Positions 1-64,000 of a stretch of 64,000 nucleotides of DNA are shown here, piece by piece; positions within the stretch are counted from its first letter, which is position 1; each line of letters begins with the position of its first letter. Made by a program: the position numbers and the translations under genes. The notes under the pieces are model-generated. The model worked only from the letters and a program-made list of their open reading frames with translations, did no database searches and was not told where the DNA came from. Source of the stretch: Perkinsus olseni (taxonomy: Eukaryota; Perkinsozoa; Perkinsida; Perkinsidae); contig JABANP010000217.1 in assembly GCA_013115135.1 (NCBI GenBank), positions 1 to 64,000 on the forward strand. The letters are read 5' to 3'.

Positions 1-838
1 GACATTGATGAAGGGTATCAATACAGTACAGGGCTTCAAGGCAGGATAACGGCCTCGACGCCCTACCCCTGCTGAGTCAGTTTTCGTGGTTAAAGCAGAC
101 TTGCTATTCTTCACAAAGTACACTTCCTACAGCGGTCATCCTTGAGTTGCTAGCACATCAGCATCAAGTTTAACTGAGCCATTGACGGCGTTGGACTCCA
201 AACTGACACACACAAGACGAACTTGGACGCGTTGGGCAGCTAACCAATTCTGAAATCTCAGACGCGATTGTAGAATTCATCTTCATCCGTGAAATGGGAG
301 TTCCGGAATCGATTCTGAGCTTTAGAATTGGTTTATTGATCGACTGCTTCACGAGTGAAGAAATGAATTTGAAAACGATCCGGAGTCTTCTGATCAGGGG
401 GGCAATCTCCCGTTGAACCACAGCTAAGACGATCGTCAAACGGAGCAATCAGTACAAGTGAAGGCAGCTGCTTGAGAATGAGAGACGGCGAGGCCACTGT
501 GTGGGCTATGAGCGTCACGTCTCTCATCAGAGACAGCTCGGTCATGAACCAAGCCTTGTGGCATCTAACACGAGGGTTGAATGACGTTAGACCGACCACA
601 ACTGTACTTAGTATTAACTGGGGTTAACTCACGGTGATGGCCATGAGTAGCATGCACGCCTCCCCACCCCCGTCGTTTTGCATTGGACGGTATAATAATT
701 CGGACTAAGGATGAGACATTCGCTCGGTAGAAGCGGCCCTGAGAGGACCGCGCGAAGCTTCTGGGCGTATTAGAATGATGCGTTCTGAGGACGGTATCTG
801 TTCGGTCGTCTGGCTGAGCTGAGCATTCAACTCCTCCA
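1..838. other. no gene recognised
   Basis: This stretch lies 3' of the papain-like protease. Open frames here are short, lack recognisable motifs and overlap on both strands. I see no repeat or RNA gene. Confidence 0.5.
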
Positions 839-2530
<1,692 letters not shown>

Positions 2531-2626
2531 TGATGGAGAATGCAAAATGAGCCTAATACCAACTCCCCTTTGACGGTCCATGAACGCCATGCGAGACGGG
2601 AGCTTACGAAGATCATGGACTAGCCG

Positions 2627-2646
2627 TCTCCGTCGGAGACTCTCCG
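2627..2646. repeat. 14-bp palindromic insertion, X = TCTCCG
   Basis: X, t, X', c, X, exact. It lies about 100 bp upstream of the papain-like protease start, outside any exon. Confidence 0.9.
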
Positions 2647-3161
2647 ACTTGAGACGGTTACGTCGACCTACCACCGTCGGCGGCGTTTCTGTTCGCACGT
2701 TGAGAGGAATCACAACACGGTTGCCAGAGTGAAGGGAGAGGGTTATTGTTAAGCATAAGGTCCCCGAACTTAGGGAACCCATACCGATGGTGGAATCCTG
2801 AGATCCTATACTTGTGAGAGAACTCGTCACAGCTACAGTAATCGACCGGTCAATAACTATGGAGCTTTAGGCTTGGCGAATCTTCGCGGCTGAATCACGC
2901 CACAGTGACGACAGTGACTGTCGTCGCGACCAAACAGGCCTTCGCCTAGCGTCGGTTTTAGCACTAGTGACAGGTGGGTTATTTTTCCCATTGTATGTTA
3001 CGCAAGGTCGCGGACGAAGAGCCGGGATTTTCTCTATGGTTTCTGGTAACACAACAAATTCGATGCACAATAGGGGCCGTATTAGTTCAAGCAAAGTGAT
3101 GGGAGAGCACTTGGGGCCGGGAAACTAATCCGCTGGTACTCGAAGCATCCTGGATGCTCGG

Positions 3162-3527
3162 TCAAGACGTCGCAGAGTGCTCAATCTCATTTACCAGCCA
3201 GACTCTATCCGAGAGAGGCCACCCAGTGACCTTCAGTTTAGCCTTGGGAGGAGCCCCACCATCTCCGATAATGCCTTCATTTGAGGCGATCAAGATAACG
3301 CCGTCAGTAGTATGAATAATGAAGCCGGACTCTCCACTACGATGGACTTCGGTCGGAAAAACTATAAGTTCATGAGGCTTCTCAGCAGCAGGCTCTTTGC
3401 TGTGAAAGCGTCGGGTGCCGGCTTGCAGGGCGGCGGTGAGCATTCCGGTAGGCTTAGTCGCAACTGGACGACCCACCAGCGGGCTGCGGGCTGCTGTAGC
3501 CACCCTACGGACAGAGAGGCGATTCAT
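3162..3527 (-). CDS. hypothetical protein with a mitochondrial-type N-terminus
   Basis: The frame has an ATG at 3527 and encodes about 121 residues. The N-terminus MNLRS-like pattern (actual start MNRLSVRRVATAARSPLVG) is rich in Arg, Ser and Ala and lacks acidic residues, and RRFHSK follows; this resembles a mitochondrial presequence. The remainder (HELIVFPTEVHRSGESGF, then TTDGVILIASNEG) is amphipathic and not recognised. The same frame stays open upstream, so a longer product or a spliced 5' end is possible. No function can be given. Confidence 0.35.
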   Translation of the reverse strand: MNRLSVRRVATAARSPLVGRPVATKPTGMLTAALQAGTRRFHSKEPAAEKPHELIVFPTEVHRSGESGFIIHTTDGVILIASNEGIIGDGGAPPKAKLKVTGWPLSDRVWLVNEIEHSATS

Positions 3528-3737
3528 GGCGGCCTTTAGAGTCCTCCTCACTTTGCGACCTCCCGGGTTAGCACATCGGACGAGCCAACCGACGGTTGGG
3601 CTCTGAGCCCGCATGATTTCCTCGTTGATTCCCGTCTTGCTTTCCGCATCTTCTCGAACCGTTCTTCGAGAGAGACACCCCACTCTGTAATAGACGTCCG
3701 ACGCTTCATGAGGCAAGGGGGCTATGCAGATGAGCAC

Positions 3738-4382
3738 TGTTAGCGGTCCTTGAACTTGGAATGCTCACACCGTTAACGATCTTATCTTCTACCGAAAGGA
3801 GAAACCGAACCAGATCTTTATGATGTGGTGACGATAGTTGATGATGGAGAGCAAGCCGAGAGGTCTCTATATACAGCACAACAGCTGATATTGATAGAGG
3901 GAAGAGAGACTTATAACTATTCTCTACTGAGACAACGTCTAGTTATAGCTGAAGATAAAAGTCTAGGGGACAGAGAGATGATAATACACGAACCGTTATT
4001 GTGTCAAGTTCAGTGCTTTGCTTACTGGAGCCCGATCAGTCAGGCTCATGATGCTCCACTACGTTGTCAATACACATGTCACCAACCATCTGACGGCTCC
4101 AAGCAATACAACTGCATAACACAAAAACCACTGATTATGACAAATGGTGGTAGTGGGAACAAAAAGAGCACAAGCTGAACAATCGACTCAAGTCGGATCG
4201 GATGATGATATTGAAGACTTCTCCTGCAAGACGACCAACCGATAAGCTCGGTCCTGAGGAAGTGCTACTCATTATGCGCCGATCCTCTTGCGTATGCGTG
4301 CATAGCTGATTCCCATCGGGTAAGTAAGCTTAGAAGGTAGATAAGCTTTGTACTCCCTCTCGGCTTGCGTCGACTATGAGCA
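3738..4382. other. intergenic, no gene recognised
   Basis: AT-richer spacer between the possible mitochondrial protein and the EF-hand gene. The open frame at 3825-4178 (+) has no recognisable motif and no neighbours supporting it. Confidence 0.4.
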
Positions 4383-5685
4383 TCAACGAGGAAGCAACAG
4401 GAAGGCACACGAGTTGTAGGGCAGTCTATTGGGTGCTGCGAAACTCACAACTTTGCACGTGACAAGACTCTGCAGTAAAGACTTGAACTCCCCGAATTCG
4501 ATTTGACCATCGCCGTTGTCATCTACCTGAACATGTATCCTGGATACAACTTTGTACTCCCGCCTGGTGGCATGGTGGTCGAGCGCATATTTTCCATCGC
4601 AGAATCGATGTTGATTAGAGCTTCACTCACATGACGGGCATTGCGTCTGATGAAGCCTCGGTAATGATCCCTCCCGTAATCAGGTATCTTCATTTCTTGA
4701 GCAATTTGGCGAATCTCACCTGACGCCAAAATCAGCGATAAATGAAGAGGAGCTCGCCGGTGATCACTTACTGGCCTCTAGGAACCCCGACTTGTCCGAG
4801 TCGTAAAGATGGAAGATTCTTAGCATGGAGGACTCGTCGAGGTTCAGTAAGCTGAACTGCTTGGCTGTCTCGTCGGCAACCTGTTGGTAATGGCAAAGAA
4901 GCATAAAATATCAATCCCTACTTTCGCAGCGTAGGCCGCGTTTCTAACTGCGTTCATCGATTTACGCGAAGCCTTCTCGCGATCAATCGGCATGTGCTTC
5001 GGCCAGTGGTTAGCGAGTGCCTCGTATCTGCGGTCGGTCGACTTTGAACGACATCCGTTTGTGAAATTGCGGAAGGAGAGATATTTTCGCATAGAGCAAG
5101 TCCCAAGGCGTGCCGCGGCTAAGATCGGCGAGGAGAGAGACGTTAGTTTACAGCTTCTCGAAGTTTTCCGGTGAGACGAACTCTTCACCATCCGCGGTCC
5201 GGCAGCTGTAAGTGTCGAAGGCCTACAAGGGACCGTCATAATCGATCAACCAAAACACGGCCATAGTCGAAGGGAAAAGACAAGAATCTTGCGCACTGTC
5301 TACATAACACAGTCTGTGCTCATCCTAGCTTCGCATCCTGACTCTGTTCTATCTCGTTCACTATGAGCCCAGGCTACCTATGTTCTACAACTACACCTAC
5401 TGCATCGAGATAGTGCACGTCCCACAAGATGCCCGGTCCCACCCGCTGACAGAATTTTCGAAACCACTCTGGTCCATCTTCTGCTTCTGCGAACTCCGGA
5501 ACTCGCCGATCGAGTCCCATTTTTCGCAATGCAATGGTCAGCTCGCCTCTCCCGAGTTTCCTACGATAGTATCTTATGTTGACGCGTGCTCGAAGCAAGA
5601 CCCACCCTTTGGCATCTAGGTCGACCTCAGCATACAGCCGTTTGCAGTACGCGACCTCGTCCTTAGCAAGCCGGGTTGCTTTCGA
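4383..5685 (-). CDS. EF-hand calcium-binding protein, 5' end not found
   Basis: The first exon I can place begins after an acceptor at 5686-5690. It runs through YAEVDLDAKGWVLLRARVN and KLGRGELTIALRKMGLDRR to YLDA. A phase-0 intron leads to FDTYSCRTADGEEFVSPENF, which resembles the degenerate EF-hands of aralar and MICU proteins. A later exon has a canonical loop, DSDKSGFLEASE (D1, D3, S5, E12). The last exon has another, DDNGDGQIEFGE. Donors such as GTAAGTGATC and GTGAGTGAAG are good. The middle exons (about 4880-5200) are only partly resolved. Likely a Ca2+ sensor; a mitochondrial location is only suggested by the aralar/MICU-like segment. The true start lies upstream of 5685, perhaps near 5.8-6.0 kb. 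Confidence 0.7.
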
Positions 5686-5862
5686 CTGAGATAATGACGT
5701 AATAAGACCATCGAAGCGTGCGTAACAACCGATGAGGGATAGAACGATAACAAAGGGAAAGAGGAGAAATGGAGATTCTCCATTGGAGAAATTGCTTTGA
5801 GTAGCGTTGGAAGTAGACGCTAGGCTCTACCGCAACATGAAGACAGTAGACGTTTGTGTGCA

Positions 5863-6551
5863 ACCAAGAAGGGGGCCAGCGGTCCCCGTCGACCTACTAG
5901 AGAGATAGGAGAAGGACCCTCGTTCTTCCTTCGCCACTCTGCAGCGATTCTGTGGAACGTCTCACGCCTGACGACAACGAGTAAAGCTGTGCAGCACTTG
6001 ATCTCATTACAGCCTAGCATTTTCTTCACTGGGCCTTGAGGCCTGGCCAAACATGAGTCAACAGAAGACGGACTGAGGGCTTGTCGGTAGCGCGGAAAAA
6101 TTGAATAACACAAGTCCCTCACTGGGAAGTGTAAACGCTCGAAAAGATGAAGTAGCGCTGATCGGGTTCAAAGCGATGCGCTCGAAACTATTTCCAGCGA
6201 AACTATTCCCGCTTGAGTAGTAGGGGTATGATACTGGGTCCAACTCATGCAAAGATAAGGCTTCGGTCGATTTAACAAGATTCTGAGCGCTAGCATTTTC
6301 CGGGATGGAGTGGTATAGCCGACAGAGAAGAACCATAACTCCTGTCAATCACCAGTGACCGCTGCCGTAGACATGATCGAGATCTCAGGTATGCTTCTCA
6401 CGCAGGGGCAATGAGCACATCGAAGGGAACAGATTCGAGGAGCCTTGCAGAGTGCCGGGAGGGGACAGCATGTTAGAGGCCGACTGATTGGGAACACAAC
6501 ACCCGAGCTTTGCCCTCTGGAATCTCCAGATGTCTCATTAACACCAGGCAT
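5863..6551. other. spacer that may hold the 5' exon of the EF-hand gene
   Basis: A minus-strand frame from an ATG near 6020 (MLGCNEIKCCTALLVVV) could be a first exon, but no splice join is convincing. Nothing else is recognised. Confidence 0.25.
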
Positions 6552-6586
6552 CTATACCATTGAGATGCCTATATGGAGGAATCCTC

Positions 6587-6631
6587 GGAGGCGAGAATCA
6601 CCTATTCTGAGGATAGGTGATTCTCGCCTCC
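6587..6631. repeat. perfect hairpin, 19-bp arms
   Basis: The arms 6587-6605 and 6613-6631 are exact reverse complements, separated by TCTGAGG. The left arm starts GGAGGCGAGAATCACC. Confidence 0.95.
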
Positions 6632-6645
6632 AGGAGGATGAGGCT

Positions 6646-6939
6646 GCCTATACGGAGGGTAAGGCTGCCTATACGGAGGATAAGGCTGCCTATACGGAGG
6701 ATAAGGCTGCCTATACGGAGGATAAGACTGCCTATACGGAGGGTAAGGCTGCCTATACGGAGGGTAAGGCTGCCTATACGGAGGATAAGGCTGCCTATAC
6801 GGAGGATAAGGCTGCCTATACGGAGGGTAAGGCTGCCTATACGGAGGATAAGGCTGCCTATACGGAGGATAAGGCTGCCTATACGGAGGGTAAGGCTGCC
6901 TATACGGAGGATAAGACTGCCTATACGGAGGGTAAGGCT
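6646..6939 (+). repeat. 21-bp minisatellite, 14 units
   Basis: The unit is GCCTATACGGAGGRTAAGRC plus T, repeated 14 times with point variants only. Read on the + strand it would encode AYTE(D/G)KA heptads, and other frames are also open because 21 is divisible by three. I do not regard it as a gene: the open frame has no good start and ends soon after the array. Confidence 0.9.
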
Positions 6940-7390
6940 GCCTATACGGCGATGGAGGACGAAGAAGTCATTAGACTCGCGGATAAAGCGGCAGGCTTCG
7001 AATAAGGAAACCCTTCCGCAAATTCGATCTCTCAACTCGCTAATAGGATATCCTCCACCTCCATATAGGCAGCCTTAGCCTCCATATAGGCAGCCTTAGC
7101 CTCCATATAGGCAGCCTTGGCCTCCAAATAGGCATCTCAATGGTATAGTCCAGCTGATCGGAGCGATATAGGATGAACGGAATACATGTCACCAACACAA
7201 CAGCCCAGGGACCATACAGTGTACTTCTCTAGCCCGATTCACGGGGATGATGATTAAAAAAGGAACGACGAGATGACAATTTACGGAAGGAGTGGCATAG
7301 CAACTCGACGATAACGATACGAAAAAAAAGAAATAATATTCTAGCCACACTCAGAAATACTATGGGAAAAAGACGAAAATAGTCAATTGA

Positions 7391-9521
7391 CTATGTAGAA
7401 GTAGTAGTGCAGGTAGTGGGTAGTTGGACTACAATGTCAGCGGTGGTTGGTGTAGTGAAGAGGTTGTACGGGTTGTAGTGGCACTTCACCTCCTGCAGGC
7501 GGTTATATACACCATTCGATAGCGGACCGAAATAGCGATACTTCCAATGGTCGGGTTGGACGTCTTGGCCGGGGAAGAACTTATCCTTCCACCGTTCGAC
7601 AGTCCATTGGTTGCTGATGTAGTTTTGATAGCTTTCCTCAAGTGAACTGAACTGATCGATTGCAGCAAAAGCTTTAGCAACCCAATTGGTGGAGGTCTCC
7701 TCACCGGCAGAATCTCCCTTGTTCCACAAAGAGGAGACTTGAACATTCCATCCTTGATGACGATGGATGAAGGAAGTACATGGCCCGGCACCAGAGCAGT
7801 CGGTTGGCTCATCCAACATCTTGCCGCCATAATATTCAAAAGTGATGATGCAGATGTTGCGGCCTTTCTGACACTCCGGCTGATGACTCAAATCCCAAAT
7901 GGTATCCCAAAAGGAATCTGTCATGTCACTTTCACGGACATAAACAGAATTACTCTTCCACGGTAAGTTTTCATTCAAACTCCAATCATAAGCCCAACAA
8001 TTGTCCATGGCAGAAGTAGGGTCAACACCAGTACCGGGGTAGACGGCATCACTCGGACAGTCAGGGTCGGCCCATTTAGTGCACCCAGCCCACGACCAGG
8101 CACCATAAGCAGCATTGGTGAACTTCTGTGAGGGTTTAGTAATCCAAGTATTAGCTTGTACTGCGGAGTCCACCTTGTCCATGGTCTCATCACAATCAGT
8201 ACAATCAGAAGTGATCGGGTCGCAAAGGCACATCCCTTCATAATGCATCTCGAAGTTGCTGTGAATCTTCACTTTACCCCAAAGGCCATTACTGGACGGT
8301 TGATTAATCATAACATTTTGATAAGCCTTGGTCTTAGCAAGCACGTCAGCCTTCGACTTACTATTGGCCGCAACCTGATGACGGTAAATGTAGACCTTCT
8401 CACTTGCCCTGATGGCACTGAGGTACCACTTAGTAACGACACCATAGTTGCCACCCATACCGCCACGGAGGGCCTTCAACAGATCAGCATGGTCGTTGGT
8501 CCGAGTAGCATGGACCAACTTGAAGGGGCCGCCATGTTCTTGTACTACGATATCAACAGCCATGACATGATCAGCCAACATACCCCACATAGTGCTCGAG
8601 TATCCATAGGCCCCTCCTTGGGCTAGACCCGATACCGACACGGAAGGACAGCTCCCACCATTAATGCTCAGAGGAGGGTTGTGGTCATACAGCCTCGTGT
8701 AGGCCTCCAACAACCTCGTCCCTGCGCCTATCTCGGCTACATAACCGCTTTCAGCTTCTGCGGCTTTCGAGACCTCAACAGAACTGAACTCATCCATAAG
8801 GATAACTATGCCGTCATGGACTGTACTTTGACCAGCGAAGGAGCTGCCGGCGGGACTTCTCACCACAACAGCCACGCGGTGTCGAAAGCACACGTCCATG
8901 ATGATTAGTATATCGCCCTCGCTCCGCGGTCTGATGGCTGCCAAAGGCTGTACTCCCGTGTATTGCGGCATGAACACTGAGCGTATCTTATCCCCAGTCA
9001 GGATGTTAGCGATTCCAAAGATACCCTCTAGCTCAGCAATAGCCCCGTCGGTGTCAGCGTCACATTGTAAGGTCTTGAAGCAGTCGTATGGGTCATCACC
9101 AGGAGTTACGTTTGGTGTGGTAGGAGTAGGGGCAGGCGGACCACTGCATGGGACCTCGGATCCATGACAGACGGGAGGCTCGGACCAGTACTTACAATAC
9201 GACACGCCATCCACTTGCTCTCTGCAGTAGCCGTCCCAATCGAAGCTGGCAGAACTCGCTGTAGTGGTTATCCCAACAGGGTCAGTCGTGATAGGAATTG
9301 GTGAAGGTGTGGTATGACCCGGGCTGGATGTAGACAGAAGACTAGGTCCACAGAGGTCTTCACTGCCGTGGCAGAGTGCCGGGAGACGATAAGATTTACA
9401 GTAAGAGTTTTGGGCCGATACGCTGCTGGCAATACTCATCCCACACCGAAGAGACCTCGGCCGCGATAAAGAACACAAACAGATTTTGGAGAAAGAGGAA
9501 GTGCAGAGTTGTAGAAGCCAT
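7391..9521 (-). CDS. secreted berberine-bridge-type FAD oxidase, paralogue 1 (frameshift near N-terminus)
   Basis: The likely start is the ATG at 9521, with a signal-like N-terminus (MASTTLHFLFLQNLFVFFIA). The first Cys module (VWDEYCQQRIGP...SYCKSY) is split by a +1 shift at the run TTTT (9408-9411 on the + strand). Removing one base rejoins it, so this is a real frameshift or a homopolymer error. A second module follows (WDGYCREQV...SYCKYW...PVCHGS), then a Thr/Pro linker. Next come the FAD-binding PCMH domain (VRSPAGSSFAGQSTVHDG, then GGSCPSVSVSG) and the C-terminal BBE segment (YNRLQEVKCHYNPYNLF). The His that normally carries FAD is Ser (codon 8843-8845), while the Cys attachment site is kept. 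The 3' 1.35 kb is almost identical to paralogue 2. Family role: extracellular FAD-dependent oxidation, often of sugars; the substrate is unknown. Confidence 0.85.
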
Positions 9522-11357
9522 CCGAGTTAGTGGGAAGTGATCAGATAACAGAGAACAGCTGTTAGGGTTGCATGTGGATCCTGATGCCCGTATCGCTGTC
9601 CCCGTGTAAAATCACCATAAAATCCCGATTCATGAGTGAAAACATGACGTTCAGTACGTGGGCAGGGTGCGTGATACTTGAGTTCTGAGTAAAAGGATTG
9701 ATTTATGATGATGACTGCGAGTCCTGCTGCTTCCGTCACACACCCCCACCCCCAAACTCGTCGGACTCCCGCCCTGCCAATGACACCTGCAGCTAGTGGA
9801 CGACGAGGCAAGAACAATGCAAGGACGATTCATTCCGAAGCGGGAGGTTCTTCGCGTGACTGAAGTTGAGGCCCTTAACGGCGAAATCGACTTCGTGGAA
9901 TTGCGGGCCTTATTCAGAGAATTGAATTCCTCATTCGAGGTCCAACGCTAAAATGACTTCTCTATTCACCAATTCGAATCTCCTACCGCCAAACTGCTTA
10001 GGGTGACTCGAAAGTTACAAATTCCTACTGCAAGCAATGGATTATTTTTCCCATTCCCGAGAATTTGCGGGAATTCACGAACTTTTTGCGCCGGTAGCGG
10101 CTGCTCCCTCACCCGGAAACTGATGCCTTCACTCGCTGGTGTGGTATCCTCGAGCGCAGCTGGCACAGCGGCCTCACCCTAGGCCTAATAGACATCTCAA
10201 CGGTATAGTAGCTCCATGGTCACAGTGCGTCAATTGTAACCGCTTGACACGCCTTGGTCACAGCGGTAGGGCGGTACCATTGAGACCTAGTCCAACCGGG
10301 TGCCCGTCTCCGCATTAGCACTGGAGGCGAGCGCATGCTTCATCGCTAGATTTGCACCACTCTCCTCTCCGCAAGCTTTGTCATGCAAAGCTTGATGGTG
10401 ATTCCTGCCGACTCGCTGGAGTAGAGGATCAGCACTGAGTCCTCATTTCTGCCGCTGATACCCGAATATCAACCTGTGTGCTTAGACCACTGCTCTCCCT
10501 CAGAAATTCAGAGTCAGAATGCAGATTCACCCTATAAACCACTCTATAATTCGCGCTGTAGCTACACGTGAAAACACTGCGACTCAGCATCGGGGCCTTT
10601 TCGCTACGCCTTCTAGAAACGCGTCGAGTAACGACTTGCAACTTCAGAATCCTGTTATAATAAACCAGCTAGTGCACTCGACTACTGAGCATTAATCATT
10701 GAGCCCCGACAAGTAATTGTATTAAATGCTCGCAAATGGCAGTCGCCAGCGATAGAACCGGGGACCTACGCAACGATGTGGACATGAGCTCATCTATCCC
10801 CACCAAGGGACTAATTTTGAGTAGGTCTGTGCGACTCTGATTCTAAAATCAGATATCAAGTAATCGAAATCGAGGCGAACAATCCTTGAGTATGGTGCGG
10901 ATTCGATCCGTCGAGACTGAAAACTTGTTGAATCACAACCAGAAAATCCGTGGCTAACTACATAGAAGTACTGATTCCTCACACTGTATGGACGCGAAGA
11001 TCATGAACTGCTCAACCTGATGGAACCGAAATTGATGCTTCCTTTCAAAAAGCGAACATCGACCCAAACTGTTCGACAGAACCCCCACTCAGCGTTCGGC
11101 TTTATCTACTTCGCTTGGGAAGCCCGGGGAAGTGTATTGACCAACACAACAGACTGATACCATACCAATGTACTCTTACTTGTCCGCTTTAGGCGGATAC
11201 AGGAGGAAGGCGAGAAAGAAACTTACGAAAGAATGAAAATAGCAATACGATTATAGCAATACACAGAATGAGAAAAGTAACATAACAATGATGTTGTGGA
11301 AGAGAAGGAAAACCACACTCAGGAAAATGATATAAAAGAATGAAAATAGTCAATTGA
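9522..11357. other. spacer between FAD oxidase paralogues
   Basis: About 200 bp of the 3' flank of paralogue 2 (around 11140-11350) resembles the 3' flank of paralogue 1 (7150-7390), so the duplication includes downstream DNA. The rest is unrecognised except for the small inverted-repeat pair at 10190-10288. Confidence 0.5.
10190..10288. mobile_element. short inverted-repeat element related to the 6552-7148 ends
   Basis: The left end (AGACATCTCAACGGTATAG) and the right end (GGTACCATTGAGACCT) are imperfect inverted repeats. They match the CTATACCATTGAGATG termini of the larger element. Boundaries are approximate. Confidence 0.4.
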
Positions 11358-14135
11358 CTAAGTCGACTTTCGAGTAGTAGTGCAGGTAGTGGGTAGTTGG
11401 ACTACAATATCAGCGGTGGCTGGTGTAATGAAGAGGTTGTACGGGTTGTAGCGGCACTTCACCTCCTGCAGGCGGTTATATACACCATTCGATAGCGGAC
11501 CGAAATAGCGATACTTCCAATGGTCGGGCTGGACGTCTTGGCCGGGGAAGAACTTATCCTTCCAGGGATCGACAGTCCATTGGTTACTTATGTAGTTTTG
11601 ATAGCTTTCCTTAAGTGAACTGAACTGATCGATTGCAGCAAAGGCTTTGGCAACCCAATTAGTGGAGGTCTCCTCACCGGCAGAATCTCCTTTGTTCCAC
11701 AAAGAGGAGACTTGAATATTCCATCCTTGATGACGATGGATGAAGGAAGTACATGGCCCGGCACCAGAGCAGTCGGTTGGCTCATCCAACATCTTGCCGC
11801 CATAATATTCAAAAGTGATGATGCAGATGTTGCGGCCTTTCTGACACTCCGGCTGATGACTCAAATCCCAAATGGTATCCCAAAAGGAATCTGTCATGTC
11901 ACTTTCACGGACATAAACAGAATTACTCTTCCACGGTAAGTTTTCATTCAAACTCCAATCATAAGCCCAACAATTGTCCATGGCAGAAGTAGGGTCAACA
12001 CCAGTACCGGGGTAGACGGCATCACTCGGACAGTCAGGGTCGGCCCATTTAGTGCACCCAGCCCACGACCAGGCACCATAAGCAGCATTGGTGAACTTCT
12101 GTGAGGGTTTGGTGATCCAAGTATTCACTTGTACTGCGGAGTCCACCTTGTCCATGGTCTCATCACAATCAGTACAATCAGAAGTGATCGGGTCGCAGAG
12201 GCACATCCCTTCATAATGCATCTCGAAGTTGCTGTGAATCTTCACTTTACCCCAAAGGCCATTACTGGACGGCTGATTGATCATAACATTTTGATAAGCC
12301 TTGGTCTTGGCAAGCACGTCAGCCTTCGACTTACTATTGGCCGCAACCTGATGACGGTAAATGTAGACCTTCTCACTGGCACGGAAGGCACTGAGGTACC
12401 ACTTAGTAACGACACCATAGTTGCCACCCATACCGCCACGGAGGGCCTTCAACAGATCAGCATGGTCGTTGGTCCGAGTAGCATGGACCAACTTGAAGGG
12501 GCCGCCAAGTTCTTGTACTACGATATCAACAGCCATGACATGATCAGCCAACATACCCCACATAGTGCTCGAGTATCCATAGGCCCCTCCTTGGGCTAGA
12601 CCCGATACCGACACGGAAGGACAGCTCCCACCATTAATGCTCAGAGGAGGGTTGTGGTCATACAGCCTCGTGTAGGCCTCCAACAACCTCGTCCCTGCGC
12701 CTATCTCGGCTACATATTCACTACCAAGGAACCCACTGGGTTCCACTTCGACAGAAACAAACCGGTCCATCCTAATAACGATGCCGTCCTGCACGGTACT
12801 CTGCCCGGCAAAGGAGTTCCCAGAGTCGCTCCGCACAACCACAGGGACATAGTAGTCAAAACAAATTTGCATGACCTGCTCAACCTCATGGTCGTTGCCA
12901 GGACTAACCACAGCAGCAGGGGTGATGCTGGTGTACTGCGGTATGAAAACCTCCGGCATATCCTTGCCGGTAGTAACGTAAGCATCACCAATAGCAGCCC
13001 GAATGGCGCTAACAGCACCCTCGGGGTCAGGCGTACATGTACCACTCTGATAGCAATTAGTTGTAGTAGCTGAAGTACTGCTAGTAGTGGTCCTGGTGGT
13101 AGTAGCCATAGACGTTGTAGCAATGGATTGTGAAGTCGTTGTGCTCGTGGTCGTCTGTGAAGGCGAACTGGTGCTCTCAACCGTAGTAGTAGCAGTTGAA
13201 GTCGTAGTAGTTAGCCTCTCTGTTGTTGAAGTTGTGGTATCAGGACTAGTAGTAGAACTCTGCTCAGTGGTAGTAGTAACCATCTGTGTGGATGTTGTCG
13301 TTATCACAACATCATTACCACACCTAACCGTAGAGCCTTGACACACCGGTACACTATCCCAAGTCTTGCAGTAAGACCCGGGCCCCACTTCCCGTTGGCA
13401 ATAAGCATCCCAATTCACCGTTCCGCCACCCGTCGTGGTCGTAGCAGCACCAGTCGTGGTCGTAGCAGCACCAGTCGTGGTCGTAGCAGCACCAGTCGTG
13501 GTCGTAGCAGCTCCGGTACTGGTACCTTCGCCAGTGGTAGACGGTCCAGCGGTGGTAGAAGGCTCACTGGTGGTGACAGGGGATGCAGCAGTTGTAGTAG
13601 TGACAACCACACCACCACCGCATCGCACAGTAGACCCCTGACACACCGGGTACTGGTCCCAAGTCTTGCAATAGGACCCCGGCCCAACCTGGCCACGACA
13701 ATAGTCGTCCCAGTCAACAACATCGCTGGTCTCGGGACTCGCAGTAGTGCTTGAGGTAGGGTCACTGGTGGTCTGCTGACTAACAGTAGTAGTAGAGGGT
13801 GGCGGCAAGCCGACAGTAGTGGTCGTGGGAACGGCCGAGCCTGGGCCACACTTCACCGCGGAACCGTGGCACACAGGGTTGCTAGTCCAGCTTTTACAGT
13901 ACGACTGGTCACCAACTTGCTCGCGGCAATAAGCATCCCAATCGACCTCCTCGGCCACTCTTCGACCGACACAACTCCGGGAGCTGCCGTGGCAAACTGA
14001 TCGTTGACAGTACGAATCAGGACCGACAAGGGTGCGACAATAGTCGTCTTGGACGGGTGATGATGAGAGACAGCAGGTGGCCAAAACACACAGCAACAGA
14101 AATACTGTACACAGACTCCGAGACATAGTGGACAT
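11358..14135 (-). CDS. secreted berberine-bridge-type FAD oxidase, paralogue 2
   Basis: A single open frame of 925 residues from the ATG at 14135, with signal peptide SRSLCTVFLLLCVLATCCLS. Four Cys modules follow, of the pattern DxYCRxxVGxxSYCKxWxxxPVCxGSxxxCG (the first is shorter). They are separated by Ser/Thr-rich linkers likely to be heavily O-glycosylated, one holding four GAATTTT repeats (13430-13510). The PCMH FAD domain has VRSDSGNSFAGQSTVQDG, where the usual covalent-FAD His is Asn (codon 12825-12827). The second attachment Cys is present in GGSCPSVSVSG. The C-terminal BBE motif is YNRLQEVKCRYNPYNLF. It is divergent from, and shares an 0.8-0.9 kb intergenic region with, paralogue 3. 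Expected to be secreted or at the cell surface; substrate unknown. Confidence 0.92.
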   Translation of the reverse strand: MSTMSRSLCTVFLLLCVLATCCLSSSPVQDDYCRTLVGPDSYCQRSVCHGSSRSCVGRRVAEEVDWDAYCREQVGDQSYCKSWTSNPVCHGSAVKCGPGSAVPTTTTVGLPPPSTTTVSQQTTSDPTSSTTASPETSDVVDWDDYCRGQVGPGSYCKTWDQYPVCQGSTVRCGGGVVVTTTTAASPVTTSEPSTTAGPSTTGEGTSTGAATTTTGAATTTTGAATTTTGAATTTTGGGTVNWDAYCQREVGPGSYCKTWDSVPVCQGSTVRCGNDVVITTTSTQMVTTTTEQSSTTSPDTTTSTTERLTTTTSTATTTVESTSSPSQTTTSTTTSQSIATTSMATTTRTTTSSTSATTTNCYQSGTCTPDPEGAVSAIRAAIGDAYVTTGKDMPEVFIPQYTSITPAAVVSPGNDHEVEQVMQICFDYYVPVVVRSDSGNSFAGQSTVQDGIVIRMDRFVSVEVEPSGFLGSEYVAEIGAGTRLLEAYTRLYDHNPPLSINGGSCPSVSVSGLAQGGAYGYSSTMWGMLADHVMAVDIVVQELGGPFKLVHATRTNDHADLLKALRGGMGGNYGVVTKWYLSAFRASEKVYIYRHQVAANSKSKADVLAKTKAYQNVMINQPSSNGLWGKVKIHSNFEMHYEGMCLCDPITSDCTDCDETMDKVDSAVQVNTWITKPSQKFTNAAYGAWSWAGCTKWADPDCPSDAVYPGTGVDPTSAMDNCWAYDWSLNENLPWKSNSVYVRESDMTDSFWDTIWDLSHQPECQKGRNICIITFEYYGGKMLDEPTDCSGAGPCTSFIHRHQGWNIQVSSLWNKGDSAGEETSTNWVAKAFAAIDQFSSLKESYQNYISNQWTVDPWKDKFFPGQDVQPDHWKYRYFGPLSNGVYNRLQEVKCRYNPYNLFITPATADIVVQLPTTCTTTRKST

Positions 14136-15022
14136 AAGGAAAGGAACTAGGAACAGTCACATGAGGGAGCCGCAAACTCGATTAGTCAAGCGCTAGTGAC
14201 GTTTAACAGTAATACAGCGTTATGTAGAGAGGACGGTTAAGCGTAGGTGAAGACCCTGGGGTGGTTCACTATAAGGAGCCTGGAACTGATTTTCGCTGAG
14301 TTTATCGAAGGACCCGTCTGGTAGTTCACGCTAGACACAGCAATCCAGTAAACTCTTATGCTATCAACTTTTTGATTTAATTGTGTTCTAGCCCCCCTCC
14401 GCTGAAGCTTATTGCTGTCACCGTCTCCGTCTGTTGTGACTAAGCAACTGGTCGTGCCCATTCTCCCACGCTTTCCTCGTTCGTCGCTGCTACGCCCGTC
14501 CTAGCGTCTCGAGACGAGAGAGTTGAAGGACCCTATTGAAGGACACCTACCCGAGTTCAGGAGAGTTGGAGCCAGCAGAGCGGCAACAAGAGAGATGGGG
14601 CGCTCATGCTCGACTTAGGGATATACAGGTTCGCGTTGATACGCATTCATAGTAGTTCGTATTCATTCAACGACATCGCTCTTTCACACTCGCGCTCTAC
14701 AGTCACGCCCCACGAAATGTGGTCACGCGCCACGTAATGTGGTCACTCGCCACGAAATTTGCGTGGTGTGAGTACGCAAAGTTGCGGCGCACTTTCCGTC
14801 GTGACTCTAGCCTCGCTTGTGTAGGCTGTCCGGTAACTGTTATACCGACGTATAATACCGTTGTAATAATGATCAGAATATGGTCAGGGATGAGCCAACT
14901 CGCTAGTAGAGGCTCTCTCGCCGTAACTCGCTACGTTTAGTGACTCTTAAAATAGGATTATGGATTGGTGTGGTATGAGCTTAGCAATAATCGACTCATT
15001 TCAGTTGCATTTTCCGGCCAAG
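14136..15022. promoter_or_regulatory. divergent intergenic region between FAD oxidase paralogues 2 and 3
   Basis: Both genes must be transcribed outwards from this region. It holds a 20-bp tandem repeat (14702-14760) but no TATA-like or other element I can name. Confidence 0.45.
14702..14760. repeat. three ~20-bp tandem repeats in the divergent promoter region
   Basis: The unit is about GTCACGCGCCACGWAATGTG, repeated three times with small changes. Its core CCACGAAATGTGG is itself palindromic, so a regulatory site is possible. Confidence 0.6.
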
Positions 15023-17281
15023 ATGCTCCTCGTATTAATCACACTGGTATCATCCTCCCTCTTCCTCTGTCCGTCAGCATACACTTCTACCACTACCGTA
15101 ACCAACACCGCTTTCTACCCTCCAGAGATAGCCCAGCCTTGGCATGAGTTCTGCCATACTGCGGTCAATGCCAGCTCCTACTGCAAGTTCAACCACGTTC
15201 CCTCTGTATGCCAGTTCAGTTTAGTGCTCTGTGGTCCGAGCCTGTCGACGACTGGCGGCGCCCCATCGGCTGCTCCCTTGCCGCCCACAACGATTTCGAT
15301 TGCACCGCCTAGCACTGTAAGCACGAGTGTTGATAGTAGTGTGGTTGTGAGCACTACTGAGGTCCCGACTACTGCATCGCCCTCTCCTCTCCCGACTACC
15401 CCTTCGATCGTACCACCAACAACCACTAGTGTTGGTGTTGAGACCAGTGAGAGTATCACCACTACTGAGGTTTCCTCTACAAGCTATTCAGTAGACACCA
15501 GTGAGCCCGTGATCACAACTGAAGCTGCTCCTACGAGTACTTCGGCAGTCGCCAGCACCGTCTATCCTACTACCGAGACCACTCCGACCCCAACGCCTGC
15601 AACAACGACAGAGTCGTGTGAGACCTCTGGGTCTTGTTCGCCAGATCCCGAAGGAGCAGTGAGGGCGTTGGTCGATCTGTTAGGCCCGGACGTCGTACTG
15701 ACAGGCGGGTCTATGCCGCCCGTTTACATGCCGCAGTACACCTACATCGCTCCGGCGGCTGTGGTGAGGCCCGGGAGCTCCGACGACATCATCGGCATCC
15801 TTCGCATCGCTGTTGAGTACAAAGTCCCCGTGGTCGTGCGTAGTTACGCTGGCCATTCCTTTGCCGGTCAGAGCACTGTGCAAGACGGCATCGTCATCCT
15901 GATGGACAGATTCTCCTCAGTCGGTGTCCTTCCTGAAGGTTTCCTTGGGTCGTCTTACACTGCTGTGATCGGCGCTGGTACCAGGCTGCTCGACATCTAT
16001 GTTGAGCTGATGCAGCACTCGCCGCCGCTGGGTGTGAGTGGTGGAAACTGCCCGTCCGTATCGATATCCGGTGTCACTATGGGTGGCGCTCATGGCTACT
16101 ACGGTACGAAGTACGGCACTCTGGCTGATGCTGTGATTGCCGCTGACGTCGTGGTGAAGGATGGTGACACTTTCAAGCTTGTCACCGCTACTCGTGATGG
16201 TGATCACGCCGAGTTGCTCAAGGCTCTCAGGGGTGGTATGGGCGGTAACTACGGCGTTGTTGTCAACTGGTACATAGAGACCTTCCGGGCGAGCGAAACA
16301 GTGCATGTGTTTCGACATAAGGTTGACCGTGGTGACAAGGATAAGGAAGAGGTTGTTGCTAAGACCCGTGCTTTTGAAGCGGCCGTTGTCGCTCAGCCTG
16401 GTAACGGGTTGTGGAGCAAGTTCAAGATCAAGGGAGGGTTTGAAATGAACTTCGAGGGTATGTGCATGTGCGAGCCTATCTCTAACGACTGCTCTGTGTG
16501 TGATGCTACTATGGCTAGCATAGATGCGGCTCTGGACAAGGATAACTGGGTCACCAAGCCCTCTGAGCTCACTACTGATCATGGCTATGCTACTTGGTCC
16601 TGGGCTGGGTGCACTCAGTGGGCCGATCCCGAGGCTCCGTCTACTGCTGACTACCCGGGCGCCGCTGGTGACTTCGACGCGGCCAAGCAAGGCTGCTATG
16701 ACTATGACTGGTCGTTGAGTGCTGGTTCGCCGTGGAAGAGCATCTCTGTTTACATCAAGCACAGCGACGCTACAGAGTCTTTCTGGGACACGGTTTGGGA
16801 CATTGTACACGAGCCCGAGTGTGAAAATCGCAATACCTGTATTCTGACATTTGAGTACTACGGTGGGAAGATGATCGAGGAACCACAGGATTGCTCCGGT
16901 GATGGCCCGTGCACTTCGTTTATTCATCGGAACAACGGTTGGAACATCCAGGTCGCCTCCCTTTACTCCAAGGGAGACTCTGTCGGCGAGCAAGTGTCAA
17001 CGTCGTGGGTTGCTAAGGCGTTTGCTGCTATTGATGCCAAGAGTTCGCTCCACACCAGCTACCAGAACTATCTCAGCAACCAATGGACTCTCCCGCCGTG
17101 GAGGGATGAGTACTTCCCTGGTCAGGACGTGGAGGCTGACCATTGGAGATATCGCTTTTTTGGTGACGGCCTTTACTCGAGATTACAACAAGTAAAGTGC
17201 CAGTATAACCCTGATAATTTATTCGTAACTGCTGATACCTCCGACATTGTGGTACAGCTCCCTGATAGCTGCTCAACGTAG
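15023..17281 (+). CDS. secreted berberine-bridge-type FAD oxidase, paralogue 3
   Basis: I chose the ATG at 15023 because it opens directly into a signal peptide (MLLVLITLVSSSLFLCPSAYT); an in-frame ATG at 14960 would add 21 residues. One Cys module follows (FCHTAVNASSYCKFNHVPSVC), then a long Ser/Thr/Pro linker. The FAD domain has VVRSYAGHSFAGQST, with the covalent-FAD His kept (codon 15854-15856), and GGNCPSVSISG with the second attachment Cys. The BBE tail is YSRLQQVKCQYNPDNLF. It is therefore the only one of the three with both expected flavin links. Head-to-head with paralogue 2. Secreted oxidoreductase, substrate unknown. Confidence 0.92.
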   Translation: MLLVLITLVSSSLFLCPSAYTSTTTVTNTAFYPPEIAQPWHEFCHTAVNASSYCKFNHVPSVCQFSLVLCGPSLSTTGGAPSAAPLPPTTISIAPPSTVSTSVDSSVVVSTTEVPTTASPSPLPTTPSIVPPTTTSVGVETSESITTTEVSSTSYSVDTSEPVITTEAAPTSTSAVASTVYPTTETTPTPTPATTTESCETSGSCSPDPEGAVRALVDLLGPDVVLTGGSMPPVYMPQYTYIAPAAVVRPGSSDDIIGILRIAVEYKVPVVVRSYAGHSFAGQSTVQDGIVILMDRFSSVGVLPEGFLGSSYTAVIGAGTRLLDIYVELMQHSPPLGVSGGNCPSVSISGVTMGGAHGYYGTKYGTLADAVIAADVVVKDGDTFKLVTATRDGDHAELLKALRGGMGGNYGVVVNWYIETFRASETVHVFRHKVDRGDKDKEEVVAKTRAFEAAVVAQPGNGLWSKFKIKGGFEMNFEGMCMCEPISNDCSVCDATMASIDAALDKDNWVTKPSELTTDHGYATWSWAGCTQWADPEAPSTADYPGAAGDFDAAKQGCYDYDWSLSAGSPWKSISVYIKHSDATESFWDTVWDIVHEPECENRNTCILTFEYYGGKMIEEPQDCSGDGPCTSFIHRNNGWNIQVASLYSKGDSVGEQVSTSWVAKAFAAIDAKSSLHTSYQNYLSNQWTLPPWRDEYFPGQDVEADHWRYRFFGDGLYSRLQQVKCQYNPDNLFVTADTSDIVVQLPDSCST

Positions 17282-18719
17282 TTTTCTCTTTGACTCGAGC
17301 TCTCCGATCTTCTCGTGTGTCTTTTTATGTAGCAATTCCATCTGCATCAAGTGGTGTGAGTTCTACTACCAATGAATGTAATTGTGATATGAACGTTTGA
17401 GTGTGATCATCCTGAAGGATTCATAACTCTTGTGCGGAGTTGTGTCTAACAGTTGGTAAGGGCAAGAGGGTTCTTCGGGGGCTTGAGAGGTCGTTCTTGA
17501 GTGTGAATTAGCAGCATTTGCCGCAAATGATTTGTGACCGTGAATTGTCAATGGCCCATTGATTAATTGTTTGCTTGGTGCTAAACGTAAAAGAGTTTGA
17601 GCTCGGTATGATGTGTGATGTGGTGTAGATCGATTGGGCCTTTATAAATGCGGAAAGTAATGGTAAGCTAAATCTCGGTGTCCTTGCTCCGGTATTGTCT
17701 CGGGAGCGCGCCGCCTCAAAAGCAGATTACTGTTTCTGTCAATTTCTTCGCTGACTAGAAAACCGTAGCGGGTCAATCGCATAGGCATGTTTTCTGTTCG
17801 AATTGCTTGCGAAGTATATGCCAATACGACCATATTTGTGCGCTTTGAGGCAATTCACGTAGAGTTGTATCCAGGCGGCCCCCATCTCTGGTGCCATGCA
17901 AATTATCTGGGAGTCCCAGACTGGGACGCACTTCTCCGCCCACCACCATCCCGACATGAACACTTGATCTATGTAACGCGGGCAAGACAAGTCTGCTCTA
18001 ACAAGAAACACTGCCGGAAGCGACTCGAGAGTAAAAGTTGATCGCAGAATGAGAATGCCGTATGCTACGGTGGGTTCCATTCTCCTATCTCCATTCAATT
18101 GCACCGGCAACCTTACGCAGGCCAAACGCGCCTCGTACCCATGCGACCTTCTCAAAGTTACAATACCACGTCTGGCCCAGAAGTCGCTGATTTCAACCCA
18201 GAAGTACTAGATTGAAATCGCCGACTTGGCGACTCCAGAAATTTAGGCTATACTCATACGTTCAGCATACGCATGCCCGCTAGGCTGAGCAGTCATTTTG
18301 TCGACTTCGCAGTCATCCTGCTGTTGTTCGATCAGCGCAGTATCAGGGTTGCAAAGGTTTCCTTCCCCCTTACTGTACTCAATGCCCTCGAACCGCTTGA
18401 ACGATAATGACGGCTCAACAAAGACGAGATGCACTAGAACTGATCTAGCGATCTCGATCATTGCTCGATCATAGCAATGATCAAGAGTGGGGTTTAGTAC
18501 CTGGTAGTTGGTATCACCGACTTGGTAAATCATTATGATCATAATATATAATAACTGATATGATGTGTATCATATAAGACTTGTGAATCACAATCGCATC
18601 ATAAACACTTAGAGTCCATTCACGGAGCCGACCACTCGGTAGCTACTGAATCAGCAGTACTGATTGTATTGCCAGCAAACCGTGACACACAGCATATCGT
18701 TTCGCGATCAAGAGAAAAA
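17282..18719. other. spacer with a dispersed repeat, no gene supported
   Basis: A minus-strand frame at 17739-18155 starts MRRSHGYEARLAC and resembles the start of a frame at 25308-25700. The shared DNA is patchy, so I treat it as a repeat and not a gene. An exact palindrome ATTATGATCATAAT lies near 18530. Confidence 0.4.
17925..18160. repeat. dispersed repeat, copy 1
   Basis: It shares the run CCACCATCCCGACATGAACA and a later block near 18120-18155 with 25130-25715, in the same order and orientation. Confidence 0.45.
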
Positions 18720-20326
18720 TCAAACTTCACCAAGAAAAAATCTCACCGCCCAATTAGCGGGGTCGAAATCAAAGGTTCTGACAACAGCGTGGGCTGAGCC
18801 GTAGTGGCTGCAATTGAACCTCTTGATAGAGACCACCCTCTCCTCTGCTGGACACTTCCACTCCTTCAGCCTTGTCCAGTCGTTGATCCTCGTTCTAGTA
18901 GTTTCCTTCTTATCGCAGCCTATTCTACGGGCCCAAAGCCTCATATCTCTATTAGTCCTCGGGAAAAGGTCGGCGCTGAAGTAGGAGGTGGTGTTCTTGC
19001 TCAAGATTGAACCATTGTAGGGAACAAATTGATCATCAAGGCAGTGTATGCTTGCCACCCTTGGCACCGGAGGTATCGGACCAAAGGAAGCGTTATTATA
19101 GAGTTTGTTACAAGTCTTGAAGCTACCTTGCAGGCCAGGATTCAAAGCCAATACAGCATTCACTGAGACGGCCTTCTGAATAACTTTGTGGCATAGAAGG
19201 GACTCCACCATCATACCACCATTACTGTAACCATAACCATATACTGGCAAGTTGTTCTTGTTCTCTTTTCGGAGAATGATCCTCGTGTACTCAACGTCGT
19301 CGATGTCTTATCTCGTGCTGCAGCAAATCCCTGCATTCCATCCGTAAACGTATTTAAACCGGTTCGAATACCAGCCGTACTCACTACCACAGGCAGTGAT
19401 TAGTATTAGACCGTATTTATCGGCAATGGCAGTGGTCTTGGAGTACTCTTCCCACGACTTGCATGTATCAGCCCAACCGTGGTACTGTATGAGTATACCC
19501 TTGATCTCTACTTCCTTTGGGGGGATGTGGCGATGATAATATCGTGTTAGAGTGAGCGTAGAGGACACCGTCATGCTGAAACTGAGCTTTTCACTCCCTG
19601 GGATGACATCGTCACCCATCTCAGTCAGCGAAGCCTGGTGAGCCGAGACACGTCTTCCTTGAGCCGTCGGATAACCATCATCAATGACACGAACGTTCAG
19701 CTGAGGAGCGTCGGCTGAACGGTCTTGGTGGGGCTGATATATCACGGTATGGATAGTGTAGTTTTGGGGAAGTACACGAAGCCGGTTCTTGTAAGTTGTA
19801 CCTGGAGCAGTCGAGGTCGATCCGAGATGAAGACTGACAAAGATCGTTTCGTGGTGAAGGAAACTAAACTCGGAACCACCTTACCATCATCCAGGTGAGT
19901 CACATCATAGAGCTCGACCGCATAATACGTTTCATCACTGACGTCCCCCCTGGAACATGAATGATACATGGCCTTCATGATGCACTTAAGTGAGTGGAGA
20001 CTCCACCTACTTCAGTCGCCTAAGCTCCTCAGTTATATCAGAAGTGGCCGCGCTCACCACCATGTGGTTCAAGAATACTGGCAGACATTTGACTCTGAAA
20101 GAAAAACCTCTTCAGGAAACCTCACATAATAACGTTTGCAATTGCGCTACAGAGACCAGACTCACTCATCGAACTTTGGGTCTCGAAAACCGTTGATGCA
20201 AATATCAGGGATTGGCTCTAGGTCGCTGCCCTGAAGTCTTCTGAGAGGCACTCCCTCAGCAAATACCTGAGCGCTCGTTGTAGCCAAGCAGAGCAGCGGT
20301 ACGAGGTACTGGGGAGCAACGAACAT
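18720..20326 (-). CDS. secreted PHB-depolymerase/feruloyl-esterase-like hydrolase with an in-frame TAA
   Basis: Exon 1 starts at the ATG at 20326 with signal peptide MFVAPQYLVPLLCLATTSAQ. Consistent GT-AG joins then give VSDETYYAVELYDVTHLDDG, then TTYKNRLRVLPQNYTIHTV, then the alpha/beta-hydrolase core. The core has the oxyanion-region YHGWADT, the conserved GWNAGICC, the nucleophile elbow GYSNGG (Ser), the acid in CLDDQFVPYNG, and the His in GSAHAV. A TAA at 19308-19310 interrupts the frame just before DIDDVEYTRI, with the frame continuing unchanged; no GT-AG intron removes it without destroying GWNAG. The gene is thus a recent pseudogene, a readthrough case or contains an assembly error. 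Family role: cleavage of ester bonds in polyesters or feruloylated sugars. Confidence 0.8.
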
Positions 20327-21127
20327 AATGTGGAAGATAATAACTCCGCCTACAAGCGTGGGTTCAAGGCAATCGTTGGGAAACGACAGTAAAGCTAGAG
20401 ACGCCGACTTTATTTCATTCGGCGACTCCATCCAGCGATCACGACCGGAGGATGCGATTGCTCAAAGAAGAAACTGCTCGAGCAGTTCTTTGCTTAGCAT
20501 CATCTAGTAATGCTGTGACAAAGCTCCTGAGACGCAGCTGATTATGATGTCGGGAAGTTCCCACCGGGAACGCAGGCAGAGAGATCTTGCGCTCGCGTTC
20601 CCTGCGCATGCGTATGGTGTAAGCAAATCGCCGGACAAACGGGCGGGAGAAAACGTGAAAGCACTTCGGAGGAGATGCCGATCAATACATCCTGTTCACG
20701 AGCTTCCTGCGTATATCATACAAACAAGGATTCCTGGAATCTGATTGCAAACACCCCTTTCCACCGGCGCTCAGCTAGATGTATCTTCGTTCTGGTCTGG
20801 AGAGCCTACTTCTCCCAAGGTATTTGCGTGTAGTACACCGTGTAGACTATACGTGTGTCGAACGCCATCTTCTTTCCATACATAGTATCCGGTGTGATGC
20901 CAAGTGACATGCTCGATACGCGTCTGAACTGAACGTAGATAGATAAACGGGGTTACTCCGGAGCGAAACAGCAAGCGCTGCTAGTAACGAAGGATGATAT
21001 CGAGGGGACGTGAAGGGGACAGCACGGAAAACAACGTCACGGTGAACAGGAGACACGATAGGGACAGTGGGGACCGCAGGGTCATGGGCCATGACCCCGC
21101 CATGACTCATGGCGACACCACCCACAA

Positions 21128-21180
21128 GCGTGTGCGTGAGTCTATAGTCTAACGCCGGTTCCGGCTCAGTTAGACTCTTG
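21128..21180. repeat. dispersed repeat, copy 1
   Basis: Shares GTGAGTYTATAGTCHAACGC and the following CCGGTYCCRGCTC with 46338-46395. Confidence 0.45.
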
Positions 21181-21201
21181 CCAATGTGCTCCAATGTGCC
21201 A

Positions 21202-21221
21202 ATGTGCAGCACATTATGTGC
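21202..21221. repeat. 14-bp palindromic insertion, X = ATGTGC
   Basis: X, a, X', t, X, exact. Preceded by three direct copies of CCAATGTG. Confidence 0.9.
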
Positions 21222-21409
21222 TTGCCACAAGCGTGTACTGAACGTCGATCATCCATCCAGCAAATCTTAGAGCTCAACAAATAATGGAATTTCCAGTTAC
21301 CGGACAGTGATTGAGCTAAACTTTACTCGAAGATCGCACGCCCTTTGCAGGCTGCACTGTGCAGTACATGCGTTGGTACGGGCACGGGCGAATCGTTGAA
21401 CATTCTTCA

Positions 21410-21429
21410 CTATGTGACATAGTCTATGT
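21410..21429. repeat. 14-bp palindromic insertion, X = CTATGT
   Basis: X, g, X', t, X, exact. A second, slightly decayed one follows 10 bp later. Confidence 0.9.
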
Positions 21430-21439
21430 CTCAGGTGAC

Positions 21440-21459
21440 CTGTAGACTACAGGATGTAG
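21440..21459. repeat. 14-bp palindromic insertion, X = CTGTAG, one mismatch
   Basis: X, a, X', g, then ATGTAG in place of the third X. Confidence 0.7.
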
Positions 21460-21902
21460 TGCTAGAGCACACGCTTTGTGGCTTCCTGTCGCTCCGTGAG
21501 CCGTCGTCGCCAGCAAGATCCGTTCCAAAGCTATTGACTTTCACATCAAATCTCGCCATGAACGGTGCTGAAGCTGCTAATCCTCCTGCCCATCGTTGTG
21601 AGAAATCCGGCAGCGGACGTGGCGAGTACGAGAAGTATCATGCCGCACGACTCATGCAGATGCCCACATCATCACGATATCATCGTGTAGGTTAGATCGA
21701 ATTCAACAGATTTTTCGTGTGTTCTGCTTATTCTGTTGCTTGGCTCGTTTAAACGTCGCTTCTGCTACGCAGAGCTCAACAACCTAAAGCTACCCAGCCA
21801 GGAGCAGACCTTCTCATACCGTCCCTCCAGTCGCGGCTGTCTGTGGCACGTTGCATTCGCCTGTGCATTCGTGGTGCATCAGAACCACAACCGCCATGAA
21901 CC

Positions 21903-21922
21903 ATTGATGATCAATGATTGAT
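21903..21922. repeat. 14-bp palindromic insertion, X = ATTGAT
   Basis: X, g, X', g, X, exact. The related segment near 28205 has GAACCATTGAT only once. Confidence 0.9.
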
Positions 21923-22573
21923 CGAAACCGCCTTTGAAGCATACATTTTTTCCGGGGCAGTGCAACCGCATTCAAAGGCCTCACGTGGTAGTCTTGTTGG
22001 CCATTCTCGGACGGTAGAGCGTAACAGATAGCCGTGCATACCAGAGGAATTCCCTTGCCACCCTTGGGCGGCGTGTAGCTATCCGAGAGAAGAGTGACGC
22101 AGGTACCAACCACCAGCTGACTGAATACTGCCTCCGGAAAGGTTTCAGCCATGATGTCGTTGTAGAGAGAATCACGAATCTGTGTCGCTGTTCCATATCC
22201 AGGAGTTCTTTCCAGATCCGAACATACTATTCAACCAAGGTTTGAGGAGCGTACAAAATATCCCATTAGAGCCACCAACGTCCACGATACTCCTGACAGA
22301 CCATCCAAGAGCGGCTCTGGCGCACACCAGGCGCCTATGAAAATAATGAATACGCTGTTTTCTGCATTCATTGTCACCGATACATGGGCTTCGTCCAAAT
22401 CGCTGAATTTGTCCCCGATGACTCCAGGCATTTTAATTGAGGAGGAAGTCATATCTACTGCACCATTTCGACTCCTGACGTTACAGTCTGTACATTCTCG
22501 TGCTCAACAATGTCAAGGAGATTGCATCTCTGGTAAGTTCGAGCTTTATGAGAAGACAGCGATGCCTGGAACC

Positions 22574-22593
22574 CCCTTCCGAAGGGACCCTTC
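22574..22593. repeat. 14-bp palindromic insertion, X = CCCTTC
   Basis: X, c, X', a, X, exact. The paralogous site at 33192 has a single CCCTTC. Confidence 0.95.
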
Positions 22594-22602
22594 GAAAAGG
22601 CC

Positions 22603-22622
22603 GAACCTGAGGTTCGGAACCT
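22603..22622. repeat. 14-bp palindromic insertion, X = GAACCT
   Basis: X, g, X', g, X, exact. The paralogue has a single GAGCCT at this point. Confidence 0.95.
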
Positions 22623-22717
22623 CCCATCCGGGTCCGGGAATTCACGGTTGCAGAAGAGGGCCAATGCGCCGTCAGCTTCTACCTGGACGACTTGCGCCAA
22701 TCGGGGTTCTCGGCTCT

Positions 22718-22737
22718 GTATACGGTATACGGTATAC
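22718..22737. repeat. 14-bp palindromic insertion, X = GTATAC
   Basis: X, g, X', g, X, exact; X is self-complementary here. The paralogue has a single GTATAC. Confidence 0.93.
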
Positions 22738-23349
22738 CGTGGAAGATTTTTTACTGAGTTGAAGCTTTACGATGTGGACAGATACCAATCCCTTCCAACG
22801 ACAACTTCGGTAGATCCAGAATTACTTGACGCTATCGGTATTATTGTATGATCCAATTGGTGAACTAGTCACTATGCTATGGGAAAGAGGGTTTACTAAA
22901 TATGCCTCTACATGGTAGACATTTTCTCTGCCTCAACCTTAAGCTTCGCCGATTTCGAACTTCACTTCGCTCCAACCTGTTGTCTACGGACTGGACATCA
23001 TCGCATACCTTAGTAGCAACAGGATTATCCGATCCGGAGGCGTCGGCGTAGAGCGAGATGATGAGTTGGGCCACAAAGAAGTTTTAGGCGAGCTTCGGAG
23101 ACGTTCTGAACACTCCTATGCAAGAAATTCGCTTTGGGACAACTACGTGGGCGTGAATGCGTATGTGGACTCACAAACGAGTAATGTTTCGGACCAGCTC
23201 ACTGAGGGATGGACAGAGGTTGAAGTCACTTCATTATTCTCGTCAGTTCGCTCCGATGGTTCTAGCCGTTACCAAGCGCGTCAACCCAGCGGATAGAATA
23301 GTGGTTTATCTGGGTTAGAACAGGTACGAAGGGCATAGCTGCTATGCTG

Positions 23350-23640
23350 AGCGCACAAAGGGACATTAGCGTCCCGGTTGTACATCCACGCTAGCAAGTT
23401 AGTGCCTTGAGCGCCACCTCGATCCGCCAGTTGGTCGATGACAGTTCGAATCGACGGGCCTCGTGCTCTCGATGCTCTCGATGCCGAACTTCGGGCTTGA
23501 CGAGTACTTCGAATCTATCATGGAAGCTGGAGGCTCGGTGGAGAACGCTGACGAGTTGGATTAATTGCCGCACAAGGCAATGTGCCCAGTGCAATGTGTG
23601 CCACCTTGAATGTGTCTCCTTTCCCGGTGGCGCCTGGCGC
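23350..23640. repeat. dispersed repeat, copy 1
   Basis: Two blocks match 27896-28130: GTGCAATGTGTGCCRCCTTG followed by AATGTGTCTCC, and GCGCACAAMGGGACA. The block order differs between the copies, so one has been rearranged. Confidence 0.55.
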
Positions 23641-23756
23641 CTTCGTAACGAAAAAGCGGAGCTCGGGGAAAGTGTTGAAGCCGAAAAACCTCGGAGGCAA
23701 CATGTTAGATTGAACAGAAACGGGCTTTAGAAGGCTCCTTGGGGTGTTCCCACACC

Positions 23757-23803
23757 ATTAGGGGAGAGCCTCTGCGTGCCGCACGCAGAGGCTCTCCCCT
23801 AAT
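23757..23803. repeat. perfect hairpin, 22-bp arms, 3-nt loop
   Basis: The arms 23757-23778 and 23782-23803 are exact reverse complements around CCG. The left arm starts ATTAGGGGAGAGCCTC. No T-run follows. Confidence 0.95.
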
Positions 23804-24139
23804 GCGAGTGCGAATTATTCACGAACAAGATATTTGGTTGAGTTAGTTCTATGGGCGAGCCACTCTTTCACCCACATGATGAGCATGGCGTCTGCATGGT
23901 GCCTGAGTCAGGCAGCCTGACAAGGGGATCGACAATGTACGTGCTTAATTTCCCCAAACGCATTGCTGCAATCCAATGCAGCGATAGCCCATGGATTGTT
24001 GCGACTCGGAGACCGTTTGATATGGTTGACCAGCTTCGTGGTACTTCGAATGAACTTCGTGGTACTTATTCGGTGAATAAGCATACGAGATATCAGACCG
24101 AAGTAGCACTCGTGTCTAGAAACGAGCTGCAGATGTACC

Positions 24140-24159
24140 CCATGCAGCATGGGCCATGC
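24140..24159. repeat. 14-bp palindromic insertion, X = CCATGC (chained)
   Basis: X, a, X', g, X, exact; it continues as a, GCATAG, a one-base variant of X', and runs into the next element. Confidence 0.9.
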
Positions 24160-24161
24160 AG

Positions 24162-24181
24162 CATAGGCCCTATGCCATAGG
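24162..24181. repeat. 14-bp palindromic insertion, X = CATAGG
   Basis: X, c, X', c, X, exact. It overlaps the tail of the element at 24140, implying successive events. Confidence 0.92.
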
Positions 24182-24750
24182 GCGCACAGAATAGCTATGC
24201 AATACTGCCCGGCGAGAACTATTTCATAGAGGTTCACCGCACTACTCAGTCGGTTCAGTCCGAGTCTATTGTCATCGCGCCAGAGTTCCTCCCGGATGGA
24301 GAAGGAAAACAATTTCGAACACATTGGAGCGTGTGGTACTTCGCCTGAGTTCTAAGCAACTTGAAAAACTCAGGTTCAGAGGGCTACTCATCGCTACTCT
24401 GAGCTGTTGGCGTAGGAACCGTTTACCAGCAGGGATCATGTCTGAGGTATGGGCAAGGTTGCAGATCCCATTGGTTTCTGTTTTCAGAGAAAACGACTCG
24501 GCCAATAGCTGTGCATCCGCACTCGATCGTAGTGGCGAAGAAGGCTATGCTTATCGAAGCTCACAAAGCCTATGGATAATAGGCTCTCTGGGCCACCTGC
24601 TGCAATTATGTGTTAAAGATGTATAACGTGGAGATGGTGAGCTCTGTATCATTGAATTGAACAGAATTCATCAAATAAATTAGCGCTAGACGAAATCTCA
24701 AAGCTGGCACATGTGTCAGACACATTTGGAAATGACGGTTTCCTAGTCTA

Positions 24751-24770
24751 CAACAGGCTGTTGTCACCAG
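24751..24770. repeat. 14-bp palindromic insertion, X = CAACAG, one mismatch
   Basis: X, g, X', t, then CACCAG. It lies at the 5' edge of the relic secreted gene. Confidence 0.7.
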
Positions 24771-24779
24771 CTGCTGAGT

Positions 24780-24900
24780 AACTCGGCCTGAGCTTAGACA
24801 TCCCCGACTACCGTGGTTTTCACACTACGGCTGAGCCGCTATCAGTGGAGCAAGAGGTGCAGAGATTCGATATTCCTGCATATCGCAGTCTGACCACTGA
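24780..24900 (+). pseudogene. relic of the YTLPGDE secreted family
   Basis: Only the repeat core is left: LSLDIPDYRGF, then TTAEPLSVEQEVQ, then FDIPAYR, matching the IPxYRG and TVEPLSxE motifs of the intact copies at 40576, 42906 and 51479. No signal peptide or GDEQYW motif is recognisable. Confidence 0.75.
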
Positions 24901-25129
24901 ATCAGTGGCACTGATGTTCCTACGACCGGATTTCATTCCGGCAGCCAAGTCAAGTCAGATTCTTCTCCCTGGCGGCCGCGAACACGAGCGTCTCACCAAC
25001 TGTGAGTCCACGAGGTTGGCGGTCCAAGTCGGTGAAGAGGTCGGTGAGTATTCAGCTGGTTTCCGCGTGGAATGCGTCGAACCAACAACGCTGCTGATGT
25101 TCTACAGAGCTTCCTCGGAGCTTACTTCC

Positions 25130-25715
25130 CCATCCGCCACCATCCCGACATGAACACTTTCGTCACCAACTTCGGATTTCACGAGAACTCCGTGCAGCCG
25201 GTTGATCGTAGTACTTCGGAAGTACTACTTCCGCTGGTGAACGCAGAAAAGTACCTGCATCCGCTGGTGAGCTCCTGTGTCTTCTTTTCTGTTCTGTTAT
25301 TGAGTGGTCAGGTTCTGCTCGGCGCAGAGTAAAATCTAAGGCTTCTGCAAAGGGCAAGACTTCTACGGTTCCGAAGTGTACGGTGTTCAGTGGCATTGGT
25401 GGTAAAAGTCCAAGGTTTCCTCCCGGTACTACCGTTCGTAAGTCCGTGTCGAAGAATCATACTACTAGTAACTGCGCTCCACGTATCTCGACACGGGGCG
25501 CAGTTGGATTTGGGTTGGAATGAGAGGTTGGTTTCAACCCGTCGATCATTCGATCTCCACCAGATAAACTTGCTGAAGTATCGTGAAGAGATTGGCAAAG
25601 CGGTGAACTTTTTGGAAGTTTCAAGTGACGAAACCCATATCCTTGCCTTAAGTCTGATTCGACATCCAAATTGCGCCTCATACCTATGCGACCATTTCAA
25701 AGTTATGGTTTAATT
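25130..25715. repeat. dispersed repeat, copy 2
   Basis: Partner of 17925-18160. It also contains the direct repeat CCGCTGGTGA at 25229 and 25260. Confidence 0.45.
25212..25231. repeat. 14-bp palindromic insertion, X = TACTTC
   Basis: X, g, X', c, X, exact, inside dispersed repeat copy 2. Confidence 0.92.
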
Positions 25716-25936
25716 GGGGTCCTCGAATTGGACTTCAAACTGGAATTGGGGAGACCATGCTTGAACGAACAGAACAACGTCACTTCGGAACATAGGGGTC
25801 CTGCGGCGCAACTACCGACGTGGGGAGGCCGAGAAAAAAAGAGCTTTGGTCTTCTCGTCGAGGACGATATGTTCTCCATCCGTCGTCAGCAGAGGTGCCA
25901 TCATCAGTGGCCTCGTCAGTGGCGAGTCAGTGCTGC

Positions 25937-25961
25937 TGACGGTGACGAGCCGTCACCGTCA
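25937..25961. repeat. hairpin, 10-bp perfect arms
   Basis: TGACGGTGAC and its exact reverse complement are separated by GAGCC. It does not fit the 6-1-6-1-6 pattern. Confidence 0.7.
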
Positions 25962-26739
25962 ACAACATCGCTGCTGCAACAACCACTGGGGCTAGCAGCA
26001 ACTCGATCCACCTTAAGATTGAGGCATTGTCTAGCCCAACGCTTCTATGTAGGTCCCGTTATGGGGCAAGTTCAAGGACGAACGAGTTGTGATTTACTGA
26101 TGCGGGAACGTGCTCGGAGACCTCCTCGTGGTGTTCCTGGAAATTGCTCTCCCAGAGGAAGATTTTTTTCTCTTCTCTAGTATGATGGAGCGTTTCTGGA
26201 CTGTCTTCACCATTGGTGGACCACCAATGGCCAATGCTAATTTGTCTGTTTATTCGTCACAGGTTCCGACGATGTGAGATGCCTGTGACAATCACCCAAA
26301 CCTCCATATATCTAGAAACTTGGGGAGTAACTGGTAAATCCACAAGGAAGGAGTTGAAGATTGATCTTCTAGATTCGATTCAAGATTGCTGGGGCTGCAA
26401 CGGGTTCTGCAGAATAAACCCAAAAAAAGAAAATAAAAAAAAGAAATAAAGAAAAGAAAAGAAAAAAATATGGAAAAAAAGAAAAAAGAAATATAAAAAA
26501 AACCAAAAAAACCATTGTACTATTATCTACCATTGTACTATCGAATAATGAAGACATTTCGTCGTGCACTATGTATAGTTCGCAGACTGAGGCCTACTGG
26601 CCGTCACATTTCTTACCAAGGCCTGGTCAGCCTCTTTATACTTCCATTGTTGACCTTATAAACTCTGTCGAACCCTTCGAGGCTTCACAGAGTCGCCTGG
26701 CCGAAGAGCGGCCGTGAGCGAGAGAGAGAGGATCGTTCA

Positions 26740-27560
26740 GTACAGTGACAACTCGAAGAAAGTACATTCGTACGAGCCTGATCCGTACAGTTTCCACACG
26801 TACAGTCTTGGGCCATACACTGACGACTCATACAGTATCCAGCGGTACAGTTTCAGCCCATACATTGGTAGCCCGTGCACTGACGGTCCGTACAGTATCC
26901 AGTGGTACACTTCCAGTACGTACAGTGACAAGTCGTACAGTTCCGACTCGTACAGTTGAAACTCGTACAGTATTATTTCGTACATCGAATTTTCGTACTT
27001 TTCGGAATTTTCGTGCAGCTGGGTAATTTTTTAATCATTATTTTTGGGCCACGCAAAAATAATGATTACAAAGTCATTATTGTGCCCGCGTGCTCCGCGT
27101 GCGACTCTCCTCGACTCAACGACTCTGTCATTTTCCTCCCTCCTCGCTTACTGTTGGGATCGATCCAGGGTGATCCGCTTGATAACAGGCGCTCCCACCA
27201 CTAAACCAATTAGTGAATCTCCCTTTAGGAATTTTAGCTATCGAAATAACTCCTTCACAAATTTGCCGCGATTTGCGTAAGGAGGCAGCTGTACCGGATA
27301 ACACTGTGCGAATAAAGCTTGTACCACTGGATACTGTATGAATGGTCAGTGTACGGCTGGCTAGTGTACGACTTGTCACTGTATCTGTGGGTACTGTGCT
27401 GAACGTCACTGTATTACTGGCAACTGTACGAACCGTCACTGCACGACTTATCAGTGTACGGCTTGAAAGTGTACGAGATACTCCTGTATGAATGAAAGGC
27501 GTACCGAATAAAGCCTGTACCAACCCGAGGGTGTACCAGTTGTCACCGTAACAGTTGTCA
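26740..27560. mobile_element. foldback element with inverted 15-bp minisatellite arms
   Basis: The left arm (about 26740-26990) is a loose 15-bp repeat around TCGTACAGT. The right arm (about 27290-27560) is the same kind of repeat in inverse orientation. The centre holds a perfect 15-bp-arm hairpin. No transposase is present. It parallels the element at 6552-7148: inverted ends, a hairpin and a codon-length minisatellite. Confidence 0.6.
27032..27068. repeat. perfect hairpin, 15-bp arms, 7-nt loop
   Basis: TAATCATTATTTTTG pairs exactly with 27054-27068 around GGCCACG. It marks the centre of the foldback element. Confidence 0.93.
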
Positions 27561-27720
27561 CCGTAACAGTTGTCACTCACCCACTTGATCACCTCTGTGT
27601 ACTCTGAGTCTGTGCACTCTGAGTGAGGTAAACTCAGTTTGCCAGGAGCCCTCACTGAGCGCTCAGTATCAGGTTACCGTCTGACTTCATTCTGCGCCTT
27701 GCACTCGCGCGTTGAGTACG

Positions 27721-27754
27721 TTGTAGACTACAACTTGTAGTCTACAACTTGTAG
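27721..27754. repeat. chained palindromic insertion, X = TTGTAG, two rounds
   Basis: X, a, X', c, X, t, X', c, X: five alternating copies of one 6-mer at a 7-bp step, all exact. This equals two successive 14-bp insertions. Confidence 0.95.
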
Positions 27755-27895
27755 AAGTGCACCTAATGCGGACTCGTCTTGGCTCAACTCGCTCCACTAA
27801 ACGTGATGTGAGATAATGTCAAGACAATGGCAAAAGGATATCGTCTAGCCAGGAGTCCGACACCTGGAGTCGGGAATCATCATAACGCCGCCACC

Positions 27896-28130
27896 CCGTG
27901 CAATGTGTGCCGCCTTGAATGTGTCTCCTTCACCGGCGGCGTCTGGCGCTGATTTCCGAGCGGAGTTGTTCTCGACTCTGCTGAGATGCTCAGTGGATGT
28001 CGATCAGACACTGTCACTCTATCACCTGAGGCAATAGCAGATGCCATGTTATGTTAAGCGCACAACGGGACACATAGTGTCCGGCTTGTGTCCCCACCCC
28101 AGCGAGCTAGTGCCCTGGGCCGCGCCTCGC
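27896..28130. repeat. dispersed repeat, copy 2
   Basis: Partner of 23350-23640, with the two shared blocks in the opposite order. Confidence 0.5.
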
Positions 28131-28579
28131 CCCATCTCGAAGACCAGAAGTTTCATTCAAAATGCATCACTAGTAACGATTCATCACCACCATCGTCGCG
28201 AACCATTGATCAAAGGCTTCTTAGAGGCACAATTTACGCTGTATAAACTTCACTGCCCGCTTCGAACTATTTCGTCGTTTGCCGTGGATTGACTTCATCG
28301 AACAAGTTCTCTGAACGCAACTTTCCCAACATCACAGGAAAGAACTGCAGGACGCACAACACGGACTTCCATGGGATCTTCGGTGGCCACGACTATATAC
28401 TGCCAATATACTCGATACACCACTGGCAGCTCGAGTAATAACACCGCCTGGCTCCAACCTGGAAGGAAGCTTCTGTCATCATGTCTGACAGTCAGACCAA
28501 AGACGGCCTGTGACAGACCGTTAATTCAACATTTGCAACACTTAATACTAATTGTTCTCGGGTTCGAACTGGCGAGGAC

Positions 28580-31115
28580 TTACTGAGGTCCGTGGTAGGA
28601 CCGTATGAGTCCGACTCGATGATGTGCATCATCAAAAACGGAATAATATCTCCGCAGGAATGTATCCCCGAGGACCCAGACTCCACGTCCTTGGTGATGG
28701 CTGTCGCGATTGAAGGGAAGGTCCAGCTTGCCGACACCAAGCTCGCAGGTCCTGCAGGATCCCTCATGCGAGTCACATTGAGTCAACCCTCACTGTGATG
28801 GGCCGGTGTGCCCGTTGTGATGCTCGAATCTAATGACGTAATCACTAGGCTTGAGAGGGTACCATACGTCCTTGCCAGAGCTGTCTCGTAATATAATATC
28901 GAGCTGCGGCAGTCGACGGTTCAATTCTTCGGAGCTCAACTGAGAGTACTCATCGTGCTGCCTATCGAGGTTAGCCTAGTGACCTACTCGATCACAAGCG
29001 TGTGGAAGCGGCCCTATGCGTTCAAGGACTTTCGAAGCATCTCCTTGCGGGCCTGTGATGAGACTGCTTCCGGTGTCCACCATAGCCTGACCAAAACAGG
29101 GCAAACCAATGGTTGATTCCAACCGCCGATCTGTTCGTAAAGATTAATTCATTAGACGAAGACACACCGTTCTGGTCCGAATTATAGTTCATAGCTCATA
29201 AAGAATTTTGCGGCGTTCACATCATATGAATCACATGAATGGAGACCTTCTCCAGAAGGCGGCAAAGGAGACGTATGAACTTCGGAAAATACTAGCAAGA
29301 ATTCCGCCAGAGACGAACTGTGTCGAACTGTTCGTGTTCACTCTAGCCTAGAGTGCCACCTAATTTGGCAAGTTGCCAATGGCAACACAGCGTTTCTGCT
29401 CTAACGAATTAGAGAGTCCTGAAGCTTGTCTGACGTACCTCGCAGGTCCCCTCTGGGCCATCAACGCCACTTCCACAAAGATGAAGTGGCTTGCCGTCAA
29501 CGGCAATGTCAACCAGTTGCACTCTCCAGGCATCGGTAGGTGGATGAATATTGTGCCTGTCCACTACAACTGACCAGGGGCGACCCAAAGGCGACCCCAC
29601 CAGCGGAGTTTATCCGACTGATCAATGTGGTGTCTGTCGATTCCACCTATCGCGACTGAGCCTTTGACGGAGGTATCGGGAGACAAGTAGAAGCTGATCA
29701 GTCTTGGATGGTGGTGCCGGAATCTAAAATACATCAACTTCCCTCGTGAAAGGGGCGAATGGCTGTGATTGTGTAAACACGCACTACTCATGTCTCTTAG
29801 CGCAGTAGTAGTACTACTGTAGTACTTTTTCCTCAAGTGAAGCCTGTCACACATGACTATTGTTTGATATTGTTACCAAACATTCGAGGTCAATTTATTG
29901 GGCAGATTAATTCGAATCAGGATGACGCAGGCGTGCTAGCTAGACACTGGCACAATTGCGCGCGCGTGCAGGAAGATTCAAGCCACCTTCGCGGGAGTGC
30001 GGGATACCCCGTGAAGAGCTACATAAGCTCTCGCCCAGCGGCAATGCTGCGCCCAAGGCGCAAGGAATAAGTATAAGCGCTAGTAGCGCGATCCCCAATC
30101 TTTTCCACTACCCAACGCCTGGTCGGAAGGACAGAGAATTAGCTTTAGTATTATGGGTCTTATCAGAATCTTTATTATCGTGTCATGGTGATTACAATGG
30201 CTCACCTCGCAACTTTGAGCCACTCACCGAGGAGCGACTGATGGTGACCGTCTCCGAAGTTGCCGCTCGGGGGCAGGCCCAATATGCCGTCGAAGGGCAG
30301 CTTCTTGAAAGGGTCTGGGCTTTGATAAGAAGTCATCCCAACTGGCTAAAAGGAAAGAATTCCAATCAACTAGCAGCCTCCAGGTGGAGAGGAAAGTAAC
30401 ACTGATGAAACATTGGGAGAAAACATTTGGAATTTCGAGTATTTTCAGATGTCGGGCAATGCACTAAGAATAACCCACCTGCCTATCGGCCGCGAGGGCC
30501 GTGACAGGTTTAGTGCTGCCCGGTGGTCGAGGAGCCTTGGTTAGCTCATCAAAGCACCCTCTGGTGGAATCACAGAGCCGAACGGTGTCCTTGCCTTCCC
30601 TGAAACGAACCTGCAGGAGAACAACTCTAGCAGTTCGCGCGGATCTCTTGGTCATCAGTTCTCAAGGCGGCATAACAAAAAGTTATTATGTCCTGGACGG
30701 TGCCCAAAGGCTACCTCTCCTGTGCCGTACGTCATGCGTCGCTCGCCACCGATACTCTGCTGAAAAGTTTGGCTCTTCACAGGATGGAACCTGACCGGTT
30801 CCTATTCGGCTAGCTCGGTTGACTGCTCCACGCGCTATGGCCTTCAGAATGTGCGATGTGTCATCGATCCTACTTGTGATGATGAACGCATGCTTCACCG
30901 TGGCATCGTTCGCCGGGGACCCAGAGCTGCTCTGAGCCTGTATCGTATATCGCTAGAAACTTCTGTGGTGGGTCGCCGATGTGGACTTCCCCGTAGTATT
31001 GAAGATTGTTGTTGTTCACCTGGTAGGTGACACCTACCAACGGGCCGAACAACGGAAAACACGACAGCGCCACAGTCTCGACTCACGAAAGAAGGATGAG
31101 CATAGAAATCAGCAT
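28580..31115 (-). CDS. secreted pepsin-like aspartic protease (A1), multi-exon
   Basis: The likely start is [10 protein letters not shown] (ATG at 31115), followed by an intron ending at CAG|GTG near 31016. Then come [20 protein letters not shown] and the first catalytic Asp in [21 protein letters not shown] (about 30750) is the flap-like segment. [12 protein letters not shown] (about 29650) and the [13 protein letters not shown] segment follow, then the second Asp in [12 protein letters not shown] (about 29070). The C-terminus is [16 protein letters not shown] plus RVGLI, ending at 28580. A 355-nt intron (29087-29441) separates GTCE from AMVDTG. Not every join between 30.75 and 29.75 kb is resolved, so decay in the middle cannot be excluded. 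Three palindromic insertions lie in its introns. Family role: acid endopeptidase of the secretory pathway. Confidence 0.78.
29366..29385. repeat. 14-bp palindromic insertion, X = TGGCAA
   Basis: X, g, X', a, X, exact. It sits in the 355-nt intron of the aspartic protease gene. Confidence 0.93.
29805..29824. repeat. 14-bp palindromic insertion, X = GTAGTA
   Basis: X, g, X', t, X, exact. It lies between exons of the aspartic protease. Confidence 0.9.
31017..31036. repeat. 14-bp palindromic insertion at a splice acceptor, X = CACCTA, one mismatch
   Basis: CACCTG, g, TAGGTG, a, CACCTA on the + strand. On the gene's strand the pattern offers TAG|GTG and then CAG|GTG, both usable acceptors before [10 protein letters not shown]. 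Confidence 0.75.
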
Positions 31116-31826
31116 CGAATTTAACTCAAAACAGTGCACAGACCCTACCAACCAGATCAGTTCTCATTAGAGGGTTGCCGAGTCCTCGGCTCATTAAGCT
31201 AGCAACAGACTCCTCAGAGTAGAGCTTCTGGTGCACATGCTCGGGAGACCCTGCTAGAGCCTTCAGCGGCGGCGGAGATTTCTCTATCGGATTCAGTGTA
31301 GTAGCAAGCGCCGTCGCTGGAGCTGGTGGTGCCTGAGGTCCAGCGTGTAGGTGGGATTATGCACCTTGATGCCATAAAGGAGAAGCCGTAAGAAATGGTC
31401 ATACCTCTCGGATTGGCTCTTGCACCGAGCTTGGGATGCCGTAGAAGGAAGTGTGACCAAAGCCTACGGAGTGATAGTTTATCCTTCGGAACAAGTGGGG
31501 CATTCGAAGAGACACTCCCACCTCACGAGATGAAGCGAGCCGTGCTACCTGAGTCGCATGTATGAGGATGATTGTGAGTACCTGGAGAGTTTAGGAGACC
31601 GTGAAGTACCATACGAGCATCCACCAGATTGAATGGTTATTATGAACTGAACCCGTCTACGCGGGACGCGAGAGTTAACGACGGACCCGCCTTGGTTGAA
31701 TATGTGGGAAGAATCGATCGACGCGCTCAGCAAAGGATAAAACGTGAAAGCTCAAAGTTGGTGTGGAAGGGCAACTGGAGGGATCTTCGGAGACAGGTGA
31801 GCGCGATTCGTGCTGCACGAACACTG

Positions 31827-31860
31827 CCTGTCGGACAGGCCCTGTGACAGGGGCCCTGTC
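31827..31860. repeat. nested palindromic insertions, X = CCTGTC then CCCTGT
   Basis: CCTGTC, g, GACAGG, c, CCTGT then the inner CCCTGT, g, ACAGGG, g, CCCTGT (31840-31859), with the displaced C at 31860. The second event entered the third copy of the first. Confidence 0.92.
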
Positions 31861-32285
31861 CCGCGTTTATCTGGAACAAAGAAGACTTCGTCCGTTAACT
31901 CGAGGCCCACGCGCCCTCCTCATTCGAAACGCCAGTGTCACATGTAATACATTTCGCACAGTGCTGAATGTCTCTATTTCATGCATGCCGCAGGTGAAGC
32001 TCGTGGGTGTATTCAGCAACGGCTTTGGCGCCTGACCGTTCGGCCGCCGGCAGCTACTGTCGAACTTCGGCGGTTTTGACAGCCAACGTGGAGCGAGGAT
32101 GATAACCACGAAACTACGACATCCGATGCCCGCCATCATGGCGGGCATCGTGCTCATCTACATGACCGCGTACGACACGAGAAACTGGATATGCTGAGAA
32201 TCTGTCGAGGAGTACATAACAGTGTCATACATACAGCGTCGTCCTCATGGAGACATCAAGACGGCAGCGATTTTCGCCTTATCCA

Positions 32286-32305
32286 GCCCATGATGGGCTG
32301 CCCAT
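32286..32305. repeat. 14-bp palindromic insertion, X = GCCCAT
   Basis: X, g, X', t, X, exact, in unannotated DNA. Confidence 0.92.
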
Positions 32306-33066
32306 CAATCCTGCGCTGGACCAACACCGAGGGCGTTGCCTAGACCTAGGTAACGGTTTGCCAAGTCTTGCGGCGTACGGAGCAATAAGAGAGGCTGTCC
32401 TAGGAACGATGTTGTCCGTTCGTAACTGCGTCACCGGCGGTGACATAACACTGTCCCGACCGGGAGACCAGGAGTCACGCCGTGACTCCCCGGGAAGGGA
32501 CAGAAAATGTCCCGTTGGGACATGGCTCATCGGGTGTCAGCCTCCTTTCCGTCGGGTACCAAGGGATACGTCAGTCTGATCCGCCGTTCCACTAGCGAAA
32601 CGACTAGAGAGCGGCGAGAGTGCCGATCACGGACTTACGCGCACCCCGAAACTAATTCTTAACTAATCCTCAGTGGCTAAGATGCGCCACAGTCACCCCT
32701 CTGTCCCCGTGGCCCCCAACCCGCATGCGTACGTAGGTCCTGTAGCTAAAAATCCATGTAGACCGCGGCGCCTTCCGCTCGTCCGTTCGGTCTTCTTCAG
32801 GTGCACCGTGTCGAGCTGTCGACTACGACTCATGCCCTGGGCGCTAACACTAATGGCCTTGTTTCAAGGCGACTATGGTCCCAATAGTGGAATTGTAGCT
32901 GACAGCGAGTAGCGCCACTCATAACAGAAACCTCCCGCGGTTAGGGTCCCACTGTGAGAGCACGCCTGGTATGGCGACGACAGGAATTAGGGATTCTTCG
33001 GAGCTCTCTGGTCGAGTACGGCCACGACTTCTTGGGTTCTCCTCAGTTCTTTTTACTCAAACGACT

Positions 33067-33747
33067 ATGGCAATTCTCCCGCTGCTCGGCCTTCTGGCAT
33101 TCTGTATCGCACATTCTCGTGCTCAACAATGGCAAGGAGATTGCATCTCTGGTAGTTTCGAGCTTTATCACAAGACAGCGATGCCTGGAACTCCCTTCGA
33201 AAAGGCCGAGCCTCCCATTCGGGTCCTGGAATTCACCGTTACAGAAGAGGGGCAATGCGCCGTCAGCTTCTACCTGGACGACTTGCACCAATCGGGGTTC
33301 TCGGCTCTGTATACCGCGGAAGATTTTTTCACTGAGTTGAAGCTCTACGATGTGGACAGAATACCAATCCCTTTCAACGACGACTTTGGGGAGATCCAGA
33401 ATGACTTGACGCTATCGGTATTATTGTACGATCCAATTGGTGAAATAGTCACTATGCTATGGGAAAGAGGGGTTACTAAGTATGCCTCTGACATGGTAGA
33501 TATTCTCTCTGCATCAACCTCAAGCTTCGCCGAACTCGAACTTCACTTCGCTTCAACTTATTGGCTACGGACTGGACAATGTCCAGTGGACATCATCGCA
33601 TACCTTGGCCCGGATATAAACAGTTCGCTCATATTTCATCAGAGGCGCACAATGGATGTTAATAAAGTGCCTATCTCCGAATTCTACTTATTGCCTGTGT
33701 GTGCCACAAGTTGTGGTGCACAGGTGGTGACTTCGCCTTTCATGTGA
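33067..33747 (+). CDS. small secreted protein of unknown function (family with the 22484 pseudogene)
   Basis: The ATG at 33067 opens a clear signal peptide (MAILPLLGLLAFCIAHSRAQ). The mature part of about 205 residues starts QWQGDCISGSFELYHKTAMPG and is acidic. It includes FTVTEEGQCAVSFYLDDL and LTLSVLLYDPIGEIVTMLWE, with several Cys. I recognise no domain. A 14-bp palindromic insertion at 33573-33592 changes the frame relative to the other copy; both copies read DIIAYL just after it, so the upstream frame or an intron boundary differs between them. A following frame (33699-34046) might be a further exon. This copy may therefore also be decaying. Confidence 0.6.
   Translation: MAILPLLGLLAFCIAHSRAQQWQGDCISGSFELYHKTAMPGTPFEKAEPPIRVLEFTVTEEGQCAVSFYLDDLHQSGFSALYTAEDFFTELKLYDVDRIPIPFNDDFGEIQNDLTLSVLLYDPIGEIVTMLWERGVTKYASDMVDILSASTSSFAELELHFASTYWLRTGQCPVDIIAYLGPDINSSLIFHQRRTMDVNKVPISEFYLLPVCATSCGAQVVTSPFM
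33573..33592. repeat. 14-bp palindromic insertion, X = TGGACA
   Basis: X, a, X', g, X, exact, inside the open frame. The pseudogene copy at 22990 has a single TGGACA. Confidence 0.95.
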
Positions 33748-34014
33748 ACCTGCTAGGGCTCGCTCAGACCGACATCCTTGGCGTTGTTACGCGGAGTTCT
33801 GTTATCTTCTCACAGTTGTGCTACCTAAATGGTTGCTCGCAGAAGACGAGGGGTATACAAATTTTCAAAGAGCGACTTCTTGAGCGTTGTGTCGAGAGTG
33901 TACCACTCGCTGTGCATATCCTTAGTAAGGATTCCTTACCCAGTCAAAAGTTTCGCCTTCAGTCCTGCAGAAGGACTCGTTCTGATGACAAAATTGTTGC
34001 TGCAATAAAATACG

Positions 34015-34034
34015 CCACAAATTGTGGCCCACAA
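34015..34034. repeat. 14-bp palindromic insertion, X = CCACAA
   Basis: X, a, X', c, X, exact. A more degraded look-alike on the same 6-mer occurs near 33712. Confidence 0.92.
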
Positions 34035-34283
34035 TGGCATAGCTAGTCATTTAGCAAACTGTGACACTGTTACACCGCTGCGAACCGCATCCTGCGATGC
34101 CACTGCAGCAGTGATATAATTTCACTATTCCGTCGTGGTATTATAGAGGCATGGGGGGAACTGCATCCCCATTCGAACGCCTCGAGCCGAGGCTCGGATG
34201 AGGATTCAATTTCGTGAATATGGACCTTAGCTACAGGATGATCATAGCATGATCAAAGAGGACCATTTCGTTGAAATTTCTAC

Positions 34284-34303
34284 ACCCTAATAGGGTGACC
34301 CTA
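34284..34303. repeat. 14-bp palindromic insertion, X = ACCCTA
   Basis: X, a, X', g, X, exact. Confidence 0.92.
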
Positions 34304-34740
34304 TTCAGTATGCGAAGTCGATGGAGATTCAGCGTGTTAATCACTTGCATAAATATGCAAGTCTGGGCAAGTGCGGTAGAGTGGCTGCCGCAAACCGATA
34401 TATAGTGTCTCTTTCTAGGTAGAATGTCCCCCCGACTTGTAGCAAAGATCAGTGATCCTCGTAGCGAAGTCCTCGCGGCAGCGAAGCCCCGCAGCGTCAT
34501 CCAAATATGGATCCACCCGTCACATGCGTCAGAGTGTCACCCCTAGCTCAGCCAAGGCGAACGCACTGACGCTAAGGCGACCTCCGGGATGTCTTGCTAA
34601 GTCGTTGAGAAACAAGACTCGTCCACGATGGAGCTGGATATGACCACAACATGGGGGCGGCAGCTTTCTTCAGAACAGCAAACTAGAAGCGTAACACGGG
34701 TCAGGCTATAATCGAGAAGCTCCTGAGCTCTCAATCTCAT

Positions 34741-34760
34741 TCCTGAATCAGGAATCCTGA
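34741..34760. repeat. 14-bp palindromic insertion, X = TCCTGA
   Basis: X, a, X', a, X, exact. Just after a 60-bp segment (34679-34740) that recurs at 36239 and 49550. Confidence 0.92.
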
Positions 34761-34938
34761 TGGCTGTGGAGGTTCCACCTTGGTAGTCTCCGATAAATAC
34801 CATAGCTGCGACGATAATCCGTGATTCCAGCTACGGGCAAAGCCTTTGACCCACAGGGCCTCGACAGTCCACTTCCCCAAGAAGCGTTATAATGCTCGAT
34901 GTGCAGTACCACACGTGCCGCTGCACGAAGCTCTGGGA

Positions 34939-34995
34939 TTCCGCATCGTCGTTCTGGCTCGCCCCTGACCGCGACCGCGTTTGACATCCGCGACC
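34939..34995 (+). promoter_or_regulatory. conserved upstream element of the YTLPGDE family, copy at the pseudogene
   Basis: TTCCGCATCGTCGTTCTGGC then TCGCCC, followed by two CCGCGACC motifs. Same order and spacing as at the three intact genes. Confidence 0.7.
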
Positions 34996-35129
34996 AAGAC
35001 TGTCGGAACTCACCAGGCAAACGCCAGCAATCGCAGTGAGCGTCACCATCGTCGATGCACCATTCACCATTCTCGAGTTGATGACCTTCAAATTATCTCG
35101 CTCGGAGCGAGTTATTCCAACCGTCTAAA

Positions 35130-35149
35130 TGCCTACTAAGCATTGCCTA
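35130..35149. repeat. 14-bp palindromic insertion, X = TGCCTA, one mismatch
   Basis: X, c, TAAGCA (one base from X'), t, X. It overlaps the start codon of the broken gene. Confidence 0.82.
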
Positions 35150-35179
35150 GCGTGCTCGTCCTGATCCTTCTCCATTCTG

Positions 35180-35199
35180 CTGTTGCCAACAGCCTGTTG
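35180..35199. repeat. 14-bp palindromic insertion, X = CTGTTG
   Basis: X, c, X', c, X, exact, inside the signal-peptide codons of the broken gene. Confidence 0.95.
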
Positions 35200-35408
35200 G
35201 GAGCAGCCCCTTCGAAGGATTCACTTTGCCTGGAGGCGGGCAAGATTGGATACCATCCGAAGCGATCGGCAACTCTGCTGCGGCTCCGGCCATATCCCCC
35301 ACCGCTGAACCACTATCGATAGAGCAGAAGCTACAAAGCCTGGATACCCTCCCATATCACATCCTGACCACATCGACTCCCAAGGCGCCGAACTCTACCT
35401 CGGTTGCG

Positions 35409-35428
35409 GTCACAATGTGACCGTCACA
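35409..35428. repeat. 14-bp palindromic insertion, X = GTCACA
   Basis: X, a, X', c, X, exact. It creates the TGA that ends the first half of the broken gene. Confidence 0.95.
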
Positions 35429-35653
35429 TCGAAGTCTGTGCTCAGCACAGAGCCTGGAGAAGTTGCTCCAGTTGAGAGAATCCCTACTGAAGGGGATATT
35501 CACTCACAATCAAATACTAACTCGACCGCTCCACCCCAGGGGAGTTTCCGGGGTGGTGGTCTCACGAGCTTCGGGGTTACGACTTCGGTCAGGCGGATAG
35601 TGGTTGGGATGACGGCAGCGATGATGCTCTGAGAACGGCTGTAACAAGGATGA

Positions 35654-35673
35654 TCGGCAAGCCCACGCGGCTA
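35654..35673 (+). other. degraded copy of the family's 3' hairpin
   Basis: TCGGCAAGCCCACGCGGCTA keeps the inner stem AGCC/GGCT but has lost the outer GCCGGC pairing seen after the intact genes. Confidence 0.7.
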
Positions 35674-36112
35674 CTAGTGACTGCACCGTAATTGATTTGA
35701 TATGATACCACGTTTTGTTGTTCGCGTACGCTGATTCGATGTAGCCGCTAAGGATGTTGAGTTGGCGGTAGTCCCTGGGCGGAGGTGATCTCGGGTATAT
35801 CGCAAACGAAGGAACTGGTCGGAATTTTGCGGCGGGTGAAAGAAATAACGCGTTGCAACTCGTTGGATAAAACTTGGAAACTTGCAAAACTTTCGACTCG
35901 AAAGTTTCGAGTACGCCTGCGCATAATCGACAAGCAATTTGACGCTAAAGTTTCCCTTATGATTGAAGACGTCTGTATACCGATGATATAAGCATATGCT
36001 TGGATTAAGAAGGATCGCCAACGATGCACTGATGACTTGAGTTAACTGTGCGGGTCTCACTAGACACAGAATGGTCAACACGCAGCATGCATAAGCGCGC
36101 GCCCTAAATTAT

Positions 36113-36132
36113 GACCACAGTGGTCAGACCAC
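36113..36132. repeat. 14-bp palindromic insertion, X = GACCAC
   Basis: X, a, X', a, X, exact, directly after GCGCGCGCCCTAAATT. The same CGCCCTAAATT motif at about 43657-43670 has no insertion. Confidence 0.92.
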
Positions 36133-36237
36133 CACTGTATTGCGATGGGAAAACGCAAACCGGCAACCAACCACGAGCATATCCCTGTCCACGATGACAA
36201 CCGAAAGAGTTCAACGATGAACGGGTCAGCTAAATTG

Positions 36238-36780
36238 CCAAACTAGAAGCGCAACAGGTGACGCCTCGAATTAGGAAGCGCCTTGCTCTCATGTCGCAGC
36301 TGCGTACTGACAGTCAGTAGCGAGAAGCTGCTCTCCGCACGAGTCCGTGTACCTGAGCACGGCTCACTGGGATGGAATACCCTACATGCGAATTGATTGC
36401 TGATGACAGCTGGGCAGCTGAGCTGCCCCCTGGGAAAGGACTTCCTATGGACCGCATATGCGGAGTCGAGACGGCCCAGCTGACGTCACTCGAGAACCTC
36501 ACTGAATCCGATCCTCCAGGTCCTTGATGAGCCTCTCGTTCTTCATTTTCAGCTCCTCTTGAACAGCAAGTTCCATTTTTTGAGATTCGAGCTTCAGCCG
36601 CAATTCCGACAAGCGTATCTGGGGAGAAGCAGCAAATTCGAGCGAAATGGTGCGAAACACGAACCGCGGGCAAGAAGACGCCTAATGCAAGGCCTACCAC
36701 TTAACAGCCTCGGTAGCTCAGTCGGTAGAGCGCGTGCCTTTTAAGCCCGTGGTCGTGGGTTCGAGCCCCGCCCGAGGTGA
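36238..36780. repeat. segmental duplication around tRNA-Lys, copy 1
   Basis: Matches 49546-50123 from AAACTAGAAGCGCAACA through GCAGCTG blocks to the identical tRNA. A third partial copy of the beginning is at 34679. The flanks have diverged much more than the tRNA. Confidence 0.75.
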
Positions 36781-38494
36781 TAATTGCATTTACTCAACAA
36801 AGATGTACAGGCTACATCTCTCTCGGTTTCGTCCTCCTCCTGCAGGCACTCTCCATCATCACTCCCATTCGGACCGTCGGAAAGGCGCGAAGTGCTCCTC
36901 CGTTGAGACCTTAGTTGCTCTAATGCCTCGGTCAATACCTGACCGATACTGTATCAGGGCTGCTAAGCACTAATCAGGCAGACCCGAAATAAGTACTTGC
37001 CCACGCTCAACGGCGAGAGCTCCCAACAAGACACCCTGCTCGCGCATACTCGATTTCCCGACAAGAAGGAAATTCGCAGTACAGCAATTCCAGTGCTAAC
37101 GATACCCCACCTGCTCTCTTGCTTTCAGGTCTCTCTGCCGTTGAGCAAGGTTTGCCTCAAGCTCATTGCACTCTTTCTCTTCTTCTTTAATCGATTCCAG
37201 TATAGCATCATACTCTTCGCGACGACGCGCCAGCTGGAAATACGGTTCGACCGAGGGCATCAAGCACCAATACCCCTACTTGCGCTTCTTTGTCTGCCAC
37301 CTCCTTCTGAAGGTCCTCCAACTCCTCCTTTGTCTCTGCCAACTTTGTCTCTCGCTCCTCAATCATAGCCGTTTTAGTGGTGACCTCCTCATGCATTTCA
37401 GCGCACTCCTGTTGTACCGTTTTCAGTTCCACCGCGACAGACTCGGCACGCTAATAAGGCAACAACAATGAAACCCTAGGTCAGCAATCTATGACAGACT
37501 GTTATTAACAGTCAGAACACAATCCGTCCTTTCCCCTGGAGCCACCATAATAGCACAGCCTGTAACGGTTGCAGTGTAAGCCACGGGAGAAGCTCACTTC
37601 TGTTTCATCCTCGAGCATACCCCTGACCTGTTCCAACTCCCTCTCAAGCTGGGCGTTGGTGCTGTGCTGATCCTCGACAGCTTCTCTACAGAACCACTTA
37701 ATCCAGTGTACAGCTACTTTACCTCACCTCAGAGCTTGGACGTCTTCTCCCTCATTGTGGAATCCCCTACCAGCAAGGAATGTCGACAATTCGCGATTGG
37801 CCGTCGCTAAGGACTCGTTCAGCTGAACATCAGAAGGCTATCGAACCGCATTCAGCGGTATCAACGGGCCCTAGACAAGTACAGTAGTGACCACTGAGTG
37901 GTCCCGCCCCTTCAGCAAGTTCTCCGGTTATTCAGTCCTTCGTACGACGAAGCGAATCGGCTTCTATAACTATATCTTTGAAACTCTCCATGTAGCGGTC
38001 TCAAAACTCAGGATCGCGACAACCATACACACCCGAGCCAAAGCTGTCCGATACTCCGCTCACCCGGTCGGTTTCCTGTTGGATTTCCTGCTCCTCTTTT
38101 TCTATTTTCCTCTCCCTCTCCTGGAGATCGGCCCGTAACGTTGCGTTGGCCGAGACCATCCTATCGAGCCTCGCTCGGACTTCCTCTGCTCGAACTGCCG
38201 AGCTGCCTGGCAGCGCGAAGAGTACAGAATTCCGGAAGCCGGCGACCGCATATTCACATTCCCTCGACTTCATAATGGCCGTATCAACAATTCTCGAACT
38301 CAACTCGTTCACAACTTTCGCGGCTGAATATTCGCCCCAATCTCATTACCTTGAGCCTCTTCCTCTTGGATCCGCCTAGTCAGGTCGGCAAGGGCAGCCT
38401 CGTAGCGGCCCTCACCGTCAACAGCACGGGCTTCAAGTTCAGCGAGCTGCCGGGCCGCTGACGAAAATGCCACGTAAGAACCCTCGTCCTCCAC
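36499..38494 (-). CDS. coiled-coil protein, multi-exon, 5' end uncertain
   Basis: Heptad-rich exons follow each other on the minus strand: RQLAELEARAVDGEGRYEAA (about 38450), RARLDRMVSANATLRADLQE (about 38160), QLERELEQVRGMLEDETE (about 37640), EERETKLAETKEELEDLQKE (about 37330) and YDAILESIKEEEKECNELEA (about 37180). The last, LKLESQKMELAVQEELKMKN, ends in DLEDRIQ and a stop at 36499. The tRNA-Lys gene lies on the other strand in the intron before the last exon. Fragments of the same gene occur near 41.9-42.5 kb and 49.8-50.8 kb without usable frames. The N-terminus may reach 39.1 kb. Structural or cytoskeletal role likely; the exact family is unknown. Confidence 0.55.
36707..36779 (+). tRNA. 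tRNA-Lys (TTT), copy 1
   Basis: A 73-nt cloverleaf: acceptor GCCTCGG pairs with CCGAGGT (one G-U), D arm GCTC/GAGC, anticodon loop CTTTTAA with TTT at 36740-36742, and T arm GTGGG/CCCGC around TTCGAGC. The anticodon stem has one T-C mismatch. CCA is not encoded. A and B boxes (TAGCTCAGTCGG, GGTTCGAGCCC) are intact. Confidence 0.95.
37492..37511. repeat. 14-bp palindromic insertion, X = TAACAG, one mismatch
   Basis: TGACAG, a, X', t, X; it lies in an intron-like gap of the coiled-coil gene. Confidence 0.7.
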
Positions 38495-39097
38495 TATGGA
38501 GGTGTATGGAACCGGTAGCTCCTAATCCTCCCTGCTCACTACTGACCTGTCCCATCAATGCGTTCGCGATCTCTCCTAACCAACGCCACCTTCTCCCTGG
38601 ACAGAACCGAAGACACTGATGGACCGCAAACGCACACTCTACACCGGGCGGGATTGAGAGCCTGACCACCAACTTTCGAGGGCGAAGCAGCCGAAGAATC
38701 ACCTTGGAGCTGCGACCGTGCCGGATGTCACTTGCATTCAGCGAAGTGTCGTTGAGAGATTCCGATGAATCGTCGGCTGAGGAGACTCATCAACTTTCCC
38801 CTGCGCCCTTCACGTACCACCGAGGACCCCAGCATGATATTCCTGCTGCAGCTGTACGAGCCTCTCTTTTATACGTTGGATCCGACTCGACCTAGCAGAC
38901 ACAATCGGGGAGGTTTGCTGTCCCGGTGAGTAGACTGATGGGGCCATATAAAAATTGGAGAACTTCTATATGACCGACATCCTTCGCCTGGATACTGCCA
39001 GAGATAGGTAGGAAGAATGATGGACCCTCTTCCTGAGCTGACCGACAAGCTTCGCGCCAAAGCCTCCGGCTCTTGATGGTTATACAGGCTCTTCCCT

Positions 39098-39117
39098 GTG
39101 GGCGGCCCACAGTGGGC
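39098..39117. repeat. 14-bp palindromic insertion, X = GTGGGC
   Basis: X, g, X', a, X, exact. Confidence 0.92.
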
Positions 39118-40226
39118 CATCTCAGCTCCAATCCCCATCGATTCCATGTCTCCTAGAGTTCGCAACTGTAGAAATTCATATTAAATAACCCGGCCATCAG
39201 GCCCTGGTCTGCTCCCTTCTGATTTAAATTCAGGACTGGCTCTCGACTCCGAGCATGGCTCGGCCACACATTGTAGGGCGACTGTGAACATCCAAAAGAT
39301 AATACGCTCAGATCAATGAGTTAAACCCCAGAACCTCATCCGTGCATCCGCAAACTTCCGCGGAGAGATATGGACTCCTGCGGGGTCGTTCCCATGTCGC
39401 TCTGCTTTCTCAAAATCCATCCACTTCCAAGATTCCCACCTTCCTCCTCTATTTCTCAAGGCGCGCCCCTCACTACCTCCGATTCTCTCACACAGCCCCA
39501 CAAACTCTGCCGCGGATGGCCACCTGACTGTCGAGCGTGAGTCTCACAGCAAGCCTACCATATTTTCTGGGTAGAAGGGTTCCCACCTCAAAATCGCGAA
39601 TTCCGTACCAAAAAACACAGATAACTGCCTAGGAAAATTGTTGCCATTTCGGCTTTCAAAATCGGGTTTGCGCCCTTCTGCGGAGTGAACAGAACGACTC
39701 AGACTCAGACTGCTCAGAAAATCAATGAAGCAGCTAGAGATCACGAAGTCACGGTATTCGGGCCGCCGGCAGGTCAAGACTGCGATCCTTCCCAACGAAT
39801 TAACGGGCCAAGAGCACAGCGGGAACCATCCGATTCGGTCTGAATCATTCAGACGATCATGAAATTGAAGGTGATTTCGTCAGTATATGACCCAAAAGCA
39901 TCGCGAAATGTCGGATATCGCAATCTGCCACCATCCTAGGCGGCCAAGGCAGACGCATCGCTACCCCCGCTGCTGTCGTTGTACAGCTCCGGCGAGGAGG
40001 TTCGCCCATTTCCATGAGCTACTCGGAACTCAACAAGATCCGTGTCAGGGAAAATTACGCCACAGAGGAGCCCAAAAAAGTGTTGCCATCATAACCAAGT
40101 CGCTTCGCTATGATGACAAGCACTTCGTCGAGGCGTGATTAATCAACAGAAATAGTGAGACTCGCGCTGGCAGCCTGGCTCAGTGAGCCACTGAGGAACA
40201 AATGTCAGTCACTGAGTCACTGAGAC

Positions 40227-40246
40227 TCGGTGCCACCGAGCCGGTG
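40227..40246. repeat. 14-bp palindromic insertion, X = TCGGTG, one mismatch
   Basis: X, c, X', g, then CCGGTG. Next to a direct repeat GTCACTGA. Confidence 0.72.
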
Positions 40247-40411
40247 GCATATACGAGATGTACTCATGCTTGTTGGAACATGCTGTGACCATGATGTCGG
40301 ATCAGAGGCGTGAATCGCATTCCCTCAGCAATGATACGCAAGCTCCTGCAAGCAGATGATTCATCTAAGCTCTATCATGCCACGATCGCGCGCTTCATCT
40401 GAGTGCTCGAA

Positions 40412-40475
40412 TTCCGCATCCCAGGTTTGGCTCGCCCTTAATCCGCGACCGCGGCACCCATCCGCGACCGCGATA
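40412..40475 (+). promoter_or_regulatory. conserved upstream element of the YTLPGDE family
   Basis: TTCCGCATCCCAGGTTTGGC then TCGCCC, then CCGCGACCGCG twice, ending about 100 bp before the ATG at 40576. Confidence 0.75.
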
Positions 40476-40575
40476 GTCAAGTGGCAGCACAGTTCTGGGA
40501 CCAGAGATTTTTGCTGCTCTTGAGCGATCGATCGTAACATCTTCCTGTTCAGAGTCTCTCATTACAACTTCCCGA

Positions 40576-41031
40576 ATGACTACTCTCCTCCTCGTCCTTC
40601 TGAGCGCTCTCCTCAGTGGAGCCGGTGGTAGCATCTTCCAAGACTACACGCTACCCGGTGACGAGCAGTATTGGAAGCTCTACGGTACCTCCACCACAGC
40701 TCCCCCTACCACCACCCCAACCACTGCCCCTACTACCTCGGCGGAGTCCGCACTGGAAGAACTGCTTGGCTCTCTGGTCATTCCGGACTACCGCACGGTC
40801 TCCACCACGGTCGAGCCGTTGTCGATCGAGCAGCAGTTGCAGAGCCTGGAGGTGCTCCCTTATCGCGGCTTTTCCGCAGCGGCTCCTAACACATCGAGCC
40901 CTCTGCCTGCGGTGACCTCCACGAGTGCTCCTCCACCGGGCAACCTCCGCGGTGGGGAGCTCACGAGCTATGGCGGAGCTGCTTCCGTCAGCTGGTTGGT
41001 GGCAGTAACAGTGGTGGCGATGCTGTCATGA
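40576..41031 (+). CDS. YTLPGDE-family small secreted protein, copy 1 (151 aa)
   Basis: Signal peptide MTTLLLVLLSALLSGAGGS, then the family motif IFQDYTLPGDEQYW, a Thr/Pro linker (TTAPPTTTPTTAP), then LVIPDYRTVSTTVEPLSIEQ and LEVLPYRGFSAAAP. The C-terminal part is APPPGNLRGGELTSYGG followed by a short hydrophobic tail, which suits a GPI-anchor signal. No Cys is visible. Conserved DNA lies upstream (40412) and downstream (hairpin 41052). I recognise no known family. A surface protein is an inference. Confidence 0.85.
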   Translation: MTTLLLVLLSALLSGAGGSIFQDYTLPGDEQYWKLYGTSTTAPPTTTPTTAPTTSAESALEELLGSLVIPDYRTVSTTVEPLSIEQQLQSLEVLPYRGFSAAAPNTSSPLPAVTSTSAPPPGNLRGGELTSYGGAASVSWLVAVTVVAMLS

Positions 41032-41051
41032 GGACGGTCGGAGACAGAATG

Positions 41052-41077
41052 GCCGGCAAGCCCACGCGGCTGCCGGC
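41052..41077 (+). other. conserved 3' hairpin after YTLPGDE gene 1
   Basis: GCCGGC, a bulged A, AGCC, loop CACGC, GGCT, GCCGGC. It begins 20 bp after the stop codon. No U-run follows, so it is more likely an mRNA 3' element than a terminator. Confidence 0.8.
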
Positions 41078-41165
41078 GACTATAATATTGTTAATTAACC
41101 ATTATTGATACGATATTGCAGTTTATGTTGTCTGAAAAGAAGAATTGATGTTGAGCTCAGTCAGG

Positions 41166-41200
41166 ATTCAATTCAATTCAATTCAATTCAATTCAATTCA
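41166..41200. repeat. (ATTCA)7 microsatellite
   Basis: Seven perfect pentamer units. Confidence 0.95.
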
Positions 41201-42060
41201 AATTTTATTGCCCGGGCATTACAAGCTCAAAGCTTATCGCCCATCACACGACCCGCGCAAGCGGATCCCGATATGGTTAGACCCAACCAGAGAGCCTTAA
41301 AACAACAGAGGTTAATCAATCTTTCATCATCAGCTCGGAGGTTCTGGAGAGGAACTTCGTCACAACTACGTCGTGCAGCCAGGGAAGGCGAGGAGGGAGG
41401 CATGCCACACTGGGCAGCCTACTAGGCATGAGGGAGAAAGAAGGTGAAAAGAGGATCAAGTAGTCCCAGGACCAACAACTGCGATTGCGGAAACCCAGAT
41501 GATTAGATGGTGAAAATTTGTGTAGTAAGGGAGGGCCCAACCAATACCGAGTCACCAGCAAGGGGGACGTATGGGTATGGCAGGTTCGATCTCTACTTCG
41601 TACCGGGAAAACCCCGGCCACCCTCACGCGACGTTGACGCGTAGAGACCTGTGAGGGCTCAGTCAGGATGTGAGGCGCGCTGAATATAGTTGCGCTGCGC
41701 TATCGTATCTTGCGCATTACTAGCGCACGCCCTGGATCGGCGGCGCTTCAAAAGAGAACGATCGTAAACGGGTCACAGGCACTCCCACGATGGCTCGTCG
41801 TCGATAAGCAGCATTGTGAGTCACAGTGAGTCATGGTTCATGACCACATCACAAGTTACGTTACGCAACAGCACGGGCCGCTGCCCACCGCGGGGTCGCG
41901 ATGAGCCAGCGAGGACCAAATCAACCCGACAAAGATCAGAGAACGAAGAACCTGAAGAGCCGAACAGGAACCAGAGAGAGAAGTACTATTGGTACCGTAG
42001 CAACAGGATACGCGATGGAAGGAAACCCGAGAGGGCAAATGAAGCCGAACCCAGAACCGC

Positions 42061-42080
42061 TTCACACTGTGAAGTTCACA
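42061..42080. repeat. 14-bp palindromic insertion, X = TTCACA
   Basis: X, c, X', g, X, exact. Confidence 0.92.
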
Positions 42081-42090
42081 GCGATAGACC

Positions 42091-42110
42091 CTCAGCCGCT
42101 GAGACTCAGC
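42091..42110. repeat. 14-bp palindromic insertion, X = CTCAGC
   Basis: X, c, X', a, X, exact, only 10 bp after the previous one. Confidence 0.92.
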
Positions 42111-42259
42111 GTTCTAGTACTCGGTGCTCACTAGGGAACAATGTCCCAGCGGCAGGCAAAAGCGCAGCCACAAAAGCGCCAGCAACTTGCGCTTTCTGGT
42201 TTCCATCTCCGATAACACCACACTCTTCCAGCAATCCTTCCAAGTTCACTACGAGGAAC

Positions 42260-42279
42260 CCGATAGTATCGGGCCGATA
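42260..42279. repeat. 14-bp palindromic insertion, X = CCGATA
   Basis: X, g, X', g, X, exact. Confidence 0.92.
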
Positions 42280-42537
42280 CACTGTTCAATGACCAGTGGT
42301 CATATGAACGTTAATCCACAGAGTCAAACGCTCCTTCTTCAGCTGAGCGGTAATGCTGTACTGGGTTTGCTTCTCGGATACGGCTTCTCTGCCCTTAGAG
42401 GTCTATAATGCTCTTCTCTCGTTGTGAATTCTCTGGAGTCGAATATGCGGGTGATTGGTGATACGGTCGAACTGTACCACAAGTTGGGTATTATATCATG
42501 TTATGCTGTCCGGCCCGGACAAGCCGGGGGAGCAATA

Positions 42538-42557
42538 CGGTTGGCAACCGTCGGTTG
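42538..42557. repeat. 14-bp palindromic insertion, X = CGGTTG
   Basis: X, g, X', t, X, exact. Confidence 0.92.
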
Positions 42558-42802
42558 CAACCACCAAACCGGCGCCGGGCTGCAGGACCGGGTTCTCCCG
42601 CTCCTGCACCCCCCCAACCTCAGTCCAGCCGACAACACTGCTCGGAATGAACACACAGACTGTGGCCATTCTCGCAGATAATTCACACTGTGGATTGCAC
42701 AGGAGAAATCGGCGATGTTTCCCCCTGTAGAAGAGCTCCCCATAGAGCAAAGATTGCGCTGCGCAGTAATGCACCAGGAACCACCAACGCACGAAGCCCT
42801 TG

Positions 42803-42847
42803 ATTTCCGCATCTTCATTTTGGCTCGCCTGCAAACCGCGACCGCGA
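42803..42847 (+). promoter_or_regulatory. conserved upstream element of the YTLPGDE family
   Basis: TTTCCGCATCTTCATTTTGG then CTCGCCT and one CCGCGACCGCG; about 60 bp before the ATG at 42906. This copy has lost the second CG-rich motif. Confidence 0.72.
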
Positions 42848-42905
42848 TGGCCATCCCAAGCACTGGAGAGTTCTCTGCCATATTCTTGTCTCAACGGCAT
42901 CTCGA

Positions 42906-43430
42906 ATGACTACCCTTCTCATCTTCATTGCTCTCCTCCTTGGAGCTCATGCCGGTATCTTCGAAGGTTACACTCTTCCGGGAGATGAAGACTACTGGGC
43001 ATCCGCAGAGACACTCGCCGATTCAACTACGGCCCTCACCACGACCCCATCCTTCACCTACGTGGCCACCTCTACGGAATCCTCCCTCCAGCAGCTACTC
43101 AAGCTGGACATTCCGGTGAACCGCGGTGTTCCTACAACGGTCGAGCCCCTCTCACTGGAGGAGAAGCTGGAAGATTTGGAGATCCGACCCTTCCGTGGGT
43201 TCACCACAAGGCCTCCCACAACAAGCAGCCCGACGCCTCCTACCACGAAGTCAGTGCTGGGGCAGCTACTCGAGTTGAGAATTCCCATCCATGGGGACAT
43301 CTCGCCGGGAGCTGACAACACGACTGCTCCTCCCCCGGGGAACCTGCGAGCAGCTGGTCTAACCAGTCACAGCAGCGCTGTATCGGTTTGGTGGCTAGCG
43401 GTGGGGTTAACGGTTGCGACGGTCTTCTGA
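42906..43430 (+). CDS. YTLPGDE-family small secreted protein, copy 2 (174 aa)
   Basis: Signal peptide MTTLLIFIALLLGAHAG, IFEGYTLPGDEDYW, a Thr-rich linker, then LQQLLKLDIPVNRGVPTTV and EPLSLEEKLEDLEIRPFRGF. A second repeat follows (SVLGQLLELRIPIHGDIS) that copy 1 lacks. The C-terminal part is APPPGNLRAAGLTSHSS, then a hydrophobic tail (VWWLAVGLTVATVF). The internal repeat LxxLxIPxxRG occurs twice, so copies differ in repeat number. Confidence 0.85.
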   Translation: MTTLLIFIALLLGAHAGIFEGYTLPGDEDYWASAETLADSTTALTTTPSFTYVATSTESSLQQLLKLDIPVNRGVPTTVEPLSLEEKLEDLEIRPFRGFTTRPPTTSSPTPPTTKSVLGQLLELRIPIHGDISPGADNTTAPPPGNLRAAGLTSHSSAVSVWWLAVGLTVATVF

Positions 43431-43450
43431 GCGCAGCTTAGAGAAGGATG

Positions 43451-43476
43451 GCCGGTAAGCCCACGTGGCTGCCGGC
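43451..43476 (+). other. conserved 3' hairpin after YTLPGDE gene 2
   Basis: Same design as at 41052; the changed base in GCCGGT still pairs (U-G) with GCCGGC, and only the loop changes (CACGT). Confidence 0.8.
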
Positions 43477-44344
43477 GGCTATAGTATTACTAATTAGTTA
43501 TGACCCATTGCTTTGATACTATATCTTATGTTGGCCAGTGAAGTACCATGCTGAGTTGAAGTAACTCCAATAATACTCGGGAATAGAGACATTCCTGGGA
43601 TGGGAACCGCCAACATGATGTGCGACGAATCTAAGTGTGCGCAAGATACAGTAGCGCACGCCCTAAATTCAGTTGGTCCATTATTTCAAATTGAAGGACG
43701 AGCGAGAGTCGGCGACCATCAATCCTTCGAGGCATGATGGCCATCAGTAGATCTCTAGTCATCTGTGTCATCAGTAGTTCTGTAGATAGCTCTCGATCCC
43801 GAGGATTTTCCCTGAGATCGACAGCGATCTACAGGACTCGAAACCCACAGCTCTCAACTGCTAGACGGCCGAACAGTGTTCTAAGAACACCGATAGACTG
43901 CTGGCAGATGCCTGCTGCAGTCCTGCAACAATTCTCAGGTCACAATACAACTTGTGTTGTGTTGTGCTGTGTTGTGTTACACAACGAGTGATGAGCAGCA
44001 GCAAAGGAAATCCAACGAACCGCGTAGACCGGCACCATGGCAGCATTATAGGAACAGAGAAAGCGACTGACTTCACGAATCGACGAGCATTCACGAATCG
44101 CGCAATAAGCGAATGCTCAGGCTTGAACTGCTCACGCTGAACAGGCAGGCGAACTCGCAAGACTTATTCTTTGCCAACTTCCATCTTCTGAGAAGATGGA
44201 GAGAAGATGCTCCTTTCTCACCGCCAGCCCTACAAGCATCACACCTAGGATAATTCAGGCATGCATGGAATATGCCAGTTACAAGATTCATCTCAAGAAA
44301 CACTACAAGCGCTCTAGATCCGGCTTCTCACACAAGCAAATTTT

Positions 44345-44371
44345 GCCGGTCTTGTTTTAAACAAGACCGGC
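44345..44371. repeat. perfect hairpin, 13-bp arms, 1-nt centre
   Basis: GCCGGTCTTGTTT, T, and its exact reverse complement. Confidence 0.92.
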
Positions 44372-44581
44372 GGTTAGACCCGGAGCAAAATGCATGGTGC
44401 CACCCTGATGGTGGTGGAGCGCCATTGCATGCCGTTGGTCAACGATTTTTAATCGTCGATTAACCGCCGCAGTGGGTCAATTCACTGGCCATTCCCGCTG
44501 GTACCGAATAAAAGATGAACATCATGATGGATATTAACTCCGCTGCTGCATCAGCTTACAATTCGACCCACAGTGAGTCAC

Positions 44582-44601
44582 CCACTACTAGTGAGTCACT
44601 A
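44582..44601. repeat. 14-bp palindromic insertion, X = TCACTA, one mismatch
   Basis: CCACTA, c, X', g, X. Confidence 0.7.
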
Positions 44602-44695
44602 GATAACACAAATCCTGATCATCATAAGATGAAATCTATTAATCTGTCGAAAAATGCCAAATAAGTGAGCGCTACTGAGCATTATCAATTACTAC

Positions 44696-46159
44696 TCAGT
44701 CACTCGAGGAGTACCAGACTACACGCCCTCTGCTGAATGATTCCGCAGCACAGCGATCTGTTGGCCCCTTATCGCAGAATGACTCCACAAAGTCACCGTC
44801 CCAACAAGGAATCTCCACCTTGTATGTTGGCTCCGTTCTCAACTGCCATATCCGCCCACCAGCTTCAAGCAGCCTTCTGAATCCATCCCACAATTCATGT
44901 TCGTGTGCCACACCGGTGCCGTGCACTGGGCAGCGGAACTCTACACCGCCATCCCAGAGCGGGCGGATTCTTCCACTGAAGAGGCCGTGCATGAATGCTG
45001 CTCTTTCCGGTGTAACTGGCGTGTACTCCAAACCGAGGCGGGTAATATTCGGGCAGCTCTCAAGTAGACTAAAGAGCATATCCTCAGTGATGTTCCATTC
45101 ACCGAGACCCAATACACTCAAAGAGGCCGGGCTGATGGTCTTGAGACCGTCGAAAAAGGACATAAGATACTCATCACTCGCTCCCGAGGGTCCAGAGAAG
45201 TCAACGCATCGCATGCGGGAATTCGATCCCACCCAGCGGAACATATCATTGACTTCCTCGACGGGAGCTTCGAAATATGGGCGGATCATTTCCAGGTTGC
45301 AGAGGTTGGCACAAGAAATTAATCCATTATAAAAGAAGCCGGATTTGATGATGCCTCCCGAGAGACAGAGGACACGCAGACTTGAAGGAAACGGATAGAC
45401 TATCACCCTGTGGTAATCCGAAGTTGCCGTCGATGACAAGTGCAACACTCTCAGAATAGAGCACCTCTCGATTGACTTCCGTAACTGTTCGATGTCGGTC
45501 GACCGTGTATTCTTCTCAAAGTGAACGCTCAAGCCCAACTCCACCAGCGGCTCATGGGCTTGGTCACAGACAACCTTCAGGCGAGCCAAAGGAACTTTAG
45601 TTCTTTCTAGGCGAAGGACTCTCCACGGCTTCCTTCTTGCTCCACCATCTAACCATCCCCTACCGGTGACGCAAAGCCACACCACCAACAGTTCTGTGAG
45701 GTTCGGCAGACTGCCACAGCACAGCGACAGATCATCATCTTTGATACCGGGATGGTACGACAAGTCGAGTCGGACCAATTTCGGCAAGCAATCCCAGAGT
45801 CGCCGATTCAGGCGGAGAGAGCGTGTCGCCAAAGTCCTCAAATTGGGAGCAGCACCATTCTCGAGAACCTCCTGCAGCTCATCCACGTCGTCCTCCATCG
45901 GTGCGTTAAGCTCCCCCGTGTACCTTCCATACGTCTTCATCATGGCATTCAAGCCCTCAGCATGTTTCTGCCGAGGCATCGTTATCTTCAATATCCCATA
46001 GCCAGTTCTAGCTCCCTCATGAAGTAAATAGTCCAGCACAGACCTTCTCCAACTGCTGCACACTGACGCCATTCGGACAGCACTGGTGACATCAGAGATG
46101 AGCCAAGGGAGGAGGTGCTCGAGGATAAGGCCATCAATGGGAAGAGAAGTTGGAAGCAT
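44696..46159 (-). CDS. F-box protein with leucine-rich repeats
   Basis: A continuous intronless frame of 487 codons from the ATG at 46159; the frame is open a little further upstream but without ATG. The N-terminus holds an F-box-like helix set (LPIDGLILEHLLPWLISD, then MASVCSSWRRSVLD). Leucine-rich repeats follow: LPKLVRLDLSYHPGIKDDDL, CGSLPNLTELLVV, LRVLHLSS, LSVLGLGEWNITEDMLFSLL, CPNITRLGLEYTPVTPE. The last 100 residues are not recognised. Family role: substrate adaptor of SCF ubiquitin ligases. A long hairpin lies 60 bp upstream. No palindromic insertion occurs in it. Confidence 0.85.
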   Translation of the reverse strand: MLPTSLPIDGLILEHLLPWLISDVTSAVRMASVCSSWRRSVLDYLLHEGARTGYGILKITMPRQKHAEGLNAMMKTYGRYTGELNAPMEDDVDELQEVLENGAAPNLRTLATRSLRLNRRLWDCLPKLVRLDLSYHPGIKDDDLSLCCGSLPNLTELLVVWLCVTGRGWLDGGARRKPWRVLRLERTKVPLARLKVVCDQAHEPLVELGLSVHFEKNTRSTDIEQLRKSIERCSILRVLHLSSTATSDYHRVIVYPFPSSLRVLCLSGGIIKSGFFYNGLISCANLCNLEMIRPYFEAPVEEVNDMFRWVGSNSRMRCVDFSGPSGASDEYLMSFFDGLKTISPASLSVLGLGEWNITEDMLFSLLESCPNITRLGLEYTPVTPERAAFMHGLFSGRIRPLWDGGVEFRCPVHGTGVAHEHELWDGFRRLLEAGGRIWQLRTEPTYKVEIPCWDGDFVESFCDKGPTDRCAAESFSRGRVVWYSSSD

Positions 46160-46220
46160 CGAGAAGATACTGAAGGCCGAGTCAGATATTTCAATAGAAT
46201 TTCTATTAAGAGGCAATTCT

Positions 46221-46269
46221 AAGCAATTGTAGGTTCATTTCTATTATAGAAATGAAGCTACAATTGCTT
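46221..46269. repeat. long hairpin upstream of the F-box gene, 23-bp arms
   Basis: The arms 46221-46243 and 46247-46269 pair with one mismatch around TTA. The left arm starts AAGCAATTGTAGGTTC. Confidence 0.92.
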
Positions 46270-46337
46270 ATTCGACGAGAACTTCTCATTGAAGTATAGA
46301 GGTACCAAAACCGACGGAGAAGTGGTCCAATACACAC

Positions 46338-46395
46338 AAAATATTCGCGTGTGTGAGTTTATAGTCAAACGCCGGTCCCAGCTCTGCTTAGTCGA
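46338..46395. repeat. dispersed repeat, copy 2
   Basis: Partner of 21128-21180. Confidence 0.45.
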
Positions 46396-46784
46396 GGGTG
46401 CTCTGTAACGTTCATGATGAGCTTGGTGCCGGCCTCTCCCGACCATTGGACATCGGGAGCCCTCATCTCGCACTTTTACGGGCAGGCTCACCAACGATTC
46501 ATGCCATGGGATGTCCTACAGCGTCAACATACAATAGCAGTGCTCTCCATAAACGGCGATAAGCACCATAACTAGCCGAGTAGCGAAAGCCGAATTCCTC
46601 CCTCGGCCATCCCACAATTCACGAGACTTGGATAAACTCGAGACACAATCACTCAGTATACGAAGCTCTTCTTTGGACCCCCGAAACCATCATAAATCAA
46701 GGAACTTGAAACGACTGAATAATATGCTACAGCAGTCCCTGCACGGAGCACACAGGCAACTTGTGCTCTCGAGAGGTTCAGGAA

Positions 46785-49439
46785 CTATCCCTGACTCGCT
46801 GATCGACTCAGTGCTCTCGATCTTGGATGCGATATTGAAGGGGCCCTTGACCGAGGGATCATCTCAACAGGCACATGGCATCCGAACAGCCTCGTCTCCA
46901 AGACAGTCCACTGCTCAGAGAACAACTTCAAAGCATACATCAGAAAGAACGCTCTCGCTCCGCCAGAGTCGAGCTTCTCACTCAGAGGCTCGCTCCAATC
47001 CTTCGCCTCATCAAGATCTGCTCTCCGAGCAGCAAAGAACGCGTCAAAGCATTTCTGGACAGCCACGTTGACGTCCTCGTTGATTGTTATACGGCGAGAC
47101 CTCGTGTCATTTCTGATCTTATCAACAACACGCATTCTCGCCAACGTCAAAGCCGCTTCGATTTCTTTCAATGGCGGAAGCACTTTCGACAGTAAACCAT
47201 CTTCTCTGTCCTTGGGAGACAAAGAAGTCTTCACTAGCGCATTGTGCAGAATTATAGCGCATCTATTCATCTTGCTGATCTCTAGCTCGGAGTGAATCAT
47301 GCTCTCCACCAGACGAGGAATGATGCCGACAGGACCATACACCAGCACTTCAGCTCGACTGTCGTTCAGTAGCGATAGACGTTCTCCCAGCAGCTTGAAA
47401 CTGAGAGCGCTGAACTCGGCGCGATTATCTTCAACTTCGCCCTCAGGCTGAGTGTACACGTCAACTAGCTGAGCCATCGCCTTCTCCACCTCCTTGGTGG
47501 AGTTCTCGATCGCGAATGCTGATGATAGACGTAGGCGATAGGAAGCATATGACGGGACCACCACGCAAGAAAAGATACTCCCAAAGATGACACCACCCAG
47601 GGTCAAAGCGGACCGCCACGCCGACACAATCATCATGTCTCCGAGCTCATCATCGTACATTGTGAAGGAGAGGCCCATGCAAACGATGAGCCAGGTGAGA
47701 AACGTCACGAGAGAGGCATAACCAATCGCCTCGTTAGAGAGCTGAACCATTTTGCAGAAGAAAGATATGATAAGCATCTCGACCACCATAGACGATACAC
47801 TGTGGGCGTTGACCCATAAACAAAGCATGCCGATTATACATCCCAGAATAGTACCGATGACGCGGTGCGTCCCGCGGACTAAAGTCGCGCCTGCGGTGGG
47901 CAATGAGGCTACTTGCACGCCCAAGATACACCACAAGGAATGGGCTTCCAATAATAGTGAGTAAAGGGCGCCGGCGCGTAACAGTAGTGAGCCAATCGTT
48001 ATTGATAGCATATACCGCACGGAGAACTTCATCTTATGCCATATGCTGGGGTCCTCTTCCAGACCGACAAAGAAAGGCTTCTTCCACCAGTCACGAAGAA
48101 AGTCTACGAACTCGTACATGGGACCAAACAGCAGCTCCATGATAGGAAGCTGAAAAGAATAAGATATCAAAAGCAGCTCGAACATAGCAGACTGATGAGC
48201 GAAGCACTCGGATAATGATATCGAGAAGAACTCCACTTATCGTGGTACGCTCATCGGCTCACCCTCTCTTTGTTCTTTTTCTGAGATCGCAGCTTCGAGA
48301 GAGCATCGTGAAAGGCCTGCACTTCTGATGCAAAGTACAGCATATTCCCCATACCAAATCTGAACCGCATCAGCTCATCATGATCCGAAAAACTGGTGCC
48401 TAGTAGTTCTTCGCATGCCAGTTGATTCTTCAAAACTTTCTCAAAACATTTCCGTGAGAGATCCCCAACATTGTCATTCTCCACAGCAGCCGGAGTGGTG
48501 CTGTCGAAGCAGGCTCTGAGCATAACCGCCGCCTCTGACCTCAAGTCAAGAATATCTACGGCAAGTGGACGCCAGAGCAGATCGATCATAGTATCATCGA
48601 ACGGACCACCGGACATCGCCTCCTTTATAGAGATTAGGAATCCACTCATACGCCACATCGTATTCTTCAACTCTGGTGGTATGGGGAGAGCCGATAGCTC
48701 ACGGCATTGCTCAACCAGCTGAGCATACGTTTGATCGATCAGAGCAGGGTGCTTGTTAGCAGACGTGAAGAAGGTACAGAATACATCGTAAACTTCAGCC
48801 ACGGTCGAGGCAAAAGTTTCAAGTCTCGAAGGGCCACCTCTCGGAAGAGCATTGAATGCTTTCAAAATTCGCATAATCACCATTGCCACAACGGCCCCGT
48901 ACGTACTCGCAGTTGTGAAAACGAGCCCATCCAAATAGGGGTGAAAAACATAGAAGGCCACAGGAGAACAGTTCATGATCAGTGCTGCTTCAGCTAACCA
49001 CAGCTCCCTCAGTTTGCATGGTGACGCTCGATGACCCATGCAAATGAACAACGTGAATGGTATATTCAGAACAATACTCCAAAGCCTATGATACTCATCT
49101 GGTGGGTCTAAGGCTGCGATTATCGCGTGGACGAGAGCACCTAGGCCGTAACCTAGCCACGCACCAGAGATGACTTTCAGACAGAATCGACGACAGGGCT
49201 CATAGCCGAGTTGAACGGCAAAGACGGCCCAGATTGGGGCAATCACCTGACCAGCAAGCATAAAGTCAACAATACTATTTCACCATACTCACCAAGTAGT
49301 ATTCATACCAAGGGTGATAGTAGGACATGACAATGAAGGGGATGGCGGCTACAGCACATACAATCGACGCCAATATCGCGCAGTAGATAACCGATAAGGG
49401 AATGGTTGCTGGACGAGTTACTTGATGACGCTTAAGCAT
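46785..49439 (-). CDS. FUSC-family multi-pass membrane protein
   Basis: Three exons. Exon 1 (49439-49293) starts MLKRHQVTRPATIPLSVIYC and has one membrane segment. Exon 2 (49246-48263) begins VIAPIWAVFAVQLGYEP. Exon 3 (48149-46785) begins LPIMELLFGPMYEF and holds the FUSC-like block SVRYMLSITIGSLLLRAG, then WCILGVQVASLP and TLVRGTHRVIGTILGCIIGM. Both introns are GT-AG and phase 0 (GTGAGTATGG..., GTGAGCCGAT...). Two sets of about five membrane segments each are followed by a soluble helical region, as in FUSC and aromatic-acid efflux proteins. About 830 residues. It probably exports small organic anions; the substrate is unknown. Confidence 0.82.
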
Positions 49440-50050
49440 ACTCTGGAAAGCGGAAAGGAGATCTCAATGAGAAAACTACATCGAAGGCCTGAGCCGCTGT
49501 GCTCGTCGAACGCACGTAAGACAACAAGTTGGCCATCATATCATCAAACTAGAAGCGCAACACGGTGACGGCTTTGACGAGGAAGCTCTCTGCACTCATG
49601 TCGCAGCTGGGTATCAACGCTCAGAAGCAGCGGTGACCGGTGAGCGGTCTAGAGGAGCTGCTCTCTGAGAATCTAAGGATAAACTTCCGTACGGCGTACG
49701 CGCCGGTGAACTCCAGCTGGCAGTAAGGGGAGTCAGCCCGGGCCCACCGGTGGCCGAGTTCTGGCCGAACCTACGGGTGTCCCGAGCCATCATCCCTTGA
49801 CCACCACCTGAACGCGTTCCGTCAACCTGGATGCTCCAGGTTTTCGATGACCGACTAATGATACTTTGATGCTCAAAGTTCTCCCGTTATTGATTCTCAG
49901 TTCCTACAGAAGGGGAAGCTCGATCTCTCGGGGCTCGAGCTCGAACCACAACTTCGGTTCGAAGATCTGGCGAGATGAACGCTACGCTGTGGGAGTGCAA
50001 GCGCGGAGCACGGGAATGGCCAGGCCGAAGATGAGGCACCTTCGTTAACA
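49440..50050. other. flank of tRNA-Lys copy 2, decayed duplicate DNA
   Basis: Contains the AAACTAGAAGCGCAACA segment and a degenerate copy of the last coiled-coil exon near 49830. No usable frame. Confidence 0.5.
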
Positions 50051-50123
50051 GCCTCGGTAGCTCAGTCGGTAGAGCGCGTGCCTTTTAAGCCCGTGGTCGT
50101 GGGTTCGAGCCCCGCCCGAGGTG
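49546..50123. repeat. segmental duplication around tRNA-Lys, copy 2
   Basis: Partner of 36238-36780. Confidence 0.75.
50051..50123 (+). tRNA. tRNA-Lys (TTT), copy 2
   Basis: All 73 nt are identical to copy 1; anticodon at 50084-50086. Only TTAACA is shared immediately upstream, so the coding part has been conserved or corrected. Confidence 0.95.
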
Positions 50124-51295
50124 TAAAAACCTTCAACCTAATTGATTCACTCCATGAGGATGTAATTGACACTACTCCGCCTCGTCGCCCCCGCGCAACA
50201 CTCCCACATCATCTCCTCTCGGACCGCCAGACTGAGGCGGGTTACTCCTTTGCTGAGACTTTTCGCGTACCTTCGCCTAAGCCTACTGCCTGATAGTGAG
50301 CAACGCTCCCGAAACTTGATTTCTCGACTGATCGTACCCAGCCACAGTCGCGCGCATTCAGTGCTGGTTTGTCCCGCGGCGCGAGACCGCGACGCGGCCT
50401 CCGCGCGTCTCCAGATCTCCACTAACAATAAGACTCAACTTCCTCCGCCCTTCCTTGGAGCTTGTGCTGAGTTCATCGGCAATGAATCATTGCCAATGCA
50501 CCATTTCACACTCACTCTCCGTTGTCAATTGTTTCAAGAGAGGTTACCCTACTAATGTATCATGACCCTACCGACACGCTCCCTCTCAGGAGTCGTCAGA
50601 GCAAGCAGACTGATCACTAAGACTCTGTTACGACTTCTTTTTCTTTCCCTCCCCCTCTCTCGAAACCCAATCCAACTCCTATTCCAGCGCAGCTAACTCC
50701 GTCTCGCGCCCCTCAATCGTAGTCGTTCTCGCTATGGTGACCTCGTCTCTGTGTGCCGCTCGGAGAGGTCCGCTCTCAACTGGCATGATAGACTCGACAC
50801 GCTTATTAAAACAAGCTGTAGCTCGGCAGTCCCTAACGGCCTGACTACCGGCCTAATCGACATGATAAGACCGGATGGGTACTGCCCAACGCGCGCCCCA
50901 TGCTGCCGCTCGATTCCAAGAGTCTTTCGCTCCTTCCCCACATTCCTCCCCTCAGTTATTCAATTCCGTCTTGCACCTCACTGCAATTTCGCCGCGTTCA
51001 TCGCCGCCTCCGGCGCCTCTCTCACCGCGATCCAAAATCGCTGGGGTGACATCCCGGAAATGCCACAGTGGCATATCGCGGCCAGGATAGGTCGTGGTTG
51101 GCTCTGAGATCATAAATTAGCCTTCTCTATTCTCACACGATGAACCTTGCTCCACTGCGTCCGTTCGTACCGCTCGGAAGAAGACCCCCCCCCGTGCAGC
51201 AATACAAATCATGATTCCTGTCCTGCCCCTGACGGGGGTATTTCCCGCAGGCATCGGTTATGCTTGAACCACCAACGACGCGCCAACCGCTCGAA
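50124..51295. other. decayed duplicate of coiled-coil gene DNA
   Basis: 50690-50760 matches 37330-37400 (CTCGCRCCCCTCAATCRTAG-like stretch followed by GGTGACCTC). No frame is continuous. Confidence 0.55.
50480..50499. repeat. 14-bp palindromic insertion, X = CAATGA, one mismatch
   Basis: X, a, X', c, then CAATGC. Confidence 0.7.
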
Positions 51296-51356
51296 TTCCG
51301 CATCTCCATTTTGGCTCGCCCTTTTTCCGCGACCGCGGAAGACTACCGCGACCGCA
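51296..51356 (+). promoter_or_regulatory. conserved upstream element of the YTLPGDE family
   Basis: TTCCGCATCTCCATTTTGGC then TCGCCC, then CCGCGACCGCG and CCGCGACCGCA. About 120 bp before the ATG at 51479. The core CCATTTTGGCTC equals 12 nt of the dinoflagellate/Perkinsus spliced leader as I recall it. Confidence 0.75.
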
Positions 51357-51478
51357 ATCCTCGAACTAGCCGACTGCGAATCTGCCACTAATACCTCCGA
51401 GCCGTTGAATTAGGTCGTTCACTAAACCACATGCACTCACGAAATCCCTTTCAGGATACTGTACCACCAATTTCCCAG

Positions 51479-52012
51479 ATGACTATCCTCTCGCTTCTCA
51501 TCGCTCTCCTTACTGGGGTCTACGGTGGAATCTTCGACGACTATACTCTACCTGGGGACGAGCAGTATTGGGCATCTCTGGGCAGTACTGGTACCACTAC
51601 CACAGCTCCAAGTACAAGTACTTCCTCTACTACGCTCGCCACTACTCCTGAGTCGGTGCTCCAGCAGCTCCTCGCACTCAATATACCGGAGTACCGAGGC
51701 CTCCCTACTACGGTTGAGCCGCTGTCCGTGCAAGAGAGGTTGCAGGGCTTGGATATCCCTCCCTACCACAGGATCTCTACAGCGGCTCCTACCGAGTCCA
51801 GCCCTACTCCGATCGCGGATACGACAAAATCGGTGTTGGAACGGTTGGCTGAGCTGGATATCCCTCTTCTTGAGGGTATATCGTCACTCGCGACGGCCAG
51901 CACAAGCGCTCCTCCACCAACAAACCTCCGGGGTGTTGAGCGTACAAGCTTTGGCGACGGGATATCGGTGAGCTGGATGGTTGTCGGGGTAGCGTGGGCG
52001 AGAGTCTTCTGA
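51479..52012 (+). CDS. YTLPGDE-family small secreted protein, copy 3 (177 aa)
   Basis: I chose the ATG at 51479, which aligns with the other copies and opens the signal peptide (MTILSLLIALLTGVYGG); a frame extension to 51431 is unsupported. Then IFDDYTLPGDEQYW, a Thr/Ser linker, LALNIPEYRGLPTTVEPLSV, LDIPPYHRISTAAP and a further repeat (SVLERLAELDIPLLEGISS). The end is APPPTNLRGVERTSFGD plus the tail VSWMVVGVAWARVF. Layout as in copy 2. Confidence 0.85.
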   Translation: MTILSLLIALLTGVYGGIFDDYTLPGDEQYWASLGSTGTTTTAPSTSTSSTTLATTPESVLQQLLALNIPEYRGLPTTVEPLSVQERLQGLDIPPYHRISTAAPTESSPTPIADTTKSVLERLAELDIPLLEGISSLATASTSAPPPTNLRGVERTSFGDGISVSWMVVGVAWARVF

Positions 52013-52032
52013 GGACGGACTGAAAATGGAGG

Positions 52033-52058
52033 GCCGGCAAGCCCACGTGGCTGCCGGC
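52033..52058 (+). other. conserved 3' hairpin after YTLPGDE gene 3
   Basis: GCCGGC, A, AGCC, CACGT, GGCT, GCCGGC, about 20 bp after the stop. Confidence 0.8.
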
Positions 52059-52288
52059 GACTGTACCATTACTAATTTGTGATGAACACCGCATGATTGA
52101 TATATACTTTTTTGTCTTTGGAAACAATGCTGAGTGAAGTCAAGCTGCTGTTGCGTTGCATTTGGATACCGAGCGGCTATGATAATCTCAGAGAATCACC
52201 ACATCAACTCGAGCTAGAGCCCCTGGCCTAGAGGGCGGTCGAGCGTTTACAACTCAGTCCGTATTATTCAAGGAGTAACAATCAAGCC

Positions 52289-52630
52289 CTACGGTTGTTT
52301 TGCCAGGACTTGCATATCTGAAATACCGGATCCCAGGTGGGAAGTAGTCATTCGAGGGGAAACATCGACTCGCCCCGAGCGCTCCATGCATAATAACAAC
52401 ATCACGAAAGCAAAGATCGAGGAGAGAAAGCAGATTGAGAACAATGAAATGTCAGCGCGATATTGAGCCTTCCTTGCATACTCCAGCTGCCCTTTCCAGC
52501 GAACTGTGCATAGAGCCTCTATGATAGAGGAGCTCCCCCGGTCAGCATACTCGAACTCAGTAGCCCACGCATGCATAGAAAACATGAGGATAGAAGTCGA
52601 CGGTGCATGACAATCATTCAATATCCACAT
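52289..52630 (-). CDS. hypothetical small membrane protein
   Basis: A frame of 113 codons from an ATG at 52630 with one membrane segment (ISLFSICFLSSIFAFVMLLL). It follows BBS1 closely on the same strand and may be an exon of something larger, since an acceptor-like CTTCTTGTAG precedes it. A palindromic insertion lies inside it at 52510, which argues against a conserved coding role. Not recognised. Confidence 0.3.
   Translation of the reverse strand: MWILNDCHAPSTSILMFSMHAWATEFEYADRGSSSIIEALCTVRWKGQLEYARKAQYRADISLFSICFLSSIFAFVMLLLCMERSGRVDVSPRMTTSHLGSGISDMQVLAKQP
52510..52529. repeat. 14-bp palindromic insertion, X = ATAGAG
   Basis: X, c, X', g, X, exact, inside the doubtful frame 52289-52630. 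Confidence 0.92.
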
Positions 52631-52663
52631 CAGAAACCTACAAGAAGCGCAAAAGAAACCGAA

Positions 52664-55600
52664 TTACCCAATAAAACGCTCCAGCTCACTACGCCGTACC
52701 GGCATATGAATAACACAGATAGACCTGGGCTTTGAACCATGCTCGGCCGCATCAATTACAAGTAATCTCACAGAGTCTGTGATTCCAGAGGCAGGTTCTC
52801 CGATGAATTGCAGAGGGATCTGATCATAAGATACTTGGTCTTCCTTCGTGAACGTCAGCCAACACCAACGCCCCTTCGTCAAGAGGGTACAGTGAACTAC
52901 TAAGGAGCCCGTACAGCACTGCGCGACCTACATAGAATGAATAATCAATGCCCGGCACTAGAGTCGGTAGCCGCATCTGCGGGGTGTCAACGCTGTACCT
53001 GAATGAAGGCCGCCTCGGGGTATCAGATTCCCCGACTGGTGATGGGACGCGAGGCGTACGACGCCCATCTGGCGATCTCTGGCGACGCTCGGCGACATTC
53101 GACCATCGCTTCATCCGGCCTGGAAATTGACGCAGTGACGGACGAGTGTCAGCAGAGCTGACTCAGCACCCCAGGCTGGGGTCCCCAGCTCACTCTGATC
53201 GAAGATACTTTCTACTATCATGTCAGCTCTGCGTGTTCTAGTACTATGATACGGTCCACTGCTTCTTACAGGGTAATCTCATTGTTAATAGCAGCTGAGG
53301 TTCGGCAGTACCGCAAGATGCCTTACAGCTGCGTGTTAGGGATGGTCAAGAGAAGCATATCAGTCAGAAGCCGCCCTCCGCCTCTCGCCGTTATTGAGAC
53401 GCTCAGCCGGAACAGTGGACCCATGCCTTGAACCTGATATAGGAGAAGTTGCCACAGCTAAGGGACGACGGGCCCAATAGTAAGCTCTGAGAAATCACAT
53501 AAAAAGCTGGAAAGGTCAAGCACAGCCACATACTTCATACAGTGATGTGCTCAAATTAGGATACAACCTGCATACCATACGCGGACCAACCACCGGATAC
53601 CTACCGAAGCCTTGACGTCTATCTTATCGTCTGAGCCGGAAGACTGCACTCTGGTGATTTGCCCTCTACGGCTAGCCGAGAGAATCTTCACATATTCGCG
53701 GGCAGTGCCTGACGAGACGCAACAAGCAAACTATCCACTAATGGACCCCTCCCTGTGGATCGAGTTTTACACTGCAAAAAAAGGAAATTTTTTTTGCGTT
53801 CTCAGAAAAAGTACATTATATCTGATTTCGTTTGACACAGGTTGCAAGGTTTTACTGTTTTACCATCAGATCAAACCGCAAACCCCCAAAGCAGTACACC
53901 GTCCTTACGAAGCCGCAGCTTGCATAGATCTCGTTGAAAGGCTCTGTGAATCTCCACAGGCTGCTCCCTCTCCCTCTCAGTCTGTTCTATATACAACCGC
54001 GTCTTCTTTGGCACCTGTCAGGGGATGTGGAATGGGACCCCAACCCTCCAGGAATCTACGTTCAATGGGATATCCTGCTCAGGGGGAGGACCCGCAGTGG
54101 AACCCTCTTTTGTATTCAGCTTGACGTCTCCTGAAGGACGGCAGTGACATAACGTGATGAGGACTTCCCTCTTATGCAAATAATCTCATATAACACTAGC
54201 AGCGTTCCGCTACGAACTCCTTCATACCCTTCTGATAAGCGATTCAACAGAGAGGGCTCGAGCACTCAGCCTCAGGGCATGTACTGCGTCCAAGTCGGTG
54301 GTCGATGAGGGCGCCGAGACGACTGCCGCGCTCCCGTTGGCCCAGTACTGGCTCACTTTGAAGGATCTTCAATATCACAGCTCCGGCTTTGGTAGAGACC
54401 GCCATCGTGGCCTCTTCCCGGCCATATGGCCCCAGACACACACCAGCAACCATATGCCCACCTCTCAACGTTATGGTATTGACCTGGCTCGTACGCATGC
54501 ACATGTCATCGAACACTCTAGGAAGGAGAACTCACTAGATGCTTGCCGTTGTACAGACGTATCTCGCCATTGCGCAGGGCCACAACGAGCACTTTCACTG
54601 AGGGAAAATGGAGGCTGTGTAATCACCCAGGAGAACCAACAGACGCCAACCAACTGGACGATGAACGGGATTGTCGAGGCACGCTGGTCCAAGCGGTCAT
54701 TACTAGCGGCTTCTTGCGACCATCTTGCAACTACCGTAATAGCAGACACATACTTGTTCCAGTCGTCTCCCAACTGAACTCCTCCATCGCGAGTATCGGG
54801 GCCGGCATGAGTAACGCGTGCATCTTCTTACCCTTCACATGGTAGCAATGCAGCCTAAAGTTCATACCTCGAAGGAGCATGATATTTTATGTTGTCACGA
54901 AAGCCGCGGTTGCTGCAAGATGATAGACTCCATACCACAGGATCTACACAGCCTCCCCTGCCTGTAGATCTGGTCTGATACACCGTCTCTCCACTTTTAC
55001 CACACAGACAATATTCTCACCCTCGCACCCGCTACTATCCGCCTGGCCGAAAGACCGCTATCCAGAGAGAAGAATACTCTCTCAGAGAAGTTTGGAAATG
55101 GCTAATCGCAAGTCTTGAAATATCAGCGAAGTCCACGAGGCGAGCGCCGGACTGTCTAGATGGTTTCGTCAGGTCGTTATGCAATACTCCGTAGGAACAA
55201 GCCAACTAAGTCCTCGAGGCCCCGGCCAAAAGACTCCGACTGAATCCAAGGGCGAAAGGTATTACGAACGGTCAAAATACCTATCGCGTCTCTGAGGTCG
55301 AAAGGTGCTGTGCGCAGAGAACATGCAACCAAGTGCATACGAAGCGAAGTAGCAACCTACATCCAACATAGATCATCTTGCCCAGCTTCACCAGCCCCGC
55401 AGGCATCGCGTCCAGGCTGATTTTCACATTCATAACCTGCGCAGCGAGAATCTCGTTCCACAAACATAACGCTGAGACCGTTTTTAGTAGACTCATTCGT
55501 TTCTGAGTACTACCAATGCCCTGCTTGAGAATGATTCGAGAAAACGCCACTGGCAAGAACCAGCAGTTGCAATTTTTTCCTTGCAATTTTCAGTGGCTTG

Positions 55601-58600
55601 ACCATTATGACCCAGCTAGGGGTGGGCACTGCTTTCGTTTCGGTTGGTTCGGTTTGGTTCGGTTCGCCGCAAAACCTAACCAAAATACGATGCCCGATTC
55701 GGTTCGGGCTCTGCACCGATTTCGGTTCGTCTTTTTTGTCGAATTCGGTTCGTTTTTGTCGATTTCGGTTCGCTGTCGGCCGATTTCATGCATGCTGCAT
55801 CAATGCATGCATGTATGCTTGGAGTGGGTGTGACCTCCTATTTAGCACCGTTAGTCTAGTAACGGTGCGAGGCTCACTATAGAGCTTCCAGCGATGTGCG
55901 ATGGCTGCACTGAGTCCTATGATTGGACCAGCCGAACCGAATCAGCCGAAACGAACCAACCGACTTCACTACAACCGAACTCGGCGAACCGAACTCGCCG
56001 AAACAATCTCGGGGGCATCGAACCGAATCGCACCGAACTATGATTTTATCTTTCGGTGCCCACCTCTACACCCAGCAGTTGCAAGAAAATCCTTGCAATT
56101 TTCGGTGGCTTGACCAGCATCACCCATTGCGCGCTGCTCATCAACAACACATTGCGCGTGCGTGCAAGCTCGAGTATCCTACGGCAAGGTGCTACTCCTA
56201 CCTGCCCGTTCTTAATAGACAGTATTGCCCCTCCTCTAGTCGCTATAACAATGCGGTACTCAAGATCAAAGACGCCGCTCACAGCCATCAAGGCGGGCAT
56301 GGAGCCCTCCGGAAGATCAACCTGACAGCAGCGAGAACCAGCCAACCTTGAATGAGAACTCATCCCCCACTTTAGCGGCTATTCCCGTCAGACCAGAGTT
56401 GAGCACAAACACAGTGCCAGATTCACAGGCAGCTACCAACAAGGACACCGCATTCTTCGAGTTCTGATTCTTCTTCAGTGCCTGCGATAAAAGTGTGGCC
56501 TTCACCGATTCGAGATAACTCACATCAAGACAAGTTATCGTCTGCGATGTCTGCAGCAAGGCGGCGTCGTCAGAGGCCTCTACCTGACACGGAAGGTACT
56601 CTCCACCTCACGCGCGGTCAAGAAAGCGTGCTCGGAAATCCAAGAGAATTCGGATTTCACGCAACTGGAGCCTTCAATACGGAAAAGCAAATGGATAGGC
56701 GTAGTTGCAAGAGAGTAAGAGAACTCATGCAATTGCTGACACCATCTGAAACAGACGAGATCATCAATACCGAAAGTCGAGAAAGGACAGGTAAAAACTA
56801 GTGCAGTAATGACCATATTTGAATGCTTTCTGGAGACGGACCACGGGTGCGACTGCAAACTCGAACAACTGCGAGAATACTTTCACAAACAACCAAGATC
56901 CCGCACGTCGAAGATTCGAGCACGACTCAGCCTGGCGGAATGCAAAGCACAGTAGGCGAGACGCATTGCGAACGATTACTTGCAGAACCTCATTGAGCAG
57001 ACCTTCCATCAGCCTTGGGTTCTCCGCGGTCGCCAGTATGTCCTGCGCTCGAACGGATATGTTCCTGAGAGTCGCAGCGTCGACCCGCTCGACACGCCAT
57101 CCGAGCCGCCTGAGCTCACTTCCCAGACTCTCTCAGCTCCTGCAGGCGACCCAAGTAGAGAGCGACGTCCAAGTCGTCAGGCAGACGGGGGCTGGCAAAC
57201 ACCGAAACAATCTCTCTTTCCACGGCACGGCCAAGGGCAAACCGTGATCAGCGCCGACACACATGCTGGATGTGACATCCAAGACCGATCGGCGATCTGA
57301 CTCTTCCCTATTCGTGTTCTATTGGACACTATGCAGAAGGCCCTTGAGCTCATGGCGGTAAAACGGAGGGCGCCCTTCCGAAATCTCCCAAATGAGTTTT
57401 CACTTCTCACATCTTAGTAAGATGTGAGAAGTGGAAACTCATGATGAGAAGATGACCTTACCACAGGCTGGTTAGGCGGAAGAACGCGTCTTCCTTGGGA
57501 GCATCGGAACGTTGAAGATCTCACCCCCAACGACGGCCAACGGAATCTCTCAATTTCTCATCAGATTTGTAGACGCCTCGCGTCGCCCAGAGTTCCTAAT
57601 GATCACCCAAGTACCTCTCCGCTGCATCTTCGTCTAGTTCTGGAAGAGCCAAGCCACTCTCCTCAGCCTCATATCGATCAGAGCGACGACACTTCAAGGC
57701 GGCGGAGCGGAAATCCTGAGAACCCGACTGAAGGCGGTGAGATTTTTGTGCTCTCGTGCAAGGGATGGAGGTCATCAGAGCCGTTCTCGGCTGTCAACAG
57801 AAGGGAGAAAAACGATCGAACCGTTACAACTCGGCACCCCATAAGAATGAAAGCAACTACACTTAGCGCCAAACTAGGAAAAACTCGCCTCTACTCAATC
57901 TCAAATGTCCCTACAAAAGCTAGATTTTCTCGCTCCCTGAAAAGTTCGGAAGAGCTCATGGACTTACGCCAGGACGACGAATCGTCCCAATTTCCCCCGA
58001 GCACTGTGCGGCAGCATCCGAAAGTGTGAACTCGGGTGCACTAATGATTCGGCGACCTCGTACCCGTCGGAAAGAGATGAATCAGTGCTCAACGTATATA
58101 CACGAAATACATGCTCGGATCTCGTATATTACAACTCGTGAAAGGCTCCGGTCGTTAAGCGCCCACCACTACCGAAGTCCTCGGTCCCTACCCACAACTT
58201 AAAGTAGAGACTAAGACAGCGGCCATACGCTATGAGTGGACTATGACTACCATCAGCCACGATCTTAATCATACCGTAAATCACGCATCCAGCCCTCCTC
58301 ACCTGCCAGATGGCTAGCTCTTCAGCGGTTGCCTCGATGGCGGGAAGGGTGAACTGAGAAGGGACCGAGGTTATCAGACGTCCCTTCCCGGAGAAGCATT
58401 CAACATTTTAAATTAAGCGCTATTCCGGTCCAACCGGAGAAACTGAGAAGTAAATAATCTAATAATTCTGACAATGAGCGCGATCGCTAACCAGAACTAC
58501 GAATCTCGAAAAGACACTACCAGCGGAAGTAAACTTCCTCTTACCTTCAGATGAGGTTTGAGAAACCTATACACGAACAAGTCGGCGCCAGACGCTACCG

Positions 58601-59145
58601 CGATACCTGAGTCATCAAATAGTTGAGAGTTTCGGTAGAGGACCGACGGTCCTACTGGGGACTGCGGCGTCGGACGATGGGTAGAAGGGTTGTAGAGCTG
58701 TCGGTATGGCTGGCAGAAGCTGCTCCCAGGCCACCTTCGTACCTGTTCCGTTCTGATCGCGTCAACCGAGTGGCCAACTAGCATTCATGCGAACTCCTCG
58801 ACGTTGAAGGGATTGATGGAAGTCCGATCATTGTGAAAGACGAGCTTGAATCGGTTCTCTTAAAAAGCGTATAAGGGACACTATTTGCGTTTGCACAGGG
58901 TGTGCGATAACTGAACTCTCAAAGCACCGCATGCAACCTCCGCGCTCACCCTGATAAACTCGAATCCGTCTCTTCCTGTCAACCATGATGAGCCGGCCCT
59001 CCCCAGAAGCGTCAATATCGGCCATACCTGACCATCTGGCTGAACTGGTGAAGGAGTGGTACTTACACATTTGCTGGGAGTAGGATACGAAGTCGGCCGA
59101 TGGGCACTCCCATGCATCGATCCAAACACGTTGTGATGAGTCCAT
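52664..59145 (-). CDS. BBSome subunit BBS1, multi-exon
   Basis: The start is [19 protein letters not shown] (ATG at 59145), then [20 protein letters not shown]. Further exons match BBS1 in order: [20 protein letters not shown] (about 58600); a helical stretch (56.9-57.1 kb); [46 protein letters not shown] (about 55400); [17 protein letters not shown] (about 54560); [20 protein letters not shown] (about 54430); [20 protein letters not shown] (about 53420); [16 protein letters not shown]; and [17 protein letters not shown], ending at 52664. Together these are the N-terminal beta-propeller and the C-terminal gamma-adaptin-ear-like part. One intron is only 25 nt (56322-56346). A hAT MITE lies in the intron at 55617-56068. 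Role: cargo trafficking to the flagellar membrane, so the organism makes flagellated cells. Not every exon edge is resolved. Confidence 0.88.
53169..53188. repeat. 14-bp palindromic insertion, X = CCCCAG
   Basis: X, g, X', t, X, exact, within a BBS1 intron. Confidence 0.92.
55565..55608. repeat. direct repeat outside the MITE, left copy
   Basis: AGTTGCAA...CCTTGCAATTTTCAGTGG then CTTGACC, repeated at 56077-56120. It is too long and too diverged to be part of the target duplication, so it predates the insertion. Confidence 0.75.
55617..56068. mobile_element. hAT-type MITE in a BBS1 intron
   Basis: The ends are TAGGGGTGGGCAC and, inverted, TAGAGGTGGGCAC, typical of hAT elements. Both sides have subterminal GGTTCGG repeats in opposite orientation. 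The flanking 8-mers GACCCAGC (55609-55616) and CACCCAGC (56069-56076) are a target duplication with one mismatch. No transposase is encoded. Confidence 0.85.
56077..56120. repeat. direct repeat outside the MITE, right copy
   Basis: Partner of 55565-55608, several substitutions. Confidence 0.75.
57392..57442. repeat. long hairpin in a BBS1 intron, 25-bp arms
   Basis: The arms 57392-57416 and 57418-57442 pair with one mismatch around a single G. The left arm starts ATGAGTTTTCACTTCTC. Confidence 0.92.
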
Positions 59146-59169
59146 GAGTAAGAGTGAAACGGAGGCAAG

Positions 59170-59640
59170 CTACATACACCCCCTCCCCGCGCCCTTTCAA
59201 AGGCCGCTTTGAAATTGACCCGAACGTCCGTTGAATATCCTTCGAACGCAACAGGACGACCACAAGAGGCGTGCCCTATAGTTCGAAAGTGGCTCCCAGT
59301 AGGAGCCAAGGATATTCCGGCGGCATTTCGTACCCACACCCTCCCCGCTACTTTCCGAATGCCGCTTTGAAACTGAGTTGAACGTTCATCAATGATCCTT
59401 TGAACGCAACTGGACGAACACAAGAGGCGCGTCCAAAGATCCGAAGGTGGTTCCCAGGAGCGTCTTCTACCATCCATGAGGAAGGCTACAGTGGCGGTAT
59501 CAGTAATCCACCCCCCACCCGTTCACGCCGAAAGCTGCTTCGCTGTTGAACTGAGCCTTCTGGGGCACCGGAGTGATTAATCCGAAACACGGGAGCGGTG
59601 TTAGATAGAGTATGTTGTTCCCAGGAGCGACTTCTACCAC
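59170..59640. repeat. three diverged ~150-bp tandem repeats upstream of BBS1
   Basis: Each unit has CCCTCCCCGC or similar, then GCYGCTTTGAAAYTGA, CGAACGCAACWGGACGAMCA, and ends GTGGYTCCCAGKAGCG. The third unit is truncated. They lie directly 5' of the BBS1 start and could carry promoter activity. Confidence 0.65.
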
Positions 59641-59719
59641 GTTCAATATCATCCGGGGTCGACGATCCGGAGAGGGCTCGGCGAGACTTTAGAAGAGCTT
59701 CGTCGGTTAGTGCTGAACG

Positions 59720-59797
59720 ACACCCTGACAGTCAGGGTGTTCCAAGAATTAGCATTCGGATTCAGGCAGGGCCTGACTGAATCCGAATGCTGATTCT
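59720..59797. repeat. two adjacent hairpins
   Basis: ACACCCTGAC, a, and its exact complement (59720-59740) is followed by a second hairpin with 25-bp arms (59745-59769 and 59773-59797) and two mismatches. Confidence 0.85.
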
Positions 59798-59799
59798 TT

Positions 59800-61024
59800 C
59801 GCGTGACACCACTCGGTGATGTGCAGTGCTGGTAGCCGACCCGAACTACTTGCCGAGGTCCACGAACTTATCGCAACGATGAGAATTTTAATTCGGCCCA
59901 GCGCCACTGATGCAAGTCAATGACTGTTATAACTGGTAACTCGACGACACTATCAAGTACGAGAAACAGCAGATCATGAACAGCAATCGATGAACCCTCC
60001 CATGCATCGAACCAGTCACGTCTACTTACGTGCCGTTCCCCAAAACTTAACCAGCCTTTTCACATTCACAAGGCTCGGCAAAGGCAAAGCTCTCTCATAA
60101 AAGGTCGCAACCCACTTCAGTCCCGTACCATATCCTCGTGGTTAATTCTTCGCGAGGATGACGAAAACCTCGCAACACCTAGCCTAGTCGGGAATCCACA
60201 TTCTCAATTCCGCATGGACTTTCACTCTCAGTTTAACGAACGGCGTGAACCCAGAGAAGAACTCATAGGCATATGCAAAGTCTTCCCACCCATAGGGGTC
60301 CAGTCTACGAAGAAGCTTTGCTCAATGACCCTCCCTCTCTTCTCGAAATTATCTTCCAAACGAAAATCCAACATCTTATTGTCCCACTTGATCGCACAGT
60401 GGTTATCAGGAGTCACAGATACTTCACCGAGGAACTGTTCACGAAACTTCAACAATACTGTCTAGTATTGTAAGACTGCATCTGAAAGGCTTTCGCTGCT
60501 TGCGAGTGCTGAGGCGCCAGAAGTGAAAGGGTGATAGTCGGCAGTGTCACCCTTTAGGGTTTCCCTTCGATTTCGTACTTCACCCCTCATCGAAGAGATT
60601 TTGGTAGGCTAGGCAAAGAATCCTCAGAAGGGTCCCCTTCATAACAGCTGTGTCGGTCCAACACTGTCAGGCAAGCTACTTGGTGCAGGTACGGGCGCGT
60701 TATTTCGTCAGAAACTGCTATACGGGCCCCACTACGAGCCTCACAGAGGGACACAATCAAAACATCTCTCGATTCACAACTTGTGAATCACAGGTATGAA
60801 CGGAAAGCGCAGCTAAGTTGGTTCAGCCAACCATTCGCCACTCGGGATATTTTCGACTCTCTGTTGAACTCTGTTAGACACACCTGCGGTAAGAAGAGGT
60901 TGGCGTTTCGTTATAGACTCATAGGAAAGGTTCGTAGCCGCCTTGGAGAGCGTCTTGCTTGAACTTGACGATCTTGAACAAACTTGAAATCCTGACGCAT
61001 CTTTACTCTCGCTCGCCCTGTGCA
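59800..61024. other. intergenic, no gene recognised
   Basis: Short overlapping frames only. One palindromic insertion with a mismatch at 60774. Confidence 0.45.
60774..60793. repeat. 14-bp palindromic insertion, X = TCACAA, one mismatch
   Basis: X, c, X', a, then TCACAG. Confidence 0.7.
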
Positions 61025-61734
61025 ATGGGAGTTCAAGGGCGAGCGAGACTTTCTCGGGTATCTCGAGATACATTTCGAATTTCGCGACTGATGCAGGTTC
61101 ATCGCGTCAAAATCGGCCTCGGTCCAGTTCCTCGCGGACCGAAGGCGACAAGCAAGAGGAAGCTTTGCGCCTGGGATGGGTGCCTAAAGCAGGTAAGCAA
61201 CTGCGACTCAGGTTTGTACTGTAAACTGTTTTCCTTCTTCAGGCTCGCGACGGAAGCTTGCACTGCATCGGCCACGGCGGTGGTCGTCGGTGCAAGTTTC
61301 CAAACTGCACGAAGGGCGCCGTGGGCAGCAGCGATTTTTGCAAGGCCCACGGCGGAGGGAGGAGATGCACTGCGGAGGGCTGCACCACCGCTGCCCGCCC
61401 AGGCCCCCGGCAACTGTGCCAAAAGCACGGCGGTCGGGAGCCTAGGCGGGTTGGTGGTAGAGGTAAGTCTGGGTTGGCCACCCACAGAGAAGGTATGGTC
61501 GATGGGAGGTGGTTAGTCTATTCGGATTTAGACTCGCCTAGCTTTGCGCAGGAGTTGGTGGACATTCCTGCTTCTTCTTCTCAGGTTAGTGATCTGACGC
61601 TGGCGGTCGAAGACGGGAAGGGGGACATGACCATTTGGAGAGTGGACAAGGCTGAGGAAGAAATTGTTTTAAATGCTCTTGGTGATGGTTTTGTTTTACT
61701 TGATATTCCTCCTCAGGTACCGCAAGAAGGTTAG
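61025..61734 (+). CDS. protein with three tandem CCCH 'HGGG' zinc fingers
   Basis: Two exons joined over a 50-nt phase-0 GT-AG intron (61193-61242). Starts are possible at 61025 or 61091; I use the first. The fingers are C-x4-C-x10/11-C-x2-H: CAWDGCLKQ|ARDGSLHCIGH (split by the intron), CKFPNC...FCKAHGGGRRC, and CTAEGC...LCQKHGG. A basic stretch precedes them and GREPRRVGGRGKSG follows. The C-terminal 90 residues are acidic (VDIPASSSQVSDLTLAVED). This finger type occurs in WRKY19-like and related oomycete/alveolate nuclear proteins. A DNA- or RNA-binding role is likely but not shown. Confidence 0.8.
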
Positions 61735-61991
61735 AGCCTCTAACTTAGAGGTCGAAGAATGAAGATGTAATTCACGATCCGCATGACCGCTGTTGATTAT
61801 GTATCCTCTGTCCTTGATTGTTGTGTTGTATGAGTCTTGGGGCCGCCCTGATGGGGCCTAGTGGTAGAACGTCTTTCAAGATCGCCCGCTACAGAAACTT
61901 GATTAGAGTGATTCCGAGTAACTCGTGGCCCGAGTCTCGAGCCAAGGTCTCGAGCCTCGAGATCTTAGTGTCGTGTTATGGTCACCACATG

Positions 61992-62026
61992 GCGGTAAGC
62001 AGTTCCGCCGCGGAACTCCTTACCGC
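61992..62026. repeat. hairpin, 17-bp arms, one mismatch
   Basis: GCGGTAAGCAGTTCCGC, c, then its complement with one C-C mismatch. Confidence 0.88.
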
Positions 62027-62100
62027 GGATTCCGCGGCGCGGAACTTTCGCGGCACCGCCTGAGAGCGACGCAACATTTCCCACCTCACTGTTGACTAAG

Positions 62101-62120
62101 TCTCAAGTTGAGACTCTCAA
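62101..62120. repeat. 14-bp palindromic insertion, X = TCTCAA
   Basis: X, g, X', c, X, exact. Confidence 0.92.
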
Positions 62121-62152
62121 CTCTAAAGTTTCAAGTTGGCGCCAACACTGAC

Positions 62153-62172
62153 TTCAAGACTTGAAGTTCAAG
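62153..62172. repeat. 14-bp palindromic insertion, X = TTCAAG
   Basis: X, a, X', g, X, exact. Confidence 0.92.
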
Positions 62173-62819
62173 TTGGGACCCTCATAGTGAACGCAAGCCA
62201 TAGTGCAATGTACGACGCACATAGTATTAGATCTCAGTGGTTTCTTTAAGGAACTGTAAAGAACTTCCTTGCAGTTACAGCTCCAAAGACTTTTGCAGTT
62301 CAGACTCTAAGACTAACATTGAGACTTTCCCTATTCTTCATGGCATGCGTGCCACTAGCAAGATTCCAAGTTTCGGTACATGTTGCAAATTGCAAAACTC
62401 TTGTACGTAGTAGCGCTCGCCCGAAATAGGACCAGATTCCATCTTGACACCCTTGCATTGAACTCTGCGCTTCAAATTTGAAAGCTTCAACTTGAAACCT
62501 AGTATAGATTTGTTCTGATTGAAGAGTCTGGCTACTTACCATGCTTTACACCCCGCTGAGGAGATGTTGCGTCCGGCGCTTGTTGCTCACTTGCGTTGTG
62601 AAATGGAGCTTTTCACATGCCTACTCATTGTTATTGCCACGGCCCACTTGAGCGTATCGCATGTAAGGGCGATAAGCTCTGAGGTTGTAATATCCGGCAG
62701 TAACGCCTGAGTTGAGTTGAGTAAAAACATAACTGCTTTGCGTGCATGCTGGTGAGCTGGAGCCTTGAAATTGGAACATTCCTGAGTTCCAAACTCTCCC
62801 GGCGGTATTTTCTCTGGGT

Positions 62820-62839
62820 CTTGAAGTTCAAGGCTTGAA
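62820..62839. repeat. 14-bp palindromic insertion, X = CTTGAA
   Basis: X, g, X', g, X, exact. X here is the reverse complement of the X at 62153. Confidence 0.92.
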
Positions 62840-64000
62840 CTTGTCAACGGCATCGTTCAGAGAAGAAGCTCGATAAGAAGTCGCTGTAGTTGATTATTAA
62901 TGTCTATTCCACCACAAGTGGAAACCTCGACTGTCCTAACGCTACCATCAGTTCAATGCAGAAGACATATTCTTAGCTCGGAAGAGGGGAAAAGCTCGAT
63001 GAGAGGAAGCGGCTCGGGGAGGGGCTCAGTGGCAAAGGTAATAGAAACAGCAACCGCGGGAGGGTTATTATTACACATGCATAACCTCGAACTTGTTCAC
63101 CTCGAAACGAATCTTCCTCTTCCGCAGGGGAACAAAACAGTTGGTAGAATACGGGTTGAGCGAGCATTGGCGTAAGCATATTCCCCTCGAAGGGTAACAC
63201 TGTAAAGTACTTACTTGATCACCCTCCGCTGTACTGTGGTTAATGAGGGTACAGTGGCCTTGGAGGTTTTAAACAAGCCCTTCTATATCTATCTAGGTGT
63301 ATCTACATCAACAACATCTATCTAGAGTGATAGATGGTACTCATCAGATTTTACCTGAGCACTAAAGTTGCTTCGAGAACTGGGTTAACCCCCTAAAGCA
63401 ATCCTGGAAACTCAGTAGAGGCCTAGTGTGCAACTGGGTGGACTGAAATGCTCATGCGATCTTGGTTGAACTAATTTCACAATCATGGTCGATTCTAAGC
63501 TGGCTTTTGGCGCAGGATATGAATGCCGGGAATGATCTTAGGCTCCCGTATCATCTTGTAGAACAGCCGTTCGATGGACACCCCTCTCTGTCAAGCTGAG
63601 AATAATAACAATAACAACCGCTAGGTGGCGGAATAGGTATCGTGAATGCCGACGCTGAGGAGTTTTGAATGAGTGTCAAATCTCAGCTCGTTAGGAGAAA
63701 AACAACCGTGGGTGACGCAGGCCCATTTGGCCGGGCACATAGGCGATGGGACGGTTCGCGGAAATGAGCGACTCTACCTGCATAAGAATCGTCTCTCTCT
63801 TTCGCTCAGAGCCAAGCGTCTTCTGACCACCATCAAAGGAACTTGTCAATTCTCACCAATCGCCGTCGAGGATCTCACGAACACAGTACGACTAGGGAGA
63901 GGGGGCGATGAATCGCTCTTTGCGCTGGAAACATAAGTCTCTTTCTCGAAGTTTCTGAGATTTCAAGTGCGGAAAATTCTTTCGAGGAAGCACAAGTTAA

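Follow-up and report, generated by a model that had tools for sequence, protein, structure and literature searches.

Near-uniform 22-bp units built from 8-bp targets in the Perkinsus olseni genome are probably excision footprints of hAT transposons

In the stretch of Perkinsus olseni DNA analyzed here (64 kb; hereafter, the window), we scanned for the pattern X-n-X'-n-X, in which a 6-bp arm, its reverse complement and the arm again are separated by single bases. The scan found 42 exact sites and 22 further sites with a single mismatch, including a few overlapping ones (24140/24147 and 27721/27728/27735). The original prediction had listed 32 exact and 9 one-mismatch loci; the pattern itself holds, both numbers were undercounts, and the predicted span agrees with the first exact site at 2627 and the last at 62820–62839. 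Arms of 7 or 8 gave no sites in the window at any spacer pair tried (0–4), and arm 6 gave none at any pair in this range except 1 + 1. High counts for arm 5 (50 and 50) and arm 4 (64) occurred only at spacer pairs contained within 6-1-6-1-6 sites, the remaining pairs at these arm lengths giving 0–7. Enrichment is not equal across lengths, and the suggested sharp preference for arm 6 and spacer 1 is borne out.

The bases just outside the pattern revealed a larger unit. The base following it complements spacer 1 in 39 of the 42 sites, and the base preceding it complements spacer 2 in 36 of 42. Because the outer bases are complementary to the spacers, the true unit is 22 bp long and consists of T1-7, T' and T2-8, that is, t1–t7 of an 8-bp target T, the reverse complement of t1–t8, and t2–t8. 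The spacers, formerly read as free bases, are complements of outer target bases, and the stagger is 8 rather than the 6–7 nt first proposed. The window holds 33 exact 22-bp units, and 74 sites when up to two mismatches are allowed and overlaps are removed (33, 24 and 17 at 0, 1 and 2 mismatches). The cataloged sites are as follows (no strand is assigned to any of them).

2626..2647, 22-bp unit, T = GTCTCCGA, exact
5769..5790, 22-bp unit, T = ATGGAGAA, exact
17906..17927, 22-bp unit, T = TCTGGGAC, exact
21081..21113, variant T1-7, T', CCC, T', T2-8, T = GTCATGGC, two T' copies
21201..21222, 22-bp unit, exact
21409..21430, 22-bp unit, exact
21902..21923, 22-bp unit, exact
22573..22594, 22-bp unit, 1 mismatch, at the palindrome center
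22602..22623, 22-bp unit, exact; the paralogous stretch at 33.1 kb has a 14-bp gap here
22717..22738, 22-bp unit, 1 mismatch; empty paralog TGTATACC at 33308
22991..22998, empty site CTGGACAT, paralog of the filled unit at 33572
23900..23921, 22-bp unit, exact
24139..24160, 22-bp unit, 1 mismatch
24161..24182, 22-bp unit, exact
24894..24915, 22-bp unit, exact
25211..25232, 22-bp unit, exact
27720..27755, nested units, the one at 27720 exact, the one at 27734 with 1 mismatch
29365..29386, 22-bp unit, exact
29804..29825, 22-bp unit, exact
31839..31860, 22-bp unit, 1 mismatch
32285..32306, 22-bp unit, exact
33308..33315, empty site TGTATACC, paralog of the filled unit at 22717
33572..33593, 22-bp unit, T = CTGGACAT, exact; empty paralog at 22991
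33918..33939, 22-bp unit, exact
34014..34035, 22-bp unit, exact
34283..34304, 22-bp unit, exact
34740..34761, 22-bp unit, exact
35179..35200, 22-bp unit, exact
35408..35429, 22-bp unit, exact
35890..35911, 22-bp unit, exact
36112..36133, 22-bp unit, 1 mismatch
39097..39118, 22-bp unit, exact
42060..42081, 22-bp unit, exact
42090..42111, 22-bp unit, 1 mismatch
42259..42280, 22-bp unit, exact
42537..42558, 22-bp unit, exact
52509..52530, 22-bp unit, exact
53168..53189, 22-bp unit, exact
61730..61751, 22-bp unit, exact
62023..62044, 22-bp unit, exact
62100..62121, 22-bp unit, exact
62152..62173, 22-bp unit, exact
62819..62840, 22-bp unit, 1 mismatch, at the palindrome center

The units are not confined to the window. 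Another 191,867 bp of this genome, sampled in 20 regions, contain 107 exact units, giving 140 in 255,867 bp. Five block shuffles of these 255,867 bp yielded means of 0.0, 0.2, 0.2 and 9.4 units at 0, 1, 2 and 3 mismatches, compared with 140, 69, 79 and 115 observed, so that the expected excess over shuffled sequence is clearly present. When targets of 5–13 bp and offsets of 0–3 were scanned with arms of at least 4, the geometry with an 8-bp target and an offset of 1 (8/1) won with 33 exact units in the window and 107 elsewhere, and all other target lengths and offsets fell far below it. The runner-up, 10/3, gave 5 and 14 matches, 18 of the 19 lying on exact 8/1 units and the remaining one on an 8/1 unit with up to two mismatches; the low-constraint geometries 5/1 and 7/3 gave 4 and 11, and 3 and 10, respectively. 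Furthermore, a genome-wide pattern search returned 90 matches, 67 of them exact, and its control with a scrambled middle returned none in either category. The sampled density predicts 164, and this class-based count of 67 amounts to 0.41 of that figure; the number of scar sites in the genome is estimated at ~10^4.

As originally proposed, no fixed sequence is being inserted and the target serves as template for the inserted bases: T takes 134 distinct forms among the 140 exact units, and the insert is the target's own complement, with no shared inserted sequence of the kind carried by a small mobile element (a MITE or similar). The targets nevertheless share a bias, with T at t2 or A at t7 in 114 of 280 positions (P = 4e-9), or in 107 of 268 when each T is counted once (P = 5e-8). 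This nTnnnnAn signature is a preference (0.41 vs. 0.25) and not a fixed motif. It is hAT-like, of the hobo/Hermes type; the same target preference has been published for Hermes and hobo.

Comparison of paralogous copies showed what each event adds. Among 57 paralogous pairs, 38 had the 22-bp unit in the second copy, 10 had an 8-bp gap and 9 had something else; many of the 38 entered the count once from each side. Six of the ten empty copies are identical to T, and the other four, in diverged copies, differ by 1–3 bases. Filled units carry t1-7 on one side and t2-8 on the other, and the empty paralogs carry T once; the predicted lengthening of the empty site by 14 bp agrees with these pairs, including 33572/22991 and 22717/33308 inside the window. 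The unit at 22573..22594 is also absent from the paralogous stretch at 33.1 kb, where the aligner gap is 10 instead of 14. The units decay by point mutation, with 48 transitions vs. 21 transversions, and the decay analysis counted 140, 66, 63 and 75 units at 0, 1, 2 and 3 mismatches. Since a unit adds 14 bp, any reading frame that it hits is shifted, and only 4 of the 140 units lie in open frames of at least 200 aa, where 26.4 were expected. For the frame at 32971–33747, protein comparison found a single homologue, FOZ63_032040, which stops before the scar.

What process could write the same 22-bp format at so many different targets? We conclude that the units are very probably excision footprints of hAT-superfamily transposons. 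An inserting element would duplicate T on either side of itself. At excision, the transposase would nick both flanks one base in, and each would close as a hairpin, so that the left flank would run through t1–t7 and return from t8' to t1', with the right flank as its mirror image. If the hairpins were opened far from their tips, they would leave 3' tails, T' on the left and T of the other strand on the right; these tails, being complementary, would anneal, and fill-in and ligation would yield exactly T1-7, T', T2-8. Given overlapping tails, the opening point would be immaterial: the product would always be the same and 14 bp longer than the empty site. Hairpin-capped flanks are thus the presumed intermediate, as judged from the sequence of the products. 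Hairpin opening, one of three routes suggested earlier, is the likely source, and the units are most likely repair scars of excised elements and not, as had been claimed, a new class of inserted element.

The rarer forms are also compatible with hairpins. Inserts built wholly of hairpin-tail bases number 164, and 139 of them are 8 long; at other lengths of 6 or more, there are 9, compared with 0.0 in shuffles, and several hairpin-tail inserts show two T' copies or flank-templated bases. In the variant at 21081..21113, the extra CC complements the left flank and the extra C the right flank, which is what direct joining of two long opened hairpin tails, with no annealing step, should give. The nested units at 27720..27755 fit a first scar at T = GTTGTAGA that would have been hit again at its own first 8 bases, with 14 bp added per round. 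Short-tail footprints with m = 2 to 7 numbered 8, 7, 1, 0, 1 and 1 vs. 4.4, 1.4, 0.8, 0, 0 and 0 in shuffled sequence; two of the seven in the small m = 3 excess are the same sequence in two loci.

The genome also contains potential sources of such excisions. It holds at least 21 matches to the hAT dimerization domain, transposases of the DUF4371 type, and elements whose 11-bp ends are perfect and whose 8-bp duplications are exact. With perfect ends, the element search gave 4 elements at an 8-bp duplication and none at 7 or 9 bp; the 4 at 6 bp are partly shifted copies of those at 8. Looser ends (9/11) gave 14 candidates at 7 bp vs. 15 at 8 bp, and the search is therefore informative only at perfect ends. 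In one element family, 5 of 7 matched ends are 96–100% alike. The resident hAT domains are far fewer than the scars, so that no parent was found for most scars, and none of the 57 pairs has an element between two T copies in one paralog and a scar in the other. A 1,379-bp segment in L033, compared with a scar in L039, was first read as an element in place; it was rejected as a different arrangement because its hAT end has its own adjoining octamer, GGGGTGAT, with a lone T further on. The second full copy of the 138-bp element L035:388-525 shares the duplication and the flanks, which indicates a duplicated locus and no second insertion. Inside the window, the single candidate with an exact 8-bp duplication matches at 10 of 12 end bases, spans two scars and is unconvincing. 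A search of solved structures with the L015 transposase returned no matches. Among repair genes, which might account for the uniformity of the product, we found one Ku match (28.3 bits) and nine matches to family-A polymerases. The dinoflagellate spliced-leader motif, tried as a marker of the taxon, had no exact matches; protein matches identified the organism.

Could the units have arisen without a transposon? Template switching during replication or repair (snap-back copying) at random breaks would leave a short inverted local copy, in keeping with an insert that is the inverted copy of its neighbor and with the lack of any fixed inserted sequence. However, template-switch mutations vary in length and offset, both being set by local microhomology, and a loop of a single base leaves too little room for snap-back copying. 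Where a spread of lengths would be expected, we found one dominant length and offset, 8 and 1, together with a target motif, and we regard this explanation as quite improbable. The probability of an assembly or library artefact is practically negligible, given that the same units occupy the same place in diverged paralogs (38 of the 57 pairs, many of them entered twice, once from each side), accumulate transitions and transversions, and avoid long open frames.

Two further explanations retain an enzyme and differ in its kind or in what it cuts. A different superfamily with 8-bp duplications, such as the P element or Merlin, is a very improbable source. Merlin duplications measure about 8–9 bp, and we know of no flank hairpins with a one-base offset described for either the P element or Merlin. 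Such hairpins are described for hAT (PMC5873905, PMC4763223), although 8-bp duplications are listed for the P element in a published table and Merlin has been published as present in Alveolata. It is also improbable that a hAT-like transposase, perhaps owned by the host, cuts bare 8-bp targets whose hairpins are then repaired, most scars never having held an element. This would account for few resident elements vs. very many scars, and there is a precedent in Kat1, a domesticated enzyme of hAT type whose breaks are hairpin-capped (PMC4763223). On the other hand, Kat1, as described in the available text of that paper, still cuts at element-like ends, and the presence of T on both sides of the scar is simplest if T was duplicated by insertion.

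If the units are hAT scars, as is likely, the genome is a readable record of how the cell repairs such breaks. The excision scars in the cited papers, as far as their available text goes, come some tens at a time and mostly from one engineered site; here, a natural genome, that of a mollusc parasite, offers an estimated 10^4 scars in one format, each giving its target, its repair outcome and, by its decay, its age. Such scars allow direct tests of hAT target choice, of the cellular opening of transposon hairpins, of jump rates through time and of cut-and-paste movement without a rise in number. The units could also be mistaken for regulatory palindromes. As a tentative extension, which we consider rather unlikely, hAT excision repair in P. 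olseni might be near-deterministic, with both hairpins opened deep and complementary tails annealed almost always; hAT elements would then normally end up excised, with dated scars by the tens of thousands in their place, and the process might reflect host clearance of transposons or a domesticated hAT enzyme acting genome-wide.

How do these units compare with known systems? The introner elements of Amoebophrya, a related alveolate parasite, are likewise very many and small, with direct and inverted repeats, but they are introns with direct repeats of 3–5 nt, whereas the units here are 22 bp long and avoid open frames (PMC7789003). Scars of rice DNA transposons were likewise read from a genome-wide comparison of alleles to follow excision repair; of 94 putative excisions, 8 were perfect and the others had deletions, filler or both, and with only 5 and 4 hAT cases, the available text of that study mentions no uniform palindrome (PMC4423477). 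For TcBuster and other animal hAT elements, insertions of a few bases that complement the flank were ascribed to hairpins, as here; unlike here, the insertions were short, deletions reached 50 bp, and a complete inverted target goes unmentioned in the available text (PMC3499496). In the literature searched, which left most subscription journals outside, we found neither a publication on these units from Perkinsus nor a uniform hAT palindrome on the scale of a genome.

The closest parallel is Ac/Ds. Its palindromes have at their center the complement of the base next to the element, and hairpin opening and end joining were invoked (PMC5873905); the units here likewise show a one-base offset, with the outer-base complementarity given above (39/42 and 36/42). 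According to the same report, which draws on other papers here, palindrome arms reach 20 nt in S. cerevisiae, and microhomology marks about half of the footprints in C. albicans and most of those in S. cerevisiae and in Arabidopsis. In C. albicans, one site gave 28 footprint types among 128. At an atypical Ds site in Arabidopsis, 11 of 17 footprints were identical, with one base lost, not gained (PMC1978519). Published hAT footprints are thus mixed and often short (PMC3499496, PMC1978519, PMC5873905), so that the near-uniform product here requires an unexplained host bias. In contrast to the many footprints per site of Ac/Ds, a single full-length product accounts for 139 of the 164 matches of insertion type visible to our scans, which are blind to footprints carrying deletions. 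Ac/Ds already offers examples of hairpin footprints; what looks new is the dominance of a single full-length product at an estimated 10^4 sites.

The original prediction described palindromic loci made of a 6-mer, one base, its reverse complement, one base and the 6-mer again, and these are real: when the window was scanned for arm-spacer-arm-spacer-arm patterns, we found 42 exact and 22 one-mismatch 6-1-6-1-6 sites. A sharp preference for arm 6 with spacers of 1 and 1, which had been put forward as a check, was also borne out, as no sites were found in the window at arm 6 with any other tried spacer pair, nor with arms 7 and 8 at any spacer pair tried. The single bases, taken at the time as unconstrained spacers, proved to be complemented by the outer bases: the complement of spacer 1 is the base directly after the unit in 39 of the 42 sites, and that of spacer 2 is the base directly before it in 36 of 42. 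Therefore, the unit consists of t1–t7, the reverse complement of t1–t8 (T') and t2–t8 of an 8-bp target, T (target length 8, offset 1, or 8/1), and spans 22 bp. The window holds 74 units with up to two mismatches, one locus being nested:

Window 27720–27755: nested units, consistent with two rounds on targets that overlap, +14 bp per round

The units were evaluated against a grid of models (target lengths 5–13, offsets 0–3, arms of at least 4) in the window and in 20 other regions of the same genome (191,867 bp), a non-random sample of which 12 were chosen by hAT-domain hits, 7 by a repeat and 1 arbitrarily. The 8/1 model gave 33 exact units in the window and 107 in the other regions. Under the 10/3 model, there were 5 and 14 matches, 18 of these 19 coinciding with exact 8/1 units and 1 with a mismatched one; chance extension of 8/1 units would account for ~2 and ~7, leaving a mild excess. 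Low-constraint models gave 4 and 11 (5/1) and 3 and 10 (7/3). The arbitrarily picked 10-kb region contained 12 exact units, and two further arbitrary 2-kb stretches contained 0 and 2. In the joint 255,867 bp, 8/1 counts at 0, 1, 2 and 3 mismatches were 140, 69, 79 and 115, compared with means of 0.0, 0.2, 0.2 and 9.4 in five shuffles, in line with the enrichment over shuffled sequence that had been predicted. The observation of the units is real, strong and specific.

Non-overlapping counts at 0–3 mismatches (140, 66, 63 and 75), together with 48 transitions compared with 21 transversions in the one-mismatch units, indicate that the units are of many ages and mutate in the ordinary fashion. 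Among the one-mismatch units (n = 66), each of the two palindrome centres has 9 mismatches (~4.7 expected); because the right t2 likewise has 9, this gives no more than a hint that hairpin tips are misrepaired.

Do paralogous copies record the site before and after the event? For 267 non-overlapping units (up to two mismatches), the two 60-bp flanks were searched separately in the window and the 20 regions. Paralogous sites were found for 44 units, making 57 pairs; where both copies are filled, the pair generally enters the count twice, once from each side. The flank-to-flank gap was 22 bp in 38 pairs and 8 bp in 10, the latter from 8 different units and with a sequence identical to T in 6 and 1–3 bases off in 4. 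The remaining 9 comprised 1 unit 2 bp shorter, 1 tandem array, 4 pairs from one repetitive site, 2 from tandem duplication and 1 between regions L039 and L033. Two empty/filled pairs have both copies inside the window. The proposed gain of 14 bp over the empty site held: among 62 paralog insertions of at least 3 bp, 8 were 14 bp long, all at 22-bp units, and lengths of 12, 13, 15 and 16 bp occurred 1, 0, 1 and 0 times. An allele still holding an element, the missing link, was absent from the 57 pairs.

The best reading of the units is that they are excision footprints of hAT transposons. hAT excision is described as leaving hairpins on the flanks in the portions of the literature consulted (PMC5873905, PMC4763223). 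If the offset is one base, the left flank would read t1–t7 followed by t8'–t1', and the right flank would be its mirror image. The opened hairpin tails would be complementary over T and, if they overlap, their annealing would give the 22-bp unit irrespective of where the hairpins were opened; tails joined without annealing would be expected to leave two T' copies or flank-templated bases. A scan for inserts composed wholly of hairpin-tail bases (length m) returned 164, of which 139 were at m = 8; deletion footprints escape the scan, so this ratio does not measure how often excision yields the +14 form. At m = 2, 3 and 4, there were 8, 7 and 1 inserts, compared with 4.4, 1.4 and 0.8 in shuffles. 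Nine had other lengths (0.0 in shuffles): m = 6, 7, 10, 13, 14, 19 and 30 had one each, and m = 16 had two that look like copies of a single site. The m = 30 insert, whose left tail is one base only, may be an ordinary inverted repeat. The m = 19 variant is as follows:

Window 21081–21113: T' present twice, with additional CC and C that correspond to the complement of the left flank and of the right flank

On genome contigs C744 and C523, an open frame of 1,441 aa matches family-A polymerases and may encode polymerase theta, and there is one weak match to Ku.

The genome contains at least 21 hAT dimerisation-domain matches. Searching the window and the 20 regions for inverted ends of 11 bp with a flanking duplication, we found, with perfect ends, 4 candidates at 8-bp duplications, 1 at 5 bp, 4 at 6 bp (2 of them shifted readings of 8-bp ones) and none at 7, 9 or 10 bp; when the ends were relaxed to 9 of 11 bases, the contrast was gone (14 at 7 bp, 15 at 8 bp). 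The 8-bp candidates are as follows:

Region L034: 1,431-bp element, ends TAGAGATGGGC, duplication GTCCGGAG, hAT domain match inside
Region L035: 2,960-bp element, ends CATAGGCGCCC, duplication GCGGTCGG, hAT domain match inside
Region L035: 138-bp element, ends CAGGGTGGCCG, duplication GAGAAGTC
Region L037: less clear candidate, the 8-bp duplication itself palindromic

The 2,960-bp element has a scar inside its transposase gene, with one frame open before the scar and a different frame open after it; the deposited P. olseni protein FOZ60_008444, 100% identical to the transposase piece, stops just beyond this scar. In one hAT family, 5 of 7 matched ends are 96–100% alike, and the octamers beside them differ in all 4 that are readable; the opposite ends of these copies were not found, so the octamers are candidate duplications. 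At L034:4939–4965, tandem TCCGGAG copies adjoin the hAT end with duplication GTCCGGAG, and their number differs between L034 and L038. Near position 4955 of L039 (reverse strand), a palindromic scar, GGGGACAG TGTCCCC TGGACAG, lies immediately against the hAT right end GCCCATCTCTA, in the flank of the element itself, and at L033:5380–6775, a single octamer GGGGACAG precedes the same downstream sequence. This arrangement may reflect one target at which an event was aborted or took place more than once.

Exact units are scarce in long stop-to-stop frames, as should be the case for a frame-shifting scar: 4 of 140 lie in frames of at least 200 aa (26.4 expected), and 20, 4, 1 and 1 in frames of at least 150, 250, 300 and 400 aa (42.7, 19.3, 14.6 and 10.6 expected). 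Three long frames in the window, all belonging to a single protein family, contain no units with up to two mismatches:

Window 7391–9478: FAD-binding domain PF01565 (Pfam search)
Window 11358–14135: FAD-binding domain PF01565 (Pfam search)
Window 14960–17281: FAD-binding domain PF01565 (via homologues)

These frames also have in common a cysteine-rich N-terminal motif that is repeated. One of the window's proteins shares 95% identity with P. olseni FOZ61_002840 and 84% with a protein of P. marinus. The repeat at 30000–30142 lacks ~90–130 bp that six other copies carry between query positions 105 and 108.

Genome-wide, a purine/pyrimidine pattern covering one class of T gave 90 matches (56 + 34). 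Of these, 67 are exact 8/1 units, among which 30 different T occur; nine of the 67 have the same T, several of them lying in a tandem array. A scrambled-middle control gave 0 + 0 matches, and 1 + 0 when run backwards. Run backwards, the original pattern becomes the 8/1 model for targets in which t2 is adenine and t7 is thymine, and it gave 18 + 18 matches regardless of exactness. This 90:36 ratio agrees with the target preference of the units, in which t2 is thymine or t7 is adenine at 114 of 280 positions (P = 4e-9), thymine is rare at t1 and adenine is enriched just outside the target. Extrapolating the sampled density to 61.5 Mb yields ~33,600 exact units, and scaling by class count (67 found, 164 predicted) yields ~14,000; we estimate the order of 10^4.

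Hairpin-mediated hAT excision is already known as a kind of process; in the literature searched, we found no report of such a uniform full-length product at such abundance in one genome. A preference for nTnnnnAn targets has been reported for Hermes and hobo, and the T of the P. olseni units matches it.
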